Source: Chaetoderma sp. LZ-2023a (Eukaryota; Mollusca; Caudofoveata; Chaetodermatida; Chaetodermatidae). Taken from it: a stretch of 64,000 bases of DNA. Below, piece after piece: positions 1 to 64,000 of the stretch. The stretch is taken from positions 141,105,278 to 141,169,277 of the forward strand of contig CM067359.1 in NCBI GenBank assembly GCA_034401795.1, given 5' to 3'. The notes beneath the pieces are model-generated. The model saw nothing but the letters and a program-made list of their open reading frames with translations. It was not told the origin of the DNA and did no database searches. Positions within the stretch are counted from its first letter, which is position 1. Each line of letters starts with the position of its first letter. The position numbers and the translations under genes were made by a program.

Positions 1-130
1 CATGAAATAGTATTGCCATAGAATTGACAGTCAGGGTGTTCAGGGACCAATTGATCCCAACACGAGCAAGGTGTGTGTAGAGGTTATCTAGAAATGGGCG
101 GGGCATAGCTAAAACTGGAAAGATCCATTG
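1..130 (-). mobile_element. MITE-1, left arm only (cut by window start)
   Basis: Reverse-orientation left arm of the commonest repeat in the window. Recognisable blocks are the ATTGACAGTCAGGGTG stretch, a degenerate GATCGATCGATCCCAACACG stretch, the ATGGGCGGGGCATAGC block and the terminal AAAGATCCATTG. The core and right arm would lie before base 1. Confidence 0.8.
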
Positions 131-257
131 CTGGAAATATCTTCAGAAAGTGGTACTACATATAAAGTCATGCTTATTATCTTGCGAACAAGTTGGTTGA
201 ATGGTTTTTTCAGCAACGAATTTCAGTCAAATCCTTTTCCAAATTTCGGATAATTAT

Positions 258-548
258 TTCGTGTACAACTTAAAGAGAATTGTTGTCGCTTCAGCCAGCA
301 ACAATTTCCATTCAAACTGCCATAGAAATATCTAGCTTATCAGGTTTCACAGCTACAATTATGGCATACACAATTAGAATCGAACTGCTATATTCAGCAC
401 AATAGAATCACAAATAATGGCGGCTACAAATATCAAAATAAAATGGCGGCTCCGAAAAGGACCATCGTCACTGAATTTTTCTACATATTTTATTTTTTTA
501 ATTTCTTAATCGCAATTTTTTAGGATAACTTTAACAGACCTATGCGTA
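258..548 (+). repeat. Arm repeat R2, copy 1
   Basis: A diverged palindromic core (about 258-345) is followed by an AT-rich arm containing AATGGCGGCTACAAATATC and a second ATGGCGGCT block. The same arm appears reversed at 42625-42987 and forward at 47625-47985. It ends near AGGATAACTTTAACAGACC. No coding potential is seen. Its class is unknown; it behaves as one arm of a larger inverted-repeat element. Confidence 0.6.
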
Positions 549-746
549 AATAGTCAGCTCGACCCATCACATATACACGCATGATAGCCATACATCAAAT
601 AAAACCTGCTTATAACGGCCACTTGCTTTAGCCCAAAAAGATGGCATAATGAACTGTAAGATGGTTGGTCAGACGACCGCGCGTCTTGGTAACCCACCAG
701 CACGTGTCACCAAATGTTAGTTACCATAGCAACTAGGTTGTATTAA

Positions 747-951
747 CCCTTTCACCCTTCAAATTTCTGTATCTCAGTTCCAAAACAACTCTGCAGAGAT
801 GCTGTTGGATAATTTGAAACTAATTTGAACGGAACCTGTTGCTGCCATAGTAGGCAGCAACAGCTCCCAGTCAAATTAATTTCAAACAGTCAACATAATA
901 TTCTTTTATTATAAATGGATTTTTCATTTCTGTTCTATAACGGTTAAAGGG
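747..951. mobile_element. TTAA-flanked palindromic MITE with CCCTTT ends, copy 1
   Basis: A 205-bp element bounded by TTAA at 743-746 and 952-955. The ends are CCCTTTCACCC on the left and, read inward, CCCTTTAACCG on the right. The middle (about 801-895) is the same palindromic core found in MITE-1 (GAAACTAATTTGA, GTTGCTGCC, GGCAGCAACAG). TTAA target duplication and CCY ends are characteristic of the piggyBac superfamily; that assignment is inference because no transposase is present. Confidence 0.75.
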
Positions 952-1185
952 TTAAGAGGACGGCTGTGTTTCATGGCCGTGTTCTGATGGTCTGTAAGAT
1001 ATCCATTATAGACAGGTGCGTTACTGTATGCCTGCTACAGGTAGGTGCCAGATTTCCTGATTGAGCTCTTATACCTTGATGTAAACAATGTGAGCTCATT
1101 CGTGTAATATAAACACGTCTAGTGTGTAAGATTGACAATAATATATGGTTAGAAGATTGGTGTTCATGCATATTAACATATCCTC

Positions 1186-1345
1186 ATCCTCCTCCTCTTC
1201 CTCTTCCTCTTCCTCCTCCTCCTCCTCCTCCGCCACTTGTCCTCATCCTCCTCTACCCATCCGTCTTCTTCTTCGGCTTCTCCTTCTCCTCCTCCTCCTC
1301 TTTCTCTTCCTCCTCCTCCTCCTCCTCCTCATCTTCCTTCTCCCC
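1186..1345 (+). repeat. TCC/TCT low-complexity tract
   Basis: Runs of CCT, TCC and TCT, with a smaller copy near 1466-1490. The serine- and leucine-rich frames that run through it are low-complexity artefacts. GTGTAAGATTGACA before and GTGTAAATTTGACA after the main tract suggest a locally duplicated flank. Confidence 0.8.
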
Positions 1346-1799
1346 ATTCACCCACCTTTCCAATCCTCCTTTCATTCCAAACTAATGTGTAAATTTGACA
1401 CCAATATCTGGTTAGAGGACACTCTACTCTTTCTTCCTCATTCTCTCGACCCCTCCCACCCCGGTATCCTCCTCCTCCTCCTCCTGTTCCTCACCCTCAC
1501 TCTTGCTCATTCACATTCCAGTCCAAGATACAACTGAACACTAACGTTAACATCCATTCATTAAATATATACTATTCTCATCTTCAATGTTGATTTGAAC
1601 TGAGAGATTATTTTATATAGATTCCATATCAGTCACGCCCCGTCATTTTCCTCTAATTGCACGCCTATAATAATTATTTGCTTTTGAACATCACGTTAAA
1701 TGTGAACTGTCGCCATGTTGTCTTAATAATTCTCGACCGATATAACAGTGACTGGTGCTGTGTAGCTGCCGATATAACGGATTCTTTATTATATAATAA

Positions 1800-1930
1800 T
1801 CATCTTGAATATATTGAAACTAATTTGACTGGAATCTGGTGCAGCCTATACCAACAGCGTCAAGCCAATATTCTGTTGCAGCCTATGGCAACAGCTTCAA
1901 GTCAAAATAGTTTCAAAATATGCAACAGCG
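1800..1930. repeat. Palindromic core with internal duplication
   Basis: Core palindrome beginning TTGAATATATTGAAACTAAT and ending AGTTTCAAAATATGCAACAG. The centre is partly doubled, with two GCAGCCTAT blocks. No MITE-1 arms are recognisable around it, so this is either a solo core or a decayed element. Confidence 0.6.
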
Positions 1931-2104
1931 TATCTGTCTGGTTGCTTTAACACCGCACTAATCACAATGGCGTAACTAACAGTGGCTTGCACTTTTATGA
2001 ATCGCCGAATATACAAGCCAGAATATCTTTCGTTGCCGGCATAATAACAAGGGGCACAGGGTCTTGTGACGCTCACTGGCCCATTAGCATTTGAACCATT
2101 TGCA

Positions 2105-2860
2105 TCTAAATAGACATAATGGGTAATTCCAAATAAAATCCAAGATGGCCACCAAAAGAATTAATTGACCCATCAAAATTCTCGTTTAATATGTTGAAGC
2201 CTACCGTCAAAGGACAAGTCCACCATTGTGGAAATTGGGGCATTCATTAATGACGATTGCCGTTTGAAATGGTTCTATGAAATTTTCAGAAAACAAAGAT
2301 GGTTGCCAAAGCATTGACCAATAAAAATTACCAAAGCGGTTAATTGGGAGAAAGAAGCATTTTAAACGATTTCCCACCATTTTTTGGAACATCCAAGATG
2401 GCCACCATAAAAAAGAATCAAGCAGTTAAAATTCTGTATACCAATTCTAAGGCGTACCATCCGGGTCCTTCTCGCTGGATTTGGTTTAAATCGTCCAAAC
2501 AGTTAATGAGGTAGGCTTATAACTGTTTTCCCAAAATTTTAGGAAAATACAAGATGGCCTCCGAAAATTGATCAGTCAAAATTCTGTATACACATTCTGA
2601 AACCAACCACCCTAGTATCCTTCTAGCAAAGGTTACTTGAAATCGGTCTGGCAATTAATGAGGAGTAGCATTTTAAACGATTTACCACTATTTTAAAGAA
2701 AATTCAAGATGGTTGCCAAAAAAATTGTCCTGTCAAAATTCTGTATGCAGGTTCTGAAGCATATGACGCTAGGGTTCTTCCAGCCACCTTTGCTTGGGAA
2801 TTGGATCTATGGATATCTCAGAAACTTCTTGTCCGATTTGGCTCGAATTTTAACAAAAGG
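2105..2860. repeat. Degenerate ~155-160-bp array with CAAGATGG motifs
   Basis: The phrase CAAGATGGCCACC or a close variant recurs near 2141, 2392, 2552 and 2707. Each is followed by a TCAAAATTCTGTAT block and an AGCATTTTAAACGATTT block. A single unit reappears near 3779. A related array lies at 22960-24120. Open frames here carry no recognisable domain. These are old, diverged tandem repeats. Confidence 0.6.
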
Positions 2861-2995
2861 GTGCAACAGTACTCCAGGATTCTACAACTTTGAGCGTGAT
2901 CCCATAAAGGTCCGGGAAAACTTCGAAAAATCCGAAAAAATCCGGAAAATCCGAAAAATGTTTTACAATATGACAAAAAACTGGAGGTCGAGAGT
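2795..2995 (+). repeat. Repeat R4, copy 1
   Basis: Contains GGATCTATGGATATCTCAG, a TGGCTCGAATTTTAACA block, AGGATTCTACAACTTTG and a run of TCCGGAAAATCC-like motifs. The same order of blocks is present at 14465-14745. No protein domain is recognised. Confidence 0.55.
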
Positions 2996-3059
2996 TTGGA
3001 ATCTCTGGCTGCTCCTGTATTGATTTTATTCCCGAGAAATTCTTTATTTGACGGAAGCA

Positions 3060-3867
3060 TGTCTCACCAATAAATTTCTTAGGACAGTTACTAATAGACG
3101 ATGCTTACGTACACCATGCACGTGCGTTGACGCACGTGTAAACGTATGCACCTCAATTAGTTGGCATGATCAGGGGCGCCGGAAGCAAAAAAAAGGGCAC
3201 GCTGAATGTCATTGTCCGGAGGAAGATATGAAATGGGTGTCCCCCACACCACCACCCATACACACACACACCCTCTAATAGAAGGGTGTTTGGGGATATA
3301 TCTAACCTACATGACCACCACGAGAAAAAACACTCAATTTCCTGCATTCTAAGTTTCTTATGATTATGTATAAATGTTAGAGCAATGTTAAGCGAAGAAC
3401 TTATGTATTCTTTGGTCAATTGAACATATTCCCAAATTCACAATCTGAGCGAGCGGGTGGGCGGGTTGTTGTGTCAGATGCACGCGTTGAGTGTGCGTGC
3501 ATTCGTGTATGTATCTGCACGGTGAACCTGCGCAGTTTGCCTTGAATATATTTAATTGGACCTTAGTTCCTAATTATATTTGCAATCAGCAGGATTCAGA
3601 GGAAAGGTTGCTTTTTGTGAAAACTAGGTTATCCAAGACAAACCTACCAATCATGTTGAACATGTGAACAAGGTTCGTTCAGCTATTGCCTTAGATGGAG
3701 ACTATGAAGTTATTTTGAGTTTTATGCCCAGCAGTTTCACAGAAGGTCTTTAAATATAATTTTTTAAACAGTGCAAACTCCAAGATGACCACCAACAAAA
3801 TCGATCAAGCAGCTTTCCGGTACCAACCATGGATCTGACCCCATGGATCCTTCCTGCCCAGCAGTTC
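3060..3867. other. Intergenic stretch without a recognised feature
   Basis: Contains a short CA-rich tract near 3248-3275 and one unit of the CAAGATGG array near 3779. Short frames have no recognisable domain. Confidence 0.5.
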
Positions 3868-3871
3868 TTAA

Positions 3872-4767
3872 AGGGGAACGCAAGACCCTCTATACTACTT
3901 TGTATAAAATGATTCTACAGACCATAACGTTTTCAAAAATATACTTGTAGGCTCTGTGCTCAAATTAGAAATATACGTCTTCGTTATTAGTTAAATTTCT
4001 ATTCACGGACGAGGCGTATGACGTCATAGGTTGAACGTTTTTCTCGCTGTCATCCAACGCTATTGCAATAAAATTGCGAATCGCGTTTTATAAGAGGTTT
4101 CTCTTCAGCGGTGTTAGGAATATATAAATTATATTTGTAGAAATGTTGAAGAATATATAATAACAATTCATTGTCTGATTTCTCTGATGGTGTCGATTTT
4201 GACATCAAGTTTTGATCTTGAGATAAATGAATGACGCGATAGTATAGGTATATCAGTACAATTGCCGCTTTTTAATCAACGCCCTCCCTGGCGCGACAGC
4301 AGATAGGTTATTAACGTTTCATCTATTAATATCAGAGTTTAAATAGTTCTTACATACATCCCAATACATCTAGGTACTTATGTTTTCATACTAGCCTCAA
4401 AGCTTCCGGAGATATTGTAATATTCATGTATTTGGCAGGGATCTTCATAGAAAATGGCCATCTTATGGTTCGGCAACTAATGCATGAAAATTGATAACGT
4501 TAGGACTATCACCGATAGAGATCACACCATCCAAATGCATGTACTCCTGTCTTCAGAATGCAGTTATCATGGTTCTTGTCGGATGGGATTCAACTTATGG
4601 CGCCATAGGTTTAATTAACTCGCAGTAACATAGCGTTCTTTAGCACCATTTTAGTCGGATTTATATACAAATGTCGCACGAAATCTTTACACAGTAGCTT
4701 AAATATGGGCTCTACGATAGAACTGCGTGTTTTATGCAAACGATGGTGACCCATCTTGTGTTCCCCT
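3872..4767. mobile_element. TTAA-flanked element with AGGGGAAC inverted ends
   Basis: TTAA at 3868-3871 is followed by AGGGGAACGCAAGA. At the other end the complement of AGGGGAACACAAGA is followed by TTAA at 4768-4771. The inverted similarity continues for some 50 bp with mismatches (GTATAAAAT against GCATAAAAC). The 896-bp interior has no frame with a recognisable domain, so this would be a non-autonomous DNA transposon. The TTAA target fits piggyBac-type integration, but the AGG end does not fit the usual CCY rule, so the superfamily is open. Confidence 0.65.
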
Positions 4768-4771
4768 TTAA

Positions 4772-6930
4772 GGACTCGCTTAAAGATTACGATAGATATG
4801 TGTGGGATGAATAGACAGATGAGGTAGCAACACAATTACATCAAATTCGTAACAAACTATTCAACAGCTAGTGTGTATGGAATAGGTAATTTAAATTATG
4901 ATTTCGCAGCCTCTTACTTAGCCATATTGGCGTGGGTGTCAGAGATACATTTTGACAGGGATATCCAAAGAAGACCTTCAAGTGTCTGATTTTGTTTACG
5001 TGTAGATGGTGGCATCATCTTTTATGGTTAGAACGCAAAGGGCGTGACATGGCTAAACATGTGCATCACGACCATAGAGAGGAGGAAGGGTGTGGGGTGT
5101 GATGGGTGGGTGGAGTGGGGTGGAGTGGGGTTTTTTTGGGGGTGTTTGTGTGTCTTTGCTCTTAGTCATAAAATAGCACATTATTAAAAATCCAAGAGGA
5201 GGATGTTTATTACTCAGAGATGTATGAGATACAGGAGATGGCTTCTAAGCGCATCTAATTTTTACGTTCTTTCGATGGAGGACCCAGCCACACCCTCCTC
5301 CCATTCTATGTGTGTGTGGTGGGGGGTGCTTTGGGGATGGTGGGGGGCAACAAATCTTCAACACATTCCTCAAATACACCCACCGACATTGCACTTCAGC
5401 CATGTGCATACACATTATTTCTACCTTTGCATCTGCTCCACACGTCAATTAAAAATTTGAGTTTGAGAGTTGCTGTTAATTCTAATATCCCTTATTGTTT
5501 CCACATTGCTGCACCCAGCCACCTATCATTGTACATATACTCTATTCTACCCACTATGCAATGCATTAACGGGGCATGGACCAGTATCGCTTCAAAAATT
5601 CAAGTAGCAAATGACTATGTATCTTACCTTTACTTGCAAATATACATGCAACGTTTACAGATAAAAAAAAAGTCAATATGTCCCATGTAACTACCACTAC
5701 ATATATAGCGTTTGCATTACTTTATGGACTTCTGTTAATGTCAAAAACAAACCGAACTTTAATACAACTGCTCAGTCTGCTCTGAACATCCTAGAAATCC
5801 TGTTTAAAGCTATAAAGTAAAGTTTACTCATTTTTCCCAAGGAAACGGGTAAAGGGCACAGCTGCCCCCGCTGCCCACACCACCCCTTCCCCCCACCCCC
5901 GATGCCCCCGTGCTGTTGATGCCCCTGGGCATGATAACCCCCATCCATATCTACTCCACCCTGCTCATCAATCGTTTGTAGTCTTGGACGAGTAGTGTGA
6001 TGTAGCACTTGTCTTTCATAGTAATGTAGTGCTCATTAGTAAATAAGGATTCAGTTTCACTTTGTTAGGTGGGCGTTTCTTTCTCTCACAAACCACAAGT
6101 CGTATTCTCGCCCACGCAAACGCCCGCGCTGATCCGAGCTGCAGTCTACGATGGTACCGGTACAGTAAGCTCCTAAATAAGCCACCACGTTTCCAAAACA
6201 ATAACAAAAACATGCTAGTACAATTGGTTTTTTAAAATATTCAACAGAACATTTAACGATTCTTCTGCGATGTACTGTAATCGCGTGTTCTTTGGATGTT
6301 GCGGTAACATCTCGTCTTCGCGAGAAACCACGTTGTTTGAGTCATGAAATTGCGATATTCCTGGAATGACAGATGAGATGGCCATTCTCGTGGATGCTAA
6401 GACAACAGATTAGAGCAAACATTACAGTGACAGGTGTGCATATAGATATAACGTGTGCGCGCATGATTGATGACTGTTGAATGTGTTCTCGTCATTAAAC
6501 CAGGTCTATGTGTGATTAGATCGCGTCAAAGACCGTCGTATTAATTATGATATCGACTCAAGGCTTACAAAATACGAACGACAGCCGAACGCGTGTTTAG
6601 CGAAAACACACGCCAGGCTTTCACACATGCGCCAAAGGGGCGGTGTGGGTGGGGCGGGGAGAGGAGGTATAACAATGTTAACCCAGAACGCAATGTTAGA
6701 CCTACACCATGACGAAGTTGGCATGCGTTGTCCAATCAAAAGCAAACATAGTATTAAGGGGGCGGGATACGGGAATAGTTTGACAAATCACTTTGCCCGT
6801 CAGCTGTTCCTGATGTCTTCGCACAGAACATTAAAAATTATACTCTTAAAAGTCATTTATAAATCCGCTTTATTTAGGTTATTAATTATGCAATCCTGAT
6901 CACTATCGATCTGGTAAACCCCATTCAATC
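4772..6930. other. Unassigned intergenic region with G-rich tracts
   Basis: G/T-rich tracts at about 5085-5150 and 5308-5350, and a C-rich tract at 5865-5905. I see no coding domain on either strand. Frames of up to 126 codons here cross low-complexity sequence or resemble nothing I know. Confidence 0.4.
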
Positions 6931-6938
6931 TATATTGA

Positions 6939-7446
<508 letters not shown>

Positions 7447-7468
7447 CACATTGCGAGTCACCTAATTA

Positions 7469-7480
7469 CGCACGCACACA

Positions 7481-7532
<52 letters not shown>
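7469..7532 (+). repeat. (GCAC)n microsatellite, inverted relative to the preceding tract
   Basis: About 15 units of the exact reverse complement of the long upstream tract, separated from it by about 22 bp. Together they form a potential hairpin of about 60-bp arms. Confidence 0.95.
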
Positions 7533-7638
7533 CCTCACCACCCACCACACCCCCGTTCCGTCATCCATAGCTTGTGCCCATTGTTGCCTCTGGCCAATGA
7601 TGCAGATACACACAGATGCGCAAAGCATCTTGTGAATG

Positions 7639-7990
7639 GATGAATCCAGTTTTATCCATTCCCCGCCCATTCATAGCTAAGCTCCGCCCACGATGTGTCC
7701 GTGTTTGGATGATTGGGTTGGCCGTGAACTCCCTGAATCTCAATTTCCAGAAGGTGTATAGATTAGATGTTGAATATTTTGAAACTAATTTAACTGGATA
7801 TTGTTGCTGATTATGGCAGCGACAGCGTCCAGTCAAATTAGTTTCAAAATATTCAACATACGGTTTATTAAATAGTAAAGACAATTCATACAACTTTTGT
7901 GAGGGACGTACATATGCCATTCATGACGTATGTCATTGTGACGTCTGCGATTACGACGTCTATACTTGACTGACAGACTGGATTCCACAA
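7639..7990 (+). mobile_element. MITE-1 copy (7.6 kb)
   Basis: The left arm carries a CCCCGCCCATTCATAGCTAAG block and begins near GAATCCAGTTTTA. The palindromic core is at about 7768-7860. The right arm opens with TTTATTAAATAGTAAAGACA and carries GACGT motifs at 7924, 7941 and 7956. Outer termini are eroded. Confidence 0.75.
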
Positions 7991-8039
7991 TTTGTTTTGT
8001 CAATATCGCCTATATAGAATTTGCGCCGTAAACTATGCA

Positions 8040-8520
8040 TGCAGCGACACGGTGACCAATATCAAATTCGATATCGGCGCGCTCGCTGGTCAGTGGCGCA
8101 GGGGGCCAATCCATCCATTTCAATTCTCGTTGCCATTGTCACCAGTATGGAGCCGATACAGCTTAATGTAACGCCTGAGTAAACGCTTATGACATATGCA
8201 TTTTACTATCAATAAATAATAAGACAATCAGAAATGTATGTAATTTGATATTGTTTCAAATCGGCGTAAATATAGCAATGTATATTGGTCCCATGCGCCA
8301 TTGACAAACGTGAGCGCGGACAACGAATGCTAGATTAGTCCCCGCGCCGTTGACCAATGGGCGTGATATTATCGTATTCAATATTTGTCTGCGCGCCGTT
8401 GACCAATGGCCGTGCAATTATCGAATTATATATCGGTGCAGCGCCGTTGAGCGCGGGTTATTATTGAATTCAATATTTGTCTCTGCGCCGTTGACCAACG
8501 ATATTCAATATTAGCGCATT
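8040..8520. repeat. Diverged relatives of the 50-bp GCGCCGTTG satellite
   Basis: At least five units contain GCGCCGTTGACCAA or GCGCCATTGAC followed by ATATTCAATATT-like palindromic blocks. The same monomer is regular at 60365-60700 and appears as about two units at 58375-58475. Units here are more diverged and irregularly spaced. Confidence 0.6.
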
Positions 8521-8852
8521 ACAGCATCACAGATGTGGTGTACATCTGCCACAGTAGCCTGCGCTTTCGCTCAAATCCACTGTCAGACCTCAATCATATT
8601 CAATACAATAGTATCATTGCTATAGCCAACAGCTGTTTAAATGTAAATGTTCATGTATAATTCCTACAGTAATGCAGCACACGCTGGTGGCTCTATTAAA
8701 ATCATGGAACCTACCAAGGGGTAATCGATTTTCCGTGACAAGTATATCACGCATTCCGGTATTTTAACAATCAGTGTCATAATTTAAACTGAAATAATTT
8801 AGGAATAATCTGAAGCAGAATATATCATTCGATAACTTAGCAATTTCTTTAA

Positions 8853-9082
8853 CCCGTAAATCATCAAATGTGTTCAAGTCAATTTCAATTTTCTCATAGA
8901 AAATATCCATTTACCGGCAAAGAGAAGACTATTTTTTGGAAATTTATCACGGAAATAAATGGCTCTGTAACTTAGCCAATGATTCCAGTGGTAAGACCTC
9001 AAAGATTGTCTTCCCTTGGTCTGGAAATGATTTCTCAAGGCCGCTGCTGAAGCCGTTTTTGGCCAGCCTAAGTGTTAAAGGG
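8853..9082. mobile_element. Degenerate palindromic TTAA element, family 2
   Basis: TTAA (8849-8852) precedes CCCGTAAATC and GGG precedes TTAA (9083-9086). The inner region has CAAAGAGAAGACTATTTTTT and its inverted counterpart GATTGTCTTCCCTTGG, which are hallmarks of the better preserved copy at 19536-19730. The palindromic centre is mutated. Confidence 0.5.
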
Positions 9083-9440
9083 TTAAGAATTGAAATTTCA
9101 GTGTCTCAAATTCTAAAAAAAATTTAAAGAAAAGCTGTTGAATATTTTGAAATAGAATATCCCGTACATAATAAAGAATTTGTTGTTTTAACCTGTAATG
9201 GGGTGAGAGAGTTAAGGAGGTTGACGGTACCTCGTGGGCAGGGTGTGTGTGTGGGACAAGAAGGAAACCTTTTATGCTGTGTGCCCGTGCGCTCGTCCAT
9301 GTCTTGACGGTCACCAAAATGGCTGCAGTCGCTGGTAGGAGCGTGCGTATTTTATCCAGTTGATTTAATTCCAGACCAACTCCCCACCTAGTGCACGTTT
9401 TAGCAGCGGTTAACAGCTCATTAAATGTCCCTTAGTCAGT

Positions 9441-9764
9441 CTTCTTCTTCTTTTTGATCGCTGGTATCACACTTGGAGAGCCGTTCTCAAGATGAAATCT
9501 GTGGTTTTCTGCAGTTCTTCCACAGGCCCATACAGCTTTTCAAAAAAAGAGGTTGACAAAGGCCAGATCTCTTCTCTCAGCAGCTGATACGTACTGCAAC
9601 ATTGAAGTATGTGCTCTGTGGTCTGTTCTGCTTCTCCACAAGGACAAGCGGGCGATGTCGTAAGGTGGAACCGCATGTACATGTGTTGGTTTAGTCCGTT
9701 GTGTCCAGTTCTGAGACGAAACATGGTCACTTGCTCTGGCCTCGAGAGATGATGGTAGGCATCT
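9441..9764 (-). pseudogene. LINE-E, 5'-truncated copy (C-terminal fragment only)
   Basis: The minus strand encodes about 87 residues of the C-terminal tail of LINE-E. It includes FRLRTGHNGLNQHMY, a CPCGEAEQTTEHILQCC zinc-knuckle-like motif and the end FILRTALQV. It matches 42989-43312 with about seven differences by eye, so identity is near 98 percent. The 3' end is an AAGAAGAAG tail, as in the longer copy. TTAGTCAGT flanks it at 9432-9440 and 9765-9773, a 9-bp target-site duplication. This is the usual product of 5'-truncated target-primed reverse transcription, and it is not a functional gene. Confidence 0.9.
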
Positions 9765-9833
9765 TTAGTCAGTTAGTCCGATATTCCGATAATCCAGTAG
9801 ACCGTTGGTCGGTTAATCAGTTAATCAGTTAGT

Positions 9834-10246
9834 CAATTGACCTCCGGTTTTAGCTATGCCCCGCCCATCTCCGTCTAAGCTCCACCCACACCTCGCTCGT
9901 TTTGGGACCGATCGATCTCTGAACACCCTGACTATCAATTTCCAAAAAAACACACAGTTAAGCTGTTGAATATTTTGAAACTAATTTGACTGGGTGCTGT
10001 TGCTGCCTAAGACAACAACAGCGCCCAGTCAAATTAGTTTCAAAATATTCAACATCATGTTTATTAAATAGCAAAGAATTACAAAAGACATACAATTCAT
10101 GAAACGTGTCGGACTTTTTTAGATTTGATGACGGGCTATATGGAATCCCTTGTGACGTAATGATTGTGACGCCATCATACCCGCGCTGAGCTGATTATGA
10201 CGTCATACACGGTCAGACAATGGATGGATGCTCTGGAAAGGTGAAT
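9834..10246 (+). mobile_element. MITE-1 complete copy (9.8 kb)
   Basis: Order: eroded terminus TTGACCTCCGG, left arm with AGCTATGCCCCGCCCATCTC, the GATCGATC block, palindromic core 9963-10053, then the right arm. The right arm has TTTATTAAATAG, GTGACGTAATGATTGTGACG and ATTATGACGTCATAC, and ends CTCTGGAAAGGTGAATTA. About 410 bp, no coding potential. The terminal inverted repeat is about 14 bp around GACCTTTCC. Confidence 0.85.
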
Positions 10247-10389
10247 TAGTCTCTCGCAAAAACTTAATCTAGGCTGTATCTAAAGAGCAGATACATTCTG
10301 ATAGTGATTATGTCATCTGGCTATGTCTCTCTCTGGAACAATAACGAACCTAAAACAAGACATCATATTGGGTATCATTTGTAACTTCT

Positions 10390-12704
10390 GAATATTCAAG
10401 GATTTAATTAAATAGAAAGAGATGTTATCGCATAATTAGCAGCAAAATCTAAATTCTTAAATTTAATGGGCGACTTAAATGCAAAAACTTGACAACTAAA
10501 TGATTTCTTAATTACAGACGAAGCCTTACCCTCCTTCGCAGAAAGTGATATAGGTGATGTCATAAACATCTCGGATTTGACAACCACCCCCACCCCCCAC
10601 CCCCACCCCATCCCAGCGCCCACATCCCGACCACCACCACCAGCCGAGTATCCCAAGACAAAAACCCGCCTAACACATATGACCGAAGACTGGTAAAATT
10701 TTGTACATTTAATTAACATGTATATTCTTAATGGTAGAATTGGCACGGACGCCACAATAGACAAAATACCAAGCCAACATGGCAGTGTAATTGAGTATGG
10801 CATATCTATTCAAAACATTTTAGCACACATATCAAATTTTGAGGTACTCGATTTTTGCCGTATCCTGTCGGACATACACTCTGCATTGAAACTGTCAGTA
10901 CAATTAAAACAACCAATCAGTCACAAGTAGAAACATAGCTCCCAGGAACAACGTAAATGAACCAGTATTTAAAAAATGGAATCCAGACTTATACAGAAGA
11001 TAGCGAATCACGAAACTCTAACTGTTATAAGTATGTTATTAGAACGAACACTAGACAAGCAAACAATAAACGAAATTATAATCGCAATCTCACACATGTT
11101 CTATGGCAAGGCAAATGACGTCTTTGGAAAAATCAAAACAAATAAAGTTCAAAGTGAAAACCAAATTCAACCCCCATGGTTTGATAACAACTGCAGAGTA
11201 ACCAGAAAAGAATTCCATAATGCGAGATTTGAAATTAAGCTTCATAGAACAGAAGCAAATAGGAAGGAAATGCTAAGGGCAAGTAGAATCTACAGTCAAA
11301 CAAAAATACATTCAACGACCAAATACCATCAAAAACACCATGCGAAATTCAACTCATGGGCGGTTGTAAACCTAGAGACCACTGGAAATTAATCAAAGAA
11401 AAAGGTCTGCACGACCCTTGTCAAGTAAGTCTTGAGAATATGTATAAATTGTTTAGATCACTAAATGAAAAAGAAAGCGATAATGAAGCTGCCAATGAAC
11501 AACTGCAGCTAGCGACGCTAGAGGAAAATTATATATTAAACCGACCTATAACGAATGAAGAAATCTCAAAAGCCATACAGCTTTTAAAAATAGCAAAGCT
11601 GCTGGATCAGATGACATAGTAAGTGAGTATATCAAGTCCACAGAAGACATTATGATCAGCATATATAGACAACTATTTAATGAAATACTTGATTCCGCAA
11701 ACGTTGCGGATGATTGGATCGGTATTATATTACCGATTTATAAACGAAACGGTGACGCAAATGATCCCAAAAACTACAGACCAATCACACTACTCAGTTG
11801 TTTAGGAAAACTTTTTACATCGATAATAAGCATCCGTATTAATGAATTACTAGAAAATACCAATAAATTATCAGAAAATCATACTTTAGGAAATGATATT
11901 CCACCACAGACCATATATTCACACTGTCCGCACTAGTAGAATTATTTTAAAATAAAAGAAAGCGACTATTCTGCTGTTTCGATAATGGCCTCAGGATAAA
12001 GCTGCTACAGCATAGCATAAATGGTAAAGTATTTAAAGTCATACAGAGCATGTATAACAGCATAAAATCGGTAACAAATTCTCGGATGTCCTTACTTCCA
12101 AATGGGGAGTACGTCAAGGCGAGGACCTCTCTCCAGTACTCGTTTCCATATACTTAAATAACCTCGAAAATTTCCTTAGTAACCAAAACTGTAAATCCAT
12201 AGAACTGGGCAATACCAGTAGGCGATTTAGAAACATTACTTAGACTTCTCATACTCCTCTATACCGGCGATGCAATTATGATCGCGGAAAACGCAACCAA
12301 CCTCCAGCTGATATTAAATCCATTTGAACAGTATTGCAAATTGTGGAAACTAAAAGTAAATGTAGACTTTGATAGTACCAACAAAGCATACTGTAACAAC
12401 CTGATATTCTATCTAATACTAAGATTTTGGAAATTGTATATAACTATAAATACCTAGGCATACATTTTCATACAATGGACGCCTACTTTTAGCGGAGAGA
12501 AGTTTATTTGAACAGGCCCGAAAAGCAACGTTCGCTTTACATCGACGAGTTAAGCAATTTGATCTACCCGGTGATTGTCAAATAAAGCTCTACCAACAAA
12601 TGATAAAACCGATCCTGCTTTATGACTGTGAACTTATTGGAATCGAAAAATATAGTTTAATAGAAAGGCACATCTACAATTTCTAAGACACCTATTAAAT
12701 ATTA
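10390..12704 (+). pseudogene. LINE-A copy 1, 5' part: endonuclease and reverse transcriptase (broken)
   Basis: Remnant of a non-LTR retrotransposon polyprotein. An apurinic-type endonuclease is indicated by MGDLNAKT near 10466 and by ILNGRIGTD with VIEYGISIQNILAHISNFEV at about 10724-10860. A linker follows with PPWFDNNCRVTRKEFHNARF (from about 11171), then the RT: NDPKNYRPITLLSCLGKLFT (about 11760) and a motif B-like GVRQGEDLSPVL (about 12108). Motif A appears largely deleted: LFCCF runs almost directly into a downstream block. Motif C reads LYTGDAIMIAE instead of the expected YADD, so the catalytic aspartate pair is lost. Several frameshifts and stops are present. LINE-B interrupts it at 12705. 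Clade not determined. Confidence 0.85.
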
Positions 12705-13467
12705 TGCTTCCTGTGCCGGTGAGAGATTCTGTCACCCTTCTATAATTTAAAAGCAAACTCAAGGCTATGTCACCCATACGACAACCCCCTGAGTGGTATT
12801 ACGTAGGCCCGAGGTTTGCCAACATGATGCTATGCAGGCTCCGAAACGGTTGTAGTTCTTTAAACCCACATCTATTTGACAAATTTCTGTCGGAATCTGC
12901 CAGTTGTTCTTGTGGGCACAATGATGAATCTACAAACCACTACCTCTTACATTGTGCCCTTTTTAACGAGCAAAGAGTCGTTTTCCAAAATGAGCTTGCC
13001 TTGAACGATATTTCTCTTGCTAATCTTACGATCAACCAGCTTCTATACGGGACTTACACTGCCAACTTGGAGCTTTCAGTAGCTTTCCGTTCGCGAACTT
13101 ATAGTCTAAGGGGTAAAATGACAGCAGCCCAACACGTACAGGTCGGGGCGAAGGCAGCGCCTAGAGCTCACCTCTGCTATTCTTCCATTTGATCTTATTC
13201 CTCGCTCTCTCTATCTCTCACCCTCTCTCCCCTCCTTTCACCCTCTCGCTCTATCTCGGTCTTTCTTCCTACTCTCCCCCACCTCACACTCAACATCCAC
13301 ATACTTATGCACACTAGTAGACTACAATTAATTAAACTATTATGATTTGCCGCCATTTTGTTGTAAAAAAGTTTTGTATAAAATGTATGTGTATGGGAGA
13401 CACGGGCATAACACTCTAAGTCGTATCGTGCTTCCATCTGGACAAAAGAATAAATCACGTTTAAACC
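12705..13467 (+). pseudogene. LINE-B, 5'-truncated retrotransposon inserted into LINE-A
   Basis: A 763-bp insertion flanked by AAATATTA at 12697-12704 and 13468-13475. The reading frame at 12767-13192 (about 141 residues) is a C-terminal tail of a non-LTR polyprotein. It has RLRNGCSSLNPHLFDKFL, then CSCGHNDESTNHYLLHCALF, a C-x-C...H-x4-C zinc-knuckle pattern, and GKMTAAQHV near the end. A CT-rich stretch at about 13195-13280 and an AT-rich segment form the presumed 3' UTR. No RT domain remains. It differs from LINE-A and LINE-E tails. Removing it and one repeat copy leaves LINE-A readable across the site. Confidence 0.85.
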
Positions 13468-13475
13468 AAATATTA

Positions 13476-14462
13476 AGCGAAGCACACCTAAATACATGAC
13501 ATATGGGGAACAGGGGACCTGCCAATAAAGGTATTAATAGAAACGCGCATGATAAGGCTTATTTCAGGAAAGCAAAATAAACTAGCACTACAAATATAGA
13601 ATTGGATGTTAAACGATTTCAATGAAAACAGAAAGCCATACAAATGGTTAACAAGCAATAATACTATTCTAGATAATACAGGACGCACATGCCTTTGGAA
13701 CACACAAACGATCCATAGTACCAAATTATTCAAGTTGTAATTACTCGAAACATAGAGGACCAATTTATGCAAACGTGGCTCGCCAAATGCAGGAATCGTG
13801 GAAGGGTAAGATCTATAATTCTTTTAAGACTAACAGGTAAACGGAACCATACCTCGGTAGACTTAATGATAGAAATAGAATAGTGTCCACTACGTATAGG
13901 ACCAGTAACCATTCCCTGCTAATAGCAAAGGAATGTAGGAAGGAATACTATAAGAGAAGAAAGGAAATGCAGTATTTGTGACAAAAACGAAATTAGATAT
14001 GAGATTCATTACATTTTTATTTGCGATTTATTTCATACATTACGATTAGAAACGCTATCTAAATACTATCGTAAGCGATCAAATAATTGTCCCAGTTATT
14101 CGCTAGCAATATCAAAAAACTACTATATAAGGTTTGCCGACTAATAAATGCAATTATTAAGCAATTTTAGAAAGGATGAAACTGTCGCGCAGATACGGCC
14201 AACAAACATAACCCGTAAAGGTATTACCCGAAAATAAAATGAAATTGTGACCAGGAAAATGGTTAATATGAAAATAGCTTGCCTGAAAAGAACGAATCAC
14301 ATTACCGTAGTAAATCTAGACTATTTGTATCAATGTTAACAGATAATCTATAGAGATATATAAATAATATGTAAACTGTCTTGCCACTGCATAAATTGTA
14401 TAATGTTTATACCCCATGTATCACGTGTATGATCTGGGAGTAATAAATAAGCCTTGAATCTA
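13476..14462 (+). pseudogene. LINE-A copy 1, 3' part (C-terminal domain and 3' end)
   Basis: Resumes the LINE-A protein after LINE-B: a YMTYGE motif near 13492 followed, one frame over, by DLPIKVLIETRMIRLISGKQ and NKLALQI. Copy 2 has the homologous MVYGELGQFPLSIKVNNRI at 54658. Further on, CSICDKNEIRYEIHYIFICD (from about 13970) is a cysteine-histidine block, followed by LRLETLSKYY. Many stops and frameshifts. The 3' end is taken near AATAAATAAGCCTTG at about 14440-14460, where LINE similarity stops and repeat R4 begins. Confidence 0.75.
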
Positions 14463-14464
14463 AA

Positions 14465-14745
14465 AAACTGCTGATCAGATTTTACTCAAATTTTAACACA
14501 ATAATGGAACAAAGGTATACCCCCGTGCAAGAGGATTTCCAGACGATGTTCGCGATCCGGCTAAAAGAACCCGGATCTAGATCAGATTAAAATGCTGGAT
14601 CTGCGGATATCTCGGAAAGTACCCGTCCAATTTGGCTCAGCCATTAAACACAGGAAAGGGTGTGGCCATGCACTAGGATTCCACAACTTTGGTCCTGATC
14701 CGAAAAGATCCGGAAATCCAGAAAATCTGAAATAGTCCTGACCAC
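14465..14745 (+). repeat. Repeat R4, copy 2
   Basis: Same block order as 2795-2995: a GGATCTGCGGATATCTCGG block, TTTGGCTCAGCC, AGGATTCCACAACTTTGG and closely spaced GATCCGGAAATCC motifs. A fainter reversed resemblance lies at about 40225-40380. Confidence 0.5.
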
Positions 14746-14826
14746 ACAGCAGCTACCGAGATTCTATCGACGTTGCTGTTTTTCACATAGTCCTGCCTCT
14801 TAGGCCGTCTTCTCAAGAGTCAATCC

Positions 14827-14860
14827 TGAATAACGCCATTCGTCAGTATGGCGTTATTCA
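14827..14860. repeat. 13-bp inverted repeat at the satellite edge
   Basis: TGAATAACGCCAT (14827-14839) and its exact reverse complement (14848-14860) are separated by 8 bp. The pair ends 3 bp before the first satellite monomer. Confidence 0.8.
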
Positions 14861-14863
14861 TGA

Positions 14864-17800
14864 TTAGGTCTCTAGTGAGAACACGGCCTTAGACATGCGA
14901 TATAGTATCTAGTATGTTTAGGTCTCTGGTGAGAACACGGCCTTAGATATGCGATATAGTATCTAGTATGTTTAGGTCTCTAGTGAGAACACGGCCTTAG
15001 ATATCCGATATAGTATCTAGCATGTTTAGGTCTCTAGTGAGAACACGGCCTTAGATATGCGATATAGTGTCTAGTATGTTTAGGTCTCTAGTAAGAACAC
15101 GGCCTTAGATATGCGATATAGTGTCTAGTATGTTTAGGTCTCTAGTGAGAACACGGCCTTAGATATGCGATATAGTGTCTAGTATGTTTAGGTCTCTGGT
15201 GAGAGCACGGCCTTAGATATGCGATATAGTGTCTAGTATGTTTAGGTCTCTAGTGAGAACACGGCCTTAGATATGCGATATAGTATCTAGTATGTTTAGG
15301 TCTCTAGTGAGAACACGGCCTTAGATATGTGATATAGTGTCTAGTATGTTTAGGTCTCTAGTGAGAACACGGCCTTAGATATGCGATATAGTATCTAGTA
15401 TGTTTAGGTCTCTAGTGAGAACACGGCCTTAGATATGCGATATAGTATCTAGTATGTTTACGTCTCTAGTGAGAACATGGCCTTAGATATGCGATATAGT
15501 ATCTAGTATGTTTAGGTATCTAGTGAGAACACGGCCTTAGATATGCAATATAGTATCTAGTATGTTTAGGTCTCTAGTGAGAACACGACCTTAGATATGC
15601 GATATAGTATCTAGTATGTTTAGGTCTCTAGTGAGAACATGGCCTTAGATATGCGATATAGTATCTAGTATGTTTAGGTCTCTAGTGAGAACACGGCCTT
15701 AGATATGCGATATAGTATCTAGTATGTTTAGGTCTCTAGTGAGAACACGGCCTTAGATATGCGATATAGTATCTAGTATGTTTAGGTCTCTAGTGAGAAC
15801 ACGGCCTTAGATATGCGATATAGTATCTAGTATGTTTAGGTCTCTCGTGAGAACACGGCCTTAGATATGCGATATAGTATCTAGTATGTTTAGGTCTCTA
15901 GTGAGAACACGGCCTTAGATATGTGATATAGTATCTAGTATGTTTAGGTCTCTAGTGAGAACACGGCCTTAGATATGCGATATAGTATCTAGTATGTTTA
16001 GGTCTCTCGTGAGAACACGGCCTTAGATATGCGATATAGTATCTAGTATGTTTAGGTCTCTCGTGAGAACACTGCCTTAGATATGCGATATAGTATCTAG
16101 TATGTTTAGGTCTCTAGTGAGAACACGGACTTAGATATGCGATATAGTATCTAGTATGCTTAGGTCTCTAGTGAGAACACGGCCTTAGATATGCGATATA
16201 GTATCTAGTATGTTTAGGTCTCTGGTGAGAACACGGCCTTAGATATGCGATATAGTATCTAGTATGTTTAGGTCTCTAGTGAGAACACGGCCTTAGATAT
16301 GCGATATAGTATCTAGTATGTTTAGGTCTCTAGTGAGAACACGGCCTTAGATATGCGATATAGTATCTAGTATGTTTAGGTCTCTAGTGAGAACAGGGCC
16401 TTAGATATGCGATATAGTATCTAGTATGTTTAGGTCTCTAGTGAGAACATGGCCTTAGATATGCGATATAGTATCTAGTATGTTTAGGTCTCTAGTGAGA
16501 ACACGACCTTAGATATGCGATATAGTATCTAGTATGTGTAGGTCTCTAGTGAGAACACGGCCTTAGATATGCGATATAGTATCTAGTATGTTTAGGTCTC
16601 TAGTGAGAGCACGGCCTTAGATATGCGATATAGTATCTAGTATGTTTAGGTCTCTAGTGAGAACACGGCCTTAGATATGCGATATAGTATCTAGTATGTT
16701 TAGGTCTCTAGTGAGAACAGGGCCTTAGATATGCGATATAGTATCTAGTATGTGTAGTTCTCTAGTGAGAACACGGCCTTAGATATGCGATATAGTATCT
16801 AGTATGTTTAGGTCTCTAGTGAGAACACGGCCTTAGATATGCGATATAGTATCTAGTATGTTTAGGTCTCTAGTGAGAACACGACATTAGATATGCGATA
16901 TAGTATCTAGTATCTTTAGGTCTCTAGTGAGAACACGGCCTTAGATATGCGATATAGTATCTAGTATGTTTAGGTCTCTAGTGAGAACAGGGCCTTAGAT
17001 ATGCGATATAGTATCTAGTATGTGTAGGTCTCTAGTGAGAACACGGCCTTAGATATGCGATATAGTATCTAGTATGTTTAGGTCTCTAGTGAGAACACGG
17101 CCTTAAATATGCGATATAGTATCTAGTATGTTTAGGTCTCTAGTGAGAACACGGCCTTAGATATGCGATATAGTATCTAGTATGTTTAGGTCTCTAGTGA
17201 GAACACGGCCTTAGATATGCGATATAGTATCTAGTATGTTTAGGTCTCTAGTGAGAACAGGGCCTTAGATATGCGATATAGTATCTAGTATGTTTAGGTC
17301 TCTGGTGAGAACACGGCCTTAGATATGCGATATAGTATCTAGTATGTTTAGGTCTCTAGTGAGAACACGGCCTTAGATATGCGATATAGTATCTAGTATG
17401 TTTAGGTCTCTGGTGAGAACACGACCTTAGATATGCGATATAGTATCTAGTATGTTTAGGTCTCTAGTGAGAGCACGGCCTTAGATATGCGATATAGTAT
17501 CTAGTATGTTTAGGTCTCTAGTGAGAACACGACCTTAGATATGCGATATAGTATCTAGTATGTGTAGGTCTCTAGTGAGAACACGGCCTTAGATATGTGA
17601 TATAGTATCTAGTATGTTTAGGTCTCTAGTGAGAACACGACCTTAGATATGCGATATAGTATCTAGTATGTTTAGGTCTCTGGTGAGAACACGACCTTAG
17701 ATATGCGATATAGTATCTAGTATGTTTAGGTCTCTAGTGAGAGCACGGCCTTAGATATGCGATATAGTATCTAGTATGTTTAGGTCTCTAGTGAGAACAC

Positions 17801-18050
17801 GACCTTAGATATGCGATATAGTATCTAGTATGTGTAGGTCTCTAGTGAGAACACGGCCTTAGATATGCGATATAGTATCTAGTATGTTTAGGTCTCTAGT
17901 GAGAACACGGCCTTAGATATGCGATATAGTATCTAGTATGTTTAGGTCTCTAGTGAGAACACAGCCTTAGATATGCGATATAGTATCTAGCATGTTTAGG
18001 TCTCTAGTGAGAACATGGCCTTAGATATGCGATATAGTATCTAGTATGTT
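14864..18050 (+). repeat. 54-bp satellite array, about 59 monomers
   Basis: Head-to-tail units beginning TTAGGTCTCTAGTGAGAACA and ending TATAGTATCTAGTATGT. The period is exactly 54 bp: identical phrases recur every 540 bp along the array. Proximal units carry a TATAGTGTCTAG variant (around 15061-15340). Distal units carry GTGTAGGTCTCT, GAACAGGGCC, GAGAGCACGG and TGGTGAGAACACGACC variants that recur at 270-bp spacing. The unit is a multiple of three, yet all six frames contain stops, so it is not a protein repeat. The array ends abruptly at TTATCCTGAAC. Confidence 0.98.
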
Positions 18051-18134
18051 TTATCCTGAACATTTAGTTGCATTTATCTAAGATAAAGACGGAATTTCAT
18101 AACCAATCTAAAGTGATCAAATAAGTTCTCGTAA

Positions 18135-18842
18135 TGGAGGGTTCCGGTTTCTCAGTCAATCACGTGATATCATAATCAACCACGTAACGTGTATGCTGAC
18201 GTCATAATCAATTAAGTCATGAATGACGTTATTAAGGCCGTCAAGAACGTTTAAAGTTGCATATTCACAGAGCACTGCTTGAAAATAAATTTATCAAAAT
18301 CGTTTACTTTTAGAGGCTTAAATTGTGTGCCCAGATGTAATGAAACGATAAATTTTAACATATGATAATTTCATTACGTATAAATTAACACAATTTCTTT
18401 AAATTATTAAATTTAATTAGAGACAAATTTAATAACTTGTACGGAATGATATCCTCATATGTTAAGATTTATCTCGTTTCATTACATTGAGGTTCACAAA
18501 TTAAGTCTCTAAAAGTATACAATTAAAACAATTTTATTTTCACACATTTTCCTGTGAATATGCACATTTAATTGATGGCGGACAAAGCGCCGGTGTACAA
18601 ATTGTATGTCTTTACTACTTAATAAAGATGCTGTTGAATATTTTGAAACTAATTTTACTGGGCGCTGTTGTAGCAACAGCGCCTAGTTAAATTAATTTGA
18701 AAATATTCAGCGTCGTACCTGCATAGTTTTCTGGAAATTGAGATTTGAGAGTGCATGGATCGATCGATTCCAACACGGTCAAAGCGTGGGCGGAGCTTAG
18801 CTAGAGATGGGCGGGGCATAGCTAAAACTGGATTCCTCCATT
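18135..18842 (-). mobile_element. MITE-1 copy interrupted by a TTAA element
   Basis: Reverse orientation. The right arm with GCTGACGTCATAATC and GAATGACGTTATTAAG ends at 18250. A 313-bp TTAA element follows, then the arm resumes with ATTGATGGCGGAC at 18571. The core is at about 18630-18712 with a shortened centre, and the left arm ends near AAAACTGGATTCCTCC. Comparable uninterrupted copies read AACGCTTAATTGATGACGG (complement of 56034-56055) across the insertion point. Confidence 0.85.
18255..18567. mobile_element. TTAA-flanked MITE with GTGCATATTCACA-type ends, copy 1
   Basis: TTAA at 18251-18254 and 18568-18571. The ends are AGTTGCATATTCACAG and the complement of ATGTGCATATTCACAG. Further inside, ACTTTTAGAGGCTTAA and its inverted counterpart extend the inverted repeat. 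AT-rich, about 313 bp, no coding potential. The second copy is at 57837-58153. Confidence 0.85.
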
Positions 18843-18920
18843 ATCCTACATGGATAACTGTTATATATGAAGACCGCACTGTGCCGCGTACAATGTTGTT
18901 ATTGGTGCTAATATATCCCA

Positions 18921-19011
18921 GATAACGCAGATTACTGGGCCGGTACTGGGCCAATTGTAGGACCTATTGGCCCGATATTGGCTCAGTACAGGCCCAGTAA
19001 CCTGCGTTATC
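18921..19011. repeat. 91-bp imperfect palindrome
   Basis: GATAACGCAGATTACTGGGC on the left pairs with GCCCAGTAACCTGCGTTATC on the right. GGGCCAATTGTAGGACCTAT forms the centre with ATTGGCCCGATATTGG. No known terminal repeats around it. Confidence 0.75.
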
Positions 19012-19531
19012 AGAAATAGTTCCCCGGTATTCTATCATGGCGTAATATTGACACCGTCAGGTAAGGAACGCATTGCGTTCAACGATTTTATAGCCATACT
19101 ATTGAAACGATCGAATACACAAACCTAAATCTGCGTGTTAGATTATTTCAAAGTGAGAAAATCGCATTTGATTGGTGTGGTTGTGAATACTCCAAATCTT
19201 TACCGCGGGTACGACGACGACAAGAGGCGTCAATAAGAGGTTGGAATACACGATAAAACCCTTAACTGGTAAACATGTTTTCCGCCGAGGTCTAAGATAC
19301 AATCAACAGTGACGAAATGTGCGTCCAACTACAGAATGCTACAGGTAAAACATTGGGACGACCGTCTTGCGGAAATAGCGTCTTTTTAATTTGGTTGCTA
19401 ATAGCTACATGGCAAGAACTGACTTCGTCGTTGCTTTAACCCTCCGACACAAAAGGGTAAATAGAGTTTAGTAGCCTAGCAGCCTATATGGTATGTTGGG
19501 CCAGCATGAATTTGTTTACGACATTTACCAT
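19012..19531. other. Unassigned stretch between palindromes
   Basis: I see no domain, repeat or RNA gene in this interval. Confidence 0.4.
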
Positions 19532-19535
19532 TTAA

Positions 19536-19730
19536 CACTCATACCAGCCAGAGACGGCATCTGCAGTGGTCTTGAGAAATGTCCATTTGCATACCAAGAA
19601 AAGACAATTTTTGAAAATTTACCACTGGAATGACTGGCTCGATATCAGAGCCAGTCATTTCAGTGGTAAATTTTCAAAAATAGTGTCCCCTTGGTCTGCA
19701 AATGTACATTTTCTATGACAAATTCGAGGA
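19536..19730. mobile_element. TTAA palindromic element, family 2 (best copy)
   Basis: TTAA at 19532-19535 and 19731-19734. The central palindrome is TTTACCACTGGAATGACTGG, CTCGATATCAGAG, and the inverted partner CCAGTCATTTCAGTGGTAAA. Outside it lie CCATTTGCATACCAAG and the inverted CTTGGTCTGCAAATG. About 195 bp. Relatives are at 8853, 24235, 34905, 37362, 51745, 61537 and 61945. Confidence 0.8.
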
Positions 19731-19896
19731 TTAAATGGTTAAAGAATGCTTTAAATCGCACGGACTGTTGAGTTTAACCACCACACCCCCCCCCCCCCCC
19801 TCGCCATCTCCCAAGCATCGGCAGGCCTATCTTCCAACATGTTTCCTCCTGCAAGCATTGGCCCTCAAGAAAGTCAGGCACGAGAACAGAGGGATC

Positions 19897-20232
19897 CGGT
19901 CTGTCACTCAAGTATCTGACGTCACAATCAAAATTACGTAGAGCTCTCGATGACGAAACTCGAAACGTCCGCCAGGTGCACGAATTTGGTAGATTTTCAA
20001 ATTAATAACGGTTCTATTGAATATTTTAAAACTAATTTAACTGGGAGCGATTGTTACCATAGACAGCAACAGCACCGGTCCAAACTAGTTTCCAAATATC
20101 CAACAGCTTATCAATATAGTTGTCTTGAAATTGGGATATGGTGATTCAGGGTTTAAAGTATATAAATTGATTCTAACGCATGTAAAAAGTGGGCGGGGAT
20201 TATCTAGCAATGGGCGGTGCTTAGCTAGAAAT
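19897..20232 (-). mobile_element. MITE-1 degenerate copy (20 kb)
   Basis: Right-arm trace with CTGACGTCACAATC, core at about 20008-20105 with several substitutions, and left-arm blocks AAGTGGGCGGGGATTATC and ATGGGCGGTGCTTAGC. It is the most diverged of the longer copies. Confidence 0.65.
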
Positions 20233-20326
20233 CAATTATCAATTGGCTTGTGTATGGGATCGTATTTGGCCGGAAGGCAACCTTTCATTAAATCATTTTT
20301 CACCAGACAACTCTCCGTATTATAGG

Positions 20327-20472
20327 AATATTAGTTACCTCGCCGGGATGTAGGAATTGCTTGAGTGTAGCTTTTGAGACGATCTCGGGCACTTCTTCAG
20401 CACTAACTGACCGAGATGGCCACAAAAGCTGCACTCAAGCAATGTCTACATCCCTGAGAGGTAACTAATATT
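20327..20472. repeat. Palindrome with ~50-bp arms
   Basis: AATATTAGTTACCTCGCCGG and ATTGCTTGAGTGTAGCTTTT on the left are mirrored by AAAAGCTGCACTCAAGCAAT and GAGAGGTAACTAATATT on the right. The loop is about 45 bp and contains a smaller GATCTCGG / CCGAGAT pair. Confidence 0.8.
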
Positions 20473-20734
20473 TCTCTATTATGAGTCATCCTAGGATCGG
20501 GAACAACATTTTCGGAAATAAACTCTCCGTATGTTTGCGCGATGTATTTAAAGTGTATACCTTCATTCGGAGGGTGTCCTAACAATATTGGTCCAAATAC
20601 GAGAACAATTATGGCCACCATGTAGCGTTTTTGAAAACCACTGCCTATAGCAAAGCGCTCTATGGCAATGCCCGATCAACGCAAAACATTGGAAACGCAT
20701 TGGTTATTGTATTGGTCCGGGTTCGAAACCCGAT

Positions 20735-21055
20735 ACATTTCTAGCTACACCCCGCCCACTTGAGCCATGAATTCCTAGGATCGCAATTACAAGGCAATTA
20801 TTATTGTAAGCTGCTTTAATATTTTGAAACTAATTTGACTGAGAGCTTTTGTTGCCTATGGCAACTACAGCTCATAATCAAATTAGTGTTAAAATATTCT
20901 ACAGAATGTTGAGAAAAATTGTAAATTCACAACTGACATATAATTCATATGTTACTTTTGGACATTTGTGACGTCACGTTCGTATTGTAACGTCAGCTAT
21001 CAAGTGAGGTATGATGATTATAACGTCGGGTGGTTGATGACAGATCGAATCCCTT
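20735..21055 (+). mobile_element. MITE-1 degenerate copy (20.8 kb)
   Basis: Left-arm trace CTAGCTACACCCCGCCCAC, core 20808-20905 with AGTCAAATTAG-type arms mutated, and a right arm containing GTGACGTCACGTTCG and GTAACGTCAGC. The segment GGGTTCGAAACCC just upstream (20710) resembles a tRNA B box but has no tRNA fold around it. Confidence 0.6.
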
Positions 21056-21483
21056 CATTAAGCAAAGTCTGTGTAAATCAGTATGGCACGGGATGATTCA
21101 CGAGATTTGCAGTATTCCAGTTCAATACAATCCTGGTGAGTTCCGTCAATATGGCTCAAGTGGTTCCTTCTTACTATGTGTTCAAAATTAGCTCATGTAA
21201 TAAATATCGGAACAGCATATTTTTAGAGTAATAACGCCTTATTTATGGCTGCTAGAACGGGAATAGTTGGGCGGACATGTTTAGTAGATATTCGGTTCGC
21301 CAACGCCAACGTACAGTAACACCCGGTCAATACCCACCCGCTCTCCTGCAATCTAACGATAGCGGTCACACCCTTACAGAATAACGAGATACAGATGGCG
21401 ATCATGAGTCATTTAAACAGGGTGTAGTTATAGTGTCTTCCGAATGAACGTTAGATCATGCGATGGGGAGCAACACAATAATA

Positions 21484-21851
21484 GACCTTTTCAGTTTTAG
21501 CTATTCCCCGCCCATCACTAGCTAAGCTCCATCCACACTTCGCCGTGTTAGGGTTGATCGATCCCCGAATGCCTTGACTATCAATTCTCTGAAAACTATA
21601 CAGCGAAGTTGTTTAATATTTTGTAACTAATTTAACCAGTTTCAAAATATTCAACAGGATATTTATTAAATAGTAAAAACATACAATTCGTACAACAACG
21701 CATAGTCCATTTTCAACCATGCGTTCGTGACGTACTTATGTACGTCATACACGACGCCATAATGACGTCATTGATTATGATGTCATTCTATACGTCACGT
21801 AGTTTATTATGACGCCATATAATGGATGAATACATTTGAAAGGCTGATTAA
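21484..21851 (+). mobile_element. MITE-1 with a collapsed core (21.5 kb)
   Basis: Left end AATAGACCTTTTCAGTTTTA, left arm with the CCCCGCCCATCACTAGCTAAG block and TTGATCGATCCCCGAATGCC. The core has lost its centre: AACTAATTTAACC is followed directly by AGTTTCAAAATATTCAACAG. The right arm has four CGTCA motifs including AATGACGTCATTG. It ends near GAAAGGCTGATT. Confidence 0.8.
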
Positions 21852-22590
21852 GAACTTTGATGACATTGTTATCGTAAGAATAAAGTGAGGATATGGGGGT
21901 AAGCTGGTACCCGACTCCTCATTCCATCGCTGACGATTCTCTGGCTCAGGATATGAGGGCATGTAACGGGTGCCATATTTGTACAAGAATCCTGTACATG
22001 ACGTCATTACACATATAGGTGAAATCCACACGGCAGCAGACGCTTCAAAGCGAAATGACAGCGATTTAACCCTTTTGCAACGATGCCGCTTCGTGAATTA
22101 ATATGGTGTTATCTCTGACATTTCGGTACGATTACTAACCAAAATTTATTTTTCCACTAAAGATTATGCTGCAAAATTTGAAAGTCGTGCTGTTAATCGA
22201 GATTATTTTCTCCAAGGATAAGAAGTAGGCACATTTCCACATTTTGTAATAATTCAGTCATTTGGTATCACCTGGCTATGGCTTGAATATGCTGATCACT
22301 GAGCCTCTGAGGGTGATACCTGGGGTGGGGTGGGGGGTGGGGGGCGTTGACCCTGGTGTGGAAGCAGCTGAAAAAGCTCCAAGCAGTTGTGTTTCCCATA
22401 AAGCTTTGAACATGTGATGCATTGATTGCTTTCTGTATCCTATATTCATGATTTGAGCCAATTATTATGTTCAATATTTTGAAACTAAAATTACTGGAAC
22501 CGGGGAAGCGAAACATTTTACAATAATATTATTTGTGTCAACACATCCGGCAATTTGCTTGTATAATATGGTCACATTTCTGCCCAATAC
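21852..22590. other. Unassigned region with a G-rich run
   Basis: Contains GGGGTGGGGTGGGGGGTGGG near 22322 and a solo half core TTCAATATTTTGAAAC near 22470. Frames here encode no recognisable domain. Confidence 0.4.
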
Positions 22591-22591
22591 G

Positions 22592-22798
22592 GTTAATATA
22601 ACATAAAATATATATTTGTAGATGGGGTGGGGGGGGGGGGAGATGACATTCCTCATCCATATATGTTATATTAACCTTATTGTGGTGGAAATCAGATAAT
22701 ATGCATTATGGCAATTAGGCCTTTTTAAATTGCCATCCATTTAAAAGGGCCTAATTGCTATAATGCATATTGTCTGATTTTCACCTTTGACCCACCAC
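22592..22798. repeat. Two adjacent palindromes
   Basis: The first pairs GTTAATATAACATAAAATAT (22592) with ATATATGTTATATTAACC (22660) around a G run. The second pairs GTGGTGGAAATCAGATAATA and TTATGGCAATTAGGCCTTTT with AAAAGGGCCTAATTGCTATA and a GATTTTCACC-CCACCAC end, leaving a loop of about 15 bp. Confidence 0.75.
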
Positions 22799-22959
22799 TA
22801 ATTATTGATGTTGCTGCAGGTAAATAAATATTAGGGCTTTACATTAACCGGTGATCATGTAGGCCTTTTGGATCAGTAACAAATAACTAATTTAATAAGA
22901 GGCCCAAGGACCTATGACCAAAGGGCCTGCCACCTGGCCCATTAGCGTTTTAACCATTT

Positions 22960-24120
22960 ACATTAAAAAGACATTTTTGAAAAATCCAAGATGGTCACCA
23001 AATAAATTGAACAATCAAAATTTTTTATCAGAATTGTAAGAAGAAGCAATTCGACAATTGTTGGTAATTTCTTATAAAATCAAATGTTTTCACACAAATA
23101 ATTGATTAATCATAAATTCCCAATAGATGTTCTAGAGCATATGACAACAGGATCCTTTCAGGAAAGTTTGACTTAAATCCCCCAAAATGGTAAGGAAAGG
23201 AAGCAATTTGACACTTTTTTGTTAATTTTTCATAAAATCTCAGATTTTCACACAAAAATTAACAAATCAAAATTCTGAATGGATTATCCAGAGCATATAA
23301 CCATAGGATCCTTTCAGCCCAATTTGGTTGAAATCGGTCAAAATGGTAAGGAGTAAAAGCAATTTGGAAATTTCCAGGAAATTTTTAACAAAATCAAGAA
23401 TTTTCACACCAAAATTGATGATTCAAAATTCCCACTAGTAGTTCTAGAGCCTATGATAATAGGATCCTTTAAGCCAAATTTGCTTTAAATCGGTCAAAAT
23501 AGTAAAGAGAAGCAATTTGACAATCTGATAAATTTTGCGTAAAATGTCATCTAAGATTTTCACCCAGAAAATTATCCCAATAAAAATTATGATAAAGGTC
23601 TAGAACCTATCACCATAGAATCTGCATAGACAAATTTAGTTGAAATATATGAAGCTGTTAAGGATGAGTAGCATTTTGACAATTTTCGGAAAATTTTTCA
23701 TAAAATCTAAGATTTTCATTCCAAATAATTGACCAATCAAAATTCTGAATAGAAATTTTGGACTCTACCACGATAGGGTCCCTCTAACCAAATTTGGTTG
23801 AAATGTGTCACTCAACTACAAAGAAGTAACATTTTGACTTTCCGGGAAATTCTTCATAAAATCTAAGATTGTCATCCAAAAAATTGATCAATAAAAATTC
23901 TGAATAGAAGTTATAGAGCCTACCACCGTAGAATCCGCATAGCCAACTCTGTTTGAAATATGTCAAGCAACTAAGGAGGAGTAGCATTTTGACGATTTCC
24001 GGTACATTTTTCATAAACGCACCCAAAAAATTGACAAATCAAAATTCTGAATACTAGTTTTGGAGCATACCAGCATAGGATTCTTCCTATCAAATATGGT
24101 TGAAATCAGTTAAACATATC
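22960..24120. repeat. Degenerate ~150-bp AT-rich tandem array
   Basis: About eight diverged units, each with AATCCAAGATGGTCACC or TAAAATCTAAGATTTTCA, then ATCAAAATTCTGAATAG, then an ATAGGATCCTTTCA block and GGTTGAAATCGGTCAA. It resembles the 2105-2860 array. No coding signal. Confidence 0.6.
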
Positions 24121-24234
24121 CAAAATATATAAAGATTTACTGCTTCATCAAAGTCCTGTAGCTGGTGCAATCTGTGAAAGGTTATTGTTGAAATTAAAGA
24201 TGTGTTACTACTTTAATTGTAAAGCTGACAGAAA

Positions 24235-24394
24235 CCTGCTTCTACAAGGGTCTTAAGAAATGTCAAATCTACAGGACAAGAGAACTGATTTTGAAAATAT
24301 ACCACTGGAATGACTGATAACTCGTCACATATGGTCGCCTACAAACAGTCACTGTTTATGCAAACATTTGGATTTTCTTGACAAATCTTGATCA
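24235..24394. mobile_element. Family 2 palindromic element, decayed
   Basis: Contains GGTCTTAAGAAATGTC, a TATACCACTGGAATGACTGA half centre and TTTTCTTGACAAATCTTG at the right edge. It abuts the TTAA (24395-24398) that also bounds the next element. Confidence 0.5.
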
Positions 24395-24398
24395 TTAA

Positions 24399-24573
24399 CC
24401 CTTTCACCGATGAATTTACCATATTTCGTTTTCAACAGTTGAATATTTTAAAATTAATTTGACTGGAATCCATTACAATGGCGTCCAGTCAAATTAATTT
24501 CAAAATATTCAACAAATCTACTTTTATATAATGCATAGAATATACTTTGTTAGGGATCTGTCGGGTGAAAGGG
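24399..24573. mobile_element. TTAA palindromic MITE with CCCTTT ends, copy 2
   Basis: TTAA (24395-24398) then CCCTTTCACCG on the left; on the right CGGGTGAAAGGG then TTGA, a mutated TTAA. The central core (24436-24516) has both arms of the ATTTTGAAATTAATTTGACTGG type with a short centre. 175 bp. Confidence 0.8.
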
Positions 24574-24579
24574 TTGATC

Positions 24580-25480
24580 GAACAACAACTATCCTAATAA
24601 TGTGATGTAAATAATGTGTTAATGTAACATATTTGCCTAATTTTATAAACTGTGAAGTACAGATCAGTACAAAGGGATCTGATTGGATCAGCATTAATTT
24701 AATGTGCTCATTTCTAGCCCAGATTATTCCAATAATTTGTGTTTAGATTTGAGTTCTGAAAATCTTAAGATTCTGTCTTAGAATATTATACATGTACATG
24801 TATCTACTCTGGGACACCTCCCATACAGTGCAAATATGAAGAGAGGTCCAGAATCTCTATGATCAGATCCTAGTCTCAGGGGATTGATCTGACAGAAGAA
24901 ACAAGAGAAACAACTGGAACTTCAGTATTTGAGTCAGAGAATGGAAAAATAGGTTTCAAACACACATTTTAACTGGAGATATGAGCATTTCAGCTGAATT
25001 CTTTTGCCCGAAAGATGAAACATTGATATTTGGGCCTGAAATGTGTGAATTTGTGACTAATATCAAAAAGTTCCCTAAAAATGCATACATTTTAACAGTT
25101 AATTCAAAGTATCGGCTTGAAATGCCAACAATTTCAATGAATTTGAACATTAAAAAAATTCTGGGCCAGTATTATGAAAATGTAAGTCATAAATATGATA
25201 AGTTTGACCTGAAATAATGACATTTTGGTTTAGATGCATTAATTTTGACAGGAAACGTGGACGATTTTGGACTGGAACCATCACAATATTGGTACAAACC
25301 CTGAAATGCAGAAATGTGACAATTCTGGCTGAAAATAGAAACATTTAGGTACAAAGCATGGATAGCTAGGTGAACTTTTGGCCAAAAAGTATGACCATTT
25401 AGGTCAAAAATGAAAGAATTTGGGTCCAAAAAGGAAATTTTACATGCAAACAAGAGAATTGATGATGGCTATTGGCTCAA
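24580..25480. other. AT-rich region with short degenerate repeats
   Basis: From about 24960 to 25450, phrases such as GAAACATTGATATTTGGGCC and ATGAAAGAATTTGGGTCC recur at about 30-40 bp. A similar region is at 60780-61440. The short frames on both strands are by-products of these repeats. Confidence 0.4.
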
Positions 25481-25492
25481 AAATCCCCCCAA

Positions 25493-25506
25493 CCACACAC
25501 ACACAC

Positions 25507-25555
<49 letters not shown>
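25493..25555 (+). repeat. (CA)n microsatellite
   Basis: About 25 CA dinucleotides with one CCC interruption, followed by a CCCACC-rich stretch to 25584. Confidence 0.95.
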
Positions 25556-26179
25556 ACCTCGCCCCCAGCCCACCCACCCCACCCGCGGCCGTATAACAGC
25601 CTCCAATATAGTAGAACTACAGTCCTGTTCATAAATAAGTTATTGTATTTCCAAAAACCAAAAAAAGAAGCAGGTTATTTTAATTTTGAACCTGATGTAA
25701 AAAATGTTTTGAACATTTTTTACCTACGGACTTATGGGCATACGACAGCAGGTGTCTAATAAATATATCCTAAATATTCAACATCATGTTTCATTTTGTT
25801 TTGGAAAGAAAATAAATTATTTCTGGACTGTACTGTACCTCCAACAGCGGATGGTTGAAATTTCCCGGAATCTTAGAACACGTTTACAGAAACACATTTC
25901 AGCTGCTTGAATCTGACAATGCACTATGGATTTGTACAAATTTATGTTTGTTTTGCAATTCATAATTGTCGTTTTACACGATGTATTGCCGTATTCGTAA
26001 TCGGCTGATAAAAATGTAAACAGAGTTTGTCATTCCTTGCCTTTGTTTTGGGTTTCCCCGGGCTAAAAATTGACACCCAATAGAGATATTCCGTCTTCCG
26101 CTTGCGCGGCTTATTAGTGTTAGCCAATCAGCGCCGTGGACTCTGCAGCAGTTAGCGGCTCCACTATTGTGACTATGAG

Positions 26180-26578
26180 CAATGGTCCTTTCCAGCGTAC
26201 CCACCCATCATATGACGTCATAATGAACTGCGTGATGTGTACAATGACATCATAATGAATGACGTCATGAATGATGTCGATAAGTACGTCACGAACGCAT
26301 ATTTGAAGCGGTCTATGGGCTGTTGTACAAATTGTTTGCTTTTACTATTTAATAAATATTCTGTTGAATATTTTGAAACTAATTTGACTGGGCGCTGTTT
26401 CTGCCTATGGCAGCAACAGCACACAGTCTAATTAGTTACAAAATATTCAACAGCTTCCCTGTATAGTTTTCAGGAAATTGATAGCTAGGGCATTCGGGGA
26501 TCGATCAATACAAACACGGTGTGGGTGGAGCTTAGCTAGTGATGGGCGGGGCATAGCTAAAAATGGAAAGGTCCATTG
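26180..26578 (-). mobile_element. MITE-1 complete copy with good ends (26.2 kb)
   Basis: Ends CAATGGTCCTTTCCA and TGGAAAGGTCCATTG are near-perfect inverted repeats. GAG stands just outside both (26177-26179, 26579-26581), but a 3-bp repeat is not seen at other copies, so it may be chance. The right arm has ATATGACGTCATAATG and AATGACGTCATGAATG. The core is at about 26360-26455. Confidence 0.88.
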
Positions 26579-27400
26579 GAGTCGGGTACCAGCTTAGGAT
26601 ATGGGCTTGTTAAGTATGACGTCACTGCGCGTGATTCGCAACCCGGAAGTGTGTATTTTGCCTTATTACATCATAAGTACGTGTTTATGACGTCATAATT
26701 TGTTGTTAGACAAAAACATCATTTTGTGTATTTAACAATCGAGCTGAAGCCGGAAATACGTCATCACTTAACAAGCCCATAGTGCCCTTGCAGAGATTAC
26801 TATGATGTAATAATGCAATTATGACGTAAGTAACCGGAAGTCCAGCAGTTATTTAACATAAGTTATCCTTATCCGATCTGATAAAACTACTTAACGTGAT
26901 AGAAAAGGAACAGTTTTGTTTCAGATGAATGCCAACTCCTCATACCAAGTTTGTTAATGATTTGCCAAGCTGTTGACGAGTAGTGTCTCTTTATGTAGAG
27001 GAGATTTGTAATTTAATGACTCGAATTGAAATATACATTCTAAAGTAGAAATTAGTTATCAAAGTAGATTACTAATTAATTCGTAATATGGATATCCAAA
27101 ACGATATATACTGTAGAATTGTGTTATTGATCGTGTTTTGAATTGTATGAAATAGTAGACGAAAAGTAATTAAGAATAAAAACCATGATATTTTCTAATG
27201 AAATAATATTTCACAGTTAGAAAAAGCATGCTACTGACCATGGCTTTTCACTGTTGATGACTCCAGGAGATCTGATGGATGATAATATTCTGACTATACG
27301 CCAGGAAAGATTCACTACATTGAATTTAAATTAGAATTTGTTATTGATAACAATGTGTTGTCTAAGGTGTTGTAAATTCCTGGCATATCTTCAGAACTTG
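26579..27400. other. Unassigned AT-rich stretch
   Basis: No domain recognised. CTTGTTAAGTATGACGTCA (26607) and TACGTCATCACTTAACAAG (26758) form an inverted pair around 26607-26777, suggesting another decayed palindromic element. Confidence 0.4.
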
Positions 27401-27639
27401 ATTCCTTCGCTAGATCACTGCTAGCCACCAGTTGGTGTTGGGTTGCCCTAAGACATGTGCACACCAATCATATGTGGATTCTGAGATCTTCTCTGACCTT
27501 GATAACGTTAAGCCGATTGCTACCAAATTGGGTACATCATAATCCAATTCATTATTGATTAGATGATGTACCTTAATGGCAGCGATAGGCCCTCTAAGTA
27601 GGCATATAGATTAGGTTATTATATTTAGTCGGAAACTCC

Positions 27640-28106
27640 ATTGTAGAAGGCAATGTTTGTGGAGAAGATTACATACCTCCAAACATCGGTGATCGTACCA
27701 ACTTCGATGAGGAAATACACCATGTCTGCATCACAGTATTATTTCATAGAAGAGCAGTGGTCAATAGTGAATATCATACCCATTCCTAAATCTCTTTATC
27801 TGAGTGGCACAAACAACTATAGAGGTGTCAGTATGAGCTTCATTGTGGCCAAAACATTCAATACGCCCATCCTCAACAGAATAAAGAAAGCAGTTGAATC
27901 ACACCTCATAATTAATCAAAGCTGGAGGAGCAACAGTTTTCCAGGTCATCACATTGTGCAGAGTCATGGAAGGAGCAAAAACAAAGCTACCACCAGCAGT
28001 ATGCAGTATTAGCCTTCTGTGACTTCAAGAGAGCCTTTGGCTCCACCCACAGAGGAAAGATGATCAGAAACCTATGGACATATGATATCCCACCCAACCT
28101 ACTTAT
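27640..28106 (+). pseudogene. LINE-C, reverse transcriptase fragment
   Basis: About 120 in-frame residues plus a downstream piece of a non-LTR RT. WSIVNIIPIPKS and TNNYRGVSMSFIVAKTFNTP correspond to the first RT blocks, and ILNRIKKAVESHLIINQ precedes the usual NGFRPGRST block, here decayed. After a frame change FKRAFGSTHRGKMIRNLWTY (about 28023-28080) corresponds to motif A, with Phe-Gly-Ser replacing Phe-Asp-Ser. Similarity stops where MITE-1 begins at 28105. No palm motif C is retained. Confidence 0.75.
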
Positions 28107-28443
28107 TGACCTTTCCCGTTTTAATTATGCCCGGTCCATCTTTAGCTAAGCTCCACACAAACTTCGATCGATCCCTGACCTGCCTGACTATTAATTTCCA
28201 GGAAGCTATACGGGTAAGCTGTGCAATATTTTGAAACTAATTGGACCGGGTGCTGTTGCTGCCATAGTCAGCAACAGCGCCCAGTCAAATTAGTTCCAAA
28301 ATATTCAATAGCTTACCTGTATAGTTTTCTAGAAATTGATAGTCAGAGAGTTGAGAGATCGATCGATCCCAACACGAGCGAGGTGTGGATGGAGCTTAGC
28401 TAGTGGTGGGTGGGGCTTAGCAAAAACTGGAAAGATCCATTCT
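28105..28443. mobile_element. MITE-1 variant with two inverted left arms
   Basis: Unlike other copies, both sides of the core (28222-28316) are left arms: a GCCCGGTCCATCTTTAGCTA block on the left and a GGAGCTTAGCTAGTGGTGGG block on the right. The ends are TTGACCTTTCCCG and GGAAAGATCCATT. The entire 339 bp can fold into one hairpin. The CRE-bearing right arm is absent. Confidence 0.8.
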
Positions 28444-28884
28444 CGCATATGTCAATGTGTGAAAAGGAATGTTGCATAAATGGCTACAATCATTATTGCA
28501 TCTATTTGCTATACGCGCCTATGGCTTTAAGTTAAGGAATATAAACTGCGAATCTTGGCGCTTGATGAAACATTTAAACAAACACACCTGCGTAAGGTAT
28601 TCGAAGTTCAAAGTAAAAACCGCCCACATCTTTCTTATTCATTTCCTCTTCGGCTGGCAAATGTTTATTTCAAAGATATATACAGATTTTGCAGCCACAT
28701 CTACCGCTGACCACCAATGCATGGTGAATCTGGAAACAATTTGGCAGCACTAGTTGCTCGTGGTCTGGTGTTTATGGTCAAAGTGTATTAAATAGGTCAT
28801 CATGGGCTCGTATTTACGGTACAACTCAGAAATAAATTCACGCGTTCCCAAAAGAAAATATAACATACTGTTGAATATTTTAAA
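28444..28884. other. Unassigned stretch between MITEs
   Basis: A 94-codon frame at 28469-28753 has no recognisable domain and no supporting context. A half core TGTTGAATATTTTAAACATA lies at 28870. Confidence 0.4.
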
Positions 28885-29269
28885 CATAACGAACGTCTCC
28901 AGTTTTAGCTATGCCCCGCCTACCTCTAGCTAAGCTCCACCCACACTTCGCCGTGTTGGGATTGATCGATCCCAGAATGTCTTAACTATCAATTTCCGGG
29001 AAATTATACAGGTAAGCTGTTGGATATTTTGTAACTAATTTGACTGGCTGCTGTTGTTGCCTATGGCAGCAACAGCAAGCAATCAAATTAGTTTCAAAAT
29101 ATTCAACAGAGTATTTATTAAATACTAAATACATACAGTTCATACAACAACGCATAGTCCGTCTTCAAATATTCGTTCGTGGCGTACTTATCTACGTCAT
29201 TCATGTCGTCATTCTACACGTAACGTAGTGGATTATGACGAAGATAGATAGAAAGATAGATAGATAGAT

Positions 29270-29361
<92 letters not shown>

Positions 29362-29480
29362 GTGGATGGATGGATGGATGGATGGATGGATGGATGGATG
29401 GATGGATGGATGGATGGATGGATGGATGGATGGATGGATGGATGGATGGATGGATGGATGGATGGATGGATGGATGGATG

Positions 29481-29532
<52 letters not shown>

Positions 29533-29553
29533 CCCTGGAAGAGTGAATTGGAT
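28885..29553 (+). mobile_element. MITE-1 copy whose right end holds a microsatellite
   Basis: Left arm (AGCTATGCCCCGCCTACCTC), core (29006-29108), and a right arm down to GATTATGACG at 29240. There the sequence enters GATA/GGAT repeats, and at 29530 it resumes the MITE terminus as ATACCCTGGAAGAGTGAATT. Other copies have ATGATGGATGGATA or ATGGGTGGGTACC at this position, so the repeat occupies the native GGAT-rich end. Confidence 0.8.
29241..29533 (+). repeat. Compound microsatellite inside MITE-1 end
   Basis: Successive blocks of (GATA)n, (GA)n, (GCGA)n, (GGCT)n, (GGAT)n of about 30 units, and (AGAT)n. Neighbouring motifs differ by one or two bases. Frames such as Ile-His-Pro-Ser repeats are artefacts. 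Confidence 0.95.
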
Positions 29554-29976
<423 letters not shown>

Positions 29977-30150
29977 GGCAGCCTAAGACAGCAATGTCTT
30001 CCAATCCGAGTATGTTCAAAATAGTCAACAGAACATATCTTAATAACTAACATGTTTCTATTTCTTGTTTTGAAAACAAGGAAACTTATATATTAGCTGT
30101 ATTGTAAAGTCACGGTGACCAGTAGTCAATACAGACAAATATCGTATTAA

Positions 30151-30347
30151 CCCTTTAACACTTGCATACCACAAACGCCAGGTCCTTTATGCTGTAGGCT
30201 ATATTCTGTTGAAAATGTTGCAGCTAATTTGACTAGAAGCAGTTGGTACCTAGCAGCGAATGGTTCCAATCAAAGTAGTTTTCAAACTATTCACCAAATT
30301 TTCTGTCTACCTGTCTTAAAATTGAGACGTGACTCGAGTTTCAAGGG
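30151..30347. mobile_element. TTAA palindromic MITE with CCCTTT ends, copy 3
   Basis: TTAA (30147-30150) then CCCTTTAACAC; on the right TCAAGGG then TTGA. The core (30207-30295) is eroded: AGCTAATTTGACTAG pairs with CAATCAAAGTAG. 197 bp, close to the 205 bp of the best copies. Confidence 0.65.
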
Positions 30348-30359
30348 TTGATGGGATAA

Positions 30360-32030
30360 AGTGGTGATTATCCTCGTAAGGTCATTAGCACCTGTGGATT
30401 AACATCTGGTCCTCATTTGACAGTGGATGGCAGAAGGAAATCTACTTATTTCTGCATGATGAATTTACACCACGCGCACTCACGCACACACGTGCACGAG
30501 TTATTATCCACGTTCTGTAGCGGTTGCTACTCTTCGCGAGGAGCACATACACTGTTGATGTACACAAGTGGCAATGTGCTTTATCTAAACTTTGATACGC
30601 TTCACGATGAATATAGAAAGTTGAAGTTGGAGTCAATATGCCGTTGCCATTCTGAGAGATACTAATTAATGGATGTAGCACCATTATTAAACAGACTCTC
30701 AGTGGCAGTATATATAACCAACGCCTCATGTCGTTTACAACGCAACCGGCGTATGCTTGATGCTGTATAACTGTGACAGTTGAGCGGCCCCAAAGACAGC
30801 TCTAGATAAACTTGATGCCTGCCACACAAATGCCTCCATACCATCCATTATTGGACACCAATGGCCATAATTTCCGTAAAAGTCACCAAGCAAGGACGGC
30901 CCGTGTTTGGCCAAGTGCTAAGGATGCCAGAAGTCACACCAGCGCAGAAAGTCTTGGAATTAGCCCGACTGAGAGCCAGTAAATACAAAGCCAGAATAGG
31001 ACGTCATTGCATAAATCGTGTAAAGCGCGCTGCGAGGTGACCTCAACAAAACAGGATTAAGTACACTCGAATCATGAATGGACCTGAGGAAGCTACAGAT
31101 TTTTACTGAGGACAAGTCAGATACAGTAGTCAAAAGCGAAGAAGGACTGACTGTACCTGTAGGAAGTTTCTACCACTACAGCCGCAGAATACAGTAATCA
31201 TATATACTCCATGTCCTATCACTAACCATTTGGGTGCGCAGTCAGCATAGATCTTGTTATTTATTACATAATATAACACATTTATATTCGATGTCCTTAT
31301 GCTTATATGTTACCTGCGAAAAAAAGAAACTTGTCTTCTGTTTGCAATGGCGGTAACTAATGTAAGTATAGATTATATGGATCATTGGCAACTTATTCGG
31401 GAGAATCGGGTGGCAAAAAGCCGGTAATTATATTTCAATTGTCTGTACTAATTACGGACTTCCAGGAACCTAGAACCTAGAACTTTCTGCCAAATTCTCC
31501 TGTAATCTCGACATGAGATGAGGTCTGGCACGCGCTTACGCAATGTTTGTAAACATCGACATCAATCTGTAATCTAAATTCCTTTCGACATCGTGATTGC
31601 ATCACTTCAGAATAAATTACCTCACCAGACGCATACTGAGTTAATACGTTTTCCAAGAGTAACGCGTGGGGTGCGTGTTTGATCAACAAACAGGATGTGC
31701 AAGGAATCTGCTAACTATTTGTATCAAGAATGATTTGCAAACCCTTTTCCAAGAATAAAATAAAGTGGAATTGCATGATTATCTGTTACCAATATGATTA
31801 CTAGTTGTTGTTTAGTGGCCAGTGGGTATGGTTACCGATGAGGACTTAGCAGAGGCGGGCCCATAATATTTAAAGATAGTAAGTAACTGTATCGCTATCA
31901 CAGCGAAATCCCTGAGAACATGGCTACTGGAGTACTTGTAAGCGCTAGCATGCTACTAATTTCCGTAAGTGACCTAACGCGAGTCACATTGACGTCGAGA
32001 TCATCTCACTAGGTTAACAAAAACGAACAC
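30360..32030. other. Mostly unassigned; possible LINE tail remnant at 30875-31045
   Basis: One frame reads VFGQVLRMPEVTPAQKVLEL followed by a basic stretch, resembling the tail region (GHVLRMP-type) of some non-LTR polyproteins. The rest has no recognisable feature, and the open frames at 30417-30665 and 31477-31689 are unsupported. Confidence 0.3.
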
Positions 32031-32033
32031 AGA

Positions 32034-32102
32034 CACACACACAACACACACGCATGCATGCACGTACACGCGCACTCACTCACTCACTCACTCACTCACT
32101 CA

Positions 32103-32149
<47 letters not shown>

Positions 32150-32242
32150 GCTCACTCACTCACTCACTCACTCACTCACTCACTCACTCACTCACTCACT
32201 CACTCACTCACGCACTCACGCACTCACGCACTCACGCACTCA

Positions 32243-32286
<44 letters not shown>
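32034..32286 (+). repeat. (CACT)/(CACG) compound microsatellite
   Basis: Alternating blocks of (CACT)n and (CACG)n with 8-bp CACGCACT mixtures between. The Thr-His-Ala-Arg and Thr-His-Ser-Leu frames across it are artefacts. Confidence 0.95.
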
Positions 32287-32539
32287 TCAGTGCACCCACA
32301 TTTTCAACAGCAGCAGCAATTTAATTTTTGTCAGAGGCATCTGTACCAACCCCTCACACTGTACGTGTTATCTTTAGATAAATCCTTGACAATAATATTG
32401 GTAAGATATGTCCTTCCCACTTCTCAATACCAATTCCTGCACTCGCGCTTTCCCTCACTCATGCATACCTGTACACTCTCACATACGCACTTGTGCCTAC
32501 ACCTGGTGTACAATTGATAAATTTGTGAATAGAATAGTG

Positions 32540-33402
32540 TGATAAAAAAAGGAGTGAATTTCCTATTTGTTTTAAAATCTCTTGGTTTGTCTGACAAAAT
32601 TATGTACGTTTGTTAACAAATTTTCATTTGATTTGGTAGCCAATCTATTGCTTCCCTTCAAGAAAATATCCAGGCTAACATCGAGTGTAATTTGTTGAAG
32701 GGAATCGAATAAATTGCGCCTTTCATTTGCCCATTTTGGACATTCAAAAATAATCAGCATAATGCAGTGTCGTCAGCATATGATCTTAAAATGCTCTCGA
32801 TGTTCTGTGAAATTTCATTTATATATACCAAAAATAAGAGAGGACCGATCACTGAGCCTTGTGGGACTCCAGCTTCAAATTGTTTCATCGGTGAAGTTTC
32901 TTGGTTAATTAAGACACATTGCTTTCGTGAACTTAGGTAGCTGTTGAACCACGTAAGACGGTCTCCTCCTAGACCATGCTCCTGTAATTTAAACAACAAT
33001 CCTTTGTGCCACACTCTGTCAAATGCCTTTGAGATATCACAAAGCACAACACATGAAGATTTGCGTTCATCTAGTGCATTTGACAGAATGTGGCACAACT
33101 CGATAAGTTGAAAGACCGTTGAATAGCCTGGATGGAAACCAGATTGATATGTATAAAGGAGATTGTGTCCAGTAAGGTGATCATACACATTTTTAAAAAC
33201 GATTCTTTCCATAATTTTCCCAACGGTGCTTAATAAGGAAGTTGGTCGATAAATTTCCGGTAATCTCTTATCACCTTTCTTAGATAAAGAGAAAACGGTG
33301 GCTATCTTCCAAGCATTGGGAAATGTACTAGTTTCAAGGGATTTATTGAATATCCAACATAAAGGAAAGGCTATGGATTGCGCCGTTTCTTTAAGCATTC
33401 TG
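32540..33402 (-). pseudogene. LINE-D, reverse transcriptase with internal deletion
   Basis: The minus strand encodes 214 residues of a non-LTR RT: YRPTSLLSTVGKIMERIVF (residues 50-68), YQSGFHPGYSTVFQL (84-98), motif A CDISKAFDRVWH with Asp121, motif B GVPQGSVIGPLLFLVYINE (177-195) and motif C YADDTAL (207-213). Directly after YADDTALC the frame stops. One frame over begins IIFECPKWANERRNLF, which is the C-terminal tail of such elements. The thumb and connection, normally several hundred residues, are deleted. The left edge near 32540 is a presumed 3' UTR; the 5' truncation abuts a MITE-1 arm at 33403. The block pattern suggests a CR1/Jockey-type clade; this is inference. Confidence 0.85.
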
Positions 33403-33752
33403 TGACTTCGCTCCTGTTGGGATCGATCGATCTCTGAACACTCTGACTATCGATTTCTCAAAGACTTCACAGGTAAGCTGTTGACTATTTTGAAACCAAT
33501 TTGACTGGGCGCTGTTGCTGCCTTAGGCAGCAACAGCGCCCAGGCAAATTAGTTTCAAAATTGTCAACAGCATGTTTATTAAATAATAGAGGCATACACT
33601 TCTTACAACGTGTCGGCTTTTAAGAGTTAAAGACGGGCCGTATAGAATCAGTTATTACGTAATGATTATGACGTCATCATACACGCCGCTTAGCTGATTA
33701 TGACATCATATGACGGCAGACGATAGATGGATACTCTGGAAAGGGGAATTGT
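33403..33752 (+). mobile_element. MITE-1 copy lacking its outer left arm
   Basis: Starts inside the left arm at CTTCGCTCCTGTTGGG, immediately after LINE-D. The core (33475-33572) is well preserved with GGGCGCTGTTGCTGCC and GGCAGCAACAGCGCCC. The right arm carries ATTATGACGTCATCATAC and ends CTCTGGAAAGGGGAATTG. Confidence 0.8.
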
Positions 33753-33781
33753 GTTTTGAGAACTAGACGTGCATCTTGACT

Positions 33782-33905
33782 TGACAGCATCACCAATGAA
33801 TTATTTAAGTACGCCAGTGACAACATCCCCAATCAAATCACCCACATAATAAACTCTACCTACACGCAATACCTCTTCATCGATGGTGTTGACCAATGTA
33901 CTTAT
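33782..33905 (+). pseudogene. Possible RT fragment, about 40 codons
   Basis: One frame reads SITNELFKYASDNIPNQITH followed by IINSTYTQYLF. It recalls the region before RT motif 1 in non-LTR polyproteins, where an NELLK-type block is common. No other RT block follows, since the 20-bp tandem repeat begins. Weak call. Confidence 0.3.
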
Positions 33906-33911
33906 ATCGTG

Positions 33912-34318
33912 CAGCGGAAACACCCAACAAACCTAGGAAACAGCCAACAAACCTAAGAAACAGCCAACAAACCTAAGAAACAGCCAACAAACCTAAGATA
34001 CACCCAAGAAACCTAAGAAACGGCCAACAAACCTAAGAAACTGCCAACAAACCTAAGAAACAGCCAACAAACCTAAGAAACAGCCAACAAACCTAAGATA
34101 CACCCAACAAACCTAAGAAACTGCCAACAAACCTAAGAAACAGCCAACAAACCTAAGATACACCCAAGAAACCTAAGAAACAGCCAACAAACCTAAGAAA
34201 CAGCCAACAAACCTAAGAAACAGCCAACAAACCTAAGAAACAGCCAACAAACCTAAGAAATAGCCAACAAACCTAAAAAATAGCCAACAAACCTAAGAAA
34301 CAGCCAACAAACCTAAGG
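33912..34318 (+). repeat. 20-bp tandem repeat, about 20 units
   Basis: Unit AACAGCCAACAAACCTAAGA, exactly in phase over 400 bp. Variants with ACACCCAA in place of ACAGCCAA recur at 33999, 34099 and 34159, hinting at multi-unit duplication. No coding role inferred. Confidence 0.95.
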
Positions 34319-34319
34319 C

Positions 34320-34900
34320 CTATCAAGGTAGCAAACAGCATCCGGGAAATCCTTAGAATGTAACTTGGCGCTACATCATGGAAAAAGATTAACTATTTCA
34401 CTGGAGCCTGCCATAGTGGATTTAAACGACGGTGTAACTGTACGGACATTGTACGGGTTCAAAGAATATTTGTGTCCGCGGCTATGTCCGAAAACTGTAG
34501 CGTTCAAAAATGGGCCTTGGCATATCACGAGCATTCCATACCATCAAACGGTCAATGTTCATAGAAATACTACACCGATATGGATGTAATGTCGACGAGC
34601 CGAGGCTGACGTCTATCCGTTATTTACAGGGAGATGGACTCTCCGGTGCTGTGTCAACGATTGCTCACTATAGCCATGCGGCCAGGAAACTATGTTTATA
34701 TGACGCAACCTGTGTATCACTGACGATATAGAACTGTAACATCTGGGCAGCTACAATGACAGTTGGCTCATTATCTTATCTAGAATGGCAGACATGATTA
34801 CAAGGATATCTGTATCTCCAAGTGATATGCCGGATCAGGAGGAGAGATATTAACACCTTTTGTGTCACCGGCACCTCAAAGCGCTCAAAATGCTACTCTT
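34320..34900. other. Unassigned unique-looking stretch
   Basis: Two overlapping frames of 73-74 codons (34365-34589, 34510-34731) show no recognisable domain. This is one of the few intervals without obvious repeats, but nothing supports a gene. Confidence 0.35.
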
Positions 34901-34904
34901 ATCA

Positions 34905-35290
34905 ATTATCCCTTTTCATTTGTCAAGATTTTAAAAGAAAATTCAAATATTTGCGCAGTGAATGACCATTGCTGGCCAAGAGAACTGTTTTTTTGTAAAT
35001 TTACCACTGGAATTTAAAAAAAATATTTTTTAGGGAGTTGGTCGTTTGACCGGCTTGGCGATTATAGTGCTAATCGTCTAGGAAATCTAAATTTGTGCTT
35101 AGTCAGTGTCTAAGAGAAGGAGATTTTTGACAGATTTACGACTGGAATGACTGGCTCCGTTACCGAGCCAGTCATTCCAGTTGTAATTTTTCAAAAATAG
35201 TCTTTTCTTGACCTGCAAATAGACAAACCTCAAGACTACTGCAGAAGCGGTGCTACCATTATAAAGACAGGTTGACACAAGAGGGGTTAA
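34905..35290. mobile_element. Family 2 palindromic elements, tandem or nested pair
   Basis: Two copies of the TTTACCACTGGAA half occur. The first (about 35000) is broken; the second has a full centre, CGACTGGAATGACTGGCTCC with GAGCCAGTCATTCCAGTTGT. AGTCTTTTCTTGACCTGCAA follows, and the right edge is near GAGGGGTTAAAC. Confidence 0.6.
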
Positions 35291-35888
35291 ACATTATTCT
35301 GCCCGTCAAATGGAATGACAAATCTTGAATATTAGACTCTGCCGTTGCTGAAGATCAAGGAACCATTTGAAATGGCAAATCTGGCAAAACATCATTGGAG
35401 ATGCCCAGTCGTTACAGTTCTATCACATCAGGGATACACATAAAACAAGCGTAGTCTCTTGGCTGCATGCCGCCGGGCTGTAGCAAGGTTTCATGTAAAC
35501 AACACTGGAGAGAAACCATCTCTCATGTCCAAGTTGTAGTGGAGAGATAAGAGCTCTGAGTTGTGCTGCCTGCATTACTGCTTGTCCAATCCTGGAAACG
35601 GGTGTCCAAGAAACATTTCAATAAGTCAGGTAAAAATATAGAGGTTTTCTCAATAGAACACATTTCACACGTGTCTTTACTCTGGGGCCCTATTCACGAA
35701 GGGTGCCTAAGTTACGCACCCGCCTATCTGCTTGCACATATTTAGAGGCTACGACTACGCCATATTCATTAAAAGATGGCGAAATATTCATCTAATGTAG
35801 GGGAATACAGACTTAGGTGGGGTTTTACTTACACCGTATTTGCCCATTTTTCGTACCCATCGTGAATACGGTCCCTGGACAAGTGGAT

Positions 35889-36265
35889 GGAGGAATCCAG
35901 TTTTAGCTATGCCTCGCGCATCTCTAGCTAAGCTCCAGCAACACTTTTCCCGTGTTGGGATCAATCGATCCCTTCACTCTCTGAATCTCAATTTCCAGAA
36001 AAACTATACAGTTAAGTTGTTGAATATTTCGAAACTAATTTGACTGGGTGCGAATGTTGCCTATATGTCAACCACAGCGCCTCGTCAAATTAATTTCAAA
36101 ATATTCAACAACACGTTTATTAAATAGTAAAGACATACAATTCGTACAACCTGACGGACTATTAAGCGTTTAAGACGGACTAAATCGACTCATTCATAAC
36201 GTAATGGGTTATGATGTCAGTTTACACGCTACGTAGTTGATTATAACATCATAAGAGTCATGGAT
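35889..36265 (+). mobile_element. MITE-1 copy (35.9 kb)
   Basis: Left arm TTTTAGCTATGCCTCGCGCA, core 36017-36112 with a mutated centre, and a right arm with TTTATTAAATAGTAAAGACA. CRE-like motifs have mostly decayed (ATGATGTCAG, ACATCAT). Confidence 0.75.
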
Positions 36266-36488
36266 AAACGATATTCCTCAATAAATATCGAGTCTTAAAG
36301 CGATTTGCTGCTGCTTCAACCAAACATAGCTTCGCTGCTCACAGTCGACTTCCTTGTCTTTAACAAACAGTCACATTTCCAGAAATGTAACAATGTTAAT
36401 TCCTCATCAATTTCTGCAACGAGTAACTTATCACCAGGTGTTCTATCAGTTTATCTTTCATATATGTTAGTCCATAATGTCCACACCG

Positions 36489-36893
36489 ACAATGGACCTT
36501 TCCATTTTTAGCTATGCCCCGCCCATCACTAGCTAAGCTCCACCCACATCTCACCGTGTTGGGATTGATCGATCCCCGAGTGCCATAGCTATCAATTTCC
36601 TGAAAACTATAGTGGGAAGCTGTTGAATATGTTGTACCTAATTTGACTGGGTGCTGTTGCTGCCTATGGCAGCAACAGCGCCAAGTCAAATTAGTTTCAA
36701 AATATTCAACAGAATATTTATTAAATAGTAAAAGCAAACAAGTTGTACAACAACGCATAGACCGTCTTCAAATATGCGTTCGTGACGTACTTATCGATGT
36801 CATTCATGACGTCATTCATTATGATGTTATTCTACACACCACGCAGTTCATTATGACGTCATAATGATGGGTGGGTACCCTGGAAAGGTGAAT
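36489..36893 (+). mobile_element. MITE-1 complete copy (36.5 kb)
   Basis: Left end CAATGGACCTTTCCATTTTT; right end TACCCTGGAAAGGTGAATTC. Core 36620-36712. The right arm contains CGTTCGTGACGTACTTATCG, CATTCATGACGTCATTC and ATTATGACGTCATAATG. Very similar to the copy at 42041. Confidence 0.9.
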
Positions 36894-37361
36894 TCAGGTG
36901 CATATCAGCCAGTAGTAAGATAAGTTTATGCACTGTAATATGTTCGTCATCATTCGCTTCTAGAGTGCTTAACGCTTGCAAGGCGGTCTCTTCTCTCCAG
37001 CACCCGTTGGTCTTCTTAAATTGCTTCATTTCTTCACACCGACAAACACGATTATGACGGCATCCTACACGTCGCGTAGTTGACTACGACGTCATGTGAT
37101 CGATGGATAAATTGGAAAGCTCTATTGACACTCAATCTCTAAGGGTAGACAACATCATCTGCATTAAGTTGTCTGCAAAACTTATTCGAGAGTGTCCGGA
37201 TTTGGACCATGTATCATCATGAATATCATGGGTACTTTTCGCTCCATTCGGAACCCTATTTTTCGAACAAGTAGAACTGCATGACCCTTTCTTCGCCAAT
37301 TGTACTTATCTCCCAGATCCACTGAACAAACAATGTTCTTGTTCATTTGATTGTAGATTAG

Positions 37362-37522
37362 CCCTTTAAACACTCATATCAGCCCAAAAAACCGGCTTCT
37401 GTCGTGGTCTTGAGAAATGTCCATTTGCAGACCAAGAGAAGACTATTTTTTAAATTTTAACACTGCAAGTGGACATTTTTATGAGGAAATTGAAATTTTC
37501 TTAAACAAATTTGGGGGTTAAA
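37362..37522. mobile_element. Family 2 palindromic element with a lost centre
   Basis: Starts CCCTTTAAACACTCATATCA and ends GGGGGTTAAAGG. The left half has GGTCTTGAGAAATGTCCATT and CAGACCAAGAGAAGACTATT. The centre is reduced to TTTTAACACTGCAAG, so most of the right half is deleted. Confidence 0.6.
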
Positions 37523-37784
37523 GGATTACGACGCCTATCATCGGGGTGGGGGGGGCGGGGTGTTTACGTCCTCCACTGTCCCTCAGGTATTCCTGTGGCC
37601 GGTCCGTGTACATATGTTTGCCTGGACGTACTTGTAGGAAATCAGTTTGCTCGTCACCTGCGATTTATGCAGAACCTTTCTGAGATATGGACGATGTTTG
37701 AGACCCGATGGATGGCAGCTAAACCCAAAATACACACTCCTCCATAATAACCTTGGATATGGATTTAATTCAGGAATCCATTTC

Positions 37785-38161
37785 CTCGCTCAATCATATG
37801 ACGTCAAAATCAACTATGTGATGTGTAGGCTGACGTCATAATCCTGACGTCATGAATGATTTGAAATGGTCCCTCTTAACGCTTAATAGTCCGACACATT
37901 GTACGAATTGTATGTCTTCACAATTTAATAAACATGCTGTTGAATATTTTGAAACTAATTTGACTGGGCGCTGTTGCTGCCATAGGCAGCAACAGCGCCC
38001 AGTCTACTTAGTCTCAACATATTTAGCAGCTAACGTGTATAGTTTTCTGGAAATTGATTGTCAGGGCGTGCGGGGATCTATCGATCCCAACACGATTGAG
38101 ATGTGGGTGGAGTTTAGCTAGAGATGGGTGGGGCAAAGGTAAAACTAGAAAGGTTCATTGA
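37785..38161 (-). mobile_element. MITE-1 copy (37.8 kb)
   Basis: The right arm leads with ATATGACGTCAAAATC, GCTGACGTCATAATC and CTGACGTCATGAATG. The core is at 37936-38026, and the left arm ends GTAAAACTAGAAAGGTTCATTG. A second, tiny left-arm fragment (TTTAGCTATGACCCGCC) follows at 38170. Confidence 0.82.
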
Positions 38162-38860
38162 GGTATTCATGTTTAGCTATGACCCGCCAATATCTAGCTA
38201 AGTAGCTGGATTGGCACTTTTTCCAGATTGACAGGACTATTAATCTGTGATTTGATTTGATTCAATAAAAATATGCTCTTGATTTACAAGCTGGTGAACA
38301 GCGACATTTATGACATCCACACTCGCACAATCCTTCTCGTGTAATGTGTAATCATTGTGCACCGTTTGATAATTATCATGCACTCTTTCCGAGCGGATGC
38401 AGGAAACATAGAAATTTGGAGATATATTTTCTAAAATCACATCAATTTAATATTGATTGATCCTGTGACTAGGCAGTGTGTCTTAATCGAGTATTATATT
38501 CGAGCATGAATTGATCTAACAACCTCTCTTCAGAATAGGAAGTATGAATGTGATAAATGTGATTCAGTTGTCAGAGGTAACATATCTCACCGGCATGCGT
38601 TATCTCGTGTTTGTAGGTAAAGGGTTAATTTTCAGGGTATAAGGAAATGATCCCACCTGTTGCTCAAGTAGCTTACGTCACGAATCTAGAAAGATCTGTC
38701 ACGAAAGTAGGTATATTTTGGTGAATTTGCAGTTTAATTAACATTCACTTGAATATTCTGCAACTAATTTGACTAGGAGTTGCTTCTGTTGCCAACAGCG
38801 TGCCTGTATAATTACCTTGAAATTAGGATTCTGAAAATGCATGTTTCCAAGTTTATTAAT

Positions 38861-39234
38861 CAATGGACCTTTTCAGGTTTAGCTATGCCCCGCCCATCAT
38901 TAGCTACGCTCCACCCACACTTCGCCATGTTGGGATTGATCGATCCCCGAATGCCCTGACTATCAATGTCCTGAAAACTATGCAGTTAAGTTGCTGAATA
39001 GTGTGTAACTAATTTGACTATGGCAGCAACAGCGCTCAGTCAAATTAGTTTTAAAATATTCTGCAGGATATTTAATAAATAGTAAACAAGGCATAGTCCG
39101 TCTTTAACTATGCGTTCGTGACGTTTTTTATCAAACGTCATAATGACGTCGTTGATTGTGATTTCATTCTATGCGTCACGAAGTTGATTATGACGTCATA
39201 TGGTGGATGGATACAGTGGAAAGACCCATTCTAA
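38861..39234 (+). mobile_element. MITE-1 copy with shortened core (38.9 kb)
   Basis: Left end CAATGGACCTTTTCAGGTTT; the core lacks most of its left centre; right arm with CGTCATAATGACGTCGTTG and ATTATGACGTCATATGG; right end CAGTGGAAAGACCCATTC. A half core lies just upstream at 38750-38805. Confidence 0.82.
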
Positions 39235-39799
39235 TATGTATACAATATGGGTGGAACTTAGCTAGCAATGAGCTGGACATAGTTAGGAATGATTTCCTTT
39301 ATTATGCAAATATACGTACCACAAGATGCATAATTTCATATTTGTGTCGTCATCATGTTGCAGATCATAAAAATAACACCAAAATTACATTCCTGAGTGT
39401 TTATACGGCGGCCATAAGGGAACCATATGTTAGCACTATGGTAAAGATTCTGTAATTGGTTTGACGGGGCGGTACTATACTTCTTACAACCATTTCATTT
39501 CTACAGCTTTATTTGTTATCATTTGTTTATGTGAATCAATAAAACTAAGCACAGCGCACTATAGGTTGCCATAGAAACAGGCAAGTGCGAATCGCGTTAA
39601 TATTGAGAATGGTACTTTGGAAAGATGTTCTTCGGCAGCAACACGTTTTCGTGGAACTCTTCTGAAAATTGAAATCAACTATGAGGCTAAATTCAAATAG
39701 AACAAGAGTAATCAGATATTGCAGATACATTGAAAAAAAGAGGTCTGGGTGTAAATAAATTCAATTTATTTCAATGCAGACACTACTTGAGATTTCTAG

Positions 39800-40156
39800 T
39801 TTCTCAGTCAATCATATGACGTCATAATCAACTATGTGACGTATAGGCGGACGTCAGAATGAATTGCGTCATGAATGACGTATCTAAGTTCGTCACGAAC
39901 GCTTAGTTGATGACGGACTATGCGTTGATGTACGAATTGTATGTCTATGCTATTTAATAAACATTCTTTTGAATTTTTTGAAACTAATTTGACTGGGCGC
40001 TGTTGCTGCCATAGGCTTGAACAGCTTACCTGCATAGTTTTCTGGAGAATGAGAGTCAGATAGTGCAGGGATCGATTGATACCAACACTGGCAGAAACGT
40101 GGGTACTGGTTAGGTAGAGATGGGCGCGGCATAGATAAAACTAGATTCCTCCATTG
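39800..40156 (-). mobile_element. MITE-1 copy with half core (39.8 kb)
   Basis: The right arm has ATATGACGTCATAATCAAC, GTGACGTATAGGCGG and AATGACGTATC. The core keeps its left half and stops after CTGTTGCTGCCATAGGC. The left arm ends with a decayed terminus ACTAGATTCCTCCATTG. Confidence 0.78.
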
Positions 40157-40445
40157 ACCTCACGAAGTTGTTTCACATGTCTACATTTTTCGGATTTTTG
40201 GATTTTTTAATTGTTTCTACTGATCACAACCGATGTTGCGGAATCCTGGGGTGCCGTCACAATATTTCTTTTGCTAAAATTTGGTCCACATCTGAATAGT
40301 AGGATCCAGATATCTGGAATTCAGTCCTATCCAGATCAGCAGTTTTTAATCCGGATAACATGCAATATACGGATATCCTATTTGAGCATAACAGCCTTAA
40401 TTTGTTATATTAAATCTTGAGCCAAACTGTATCATTATTAGCGTG

Positions 40446-41190
<745 letters not shown>

Positions 41191-41640
41191 TACCCCAATG
41201 CAACACCCTCTTTCCATTACGGGGCAAGGGTAGATGGCATAGCTTTTCAATGCATATATTCCGTGTAGCAAATACATATAATCTAGCAGTAAACGACCAA
41301 TCTGCGAAGTCTGTGTATTTACATCCATAGACAATTATTGATTTACAGTTCGCTTAGGAAAATGGTAAATAGATAAAATGGCAGAAACTGATTGAACTAG
41401 AAATGTTACGTAATCTACTTTATTCCTTTGAGAACTCTTCCTAGTCCTTTCCTTAAGCTCCGGGTTTACAGATGTATTGCTCTGTTAGTTCAGCGTCATT
41501 GACGATTAATGGTTTACCAACTGGTGTTTAGACCGACCAGCAGTTTATAATGAATTTTCTTTAATCGCTGCTGTCAAAAGCAGTAAAACACTGTCAGACT
41601 TTATAGGAAACTATAAAACATGCGTGCGCACGTACTTGCG
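41191..41640. other. Unassigned spacer between microsatellites
   Basis: No domain or known repeat is seen. ACTGTCAGACTTTAT occurs at 41591 and again at 41864, on either side of the following tract. Confidence 0.4.
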
Positions 41641-41643
41641 TGA

Positions 41644-41799
41644 CTCCGTCCGTCCGCCCGCCCGCCCGCCCGCCCGCCCGCCCGTCCGTCCGTCTGGCCG
41701 TCCGTCCGTCCGTCCGTCCGTCTGTCCGTCTGTCCGTCTGTCCGTCTGTCCGTCTGTCCGTCTGTCCGTCTGTCCGTCTGTCCGTCTGTCCGTCTATCC

Positions 41800-41833
<34 letters not shown>

Positions 41834-41834
41834 T
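41644..41834 (+). repeat. (CCGC)/(CCGT)/(CTGT) microsatellite
   Basis: Blocks of (CCGC)n, (CCGT)n, an 8-bp CCGTCTGT higher repeat, then (CTGT)n. A (GTGC)-type tract follows at 41878-41960. Confidence 0.95.
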
Positions 41835-42040
41835 TAAATCGGTGAAGTAAAAATCTGGAAAAGACTGTCAGACTTTATTGCGTGCGTGCGTGCGTTCGTG
41901 CGTGCGTGAGTGCGCGCGAGCGTTCGTGCGCGTGTGTGTGCGTGCGTGCGTGCGTGCGTGTGGCTGTGTCGCGAGGTGCGCATGCAATCGTGTGTTGATC
42001 TATGAATGTGCGCACTTTGTGCATACATGCAGAAGGCGTT

Positions 42041-42443
42041 AATGGACCTTTCCATTTTTAGCTATGCCCCGCCCATCACTAGCTAAGCTCCACCCACACC
42101 TCGCCGTGTTGGGATTGATCGATCCCCAAATGCCCTAACTATCAATTTCGTGAAAACTAAACAGGGAAGCTGTTGAATAATTTGAAACCAATTTGACTGG
42201 GCGCTGTTGCTGCCTATGGCATCAACAGCGCCCAGTCAAATTAGTTTCAAAATATTCAACAGACTATTTATTAAATAGTAAAAGCAAACAATTTGTACAA
42301 ATACGCATAGACCGTCTTCAAATATGCGTTCGTGACGTACTTATCGACGTCATTCATGACGTCATTCATTCTGATGTCATTGTACCCATCACACAGTTCA
42401 TTATGACGTCATATGATGGGTGGGTACTCTGGAAAGGTGAATT
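42041..42443 (+). mobile_element. MITE-1 reference-quality copy (42 kb)
   Basis: Left end TTAATGGACCTTTCCATTTT; left arm with ATGCCCCGCCCATCACTAGC and TTGATCGATCCCC. The core (42168-42261) has near-perfect arms ending GGGCGCTGTTGCTGCC and CAACAGCGCCCAGTC. The right arm holds GTGACGTAC, CGACGTCATTCATGACGTCA and ATTATGACGTCATATG. Right end CTCTGGAAAGGTGAATTG. About 403 bp, non-coding, no transposase. Classed as a MITE by size, inverted ends and copy number. Confidence 0.92.
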
Positions 42444-42624
42444 GATGCATATGTACATTCGGGCGTTTATTCAGAATATCGGTATCTCTGTGTCTGTGTA
42501 TATACCTTGGTATGTGTTACTTGTGAATATGATGAGTACGTGTAAGCGCATGTGTATAACTGTGTGTGCCTAAGGTGATTTTAGTCAGTTAGAAATCAAT
42601 ACGCGTTTGCGACATCATTAATGA

Positions 42625-42987
42625 TTTAACAGGATTCCTTAGTCATCCTGAAGAAATAACATAAGAAAATATTTGAAAATGTCATTGGCGATCATCTTCT
42701 TCTGAGCCGCAATTTTTACTTTGATATTTGTAGCCGCCATTATTTGGGATTCTATTGTTTTCGCTGTGGCGCAGTCCAGTATAAAACCATTCCCGTAAGA
42801 CTAATGTTAGTCATTGTACTGATGGCCTCCGAGGTGCGCGAATCTACACGCATGCAGTAAGCGTTTAGTAGTTCGATTCTAATTGTGTATTTCCTATTGT
42901 GAAGGTGAAACGTGCTAAGCTAGATATTTTTCTAGCAATTTGACTGATAATTGTTGCTGCCAATAACAGTAACAACTTTCTTTCAAA
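42625..42987 (-). repeat. Arm repeat R2, reversed copy left of LINE-E
   Basis: Reverse complement of the arm at 258-548: contains GATATTTGTAGCCGCCATTA and GTTCGATTCTAATTGTGTAT. A diverged core at 42915-42985 is broken off at TTTCTTTCAAAT, where the LINE-E tail begins. Confidence 0.7.
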
Positions 42988-44268
42988 TCTTCTTCTTCTT
43001 TTCGATCGCTGGTATCACACTTGGAGAGCCGTTCTCAAGATGAAGTCTGTGGTTTTCTGCAGTTCTTCCACAGGCCCATACAGCTTTTCAAGAAAAGAGG
43101 TTGACAAAGGCCAGATCTCTTCTCTCAGCAGCTGATACGTACTGCAACATTGAAGTATGTGCTCTGTGGTCTGTTCTGCTTCTCCACAAGGACAAGCGGG
43201 CGATGTCGTAAGGTGGAACCGCCTGTACATGTGTTGGTTTAGTCTGTTGTGTCCAGTTCTGAGACGAAAAATGGTCACTTGCTCTGGCCTCGAGAGATGA
43301 TGGTAAGCATCTTCTGATTGAGGTGTTCTATAGAGTGACTTGATGATAGTCTTCATCTCTGTATGGGTAACCATGTTTTCTGTCTGATTCTCTTCTGCAC
43401 CCACCTTTGCCATCTTGTCTGCTTCCTCATTTCCTTGGACTCCACAGTGTGAGGGGATCCACTGCAATGCTATCCGAAAGCATTTGATGGTGTGTAGTGC
43501 TTCTTCAAGTTGTGGCAGCTTACCTTTGGTGATAGCCTCAAGGACGGAGCGGGCATCAGATAAAAAGACAATCTGTGCAATAGGGTCTGCTGTTTTGCTG
43601 ATGGTATTAGCTGCATGAACCAGTGCTTCGACTTCAGCTCTGTAGTTTGTGCAGTGTTTGCCTGTCGGTATTGCAGCTGACTCATATTGTCCGTTTGGAT
43701 ACTGTATGTGCAGTCCAGCACCTCCGCTCCTAATTGCATCTTTGGTTGATCCATCTGTGTAGATCCTTATCCATGTCTCCTGAGGGTACATTTCTTCCAG
43801 CATGGCTAGGGGCAGGGCCTTCTTGCTCACATCACTGTGTTCATCTTTGGTTGTGAGATGAGGTACTGTAGTGCGAATAGCTATGCTCTCTAGTTTGTTT
43901 TCCCAAGGTTGATGATCAAGGGTGTGGTGTGGGTCTTCTATTTGTGCTGGCAACATTTCTTGGTGTTTCCTTTGAAGTGCTTTTGTCTCTTTCACAAAAC
44001 TTGATCTTTTAAGTCTTCCTGATGACAGCTGTGCTTGCCTGATCTTCATCGGGTGGTTGCTGAACAATTTGAACTTTGCAGCTTGGATCAGTGCTTTGCG
44101 TTCCCTTTCTTTGCTAAGTGGGGGGATGCCTGCTGTCTGCTCCATTTTTTCCATTGGTGTTGATCTCATTCCACCAGTGATGATGCGCAGTGCCTGGTTT
44201 TGTACTCCGTCGAGGTTCTGTTGATGAGATTTAGCTGCTGTCATCCATGTGTGGTCAGAAGGCATCTA
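42988..44268 (-). pseudogene. LINE-E, RNase H and C-terminal domain
   Basis: The longest intact frame of LINE-E (43015-44265, 416 residues). RNase H spans roughly residues 165-290, with IRIYTDGSTK (Asp171), NYRAEVEAL (Glu211), FLSDARSVLEA (Asp237) and SHCGVQGNEEADKMAK (Asp283), so the D-E-D-D set is complete. RNase H would remove the RNA template strand. A CPCGEAEQTTEHILQCC zinc-knuckle-like motif follows at about 358-374. The frame ends FILRTALQV, then a short 3' UTR and an AAGAAGAAG tail at 42988. A downstream RNase H is typical of I-superfamily non-LTR elements; the precise clade is inference. A frameshift near 44260 separates it from the RT. Confidence 0.92.
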
Positions 44269-45205
44269 GGTAGATGGTCCTGAGGATCCTTTCATTGGCA
44301 CCTCACTTTGTTCCTGCCAGCTTCCTCATGATGTTTAGCTTTCTTCTGGCCTTTGCCTCTGCGTTCTGGATGTGCTCCTTCTATGTTAATCTTCTGTCAT
44401 AGGTGACTCCCAGGTATGTCTGCTGGTCCTCGTACTCGAGTGGAGTACCGCCCAGTGTCAGATTGCCAACCTTGGTTTTGGTGGACAGTGAGAATAGCAT
44501 GGCTGATGATTTTTCTTTGTTGATGGTAATACATCAGTGAATGGCCCAAGCTGTAAGTCTGTCCAAGGTGAGCTGCATTCTGTACGTGGCAGTCGTTGTG
44601 TACTCCTCGGTGCACCAGAGCACGAGGTCATCTGCATAGAGGGCTGCTTGGATCCCATTGGGCAGCTCCGCTACATTGTCATTAATGAAGAGTATGAACA
44701 GAGTTGGTGATAATACTCCGCCTTGTGGCACCCCTTGTCTCAGCAATACATTCTGTCCAGATTGTCCATCCACCAGCACCCTAGCTCTGCGATTGTGTAT
44801 GTATGACTTGATCCATCGGAACATGTTGCCACCGATGCCTGTGCGCCGGAGCTTCACGAGGAGGTCATCCTTCCACACCTTGTCAAATGCCTTCTGCAGA
44901 TCGATAAAGGCAGCTAGCATCACCTTCTTAGCTTGAAAAGTGTCCTCTATGACCTGTGAAAGATGTGTTGTTTGATCTTCTGTGCTCCTGTATCTTCTGA
45001 AGCCGGCCTGCTCTGAAACTATAATGTTCTCCGACTCCAGGTACCACTGCAACCGCTGGTTGACGATGCGCTCCATGGTCTTGCATATGCAGCTTGTAAG
45101 ACTGATAGGATGGTAGCTCAGCACTTTCGTCTTGTTCTTCTCTTTTTCAGAATAGGAGTCATTCTCTCTTCCTTCCAGCACTGAGGAACCTCTCCATTGG
45201 TCCAA
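44269..45205 (-). pseudogene. LINE-E, reverse transcriptase (broken)
   Basis: The intact part (44534-45205, 223 residues) contains YHPISLTSCICKTMERIV, EQAGFRRYRSTEDQ, motif A AAFIDLQKAFDKVW (Asp102), motif B RQGVPQGGVLSPTLFILFIN (from 156) and motif C YADDLVLW (190-197). The catalytic aspartates are therefore present. After WAIH a stop (44534-44536) interrupts a thumb region still legible as TYLGVTYDRRLT and AEAKARRKLNIMRKLAG. Further in-frame stops lie at 44381-44383, 44303-44305 and 44255-44257. A frameshift near 45140-45160 separates it from the upstream frame. It is not functional as read. Confidence 0.9.
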
Positions 45206-46107
45206 CTGAGATTAAAGATGTCTAGCAACTTGCGGAGAGATGCATTACCAAGGTGTTGGATCATTTCATTCGTAATGTCATCTGGTCCGGGAGATTTCTT
45301 CTTCTTCAATTGGCGGATAGCCTTCTTCAGTTCTGCTAAACTAATGTCAACTTTCATTGCATCATGAGTGTTGGTGTCTGTTTTTTCCTTTTGCTCGTTT
45401 CTAACCTCTTTTTGACGCATTCGTGGTATAGAAATGTTGCTTTCTTTTGCATATGCCTTCGCAAAGGCATCTGCAGCCATCTTTCCTGTCAGTGTTTGTC
45501 CATCTTCTTCAAGAGTAATCTTCTTTCCCCCGACACCCTCATCATTCAGTGCTTTAGTCAGTCTCCATAGCTTTGTGGTGTCTCTCTCTAAATTAATCCC
45601 TGTCGTCTTTTCCCTCCAGCTTCTTCTTTTGGCCTCCAGCTTGGTCTTTAGATACCTGGCTTTAGTTTGTTGTAGCGTGAAGTGGTTTTCATGACAGGGA
45701 TTACCCTCTGCATCATCTCTGGCCTTGTCTAGTTTATCATGTGCTGCTTGCAGTTCTGTTGTCCAGTAAGGGCGGTAGCTTTTGTTGAACCCTCGAGGAA
45801 TCGCTTCGTTGGCAGCCTTGAGGATATTTGAATTAAATTCCTTGACCACATTGTTGATGTTTCTCCCTTCTACTGCTATATTTTGTGTAAGCTCATTGGA
45901 ACGAATGCCGAAAAGACTCCAGTTTGCCTTTTTGTAGTTCCACCTTGGACGTTGAGGTGAACTTGTCGAAATACTTCCAGAAAGAGAGAGGAGGACTGGG
46001 CGGTTGTCGCTTCCTCCTAACTGCGATCCGACTACTCTACTGAGGTTTCTGTGAATGTCTTCTGTACAAAATGCCAAGTCCGGCGTTGTTGTCGAGTGCC
46101 ACCGCAC
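45118..46107 (-). pseudogene. LINE-E, endonuclease end, linker and RT start
   Basis: A 329-residue frame. It opens with the end of the endonuclease (RWHSTTTPDLAFC, then SDNRPVLLSLSG), continues through a basic linker with PYWTTELQAAHDKLDKARDD and a KLWRLTKALNDE block, and ends with the first RT blocks SPGPDDITNEMIQHLGNAS and EVPQCWKEERMTPILKK. A single-base change near 46107 separates it from the main endonuclease frame. Confidence 0.88.
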
Positions 46108-46950
46108 GAGTAAAAGGTAGGCTGATCTGTGGGATCGTTGGCAAGTAAAAGGTGCTTTTCATCTTGCCATGCTTCAATGTCTTCTCCTCGTTTATCAAGT
46201 GGTCTCTACCCCCAGCTCTGGGACTGGCTATTAAAGTCTCTGGCAATGAGGAAGTGGCAGTCCGGGACCTGGATTATGTCAAGTGAGAGATAATTGTCAT
46301 TAGGGCAGTAATAATTGACAATGTCAATCACAGAGCTGCTGGTTGTTACCTTGATCTTGATATATTCTGCCTCTTCCATAAAGGTTTTGATCTGGCTGGC
46401 GTTCACGCTGTTTCGGACCAAGGTGATCACCCCGCCTTTCTTTCTTCCTCTTCGATCACACCGGAAAATCTGGTAACCTCTGATCATAAATGGTTTTCCT
46501 TTTTGCAGGTGTGTCTCTTGGATGCAGCAGATATCAATGTTGTTTTCGTACAGGAACTGTTCGAGCTCTGATTTCTTGTTGGTAACCCCTTCTGCGTCCC
46601 AGTGCATGATGTTGATACTGGGGTTCTCTTTGGGTTTGGTCTTCTCTTTCGGTTGGCCAGTAGCTCTCCATCCTCGTCCCCTGGCTCCACAAGACGAGTT
46701 GATGGGGCCTCCAGTAGCTGAGGGTGGGCTCCTTCGAGGCGTGGAGCCCGGCGCTGCACCTGCCTGGCGGATCCTCACAGGGCGAGTACCATTTCGGTCG
46801 ATTCGATCTCCATGTGTCATTTCATTAGCGTTGTGCATAATGCTCTGGCTAGCCCCTCCAAATGTCTGGATTGACACCCAGTGGGTTACACCCCTGCGCC
46901 ACGTTGAGGCCGAGCATATAGTCTTAAACAGGGGTAAAATATTTGCAAAA
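46108..46950 (-). pseudogene. LINE-E, AP-type endonuclease
   Basis: Frame 46206-46877 (223 residues). After a low-complexity, basic, proline-rich N-terminus (about 1-88) comes INIMHWDAEGVTNKKSELEQ, then the metal-binding motif IQETHL (119-124), KKGGVITLVRNSV and the second catalytic block ARDFNSQSQSW, where the usual Gly of GDFN is Arg. An in-frame TAG near 46208 interrupts a region still readable as DKRGEDIEAWQD. The endonuclease would nick the target to prime reverse transcription. No ORF1-like gag is found upstream; similarity fades at about 46950, so the element is 5'-truncated or its ORF1 is lost. Confidence 0.85.
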
Positions 46951-47620
46951 TATTCTCGAGAAAATGCAAGTTCTACTATCTAATGTTTTGAAAACGATTT
47001 AATAGAAAATCGTTGCTGCAACAACTTCCAACCAGATTGCCTTCAAAATAAGCAGTAGGACTATCAATGTAATAACACATTGTGACGATATTTGGAGCAA
47101 TTCGATTAACAGTCATCGCTGACTAATTCAGCAACAGCATTATCAAATTATTCACATAAAAATCAGTGCCAGCTTTTCAATGTGGTGAGCAAACATACGT
47201 ACGTACAATTCGGTTGACCTGTGTCGTCGTATACGTTGTCACGATCAGGCATGAAATATGTTCAAAACTGTTCAGTCAGTAGGTAAGCATGGCACTGCAT
47301 GGCAGCTCGTACAGGTGCTTTGCTGACCTACTCATCTATGCAAACATATTTCACGGCGGATCTCTATTACGTGTATGACACAGGCCTAGCTAATTGTACA
47401 AACGTGTATTAGCTAACGATATTGGCAGCTCGACAGTAATTATTCTGAGACGAATTTCACAACCTTGTTGATGCAACGACTGTCATTCGAATTGGTAGAA
47501 ATATCTTCAGAATGTCTTACGACATTGAAAATCCTGCCAATTATTTTGATAACAATTTGGTTGAAAGTTGTAGCAGCAACGATTTTCAGTCAACTCGTTT
47601 TCAAAGCGTTAGCTAGCATT
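46951..47620. other. Diverged palindromic cores, otherwise unassigned
   Basis: GTTTTGAAAACGATTTAATA with AAATCGTTGCTGC and CAACAACTTCC (46983-47050), and ATTATTTTGATAACAATTTG with CAGCAACGATTTTCAGTCAA (47540-47610), are old core variants. No protein domain. Confidence 0.45.
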
Positions 47621-47624
47621 TTCT

Positions 47625-47985
47625 GCTGATTATTTCGCAACTAATTTGAAGGAAACTTGTTGCTGCTATCGCCAGAAACAATTATCAGTCAACTTGTTAT
47701 AAAAATATCTAGGCTAACACTTCTCACATCTATCATAGAAAATACACAATTATAATCGAACTACTATAGCCTACGCTTACTACACGCTAGCATTAGATTA
47801 GCGTTACGGGAATTGTTTTATCCCGAGCAGTGAGCATAATCGAGAACAATAGAATCCCAAATAATGGCGCCTGCAAATATCAAAGTAAAATGACGGCTCA
47901 GAAGAAAACGATCGTCGCTGATTTTTTCTAATTATTTTCTAATCTAAATGCTTCAGGATAGATTTAAGCAGCCCTTTTATCGACG
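47625..47985 (+). repeat. Arm repeat R2, forward copy right of LINE-E
   Basis: A diverged core (47630-47715) is followed by the R2 arm: ACACAATTATAATCGAACTA, ATAATGGCGCCTGCAAATAT and AAATGACGGCTC, ending near TTCAGGATAGATTTAAGCAG. It is inverted relative to 42625-42987, with the cores facing inward. Confidence 0.7.
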
Positions 47986-48169
47986 ACGTTTAGTGCACAG
48001 AGACCGTCATCTGACAGCAAACGTTTGAGATAATTTAAATAGAACATTAGCATACTTATCTCTATTATATCATCGTTAATTTCATCGTCATCATTTACTC
48101 AGCGTAAATATAAACATTAACCCATTGCCAGTAGAAGTTGAGACGTTTATCCTGTTAATGACAAAGTTG

Positions 48170-49517
48170 TGTAAAGAAAATCAAAGTAATTCCTTTTTAT
48201 CTCGACTTTTCACGAAGTTGTGTTCTATACCATGCTTAGGACCAGCGTGATCAAAATTACATTGATTTTTCACATTTTTCCATATTTTTTTCATGTTTGA
48301 ACTTAAAATAATTTTTGTTTCCAGGTTAAGGTTTTTGCTTTGGCTAAGCTTTTTTAAAGTGGCATTAAGTGCTACGAAGCTATGCTTGCCTAATAAGGGT
48401 TGTTCCAATTAAAGAAACCTGTACATCTGTGTTCTATACAATGCTTAGGGCCAGTCCATGTGAAAAAGAATCGACATTTTTTCCATATTTTTTGGTCTTT
48501 GAACTTTGGTTATTTTAGGCCAGATTTGTGCCCAGGTTATACTCATTATTTTTTGGCTAAGCTTTTTTAAATGACGTTTGCACCCACAAGGGGTTGGACG
48601 ATTTCAATAAAACTTCGCAGAGTTGTTCTATACGGTGCTTAGGACCTGTCCACATCAAAATGAAATTGATTTTCAAATTTTTCTATACTTTTACAGCGGT
48701 TGGACTTAGATTATTTTATCGCTGAGCTATGCTTGCCCGATGGGTAGTTCCATGGGTAGTTTGAATCTACAAGTTGATTGTCAAATTTCAAAATGAGACT
48801 GTATCCGGTGGTCCATCATATCCTGTGATGTGCAATTAACATACAGGTAAGCTATTTGATGTCTTCTGATAGCTCTTGATTTATATATGTACATGGCTTG
48901 GACATTATTTTTTCGCAGAATATTTAGTCCTGGGCAGACCGGTTCCTGCGACAGCCTGGTCCCGCGGTAACTTAAAATGCGAGATGTTTGGTATCTTCTG
49001 ATATCTCTTGTTAAAATGACAGTTTGCACCCCATAAGGGTTCATCCAATTAAAAGACCCTTTACAGATGTGTTTTATACAGTGCTTAGGACTAGTTCCTA
49101 TGAAAAAGATATGGATTTTCACATTTTTTCCATATTTCTTTTGGTGTTTGGACTCTGATAATTTTCGGTTCGATTTGTATCCAGTTTATACTCATTATTT
49201 TTCGGTCAAGCTTCTTTAAAATTACATTTGCACCCACAATGGGTCATCTGATTTCAATAAAACTTCACAAATTTGTTCTATACGATGCTTAGGACTTGCC
49301 CACATAAACAGGAAATTGATTTTCAACATTTTTCCATATCTTTTCCGCTTTTGAACTTATTTTATGGCTGATTTTGCATCCAAGTTTTATGCATTATGCT
49401 GATTGGGTATATGTAATATGCCTTGGTTACGCTTTTATTAAAATGGCATTTGCATCCACAAGGGTTTAGCCGACTTGAATAAAACTTCACAGATTGGTTC
49501 TATGCCATGCTTATGAC
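48170..49517 (+). repeat. ~205-bp tandem array, left part
   Basis: Units open with GTTCTATACNATGCTTAGGA near 48220, 48425, 48630, 49070, 49275 and 49498. Each is followed by a CACATTTTTCCATATTTTTT-like block, a GACTTTGAT-like block and a GGCTAAGCTTTTTTAAA block. Divergence between units is considerable. The array is cut at 49517 and resumes at 51989. Confidence 0.75.
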
Positions 49518-49732
49518 GGTGTATTCCACCTTCGCCTACGTTCCACTTTTGCCTACGGTAAATTTTGGGAAACTAGCGTAGGCGAAAGTGGAATAGTGTG
49601 CAGTAGGATTAAGAGATTATAGGTGTGAAAAAATTATTAATTATTTATGGTTTGAACTCAGTTGATAAAACTTGTCATAGAGCACTCTGAACCCACCCCC
49701 ATTGAAGTTCCCGCCGCCGATCTCACTAATCC

Positions 49733-49875
49733 CACACACACACACACGCACACACGCACACACGCACTCACGCACTCACGCACTCACTCACTCACTCACT
49801 CACTCACTCACTCACTCACTCACTCACTCACTCACTCACTCACTCACTCACTCACTCACTCACTCACTCACTCAC

Positions 49876-49907
<32 letters not shown>

Positions 49908-50180
49908 TCACTCACTCACGCACTCACGCACTCACGCACTCACGCACTCACGCACTCACGCACTCAGGCACTCAGGCACTCAGGCACTCAGGCACTCACG
50001 CACTCACGCACTCACGCACTCACGCACTCACGCACTCACGCACTCACGCACTCACGCACTCACGCACTCCCGCACTCACGCACTCACTCACTCACTCACT
50101 CACGCACGCACGCACGCACTCACTCACTCACTCACTCACTCACTCACTCACTCGCTCGCTCGCTCGCTCGCTCGCTCGCT

Positions 50181-50223
<43 letters not shown>

Positions 50224-50240
50224 GCACGCACGCACACGCA
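49733..50240 (+). repeat. (CACT)/(CACG)/(CA) microsatellite inside E3
   Basis: (CA)n, then more than 25 (CACT) units, (CA)n, then CACGCACT and CAGGCACT 8-mers, (CACT)n, (CGCT)n and (CACG)n. It begins right after GATCTCACTAATCCC of E3. The 184- and 225-codon frames are repeat artefacts. Confidence 0.95.
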
Positions 50241-50343
50241 CACATTCCCCTCGTAGGCAGAAGTACACGTAGGCAAACGTGGAACGTAGGCGAAAGCGGA
50301 ATAAACGTAATATACGTTCGTAATAAACGAATAAAGTAGAATG

Positions 50344-51132
50344 GGTGTATTCCACTTTCGCCTACGTTCCACTTTCGGCTACGGTAAATTTTGGGAAACT
50401 AGCGTAGGCGAAAGTGAAATAGTGCGCAGTAAGATTAAGGGGTTATAGGAGGTGTGAAATTAGTCGCTCATTGTGTTGGGAAAAAAGCAAAATAACATCC
50501 ATCGATATCACATTTCCACCAGGTCTTCAATTCACGCTTGTGGTTAATTCGATAACTATAGCCGTTTAATAGCAGCTTACACCCACCTCTTGAAGTTTCA
50601 ATAAATTTCACATTTGTCAGCACAAAAGCCATGGTTGCAATTTGCTAAGACAATTTCGGAATTAATAGCCATTACATGTATGCTCTCGGTTTATATAAGC
50701 AAGTGAGCAAGTGATCATTTGACGTAATCAAACTAATCTGGCGTATAAGGTTTCAAACCTCATCACTGATCAGTATTAAACAGAGATGCATCAAACGTTC
50801 GATTTTGATAAAAGGATGCACATTTATCAGCTGTGAAAAAATTAATAATTATTTATGGTTTGAACTCAGTTGATAAAACTTGTCATAGAGCACTCTTAAC
50901 CCACACCCATTGAAGTTCCCGCCGCCGGGACAATAGCCGCTGCACACAATGGCCGGATTAACTCCGATTCACATTCAGATTATTTTATTTACACCCCCAG
51001 GCCACATAATGGCATATGGGGAATATGAATTTACAGAAATTATAAATGTTATGGCGATCAGCCATTATATATCAATTCATAATTACATATTTTGGTATTT
51101 ATCTAGTTATATAACCACTGTTTGTGCTTTCG
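50344..51132. mobile_element. E3 internal unit 2, left portion
   Basis: Repeats the E3 left end (GGTGTATTCCACTTTCGCCT) and the GCGTAGGCGAAAGTGAAATA hairpin partner. It then has about 360 bp (50458-50822) missing from unit 1, where TGTGAAA occurs at both edges. AATTATTTATGGTTTGAACT and AAGTTCCCGCCGCC match unit 1, after which about 970 bp of extra sequence begins at 50932. Confidence 0.75.
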
Positions 51133-51456
<324 letters not shown>

Positions 51457-51988
51457 GTAACTTAGAATTATTATGAAAGTTACAGTTATTATTTACACGT
51501 ACTTCATAATTAGTAATGACAAAATTATTACTGTTATTGTACCGCCATCTCAATAACAAAGTACTAAAATTATAGTAGTCATATTGTGGGGGTCATCAGG
51601 ATTTAGATTATAATAAATATATAATAACTGATTATAAAAAATGTCAGATTGGTATTCTTAGAAATGGGTTATTGCTGTACATAAGGTAGTCATTTTTTAA
51701 ACTAAAATACAGAACAACCTTATTTTCAACAGTAGACAGTTATATTCATTCATATCGCGACAGAGACTATTTTGGGTATTCACCACCGGAGTGACTTGCT
51801 CGATAACCGAACCAGTCATTGCTGTGTTAAATCTACAAAACAGCCTCTCATCGTGTTACTCTATAGTTTTTCTACAATTAGGTTTCTTCACACAATAGAT
51901 CTCACTAATCCCCCCCCAACCCCACCCCCTTGTAGGCGCGAAAGTACACGTAGGCATAAGTGGAACGTAGGCGAAAGTGGAATAAACC

Positions 51989-52380
51989 CTTATGACTAGC
52001 CAACATCAAAAGGAAACTTATTTTCAAAATATTCCCATGCTTTTACAAGAAGTGGACTTTCATTATTTTAAGACGGATTTGTATCCCGGTTATAGGCATT
52101 GTGTTTTGGTTAAGCCTTTTTAAAATGGCATTTGCACCCACAAGTGGTTATCGGATTTCAGTGAAATTTCACAGATTTCTTATATCCGATGCTTAGGACT
52201 AGCCCACATCAAAAGGACATTGATTTACAAAGTTTTTTCATATTTTTTATGACTTCGAACTTTGATGATTTTACGGCCGATCTGCATCCAGGTTATATGT
52301 ATTAAGCTGATTGGATATACATGTATTATGCTGTGGTTAAGCGTTTTTCAAATGACAATTTAGACAACAAGGGATTAGCC
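51989..52380 (+). repeat. ~205-bp tandem array, right part
   Basis: Continues the array after E3: CTTATGACTAGCCAACATCA matches the unit phase broken at 49517. A further unit opens at about 52185 with TATCCGATGCTTAGGACTAG. Confidence 0.75.
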
Positions 52381-52606
52381 TTCTTTTTAGTTACCCAAAC
52401 GTAACATAGGTGGTATATATCTAACACACTCTCTTGTTGCTATTTTGTAAATTACAATAATAAAGCAATATTAATTTCAGCGATACGTTAATAATCATAA
52501 TATCAAATGTTCACAACACAATGTAACATATCACTCAAATATTGTGGTTGCTCGCGGGTTCGCTGGCGTCGCTCTGATATAGCAGTACAAGCAGGCACTA
52601 TATTAA

Positions 52607-52838
52607 CAATGGTCATTTCCATTTTTAGCTATGCCTCGCCTATCTCTAGCTAGGTTTCACCCACACCTTGCTCGTGTTGGGATCGATCGATCGCTGAGCT
52701 CCCTGACTATCAATTTCCCAAAAAACTATACAGGTAAGCTGTTGAATATTTTCAAACTAATTTAACCGAGTGATGTTGGTGCTTATGGCAGTAACAGCGC
52801 CAGTTTAATTAGTTTCAAAATATTGAACAGCATATTTC
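52607..52838 (+). mobile_element. MITE-1 partial copy: left arm and core
   Basis: Left end AACAATGGTCATTTCCATTT, left arm, GATCGATCGATCG and the core (52739-52832). The right arm is missing beyond CATATTTCTTAG, where LINE-A copy 2 begins. Confidence 0.8.
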
Positions 52839-54890
52839 TTAGTAGTATTGACACCACTTGTGTACAAACTATCCTCCGGTATCTAGACATGTTGGCTGCT
52901 GCCCCAGTAATTGATGCTGAAAGCGTCAATAATATTGTAGCTCAATTTACATCCATACTGACTACGGCAGGCAAAATGTCTAGGTGCATGAGGAGCGGAG
53001 CTAGAAAGAAAACCGCCCCTAGAATGAATGACAAACCGTGGTACAATCAAGCCAGCAAAAATAAACGAAAAGAATTCCATCAAGCAAAACGAGAATATCT
53101 AACAAAATTTAAATGAAGCCAACAAAGAAATAAAGCAACGTATGAGTAAAAACTACAAAAGAGAGTTGAAGAAATAGTATAAAATATATTTCAATTCATT
53201 TACGAAAAAATTGCGCGACGTAAAGAATCGCGACCCAAAAGCGTTCTGGAATATCATCAATGCACCGGCGTCACAGAAACAACCAAAAGTACCCAAGGTA
53301 GAAAGCTTAATAGATCATTTCAAAAAGCTGAACGAGGCCTCGGAAGCCACTGTAGAGTCAGATTTTCAAACGTTAGCTTCAGTAAATAACAACGTTGCTT
53401 TAAATTACCCTTTCACGGAGGAAGAAATAACAACGGCTATTACCCAGCTTAAAAACCATAAAGCCTACGGTATAGACCAGATGTTGAACGAATTTCTAAA
53501 ATTCTCAACGGCGTGTATGTTGGGTGTCTGTACCAAACTGTTAAATATTATTTTGGCATCAGGGCATATAGCGGAAAATTTGACCAAAGGCATAATTTTA
53601 TCATTATCTAAAAAGAAAGGCTCTATATTGGATCCTGAAAATTATAGGGGTATCACCCTACTAAGCTGTTTTTGCAAGCTTTTTACCACTGTCATTAACA
53701 ACAGACTGGCGAAGTATGCGGACGGTATTGATCTAACTGGGTAAGAGCAGGCTGGATTTAGGGCGGGGTACTCTACCACATATCATATTTTTTGCATTAA
53801 AAGTATTAATAGATATATATCTAGCAAAGCGCAAGCGTCTTTACTGCACGTTTGTAGATTATAAAAAGGCATTCGACTCTGTACATAGAATACATTTATA
53901 GATGAAACTGTTGCCAAGCAATATTAATGGTAAAATATTTTTTATTAATTTGTAATTTATATAAAGGATTCCGTAAATAGCAATATGTCTGATCTTTTTC
54001 CCATGTGATATCGGGGCACGGCAAGGGGAAAATTTATCTCCGTTATTATTTGCCTTGTTCTTAAATGACGTAGAAAGCAACATTTCTGCATCTTACAATG
54101 GCCTCGCTAACATTTCTCAATTATATGAATCAAAATTCACGATTGAATCTCACCTATACCTAAAACTATTTATATTATTATATGCGGATGATACAATAAT
54201 AATGGCAGAATCGCCGCCAGAACTACAAAAAGCTGTAAACGCACCGCACGACTACTGCAACACATGGAAATTAGCTATTAACGTCTCCAAGACTAAATGT
54301 ATGATATTCGCTAGAGGCAAGCTCAGAAACCTACCAAAATTTACGCTCGGCAATGAAGATATGGAAATCGTGCAAGAGTACCCATATTTAGGTTTACTAT
54401 TTGCATACAACGGCACGTTTGTTAGGGCTATAAAGCACATACATGAAAAAACAGTAGAGCTATGCTCGCCTTAATTTCAAAAGCAACCTCTCCATTTACT
54501 GATAGCTATACTGCTAGAACTTTTCGATTCTATGGTATGCCCAATCATGCTCTACGGATGCGAAATCTGGGGCTTTGAGAATGTCACGCTGGCTGAAAAA
54601 TTACAGAAACGGTTCTATAAAATGATTTTAGGAGTTAAAAATTCAACACACTCTTCAATGGTTTATGGCGAACTTGGCCAATTCCCGTTGAGTATAAAAG
54701 TTAATAATAGGATAACCACATACTGGGGAAAAAATTAGTATGTGGGAAAATGGCGAAAATCTCATATAAACTATACCGATGTTACTACGCATGCACAAAA
54801 ATAACGAATTCCAATGGCCATGGATATCACATGTGAAAGCACTCCTTGATAATACTGGGTTATCAGATGTATGGCACAGCCACAATCCAT
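52839..54890 (+). pseudogene. LINE-A copy 2: linker and reverse transcriptase (broken)
   Basis: Frames in order: 52823-53116 with NDKPWYNQASKNKRKEFHQA; 53211-53744 with RDPKAFWNIINAPA, EEEITTAITQLKNHKAYGID and DPENYRGITLLSCFCKLFTT; motif A YCTFVDYKKAFDSVHR at about 53835-53885 in another frame; motif B ARQGENLSPLLFALFLNDVE at about 54016-54075; motif C LLYADDTIIMAES (from 54177); KTKCMIFARGKL; then ILYGCEIWGFENVTLAEKL and GELGQFPLSIKVNNRI. Catalytic residues are better kept than in copy 1, but at least four frame breaks are present. No endonuclease is present, and the C-terminus is cut near 54890 by a MITE-1 arm. Confidence 0.88.
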
Positions 54891-54899
54891 AATCATCTC

Positions 54900-55208
54900 A
54901 GCAGGTGTATGATGACGTCAAAATCATTACGTCACAAAGGGTTCCATATAGACAGTCATCAAATCCCAAACAGTCCAACATGTTGAATGAATTGCATGTC
55001 TTTGTAATTCTTTGCCATTTAATAAACATGCGTAGGCAGCAACAGCACCCAGTCAAATTAGTTTCAAAATATTCAACAGCTTACCTGTGTAGTTTTTTTG
55101 GAAATTGATAGTCAGGGTGTTCAAAGAGCGATCGGTCCTAGCACTAGCGAGGTGTGAGTGGAGCTTAGCTAGAGATGGACGGGGCATAGCTAAAACCGGA
55201 AAGGTCAA
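54900..55208 (-). mobile_element. MITE-1 partial copy with half core
   Basis: Right-arm trace ATGATGACGTCAAAATCATT, then CATTTAATAAACATGCG joined directly to GGCAGCAACAGCACCCAG, so half the core is lost. The left arm is complete and ends AAAACCGGAAAGGTCAATT. Confidence 0.8.
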
Positions 55209-55515
55209 TTTCTAAACTCTGCTACGAACTGATTGATAATTTCAGCGCTGATTAAAGGCTCAGGCTTCACGTGACTACGAACAATATCTACAATCTCTTC
55301 AAATGTATATTATGTTAGTTTACTTGGGGGTGTTCTTTACTAATTATGCATACATCTTGCCACCACACAAAATCAACAGCGTTGCGCGGCATTTGTCTGG
55401 CTCAGTAATATCATTTGCAACGAAATATTGTTATAATCTTTCAATGTATTCGTCGCAGTCTTCACCATGTGTAAAATGCTCTACATGCCCGAGGTTTGAG
55501 CCATTCTGCACTAAT
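55209..55515 (-). pseudogene. Ty3/gypsy-type gag remnant
   Basis: One minus-strand frame reads NLGHVEHFTHGEDCDEYIER, a stop, QYFVANDITEPDKCRATLLI, GGKMYA, two more stops, then TFEEIVDIVRSHVKPEP and ISAEIINQFVAEF. The order (xWxxYIERLxQYF, KxxAxLL, Gxx-Y, TFEEI, HxxPxP, ERxxF-like end) is that of retrotransposon capsid proteins. Three stops make it non-functional. It is cut at 55208 by a MITE-1 terminus. No protease, RT or LTR is found nearby, so this is an isolated fragment, or part of a domesticated or decayed gag. The overlapping 119-codon plus-strand frame is a shadow. Confidence 0.65.
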
Positions 55516-55796
55516 TTACGGTTTAGCTCACATTTCAAATTTACGAAATTGGTACTTTTGTGTATTCAGACGTTTTCCCCCAATTTAATTAAAGTCTTGT
55601 CATATTTACAGCCTTTATTATCGTTTTCCACATCCGCGTCGCCAATTCTGTTGTGTCTGTAAGGGTTCTTAATTGGTTTACATCAATAAAAGTACGACAT
55701 GTGATTTAACGTTATAATTTATTTCCGTAATCTGGCAGCTGTCAGTGAGGATGTTCTTTTTAGTTACATGGGTTACTTTAGGCTACATCTATGCAA

Positions 55797-56161
55797 TGGA
55801 AGAATCCAGTTTTAGCTTTTCCTAGCCCATCACAAGCTAACTTCCACCCACGCGCGGCCGGTGTTGGGATCAATCGATCGCTGAGTGCTATACTGGTAAG
55901 CTGCTGAATATTTTGAAACTAATTTGACTGCTTGATGTTGCTGCCTATGAGCGGCCAGTCAAGTTAGTTTCAAAATATTCAGCAGCATGTTTATTAAATT
56001 GCAAAGACACACAATTCTTACAACAACGCTTAGTCCGTCATCAATTAAGCGTTCGTGACGAATTTAGCTACGTCGTTCATTACGTAATTGACCATGACGT
56101 CAGTCTACACGTGTTACGTCACGTAGTTGATCATGAGATCATATGATTGATTGATAAAATA
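55797..56161 (+). mobile_element. MITE-1 copy, right part duplicated downstream
   Basis: Left arm with GTTTTAGCTTTTCCTAGCCC, core 55902-55985 with a short centre, right arm with TTTATTAAATTGCAAAGACA, CATGACGTCAGTC and GTTACGTCACGTAG. From 55951 onward its sequence is repeated 309 bp later. Confidence 0.8.
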
Positions 56162-56568
56162 AAATCATCGATTTGAATAGGGTCGATTGCACTATATAAA
56201 CGATAAAATCATCGATTCTGAGAGTGACCAGATTAATACGAAAAGTGTGGATTATATGAGCGGCCAGTCAAGTTAGTTTCAAAATATTCAGCAGCATGTT
56301 TATTAAATTGCAAAGACACACAATTCTTACAACAACGCTTAGTCCGTCATCAATTAAGCGTTCGTGACGAATTTAGCTACGTCGTTCATTACGTAATTGA
56401 CCATGACGTCAGTCTACACGTGTTACGTCACGTAGTTGATCATGAGATCATATGATTGATTGATAAAATAAAATCATCGATTTGAATAGGGTCGATTGCA
56501 CTATATAAACGATAAAATCATCGATTCTGAGAGTGACCAGATTAATACGAAAAGTGTGGATTATATAT
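55951..56568 (+). repeat. 309-bp direct tandem duplication
   Basis: Bases 55951-56259 and 56260-56568 are identical as far as I can read, starting GCGGCCAGTCAAGTTAG and ending in GTGTGGATTATAT. The unit includes the second half of the MITE core, the right arm and about 100 bp of flanking DNA. Confidence 0.93.
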
Positions 56569-56662
56569 ATATATATAATCCACACTTTTCGTATTAATCT
56601 GGTCACTCTCAGAATCGATGATTTTATCGTTTATATAGTGCAATCGACCCTATTCAAATCGA
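56477..56662. repeat. Perfect 186-bp palindrome, no spacer
   Basis: Each 93-bp arm is exactly complementary, centred between 56569 and 56570 in an alternating TA run. It reads from TCGATTTGAATAGGGTCG on the left to CGACCCTATTCAAATCGA on the right. The left arm lies in the second copy of the 309-bp duplication. Confidence 0.95.
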
Positions 56663-56764
56663 CTCATATTTTCTTTATAGTAGCCATATGATTTAGCTAT
56701 TCAATATTCTGATGGATTCTGATGATAACAAACATATTTAGTGTTTATAAATAGATCAGTTGAA

Positions 56765-57150
56765 TGGACCTTTCCAAGTTCATCCATCTATCATATGACG
56801 TCATAGTCAACTACGTGATGTGTATGATGACGCCATAATCATGACGTCATGAATGATTCGAAATAGTCCGTCTATAGCGCTTAATAGTCCGAGACATTTT
56901 ACGAATTGTATGTATTTGCTATTTAATAAACATTCTGTTGAATGTTTTGAAGATAATTTGACTGGATGCTGTTGCTGCAGCAACAGCGCCCAGTCAAATT
57001 AGTTTCAAAATATTTAACCGCCTACCTGTATAGTTTTCCGGAAATTGATAGTCGTGGAGTTCAGGGACCGGGAGGTCCCAACACGAGCGAGGTGTGGGTG
57101 GAGCTTAGCAAGTGATGGGCGGGGCATAGCTAAAACTGGAAAGGTCAATT
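56765..57150 (-). mobile_element. MITE-1 complete copy (56.8 kb)
   Basis: Ends GAATGGACCTTTCCA and TGGAAAGGTCAATTC. The right arm has ATATGACGTCATAGTC and CATGACGTCATGAATG. The core is 56936-57020 with a shortened centre (GTTGCTGCAGCAACAGC). Left arm intact. Confidence 0.88.
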
Positions 57151-57832
57151 CTATTTATGCCTTTGTAATTTGTAATAGACAAGTTATAGTTTAAATTGAT
57201 GATTTGTATGCATTTCTGCATGTTCATATATGCAAACACTGAAAGAGACAAATCGCGTACTCGCACTCTATTATATCCGAAAAGGGAAAACCCCGCGCTC
57301 TCGCGCTTGTCCAAACTTATTTTCCGGATAAAAATCATGACACGCTGGTCGCCCTGGTGTCTTAAGAGAATAAATTACACATTATCTCGAAGTTTTCACG
57401 CACAGAATATAGTGAATTTATTTTGTTGGTCCCAAGTGGAAATAATTCTATCCACGCAACTTTTTTATACAAACATTGATTAATAACAAAGTCTCGTGAA
57501 TGCATACACTAATCTACGCCCTCGACGAATGAAAGTATGCCTTCTCAGTAGCCACTAGTTAGCTTAGCATTTTCAACCACACACGCGCGTGCATGTATCA
57601 CGTCGCCATCTTAGTGGAGGAAACAGCTCAGACATAGGCTATAGATATGCATATTTACATTATTCATATTGTAGCGGAAAAGAGGGTTAATATGTCCGTG
57701 TTATAGTCCTATGGTTGATGTCTCGGATATGACGATTTAACCGGCATTTTGAGCCATGAGTCGTCATTCCGTTTGGACCGATGTTTTAGAGTTTATAAGT
57801 TATCTGTTACTAATACTTTGAACCCTGATTTC
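57151..57832. other. Unassigned stretch
   Basis: A 95-codon frame at 57196-57483 and the overlapping minus frame show no recognisable domain. No repeat of the families described here is seen. Confidence 0.35.
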
Positions 57833-57836
57833 TTAA

Positions 57837-58153
57837 AGGTGCATATTCACACCAGAATTGCTGAAAATAAAATTGTTCAAATTGTATACTTTTAGAGGCT
57901 TAAACTGTGGGGATATATGGTGACTTCAATTCATATAAATTAACATAATTTTTTAAGTTGTGAAATTGAAATAGAGGCACGAGTCCCTAATTCAAAACTC
58001 ATAATTTAAAAAATTAGATTAATTTAACGGAAGGAAATCATCATATGCTAAGATTTATTTCGTTTCATTACATCTAGGCCCACAGTTTATACCTCTAAAA
58101 GTACACAATTTAAACAATTTTATTGTCAGTCATTTCGCTGTGAATATGCACCT
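57837..58153. mobile_element. TTAA-flanked MITE with AGGTGCATATTCACA ends, copy 2
   Basis: TTAA at 57833-57836 and 58154-58157. AGGTGCATATTCACA occurs at the left, its exact complement at the right. ACTTTTAGAGGCTTAAAC and GTTTATACCTCTAAAAGT form an inner inverted pair. 317 bp, matching the 313-bp copy at 18255. Confidence 0.88.
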
Positions 58154-58189
58154 TTAAGAAACTCAACTTCAAGTTAACTATGTGGGTAA

Positions 58190-58285
58190 GCGTATTAATA
58201 TGTTGAAACTAAGTTGACAAGAAACTGTTGCTGCCGTATGTAGCAACATCTTTTAGTCAAGTTAGTTTCAAAATATTCAACAGAA
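58190..58285. repeat. Solo palindromic core
   Basis: ATATGTTGAAACTAAGTTGA and CTGTTGCTGCC pair with GTAGCAACA and a TCAAGTTAGTTTCAAAATAT half. No MITE-1 arms and no CCCTTT ends are visible. Confidence 0.6.
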
Positions 58286-58374
58286 TAGTTATTAACTCAT
58301 ATAACGAGTTTTCGAAATCGAGATTTCCGGTTAAACGGATAAAAATCGTTATCTATGTTTATTAGCTGATGGTG

Positions 58375-58475
58375 GAATCGACGGGTGCGCCGATATGAAA
58401 TTCGATATTGGACCTGCGTCGTTGGCCAACGGACGCGCCGATATCAAATTCGATATTGCCACGTTGCACTAACAT
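58375..58475 (+). repeat. Two units of the 50-bp GCGCCGATATC satellite
   Basis: Contains GGTGCGCCGATATGAAATTC, GTCGTTGGCCAACGGACGCG and ATATCAAATTCGATATTG, the monomer of the 60365-60700 array. Confidence 0.8.
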
Positions 58476-58530
58476 ACGGTTCGGGGGAGTGGTGTGGGGG
58501 TGGGGAGAGGCACCGCTATATTAAGATTAA

Positions 58531-58734
58531 CCATTTCATCCATAAATTCCATGTATCTCAATCTCAAGGCAAACAAACGGGCAAATACTTGAAATAGTTT
58601 GAAATTAATATGACTGGAAGCCGTTGCTGCCTTAGGCAGCAACAGCTTCCAGGCATATTAATTTCAAAATATTCAACAGAATATGCTAAGAATCCTAAAG
58701 AATTTACATTTTCAGGAATTTGTCGTTGAAAGGG
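58531..58734. mobile_element. TTAA palindromic MITE with CCCTTT ends, copy 4
   Basis: TTAA at 58527-58530 and 58735-58738. Ends CCATTTCATCC and, read inward, CCCTTTCAACG. Core 58590-58680 with GTTGCTGCCTTAGGCAGCAA at its centre. 204 bp, against 205 bp for the copy at 747. Confidence 0.8.
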
Positions 58735-58929
58735 TTAATGAGACAGGCTGTCTGTCGGTCAGACAGTGGAAATATTTGGCCCGATAATCATGATTATGGG
58801 TAATTGGCTTAATAATGCTGCATGGCAGCACACTTGATGATAGAATTATATAAGCTAATCATCAAGCCATGTGGGTCTAACTAACCATAATATCCACTAC
58901 TAATGACTACACACACATACATAGAGGAT

Positions 58930-59081
58930 CTCACACGAGTTCCCATTTCATATCAAATTTATCACACGGGTTTAGTAAGATCTCATTTTGAATGAACTTT
59001 AGCGAGATTTAGCGAGCTCCAAATAAGATCTTACTAAACAAGTGTGTTTAAATTGGATACAAAATTACAACGAGTGTGAGA
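58930..59081. repeat. Palindromic element with CTCACACGAG ends
   Basis: CTCACACGAGTTCCCATTTC, TCACACGGGTTTAGTAAGATC and their inverted partners GATCTTACTAAACAAGTGTG and CGAGTGTGAG. The centre contains CTTTAGCGAGATTTAGCGAG. A relative lies at 59481-59597. Confidence 0.7.
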
Positions 59082-59480
59082 TTGTATTTATCGCATAAGC
59101 TATTATTTAGCATTTCCATGCCGTAATTTTCTTCCCACAATGCCTTATTTTCGTGTATGGCTGTAAGTTACAGTATGTAACGCTTCACTACTGAGAGTTA
59201 CGAACAACGCGCAACATAACATAATGACTACGCGACATCCTTTGATTTCAGAATTAGAATAATTATGGATTGATCGCTTGAATCTTCCGCGCGTTGCAAT
59301 GAAATTTATCACCAATTTTCTTGACTACTAGCACACTTCACGACATTGGGTAAATAACAAGAGAGTTACATACGCTATCGCTGCTAGGCAATGCGGGCTG
59401 CGGTGTTCACCTGGTAATTTATTGAGTACAACTTACGACCTTATTGCACCATAGTGGTATATAGAGAGGGTTGGAACGAA

Positions 59481-59597
59481 GTTCCATTTCTTATCACTAT
59501 TATCAACCGAGTCGAACATTATATAATTGCGCAAACTTTAGCGAGTACAATGTGATAATTTTTGATGAAGTTGATAATAGTGATATGAAATTGGACC
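59481..59597. repeat. Related palindrome with TTTAGCGAG centre
   Basis: AGTTCCATTTCTTATCACTA with TTATCAAC pairs with GTTGATAATAGTGATATGAA and TTGGACC. ACTTTAGCGAG in the loop is shared with the palindrome at 58930. Confidence 0.65.
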
Positions 59598-59659
59598 GAG
59601 TTTCAGATTCTATTTATCATATAAACCGATATTTTGACGAATTTTTCAATAAAGTCGAT

Positions 59660-60360
59660 TCCTGAAACCCATTTGGCCGCACGGTTTCTCGACTTGTGCT
59701 GTTCATTTTCGTGGCTGTGACACATCACTTGCTAAGAGTTCTAGTGACCAGTGCGCCCCAAGAATAATGACAAACAAAATCCCGTTATTTAGAACTTGAA
59801 ATTACTTTTAATCCAGATTTTGAAATGTCTGCGTCTATCACGAAAATTTACAAATGTATTTCATAACTAGGTAATATATATATATTTAAAAAACTTAAAT
59901 CAACGCCATAACGTATCTCGTCTTGTTTACATTTTCGCCGTCATCGTCGCTAGGAAGCGTGTGCAGTGCCATGGGGCATCTGGGATTATTACGCATTATC
60001 TAACCAGTGAAAGTATTTCTTACCCGTCTTCTTTGAATATTGGACAAGTGTGTCCATATCGAGAAATATTAAACGGGTTGAAACCCTTGTTTATATGATA
60101 AATACAATAGTGTCTATATACACTCATCAGAGGAAGGGCGTGGGAGATGATTTCTGCAAATAGTGAGACGCTTGATGTTGATGTGCGTTTGACAAGCTGA
60201 TCCGAGATAAAGAAATTTTTAAACAAGTGGAAAACGTTTCTGATCAGATGTGGAAATGATATGTGTATTACTACGCCAGCTATTGACAGCCAATGATACG
60301 GAGCATCGTCATGAAACAAAAATTAGTTTACTTTGATACTGTTTCATATCGGCCCAAACA
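59660..60360. other. Unassigned stretch
   Basis: Frames at 60020-60319 and nearby have no recognisable domain. An alternating TA run is at 59875-59884. Confidence 0.35.
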
Positions 60361-60364
60361 GTAA

Positions 60365-60700
60365 TTTCGATATTGCTCCCCTGCGCCGTTGGCCAACTGG
60401 TGCGCCGATATCGAATTCGATATTGGTTCCCTGTGCCGTTGGCCAACTGGTGCGCCGATATCGAATTCGATATTGGTTCCCTGTGCCGTTGGCCAACGGG
60501 CGCGCCGATATTAAATTCGATATGGTCCCCTGCGCCGTTGGCCAATGGGCGCGCCGATATCAAATTCGATATTGGTTCCCTGCGCCTTTTGCCAACGGGC
60601 ACATCGATATCAAATTAGACATTGGTTCCATGCGCCATTGGCCAACGGGCGCGCCGATATCAAATTCGTTATTGGACTTGCGCCGTTGGCCAACCATTCT
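60365..60700 (+). repeat. 50-bp satellite, about 6.7 units
   Basis: The unit contains TGCGCCGTTGGCCAAC, GGGCGCGCCGATATC and AATTCGATATTGGTTCC. It has three short perfect palindromes: GTTGGCCAAC, GGCGCGCC and ATCGAATTCGAT. Alanine/proline-rich frames across it in several phases are artefacts of the GC-rich half. Confidence 0.93.
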
Positions 60701-60779
60701 CCCGCCGGCAGAGTGTTAATCCTCCGTGACGTAGTAACCCCAGACAGATTTGATACTGAAATCTCTGACTTTGTAATTA

Positions 60780-61440
60780 AGAGCAAATGTTTACCCAGAA
60801 ATACATAAATTTTGACAGCTAATATATATGGGCTCAAAATGTTATATTTCCCAATGGAAATATGAATATTTTGGTAAATATAGGCTAGTGTTTAAAATTT
60901 AATTTGGAAATCTGAAAACTCTGGTCAGAAACATGGACATTTTGGATCCTTAATGCAGAACTCTTGACAGGAAACAAGAAAATTTGGACCTATAGTGCAA
61001 GAATACATGTATGTGTGAAAATGCAAAAATGTGTTTCTGAAATCTGTGAATTTGGGATTATGAGAATTTGGGATTATTACCCAGAAATATATAACCTTTG
61101 ATAGTTAGTATGCATATATCTAGGTTCAAAATGGTAAAAAGAATTTCAAATGAGTAGCAATGTGAAAATTTTAGCTGGAAATGTTAAGAAACATACAACA
61201 CTTTTGACAGGAAACAAGAAAATCTGGACTAAAAAGCAACTGCTTTGTTCAGTAACAAAAAATATGGATGCAAAATGCAAAAGTATGAGAATTTAGACTG
61301 GAAATTCAAATATTTCAATATGAAGAATTGATATCTAAGTTCCAAATATGAATATTTTAACAGAAAACATGAACATTTTAGGTAAAGAATGAAAGAATTT
61401 AGGCCCAAAAATGGAAAAGTTTGGTTATGAAATGATGACC
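60780..61440. repeat. AT-rich short-period degenerate repeats
   Basis: Phrases like ACAGGAAACAAGAAAATTTG (60967) and ACAGGAAACAAGAAAATCTG (61207), plus GGTAAAGAATGAAAGAATTT, recur. Similar to 24960-25450. No coding signal. Confidence 0.45.
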
Positions 61441-61536
61441 ACTAACCAATAATGTCAAATTCCTATTCAACAGGTTCAAAACCTATATGATTGACATGTT
61501 CACTGCGAAAATTCATCAACTAACAGAGCCCTTTAA

Positions 61537-61715
61537 TGGTCAAACCGGCAAAAACCACCCTCTGCAGTGGTATTGAGAATATTTTCAAGAATTTATCACT
61601 AGAATGCCTGGCTCGAGAACCGAGCCACGCATTCCAGGGATAAATTTTCAATTCTTGGCCTGCAAATGGACATTCAATAAGTGAAAATGACAATTTTCTT
61701 AACCAATCTTTAGCA
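61537..61715. mobile_element. TTAA palindromic element, family 2, copy at 61.5 kb
   Basis: TTAA at 61533-61536 and 61716-61719. Centre AATTTATCACTAGAATGCCT, GGCTCGAGAACCGAGCC and inverted CATTCCAGGGATAAATT. 179 bp. Confidence 0.75.
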
Positions 61716-61944
61716 TTAAAGGGTTAATTAAACAAATTCAACTGGCTCGCATCCGGGATGCGCACTGTACTGAAAATCCAGGCTGAAATGCACACGTCTA
61801 TTGTCAACATGATTGTGTTGTGGGAAAAACAGCCAGTCAAATGAGATGATAAGTGATAAATATACATGTATGATGTCTGTGGGGTATGATGTATTTTTCA
61901 TATAGCTGGTTTATTGGCTGAAGTATAAACAATATTACATTCTT

Positions 61945-62178
61945 AACCCTTAAATGTTTAGGATTTTTCAAGAAAATTTAAATCTGCTTATTGAAGTCCA
62001 TTTGCAAGGCAAAATTCTGAGGCTACTTTTGGGAATTTACCACTGTAATCACCGATTTCGGTTATCGACCCAGCCATCTCAGGGGTAAATTTCAAAAAAA
62101 TATTCTTATTTTGGCCGACAAATTTACATTGACACGCCTGTAGAAGCTGGTTTTGGCTGGCTTGGCCATTAAAAGGTT
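61945..62178. mobile_element. Family 2 palindromic element, decayed
   Basis: Left edge TTAACCCTTAAATGTTTAGG; centre TTTACCACTGTAATCACCGA, GGTTATCGACC and CATCTCAGGGGTAAAT; right edge GGCCATTAAAAGGTTAATG. A further partial relative follows at about 62300-62480. Confidence 0.6.
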
Positions 62179-62694
62179 AATGAACAGAAACCCAACTTTA
62201 TTTATATATCATATTATATATCACATACAGAGCCATCTTTAATTAAGATTCAGATCAACTACCACATATATCAGACTTAACAGTCAACATACGCAACCTT
62301 TAACCCTTTTAAGCTTTAATGGTCAAGATTTGTCAAGAAAATTTTGATGTGTGTTTAGTGAATGTCCATTTATAGGCCAAGAACAATGACACGTTCCAGT
62401 TAAACTAGCCTAAAAAACATTCACTGTGTAAGAAACTTGACATAAAGTTGACACTTTGTGATTTCAAGGGCTAAAGGATTAATGTTAGTCCACTGCATAC
62501 TTAGTTACATGGGTGTTGGAGAACACAACATTTATATGGAGTTGCTCTAGCATAGAAGCCCATACTGGCTATCTTGAAGCTAGCTTAATATCGTTGACAC
62601 TTTGTGGTTTCAAGAGCGGCCATCTTAAAAATTGGTTTCCGGATGATAACTCCGTTCGTTTTGAAACTTCAATCTCATTCCCCCAGGGTGTACG

Positions 62695-62805
62695 GAACAT
62701 TTTGTTGAATGTTTTAAGACAGTATAAAGTGGTGCTGATGGTCGGATGCTGCCCATGACAACAACAGCATCCAGTCAAACTAGTTCCAAAACATTGAAAC
62801 ATGTC
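62695..62805. repeat. Palindromic core, decayed
   Basis: TTTTGTTGAATGTTTTAAGA on the left; CAACAGCATCCAGTCAAACT and AGTTCCAAAACATTGAAACA on the right. It lies 60 bp before the Tc1-like element. Confidence 0.55.
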
Positions 62806-62865
62806 AGAGCCTAAACATATAGTTGACACTAAGTATAATTGGTAATATAGCTAACACTATATATA

Positions 62866-64000
62866 CACCTGTGCAAAAGTTAAGCACCAGCAAAAACAAT
62901 AGAACGTAGAAACATGATGGTACAACTAGGCTGCCATACTTTTTGTCCCCGCGTTAGCCGACATAATTCCAAGTACGAAATGCACATGCATGCATGACTT
63001 CACGCCGCTTGATGTCCGTGCGTGGCGGGAAACAGCACACGTGTTCAGTTATGTAAAAGTCCAGTTTGAGGTGTAGAACATTACATACAGATTTAGGCGA
63101 CAAGATTAGGAATTTTGTGTTCATGACCGTGGTTTATTTGTACAGAGAGAATTAGTTCTTGATTGTAAACCGCTATGGCAAGACGAAGGTTAAGTGATCG
63201 TGTGAAATGGCAAATCATAGGCATGCACACCACTTGTATGTCATGCAGAGAGATTGGCAGACAGCTGAACATTAACCATACTGTAATCAGTCGTTTGATT
63301 GCAAAACATGGGCAAACTAACGAGGTGAAGGACAGGCCTAGATCTGGAAGACCGAAGAAGACTACTGCCCGTGATGATCGAGCCCTAGTACGCCTTGTTA
63401 GGAGATCTCCATTCACCAACAGCAGAGTGCTCAGCCAGCAATGGGAAACGCGCAATAGAGTGCCAATGTCTACCGTCAAAAGGAGACTGTATGCTGCTGG
63501 CATGAAAGCTAGGAGACCTGTCAGACGTCCTCTCCTCACTGCACACCACAAAGAGGAGCGTCTGAGGTGGTGCAACGAAAGAAGACACTGGAACATGAGA
63601 TCCTGGAGACGGGTACACTGGTCCGATGAAAGTCGGTTCCTGCTTCATGCCACAGATGGTCGAACTCGTGTATGGAGGTCCAGACGCACGGCGTACGACC
63701 AACGTAACATCATGGAAGAAGTTCCATTTGGTGGAGGTTCCGTTATGATATGGGGGTGCATCTCATTTGATTGTAAGCTGGATCTGTTGACTGTACCTGG
63801 AACACTAAATGGACAAAGATATCAAGATTCCATACTGGATAGAGTTGTGGTCCCTCATTTTGTAAATCATGCACCTGGAACCCACCCTATATTCATGGAT
63901 GACAACGCCCGACCACATCGTGCTAGAGCTGGCATGAATACCTCCGCCAGAATGCCATCGAAACCCTACCATGGCCAGCAAGGAGCCCTGACATGAACCC
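62866..64000 (+). mobile_element. Tc1-like DNA transposon, 5' part (cut by window end)
   Basis: A TA dinucleotide precedes CACCTGTGCAAAAGTTAAGC, taken as the left terminal inverted repeat because Tc1/mariner elements insert at TA and ends of this style are usual. A roughly 300-bp leader separates it from the transposase. The right end is beyond base 64000, so the inverted partner cannot be checked. Confidence 0.7.
63175..63996 (+). pseudogene. Tc1-like transposase, frameshifted and incomplete
   Basis: 273 residues from ATG. Residues 5-50 form a helix-turn-helix (SCREIGRQLNINHTVISRLI); the GRPR-like RPRSGRPKK lies at 54-62, and a second DNA-binding half extends to about 120. The catalytic core has HWSDESRF (Asp151), GGGSVMIWGCIS (187-197) and FMDDNARPHRAR (Asp243), the usual first two acidic residues of a DD34E enzyme. 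At about 63930-63936 the frame slips. The correct continuation is readable one frame over as YLRQNAIETLPWPARSPDMN, so the third residue (Glu) would follow beyond the window edge. The enzyme would cut and rejoin its own element ends at TA sites. As read it is inactive, unless the slip is a sequencing error. Confidence 0.92.

Follow-up and report, generated by a model that had tools for sequence, protein, structure and literature searches.

Palindromic cores shared by MITEs with two types of ends in the genome of Chaetoderma sp.

Palindromic cores in the window and in the genome

The window, the whole stretch of 64,000 nucleotides of Chaetoderma DNA analysed here, contains many copies of a near-perfect palindrome of about 94 bp (the core), which lies inside both TTAA-flanked elements and the larger MITE-1. 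A core profile search identified 34 cores in the window, and none in Markov-shuffled sequence or in the reversed window. The outer arm, GAATATTTTGAAACTAATTT, has 51 window matches at up to three mismatches (0.05 expected), and the inner arm, GACTGGGCGCTGTTGCTGCC, has 24 (0.00 expected). An exact search of the whole genome gives 24,800 occurrences of the inner arm, against 0 for the reversed control, and the number of cores in the 2.44-Gb genome is estimated at 0.6-1.3 million. The main features of the window are as follows, with the strand where one is assigned.

743..955, plus strand, TTAA element (P1 type) with core 801-895; TTAACCCTTTCACC...GGTTAAAGGGTTAA, TTAA on both sides, arm-A-like inner flank
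1803..1930, core with an internal 37-bp duplication
7766..7859, core in MITE-1
9962..10056, core in MITE-1, B end at 10247
21471..21878, MITE-1 with shortened core 21610-21656, flanked by arms A and B
24395..24577, plus strand, TTAA element (P1 type) with core 24436-24514; TTAACCCTTTCACC...GGTGAAAGGGTTGA
26181..26577, MITE-1, B end left and A end right, core 26361-26455; ends located, arms clustered
28091..28449, rare A-core-A element with core 28218-28313 and arm A on both sides; 11 exact such sites genome-wide
30147..30351, plus strand, TTAA-type element with diverged core 30206-30297 (49 bits); left TTAACCCTTTAACA, right CAAGGGTTGA
36491..36894, MITE-1, A end left and B end right, core 36619-36714; ends located, arms clustered
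42041..42443, MITE-1, A end left and B end right, core 42169-42263; ends located, arms clustered, hairpin z = -15
42923..42987, diverged core on the inner side of an R2 arm (E 8e-6)
46936..47647, old inverted repeat with cores at 46981 and 47534; self-complementary match of 745 columns, 68%
47623..47709, diverged core on the inner side of an R2 arm (E 1e-10)
55900..55987, MITE-1 core; an exact tandem duplication (55946-56566) has one of its ends at the centre of this core
58190..58284, core, probably of a damaged MITE-1; weakly arm-A-like inner flank at 58189-58158
58527..58738, plus strand, TTAA element (P1 type) with core 58593-58679; TTAACCATTTCATC...GAAAGGGTTAA
62703..62798, diverged core

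Two of these cores had been described as solo in an earlier note on this DNA. The core at 58190 is present, and the arm-A-like stretch beside it, although weak (4.7 bits, window E 2.3), lies exactly where expected, so this is probably a damaged MITE-1. The core near 1800 is also genuine; it lies at 1803-1930 and has an internal 37-bp duplication. R2 is a nested inverted repeat (46936-47647; 42645-42988 versus 47644-47959) split by a non-LTR retrotransposon; the two diverged cores reported at its arms are found there, but its parts hold several old cores.

The exact core has no match in viral contigs, a set that may omit records near this genome. No description turned up in searches of the open-licence PMC literature for the core sequence, for chimeric MITEs and for MITEs that are palindromic or have an internal palindrome. 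The arms of a second palindrome, K, resemble the core (7 of 3000 shuffles score as well), a relation that is suggestive only.

Comparisons between copies used about 349 kb of sequence, made up of the window, 20 stretches of 10 kb without N at hand-chosen round positions (L001-L020) and 28 of 30 3-kb loci chosen by exact core match within the initial 2.6 Mb of a single chromosome (numbered L021-L050, less L042 and L045, which were dropped for overlap). Five of the 180 profile cores are counted twice through the overlapping loci L034/L035 and L037/L038, which affects the core profile totals, arm clustering, in-copy arm mismatch, inner-flank scores and diagnostic-letter counts. Identical copies were removed from the core/arm distance comparison and from the core tree, in which the 14 TTAA-labelled rows were hand-picked, some having one clear TTAA end only.

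Two types of ends around the core

The TTAA elements have the ends CCCTTTCACC, while MITE-1 has other ends, AATGGACCTTTCCAG, and inserts without target duplication. P1 units are about 160-235 bp long and MITE-1 units about 400 bp, both with inverted ends. P1 and MITE-1 are MITEs, being short, high in copy number (thousands of exact sites) and bounded by terminal inverted repeats. The observation in the earlier note of one palindrome under different end types therefore stands, with TTAA on both sides in one case and AATGGACC ends without duplication in the other. The TTAA/CCCTTT shells it reported are real and begin at 743, 24395, 30147 and 58527; TTAACCCTTTCACC has nine window matches at up to two mismatches (0.43 expected). 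In MADE1-type palindromic MITEs and fold-back elements a near-perfect palindrome is made by the terminal repeats. The core shares the hairpin-capable palindrome with these, but is internal and has separate ends outside it.

TTAA is present at both ends in four of the eight P1-like elements with a core; in three others one end is off by one base and in one by two bases. No empty sites were found for these elements. Genome-wide, a P1 end is followed by the core start at 1,990 + 438 exact sites. Among cores outside MITE-1, 31 of 59 lack a GGGTTAA-like end within 25-115 nt. The P1 ends resemble those of piggyBac-like TTAA MITEs, which have TTAA ends and a short terminal repeat starting with CCCTTT, but those elements are not defined by having a large palindrome inside, and no autonomous element is tied to the P1 ends here. 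piggyBac ends begin with CCC, and the further TTAA superfamilies Kolobok and Sola3 are also candidates for the P1 ends. The genome has 119 piggyBac transposase matches.

MITE-1 is flanked by AA and TT. No target duplication was found in 32 copies when 726 pairings of duplication length with offset were tried; the highest count, 7 of 32 versus 2.4 expected, was for two bases at an odd offset. Four empty-site joins were found among 44, two of them informative, and the uninterrupted relatives read AATT and GATC. PMC11304231 describes Spy, of the PHIS superfamily, as inserting without target duplication at an A/T-symmetric site, with a preference for AAATTT. MITE-1 is similar in lacking a target duplication and in its A/T-symmetric site, and the genome has at least 150 DDE_Tnp_4 matches. 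However, insertion between AAA and TTT is not seen for MITE-1, since at exact MITE-1 ends genome-wide (n=20,083) the base after ATT is T at only 1,722 and A, C or G at 18,361. No Spy transposase with MITE-1 ends was found, no autonomous partner is tied to these ends, and neither of the two DDE_Tnp_4 loci whose flanks were read has clear MITE-1 ends.

Co-inheritance of core and shell

What the shells have in common extends beyond the palindrome that the earlier note had singled out. MITE-1 and many TTAA elements also have in common about 42 nt adjoining the core on its arm-A side: the 99% null is exceeded in 12 of the 46 copies outside MITE-1 (0.9 expected), and the consensus alignment of this flank is beaten by none of 2000 shuffles. 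A shared arm-B inner flank between MITE-1 and P1 is not demonstrable (2 of 46 copies versus 0.9 expected; 524 of 2000 shuffles as good for the P1_B and MITE-1_B consensus), so on that side the sharing stops close to where the core stops, as it would for a captured module.

Core and shell are co-inherited within the sample. The core tree has 2 shell-label changes against 13 in shuffles, and a single TTAA clade is not rejected by the AU test (p 0.76), one MITE-1 copy falling outside the rest in the unconstrained tree. Core distances correlate with arm distances across 47 copies (rho 0.32 and 0.25, compared with 0.27 between arms A and B). A diagnostic letter is C on 70 of 75 MITE-1 arms and T on 13 of 14 P1 arms; the MITE-1 letter is carried by 438 of the 2,428 P1-end sites genome-wide, which counts against clean co-inheritance. 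Agreement of core and flank trees, which the earlier note had named as the outcome contrary to its modular reading, is what is seen as far as the few columns allow.

The first proposal of that note, a core moving by itself, is not supported. When the flanks of 126 cores were joined and matched against the sampled sequence, a match crossed the junction in 51 cases, 24 of these at a place without a called core. Twenty-two of the 24 hit one MITE-1 with a shortened core (window 21538-21642) and one hit a core remnant in L044. This leaves a single candidate, the core L024:2375 at the edge of a K palindrome; once joined, its flanks give a 42-nt match to K elements at other places that have no core. 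A core lies on the inner side of 88 of 105 outer-A arms and 84 of 105 outer-B arms; away from locus edges, 13 outer-A and 18 outer-B arms lack one. A related scenario is that the core is a minimal palindromic MITE, formed by fusion of two terminal repeats, which entered several shells and multiplied inside them afterwards. The L024:2375 candidate would fit, as would the lack of demonstrable sharing in the arm-B flank, the similar palindrome boundary (CTGTTGAA/TTCAACAG) in families with different neighbours, and the outer 27 nt being the most constrained part of the palindrome (shared variants at 1 of 53 sites), as for terminal repeats. We consider it unlikely, given that no other join gave a core-less shell, that the arm-A flank is common to the shells without a gap, and that core variants track their shells.

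Exchange of cores between families, the second proposal, appears to be rare at most. Repeated recombination at the palindrome, making new shell combinations, should yield symmetric elements as often as asymmetric ones; exact sites genome-wide are 5,088 A-core-B, 11 A-core-A and 46 B-core-B, so that the symmetric forms (57 of 5,145, one at window 28091-28449) make up about 1%. In favour of exchange, such symmetric elements do exist, the exact tandem duplication runs from one core centre to the centre of another palindrome, and of the 34 deletion ends that fall in the core, 11 are no more than 5 nt from its centre (about 4 expected). Taken as a whole, the core holds no excess of deletion ends (34 of 138, 24.6%, versus 23.5% of the length), which speaks against the palindrome as a general deletion hotspot. 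Together with the agreement of core and arm trees, these counts make recurrent exchange very unlikely. Since core variants track the shell, most arms have a core and A-core-B predominates, neither independent mobility nor frequent exchange is supported. The shared arm-A flank and the agreement of core and shell fit one lineage that changed its ends about once.

Constraint on the palindrome and its possible role

Variants shared at the subfamily level in MITE-1 are scarcer in the core than in the arms (7 of 94 sites versus 95 of 310, p=1.4e-6; 3 of 54 versus 56 of 199 without CG/TG/CA sites, p=2e-4), while private mutations are equal in core and arms (p=0.54). This test and its repeat on a second alignment covered the window and L001-L020, with 47 copies picked by outer arm A, 36 of them usable. 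The second alignment gave 10 of 94 versus 129 of 306 for shared variants (p=3e-9), and private mutations were commoner in the core (2.9% versus 1.8%, p=8e-4). The constraint weakens when the comparison is restricted to outer arm A (p=0.027, or 0.046 with CG/TG/CA sites excluded) and when the threshold is set to 25% (p=0.07). By these results the core has evolved more slowly than the other parts of the element, which suggests that it helps the elements multiply.

The two arms have changed jointly between families. Among five family majority sequences, 18 of 46 pairs hold at least two different Watson-Crick pairs (shuffled mean 5.1, 0 of 1000 as high). The comparison was made first on hand-typed family consensus sequences, in which P2 began with letters other than the column majority and a single letter of MITE-1 was a matter of choice; repeated on computed majority sequences it gave the same picture. 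Within MITE-1, compensatory change is absent, with 6 double changes against 4.9 expected, and arms are not corrected within copies, a copy's own arms mismatching at 15.4% compared with 15.0% between copies. Own-copy arms match slightly better in P1 (12 versus 15% mismatch), P2 (21 versus 28%) and Y (25 versus 29%), and worse than the arms of different copies in P3. As shared variants are depleted in the core, private ones are not, and in-copy correction is absent, the palindrome appears to be constrained in source elements only.

This bears on the third proposal of the earlier note, a functional module such as a hairpin origin or a small-RNA precursor, which is supported in the form of constraint in the source lineage. 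Conservation as an RNA hairpin, in a small-RNA precursor or transcript structure, would account for the strong predicted fold (z = -15 with DNA parameters, MITE-1 42041..42443) and the two-sided changes between families. It is quite improbable, as G-U half-steps are rare (3 one-sided versus 22 two-sided cells), MITE-1 copies show no compensation and the window has no Rfam match at gathering score. The palindrome might also have no function, with fold-back copying re-perfecting it as families arise and low core variation as a by-product of few founders. Joint arm changes with few half-steps are what this would produce, but founder effects act on the whole element and so fail to explain why, in MITE-1, shared variants are scarcer in the core than in the arms belonging to those copies; we regard this as rather unlikely.

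Our preferred reading, to which we give a probability of about 0.6, is that the palindrome has been inherited as the central part of a single old and very abundant MITE lineage, which replaced its ends, kept its core and uses the core in cis in its source copies. Diverged branches P1, P2 and P3 would carry the TTAA-type, piggyBac-like ends. One branch may have lost these, probably once (we infer both the direction and the number of end changes), retaining the core and about 42 nt alongside, and have gained the AATGGACCTTTCCAG ends, whose insertion makes no target duplication and apparently falls between AA and TT; it would then have become the dominant MITE-1. The core would be neither self-mobile nor freely swapped. 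Each inserted copy would decay neutrally, while in the source copies that found subfamilies the palindrome would change slowly and in both arms jointly. Its putative role is that of a cis-acting part for multiplication whichever transposase cuts, most likely a DNA hairpin or a paired protein-binding site. More tentatively, and with lower probability, the palindrome may be a portable amplification cassette, a selected DNA hairpin that boosts multiplication under either transposase type and lets the lineage outlive its transposase.

The closest analogue is found in SINEs, whose highly conserved central domains (CORE, V and others) are covered in PMC6887750; these too are one conserved central piece under different heads and tails. 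The same paper places the V domain inside the MITE MER6, a central domain in a DNA-transposon MITE as here. In contrast to the SINE domains, the piece here is a 94-bp palindrome, all its hosts with resolved ends belong to the DNA elements, and repeated capture fits less well than descent accompanied by a change of ends.

How MITEs come to number in the hundreds of thousands is a question still to be answered. An internal palindrome under two end types, at perhaps a million places and apparently constrained only in the copies that found subfamilies, offers a directly testable candidate for a MITE component, outside the ends, that controls multiplication. It would also be an example of a MITE lineage switching its ends while retaining its core.

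The core palindrome and its shells

The core is a near-perfect palindrome of about 94 bp, built of an outer and an inner arm. Its two arms as read in an earlier note match the window 51 and 24 times at ≤3 mismatches, where chance would give 0.05 and 0.00, bearing out the repetition described there. A whole-palindrome profile identifies 34 cores in the window (G000:C1:141105278-141169277 of the 2.44-Gb genome), 74 in a 200-kb sample drawn from 20 places across 14 long contigs (44 of the 74 being ≥80 nt), and none in Markov-shuffled sequence or the reversed window. From this density the genome is estimated to hold ~0.9 million cores (bootstrap 0.57-1.27 million); exact matches to the inner arm number 24,800 genome-wide, against 0 for its reversed control. 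With DNA parameters, the predicted fold of a typical core as a single strand has an energy of -45 kcal/mol (z = -15).

In MITE-1 the core lies between arm B (~180 nt) and arm A (~128 nt). The element's ends read AATGGACCTTTCCAG, with AATTCACCTTTCCAG often found instead at the B end. No target duplication was found in 32 copies over 726 combinations of length and offset (best 7, 2.4 expected). Joined flanks of 44 copies gave four matches across the junction, two of them informative, and both fit duplication-free insertion in which the left AA and right TT belong to the site; one uninterrupted relative has AATT and the other GATC. T is rare as the base after the ATT of MITE-1 ends (1,722 of 20,083 exact ends genome-wide). 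Spy elements also insert without target duplication, but they prefer AAATTT (PMC11304231), and MITE-1 is not classed with them because it does not share this preference. At two places (L016:250-1100 and L044:2319-2620) the A end begins two bases past the end of a TTAA element (GTTAA AC AATGG or AAATGG), possibly a target preference. A damaged copy at window position 18630 and a probable one at 58190 abut the same foreign sequence, beginning near GTGCATATTCACAG, which is perhaps the end of another element.

P1, the main TTAA element type, is ~160-235 bp long with ends CCCTTTCACC. Intact TTAA lies on both sides of 4/8 P1-type elements with a core. The P1 end followed by the core start has 2,428 exact sites genome-wide, and the end-to-core distance is mostly constant among the 100 matches listed for each of two patterns. 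By its ends P1 fits a TTAA-type element. One palindrome thus does occur within different end types, as the earlier note held: TTAA ends in P1, and ends without target duplication in MITE-1. In the window and 20 sampled 10-kb stretches, a MITE-1 arm adjoins 49 of 108 cores; GGGTTAA-like ends flank the other 59 on both sides (10), one side (18) or neither (31), with one core having both at a control distance. P2 and P3 are additional TTAA families carrying diverged cores.

K is another TTAA group, with a different and longer palindrome. This second very common central palindrome (~135 nt, AATGTCCATTTGCAGACCAAGAGAAGAC...GACTGGCTCG) lies inside TTAACCCTTTAAT elements. Long palindromes number 70 in 264 kb, including 38 cores and 22 K, the latter assigned by eye. 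Examples of K include:

L011:8062-8308, K element in a sampled 10-kb stretch
L021:212-449, K element in a 3-kb locus chosen by core match
Window 19577-19711, K element

Probable descent of the shells

Arm A and the P1 flank in the same position can be aligned gap-free over the first ~42 nt of the arm (0/2000 shuffles as good). The arm-A inner flank lies on one side of 12/46 non-MITE-1 copies (0.9 expected), and a profile search at 7 bits finds it in 8/109 flanks and 1/109 reversed ones. An arm-B flank common to MITE-1 and P1 was not demonstrable by the same flank alignment, copy scoring and profile search. Since only the arm-A flank is demonstrably shared, the block common to the shells is, judged by sequence, the core plus one inner flank; the outer parts differ.

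The earlier note had considered that the core moves by itself. The two flanks of 126 cores were joined and searched against all sampled sequence; 51 joins matched across the junction, 24 of these at a place without a called core. Of the 24, 22 are the same shortened-core MITE-1, one is a core remnant, and one belongs to the core at L024:2375-2453, a P2-like core directly adjoining a K palindrome, whose joined flanks have a 42-nt match in K elements elsewhere. In the sampled sequence self-movement is therefore not supported, this single site being a candidate core-less one. The core is present inward of the outer arm in 88/105 (A) and 84/105 (B) cases; away from locus edges, 13 A and 18 B arms lack it, although at least one arm so counted (21471-21878) actually has a shortened core.

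Exchange of the core between families, also raised in that note, predicts mixing of shells. A tree of 75 cores has two MITE-1/TTAA label changes against 13 in shuffles, and a single TTAA clade is not rejected (AU test, p 0.76), on a tree with strong support at 3/72 inner branches. Distance matrices of core, arm A and arm B agree about equally (47 copies, rho 0.25-0.32). Exact genome-wide sites number 5,088 for A-core-B, 11 for A-core-A and 46 for B-core-B, so that symmetric elements make up ~1%, with one inside the window. At one diagnostic position 438/2,428 P1 ends have the letter of MITE-1, which therefore does not by itself separate the shells. The few label changes and the rarity of symmetric elements speak against frequent exchange, and we conclude that the shells share a common descent in which the ends changed about once.

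Most likely a piggyBac-like enzyme mobilised the TTAA elements, and one that inserts without duplication mobilised MITE-1; a new element would be a source copy with its outer parts replaced and the core and inner arm A retained. The genome has 119 matches to PF13843 (piggyBac transposase) and at least 150 to PF13359 (DDE_Tnp_4), none tied to MITE-1 or P1 ends; the flanks read at two DDE_Tnp_4 loci have no clear MITE-1 ends. Palindromes can provoke such joins. The window has an example, an exact tandem duplication at 55946-56566 (312-bp identical run, spacing 309) that runs from the centre of the core at 55900-55987 to the centre of a palindrome at 56477-56662, ending within ~3 nt of these centres; its junction shows a TAT overlap. 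Deletion ends are not enriched in the core as a whole (34/138, for a core making up 23.5% of the length); 11 of the 34 inside it lie ≤5 nt from its centre.

The nearest known parallel comes from SINEs, which have a conserved central domain, and from the V domain contained in the MITE MER6 (PMC6887750). No published description of a core-bearing element was found in the open-licence papers searched. Other elements seen are:

Window 14860-18051, satellite with a 54-bp unit, 59 copies, 96% alike
Window 43015-46979, minus strand, non-LTR retrotransposon reading frames (by eye), inserted into an old inverted repeat with several cores
Window 63169-63996, frame of a Tc1/mariner-like transposase (by eye); locus L052 has a near-identical copy
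Locus L051, DDE_Tnp_4 transposase frame of 541 aa whose start looks THAP-like by eye; another two diverged cores lie within 4.2 kb

Constraint on the palindrome

Constraint was examined in 36 usable of 47 MITE-1 copies, picked by outer arm A rather than by the core. Core and arms have similar frequencies of private mutations (77/3,178 and 230/10,321, p 0.54), but sites with shared variants are depleted in the core (7/94 against 95/310, p 1.4e-6; 3/54 against 56/199 excluding CG/TG/CA sites, p 2e-4). The deficit against outer arm A alone has p 0.027 (0.046 without CG/TG/CA sites). Varying the threshold yields p 2e-5, 7e-4 and 0.07. A second alignment repeats the deficit (10/94 against 129/306, p 3e-9); in it the core has more private mutations than the arms (2.9% against 1.8%, p 8e-4). 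Because shared variants are depleted in the core and private mutations are not, the sequences indicate that MITE-1 copies decay unprotected while the subfamily-founding lineage keeps the core.

Co-change was scored on computed majority sequences of MITE-1 (27 copies), P1 (9), P2 (5), P3 (4) and the loosely defined core family Y (5), those of P2, P3 and Y resting on few copies. Two or more different Watson-Crick pairs occur at 18/46 pairs across the five families (shuffled mean 5.1, 0/1000 as high), and at 17/45 in an earlier version with a hand-typed consensus; palindrome arms compared across families differ at 17-45%. Single MITE-1 copies show no such co-change (arm mismatch 15.4% within and 15.0% between copies; 6 double changes, 4.9 expected). 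Arms of the same copy match slightly better than those of different copies in P1, P2 and Y, and worse in P3. G-U half-steps are scarce (3 one-sided, 22 two-sided cells), which would point to pairing as DNA rather than RNA.

The suggestion that the core is a functional module stands as far as constraint in the founding lineage goes. From that constraint, the palindrome may have a role in multiplication, as a hairpin, a paired binding site or a replication aid.
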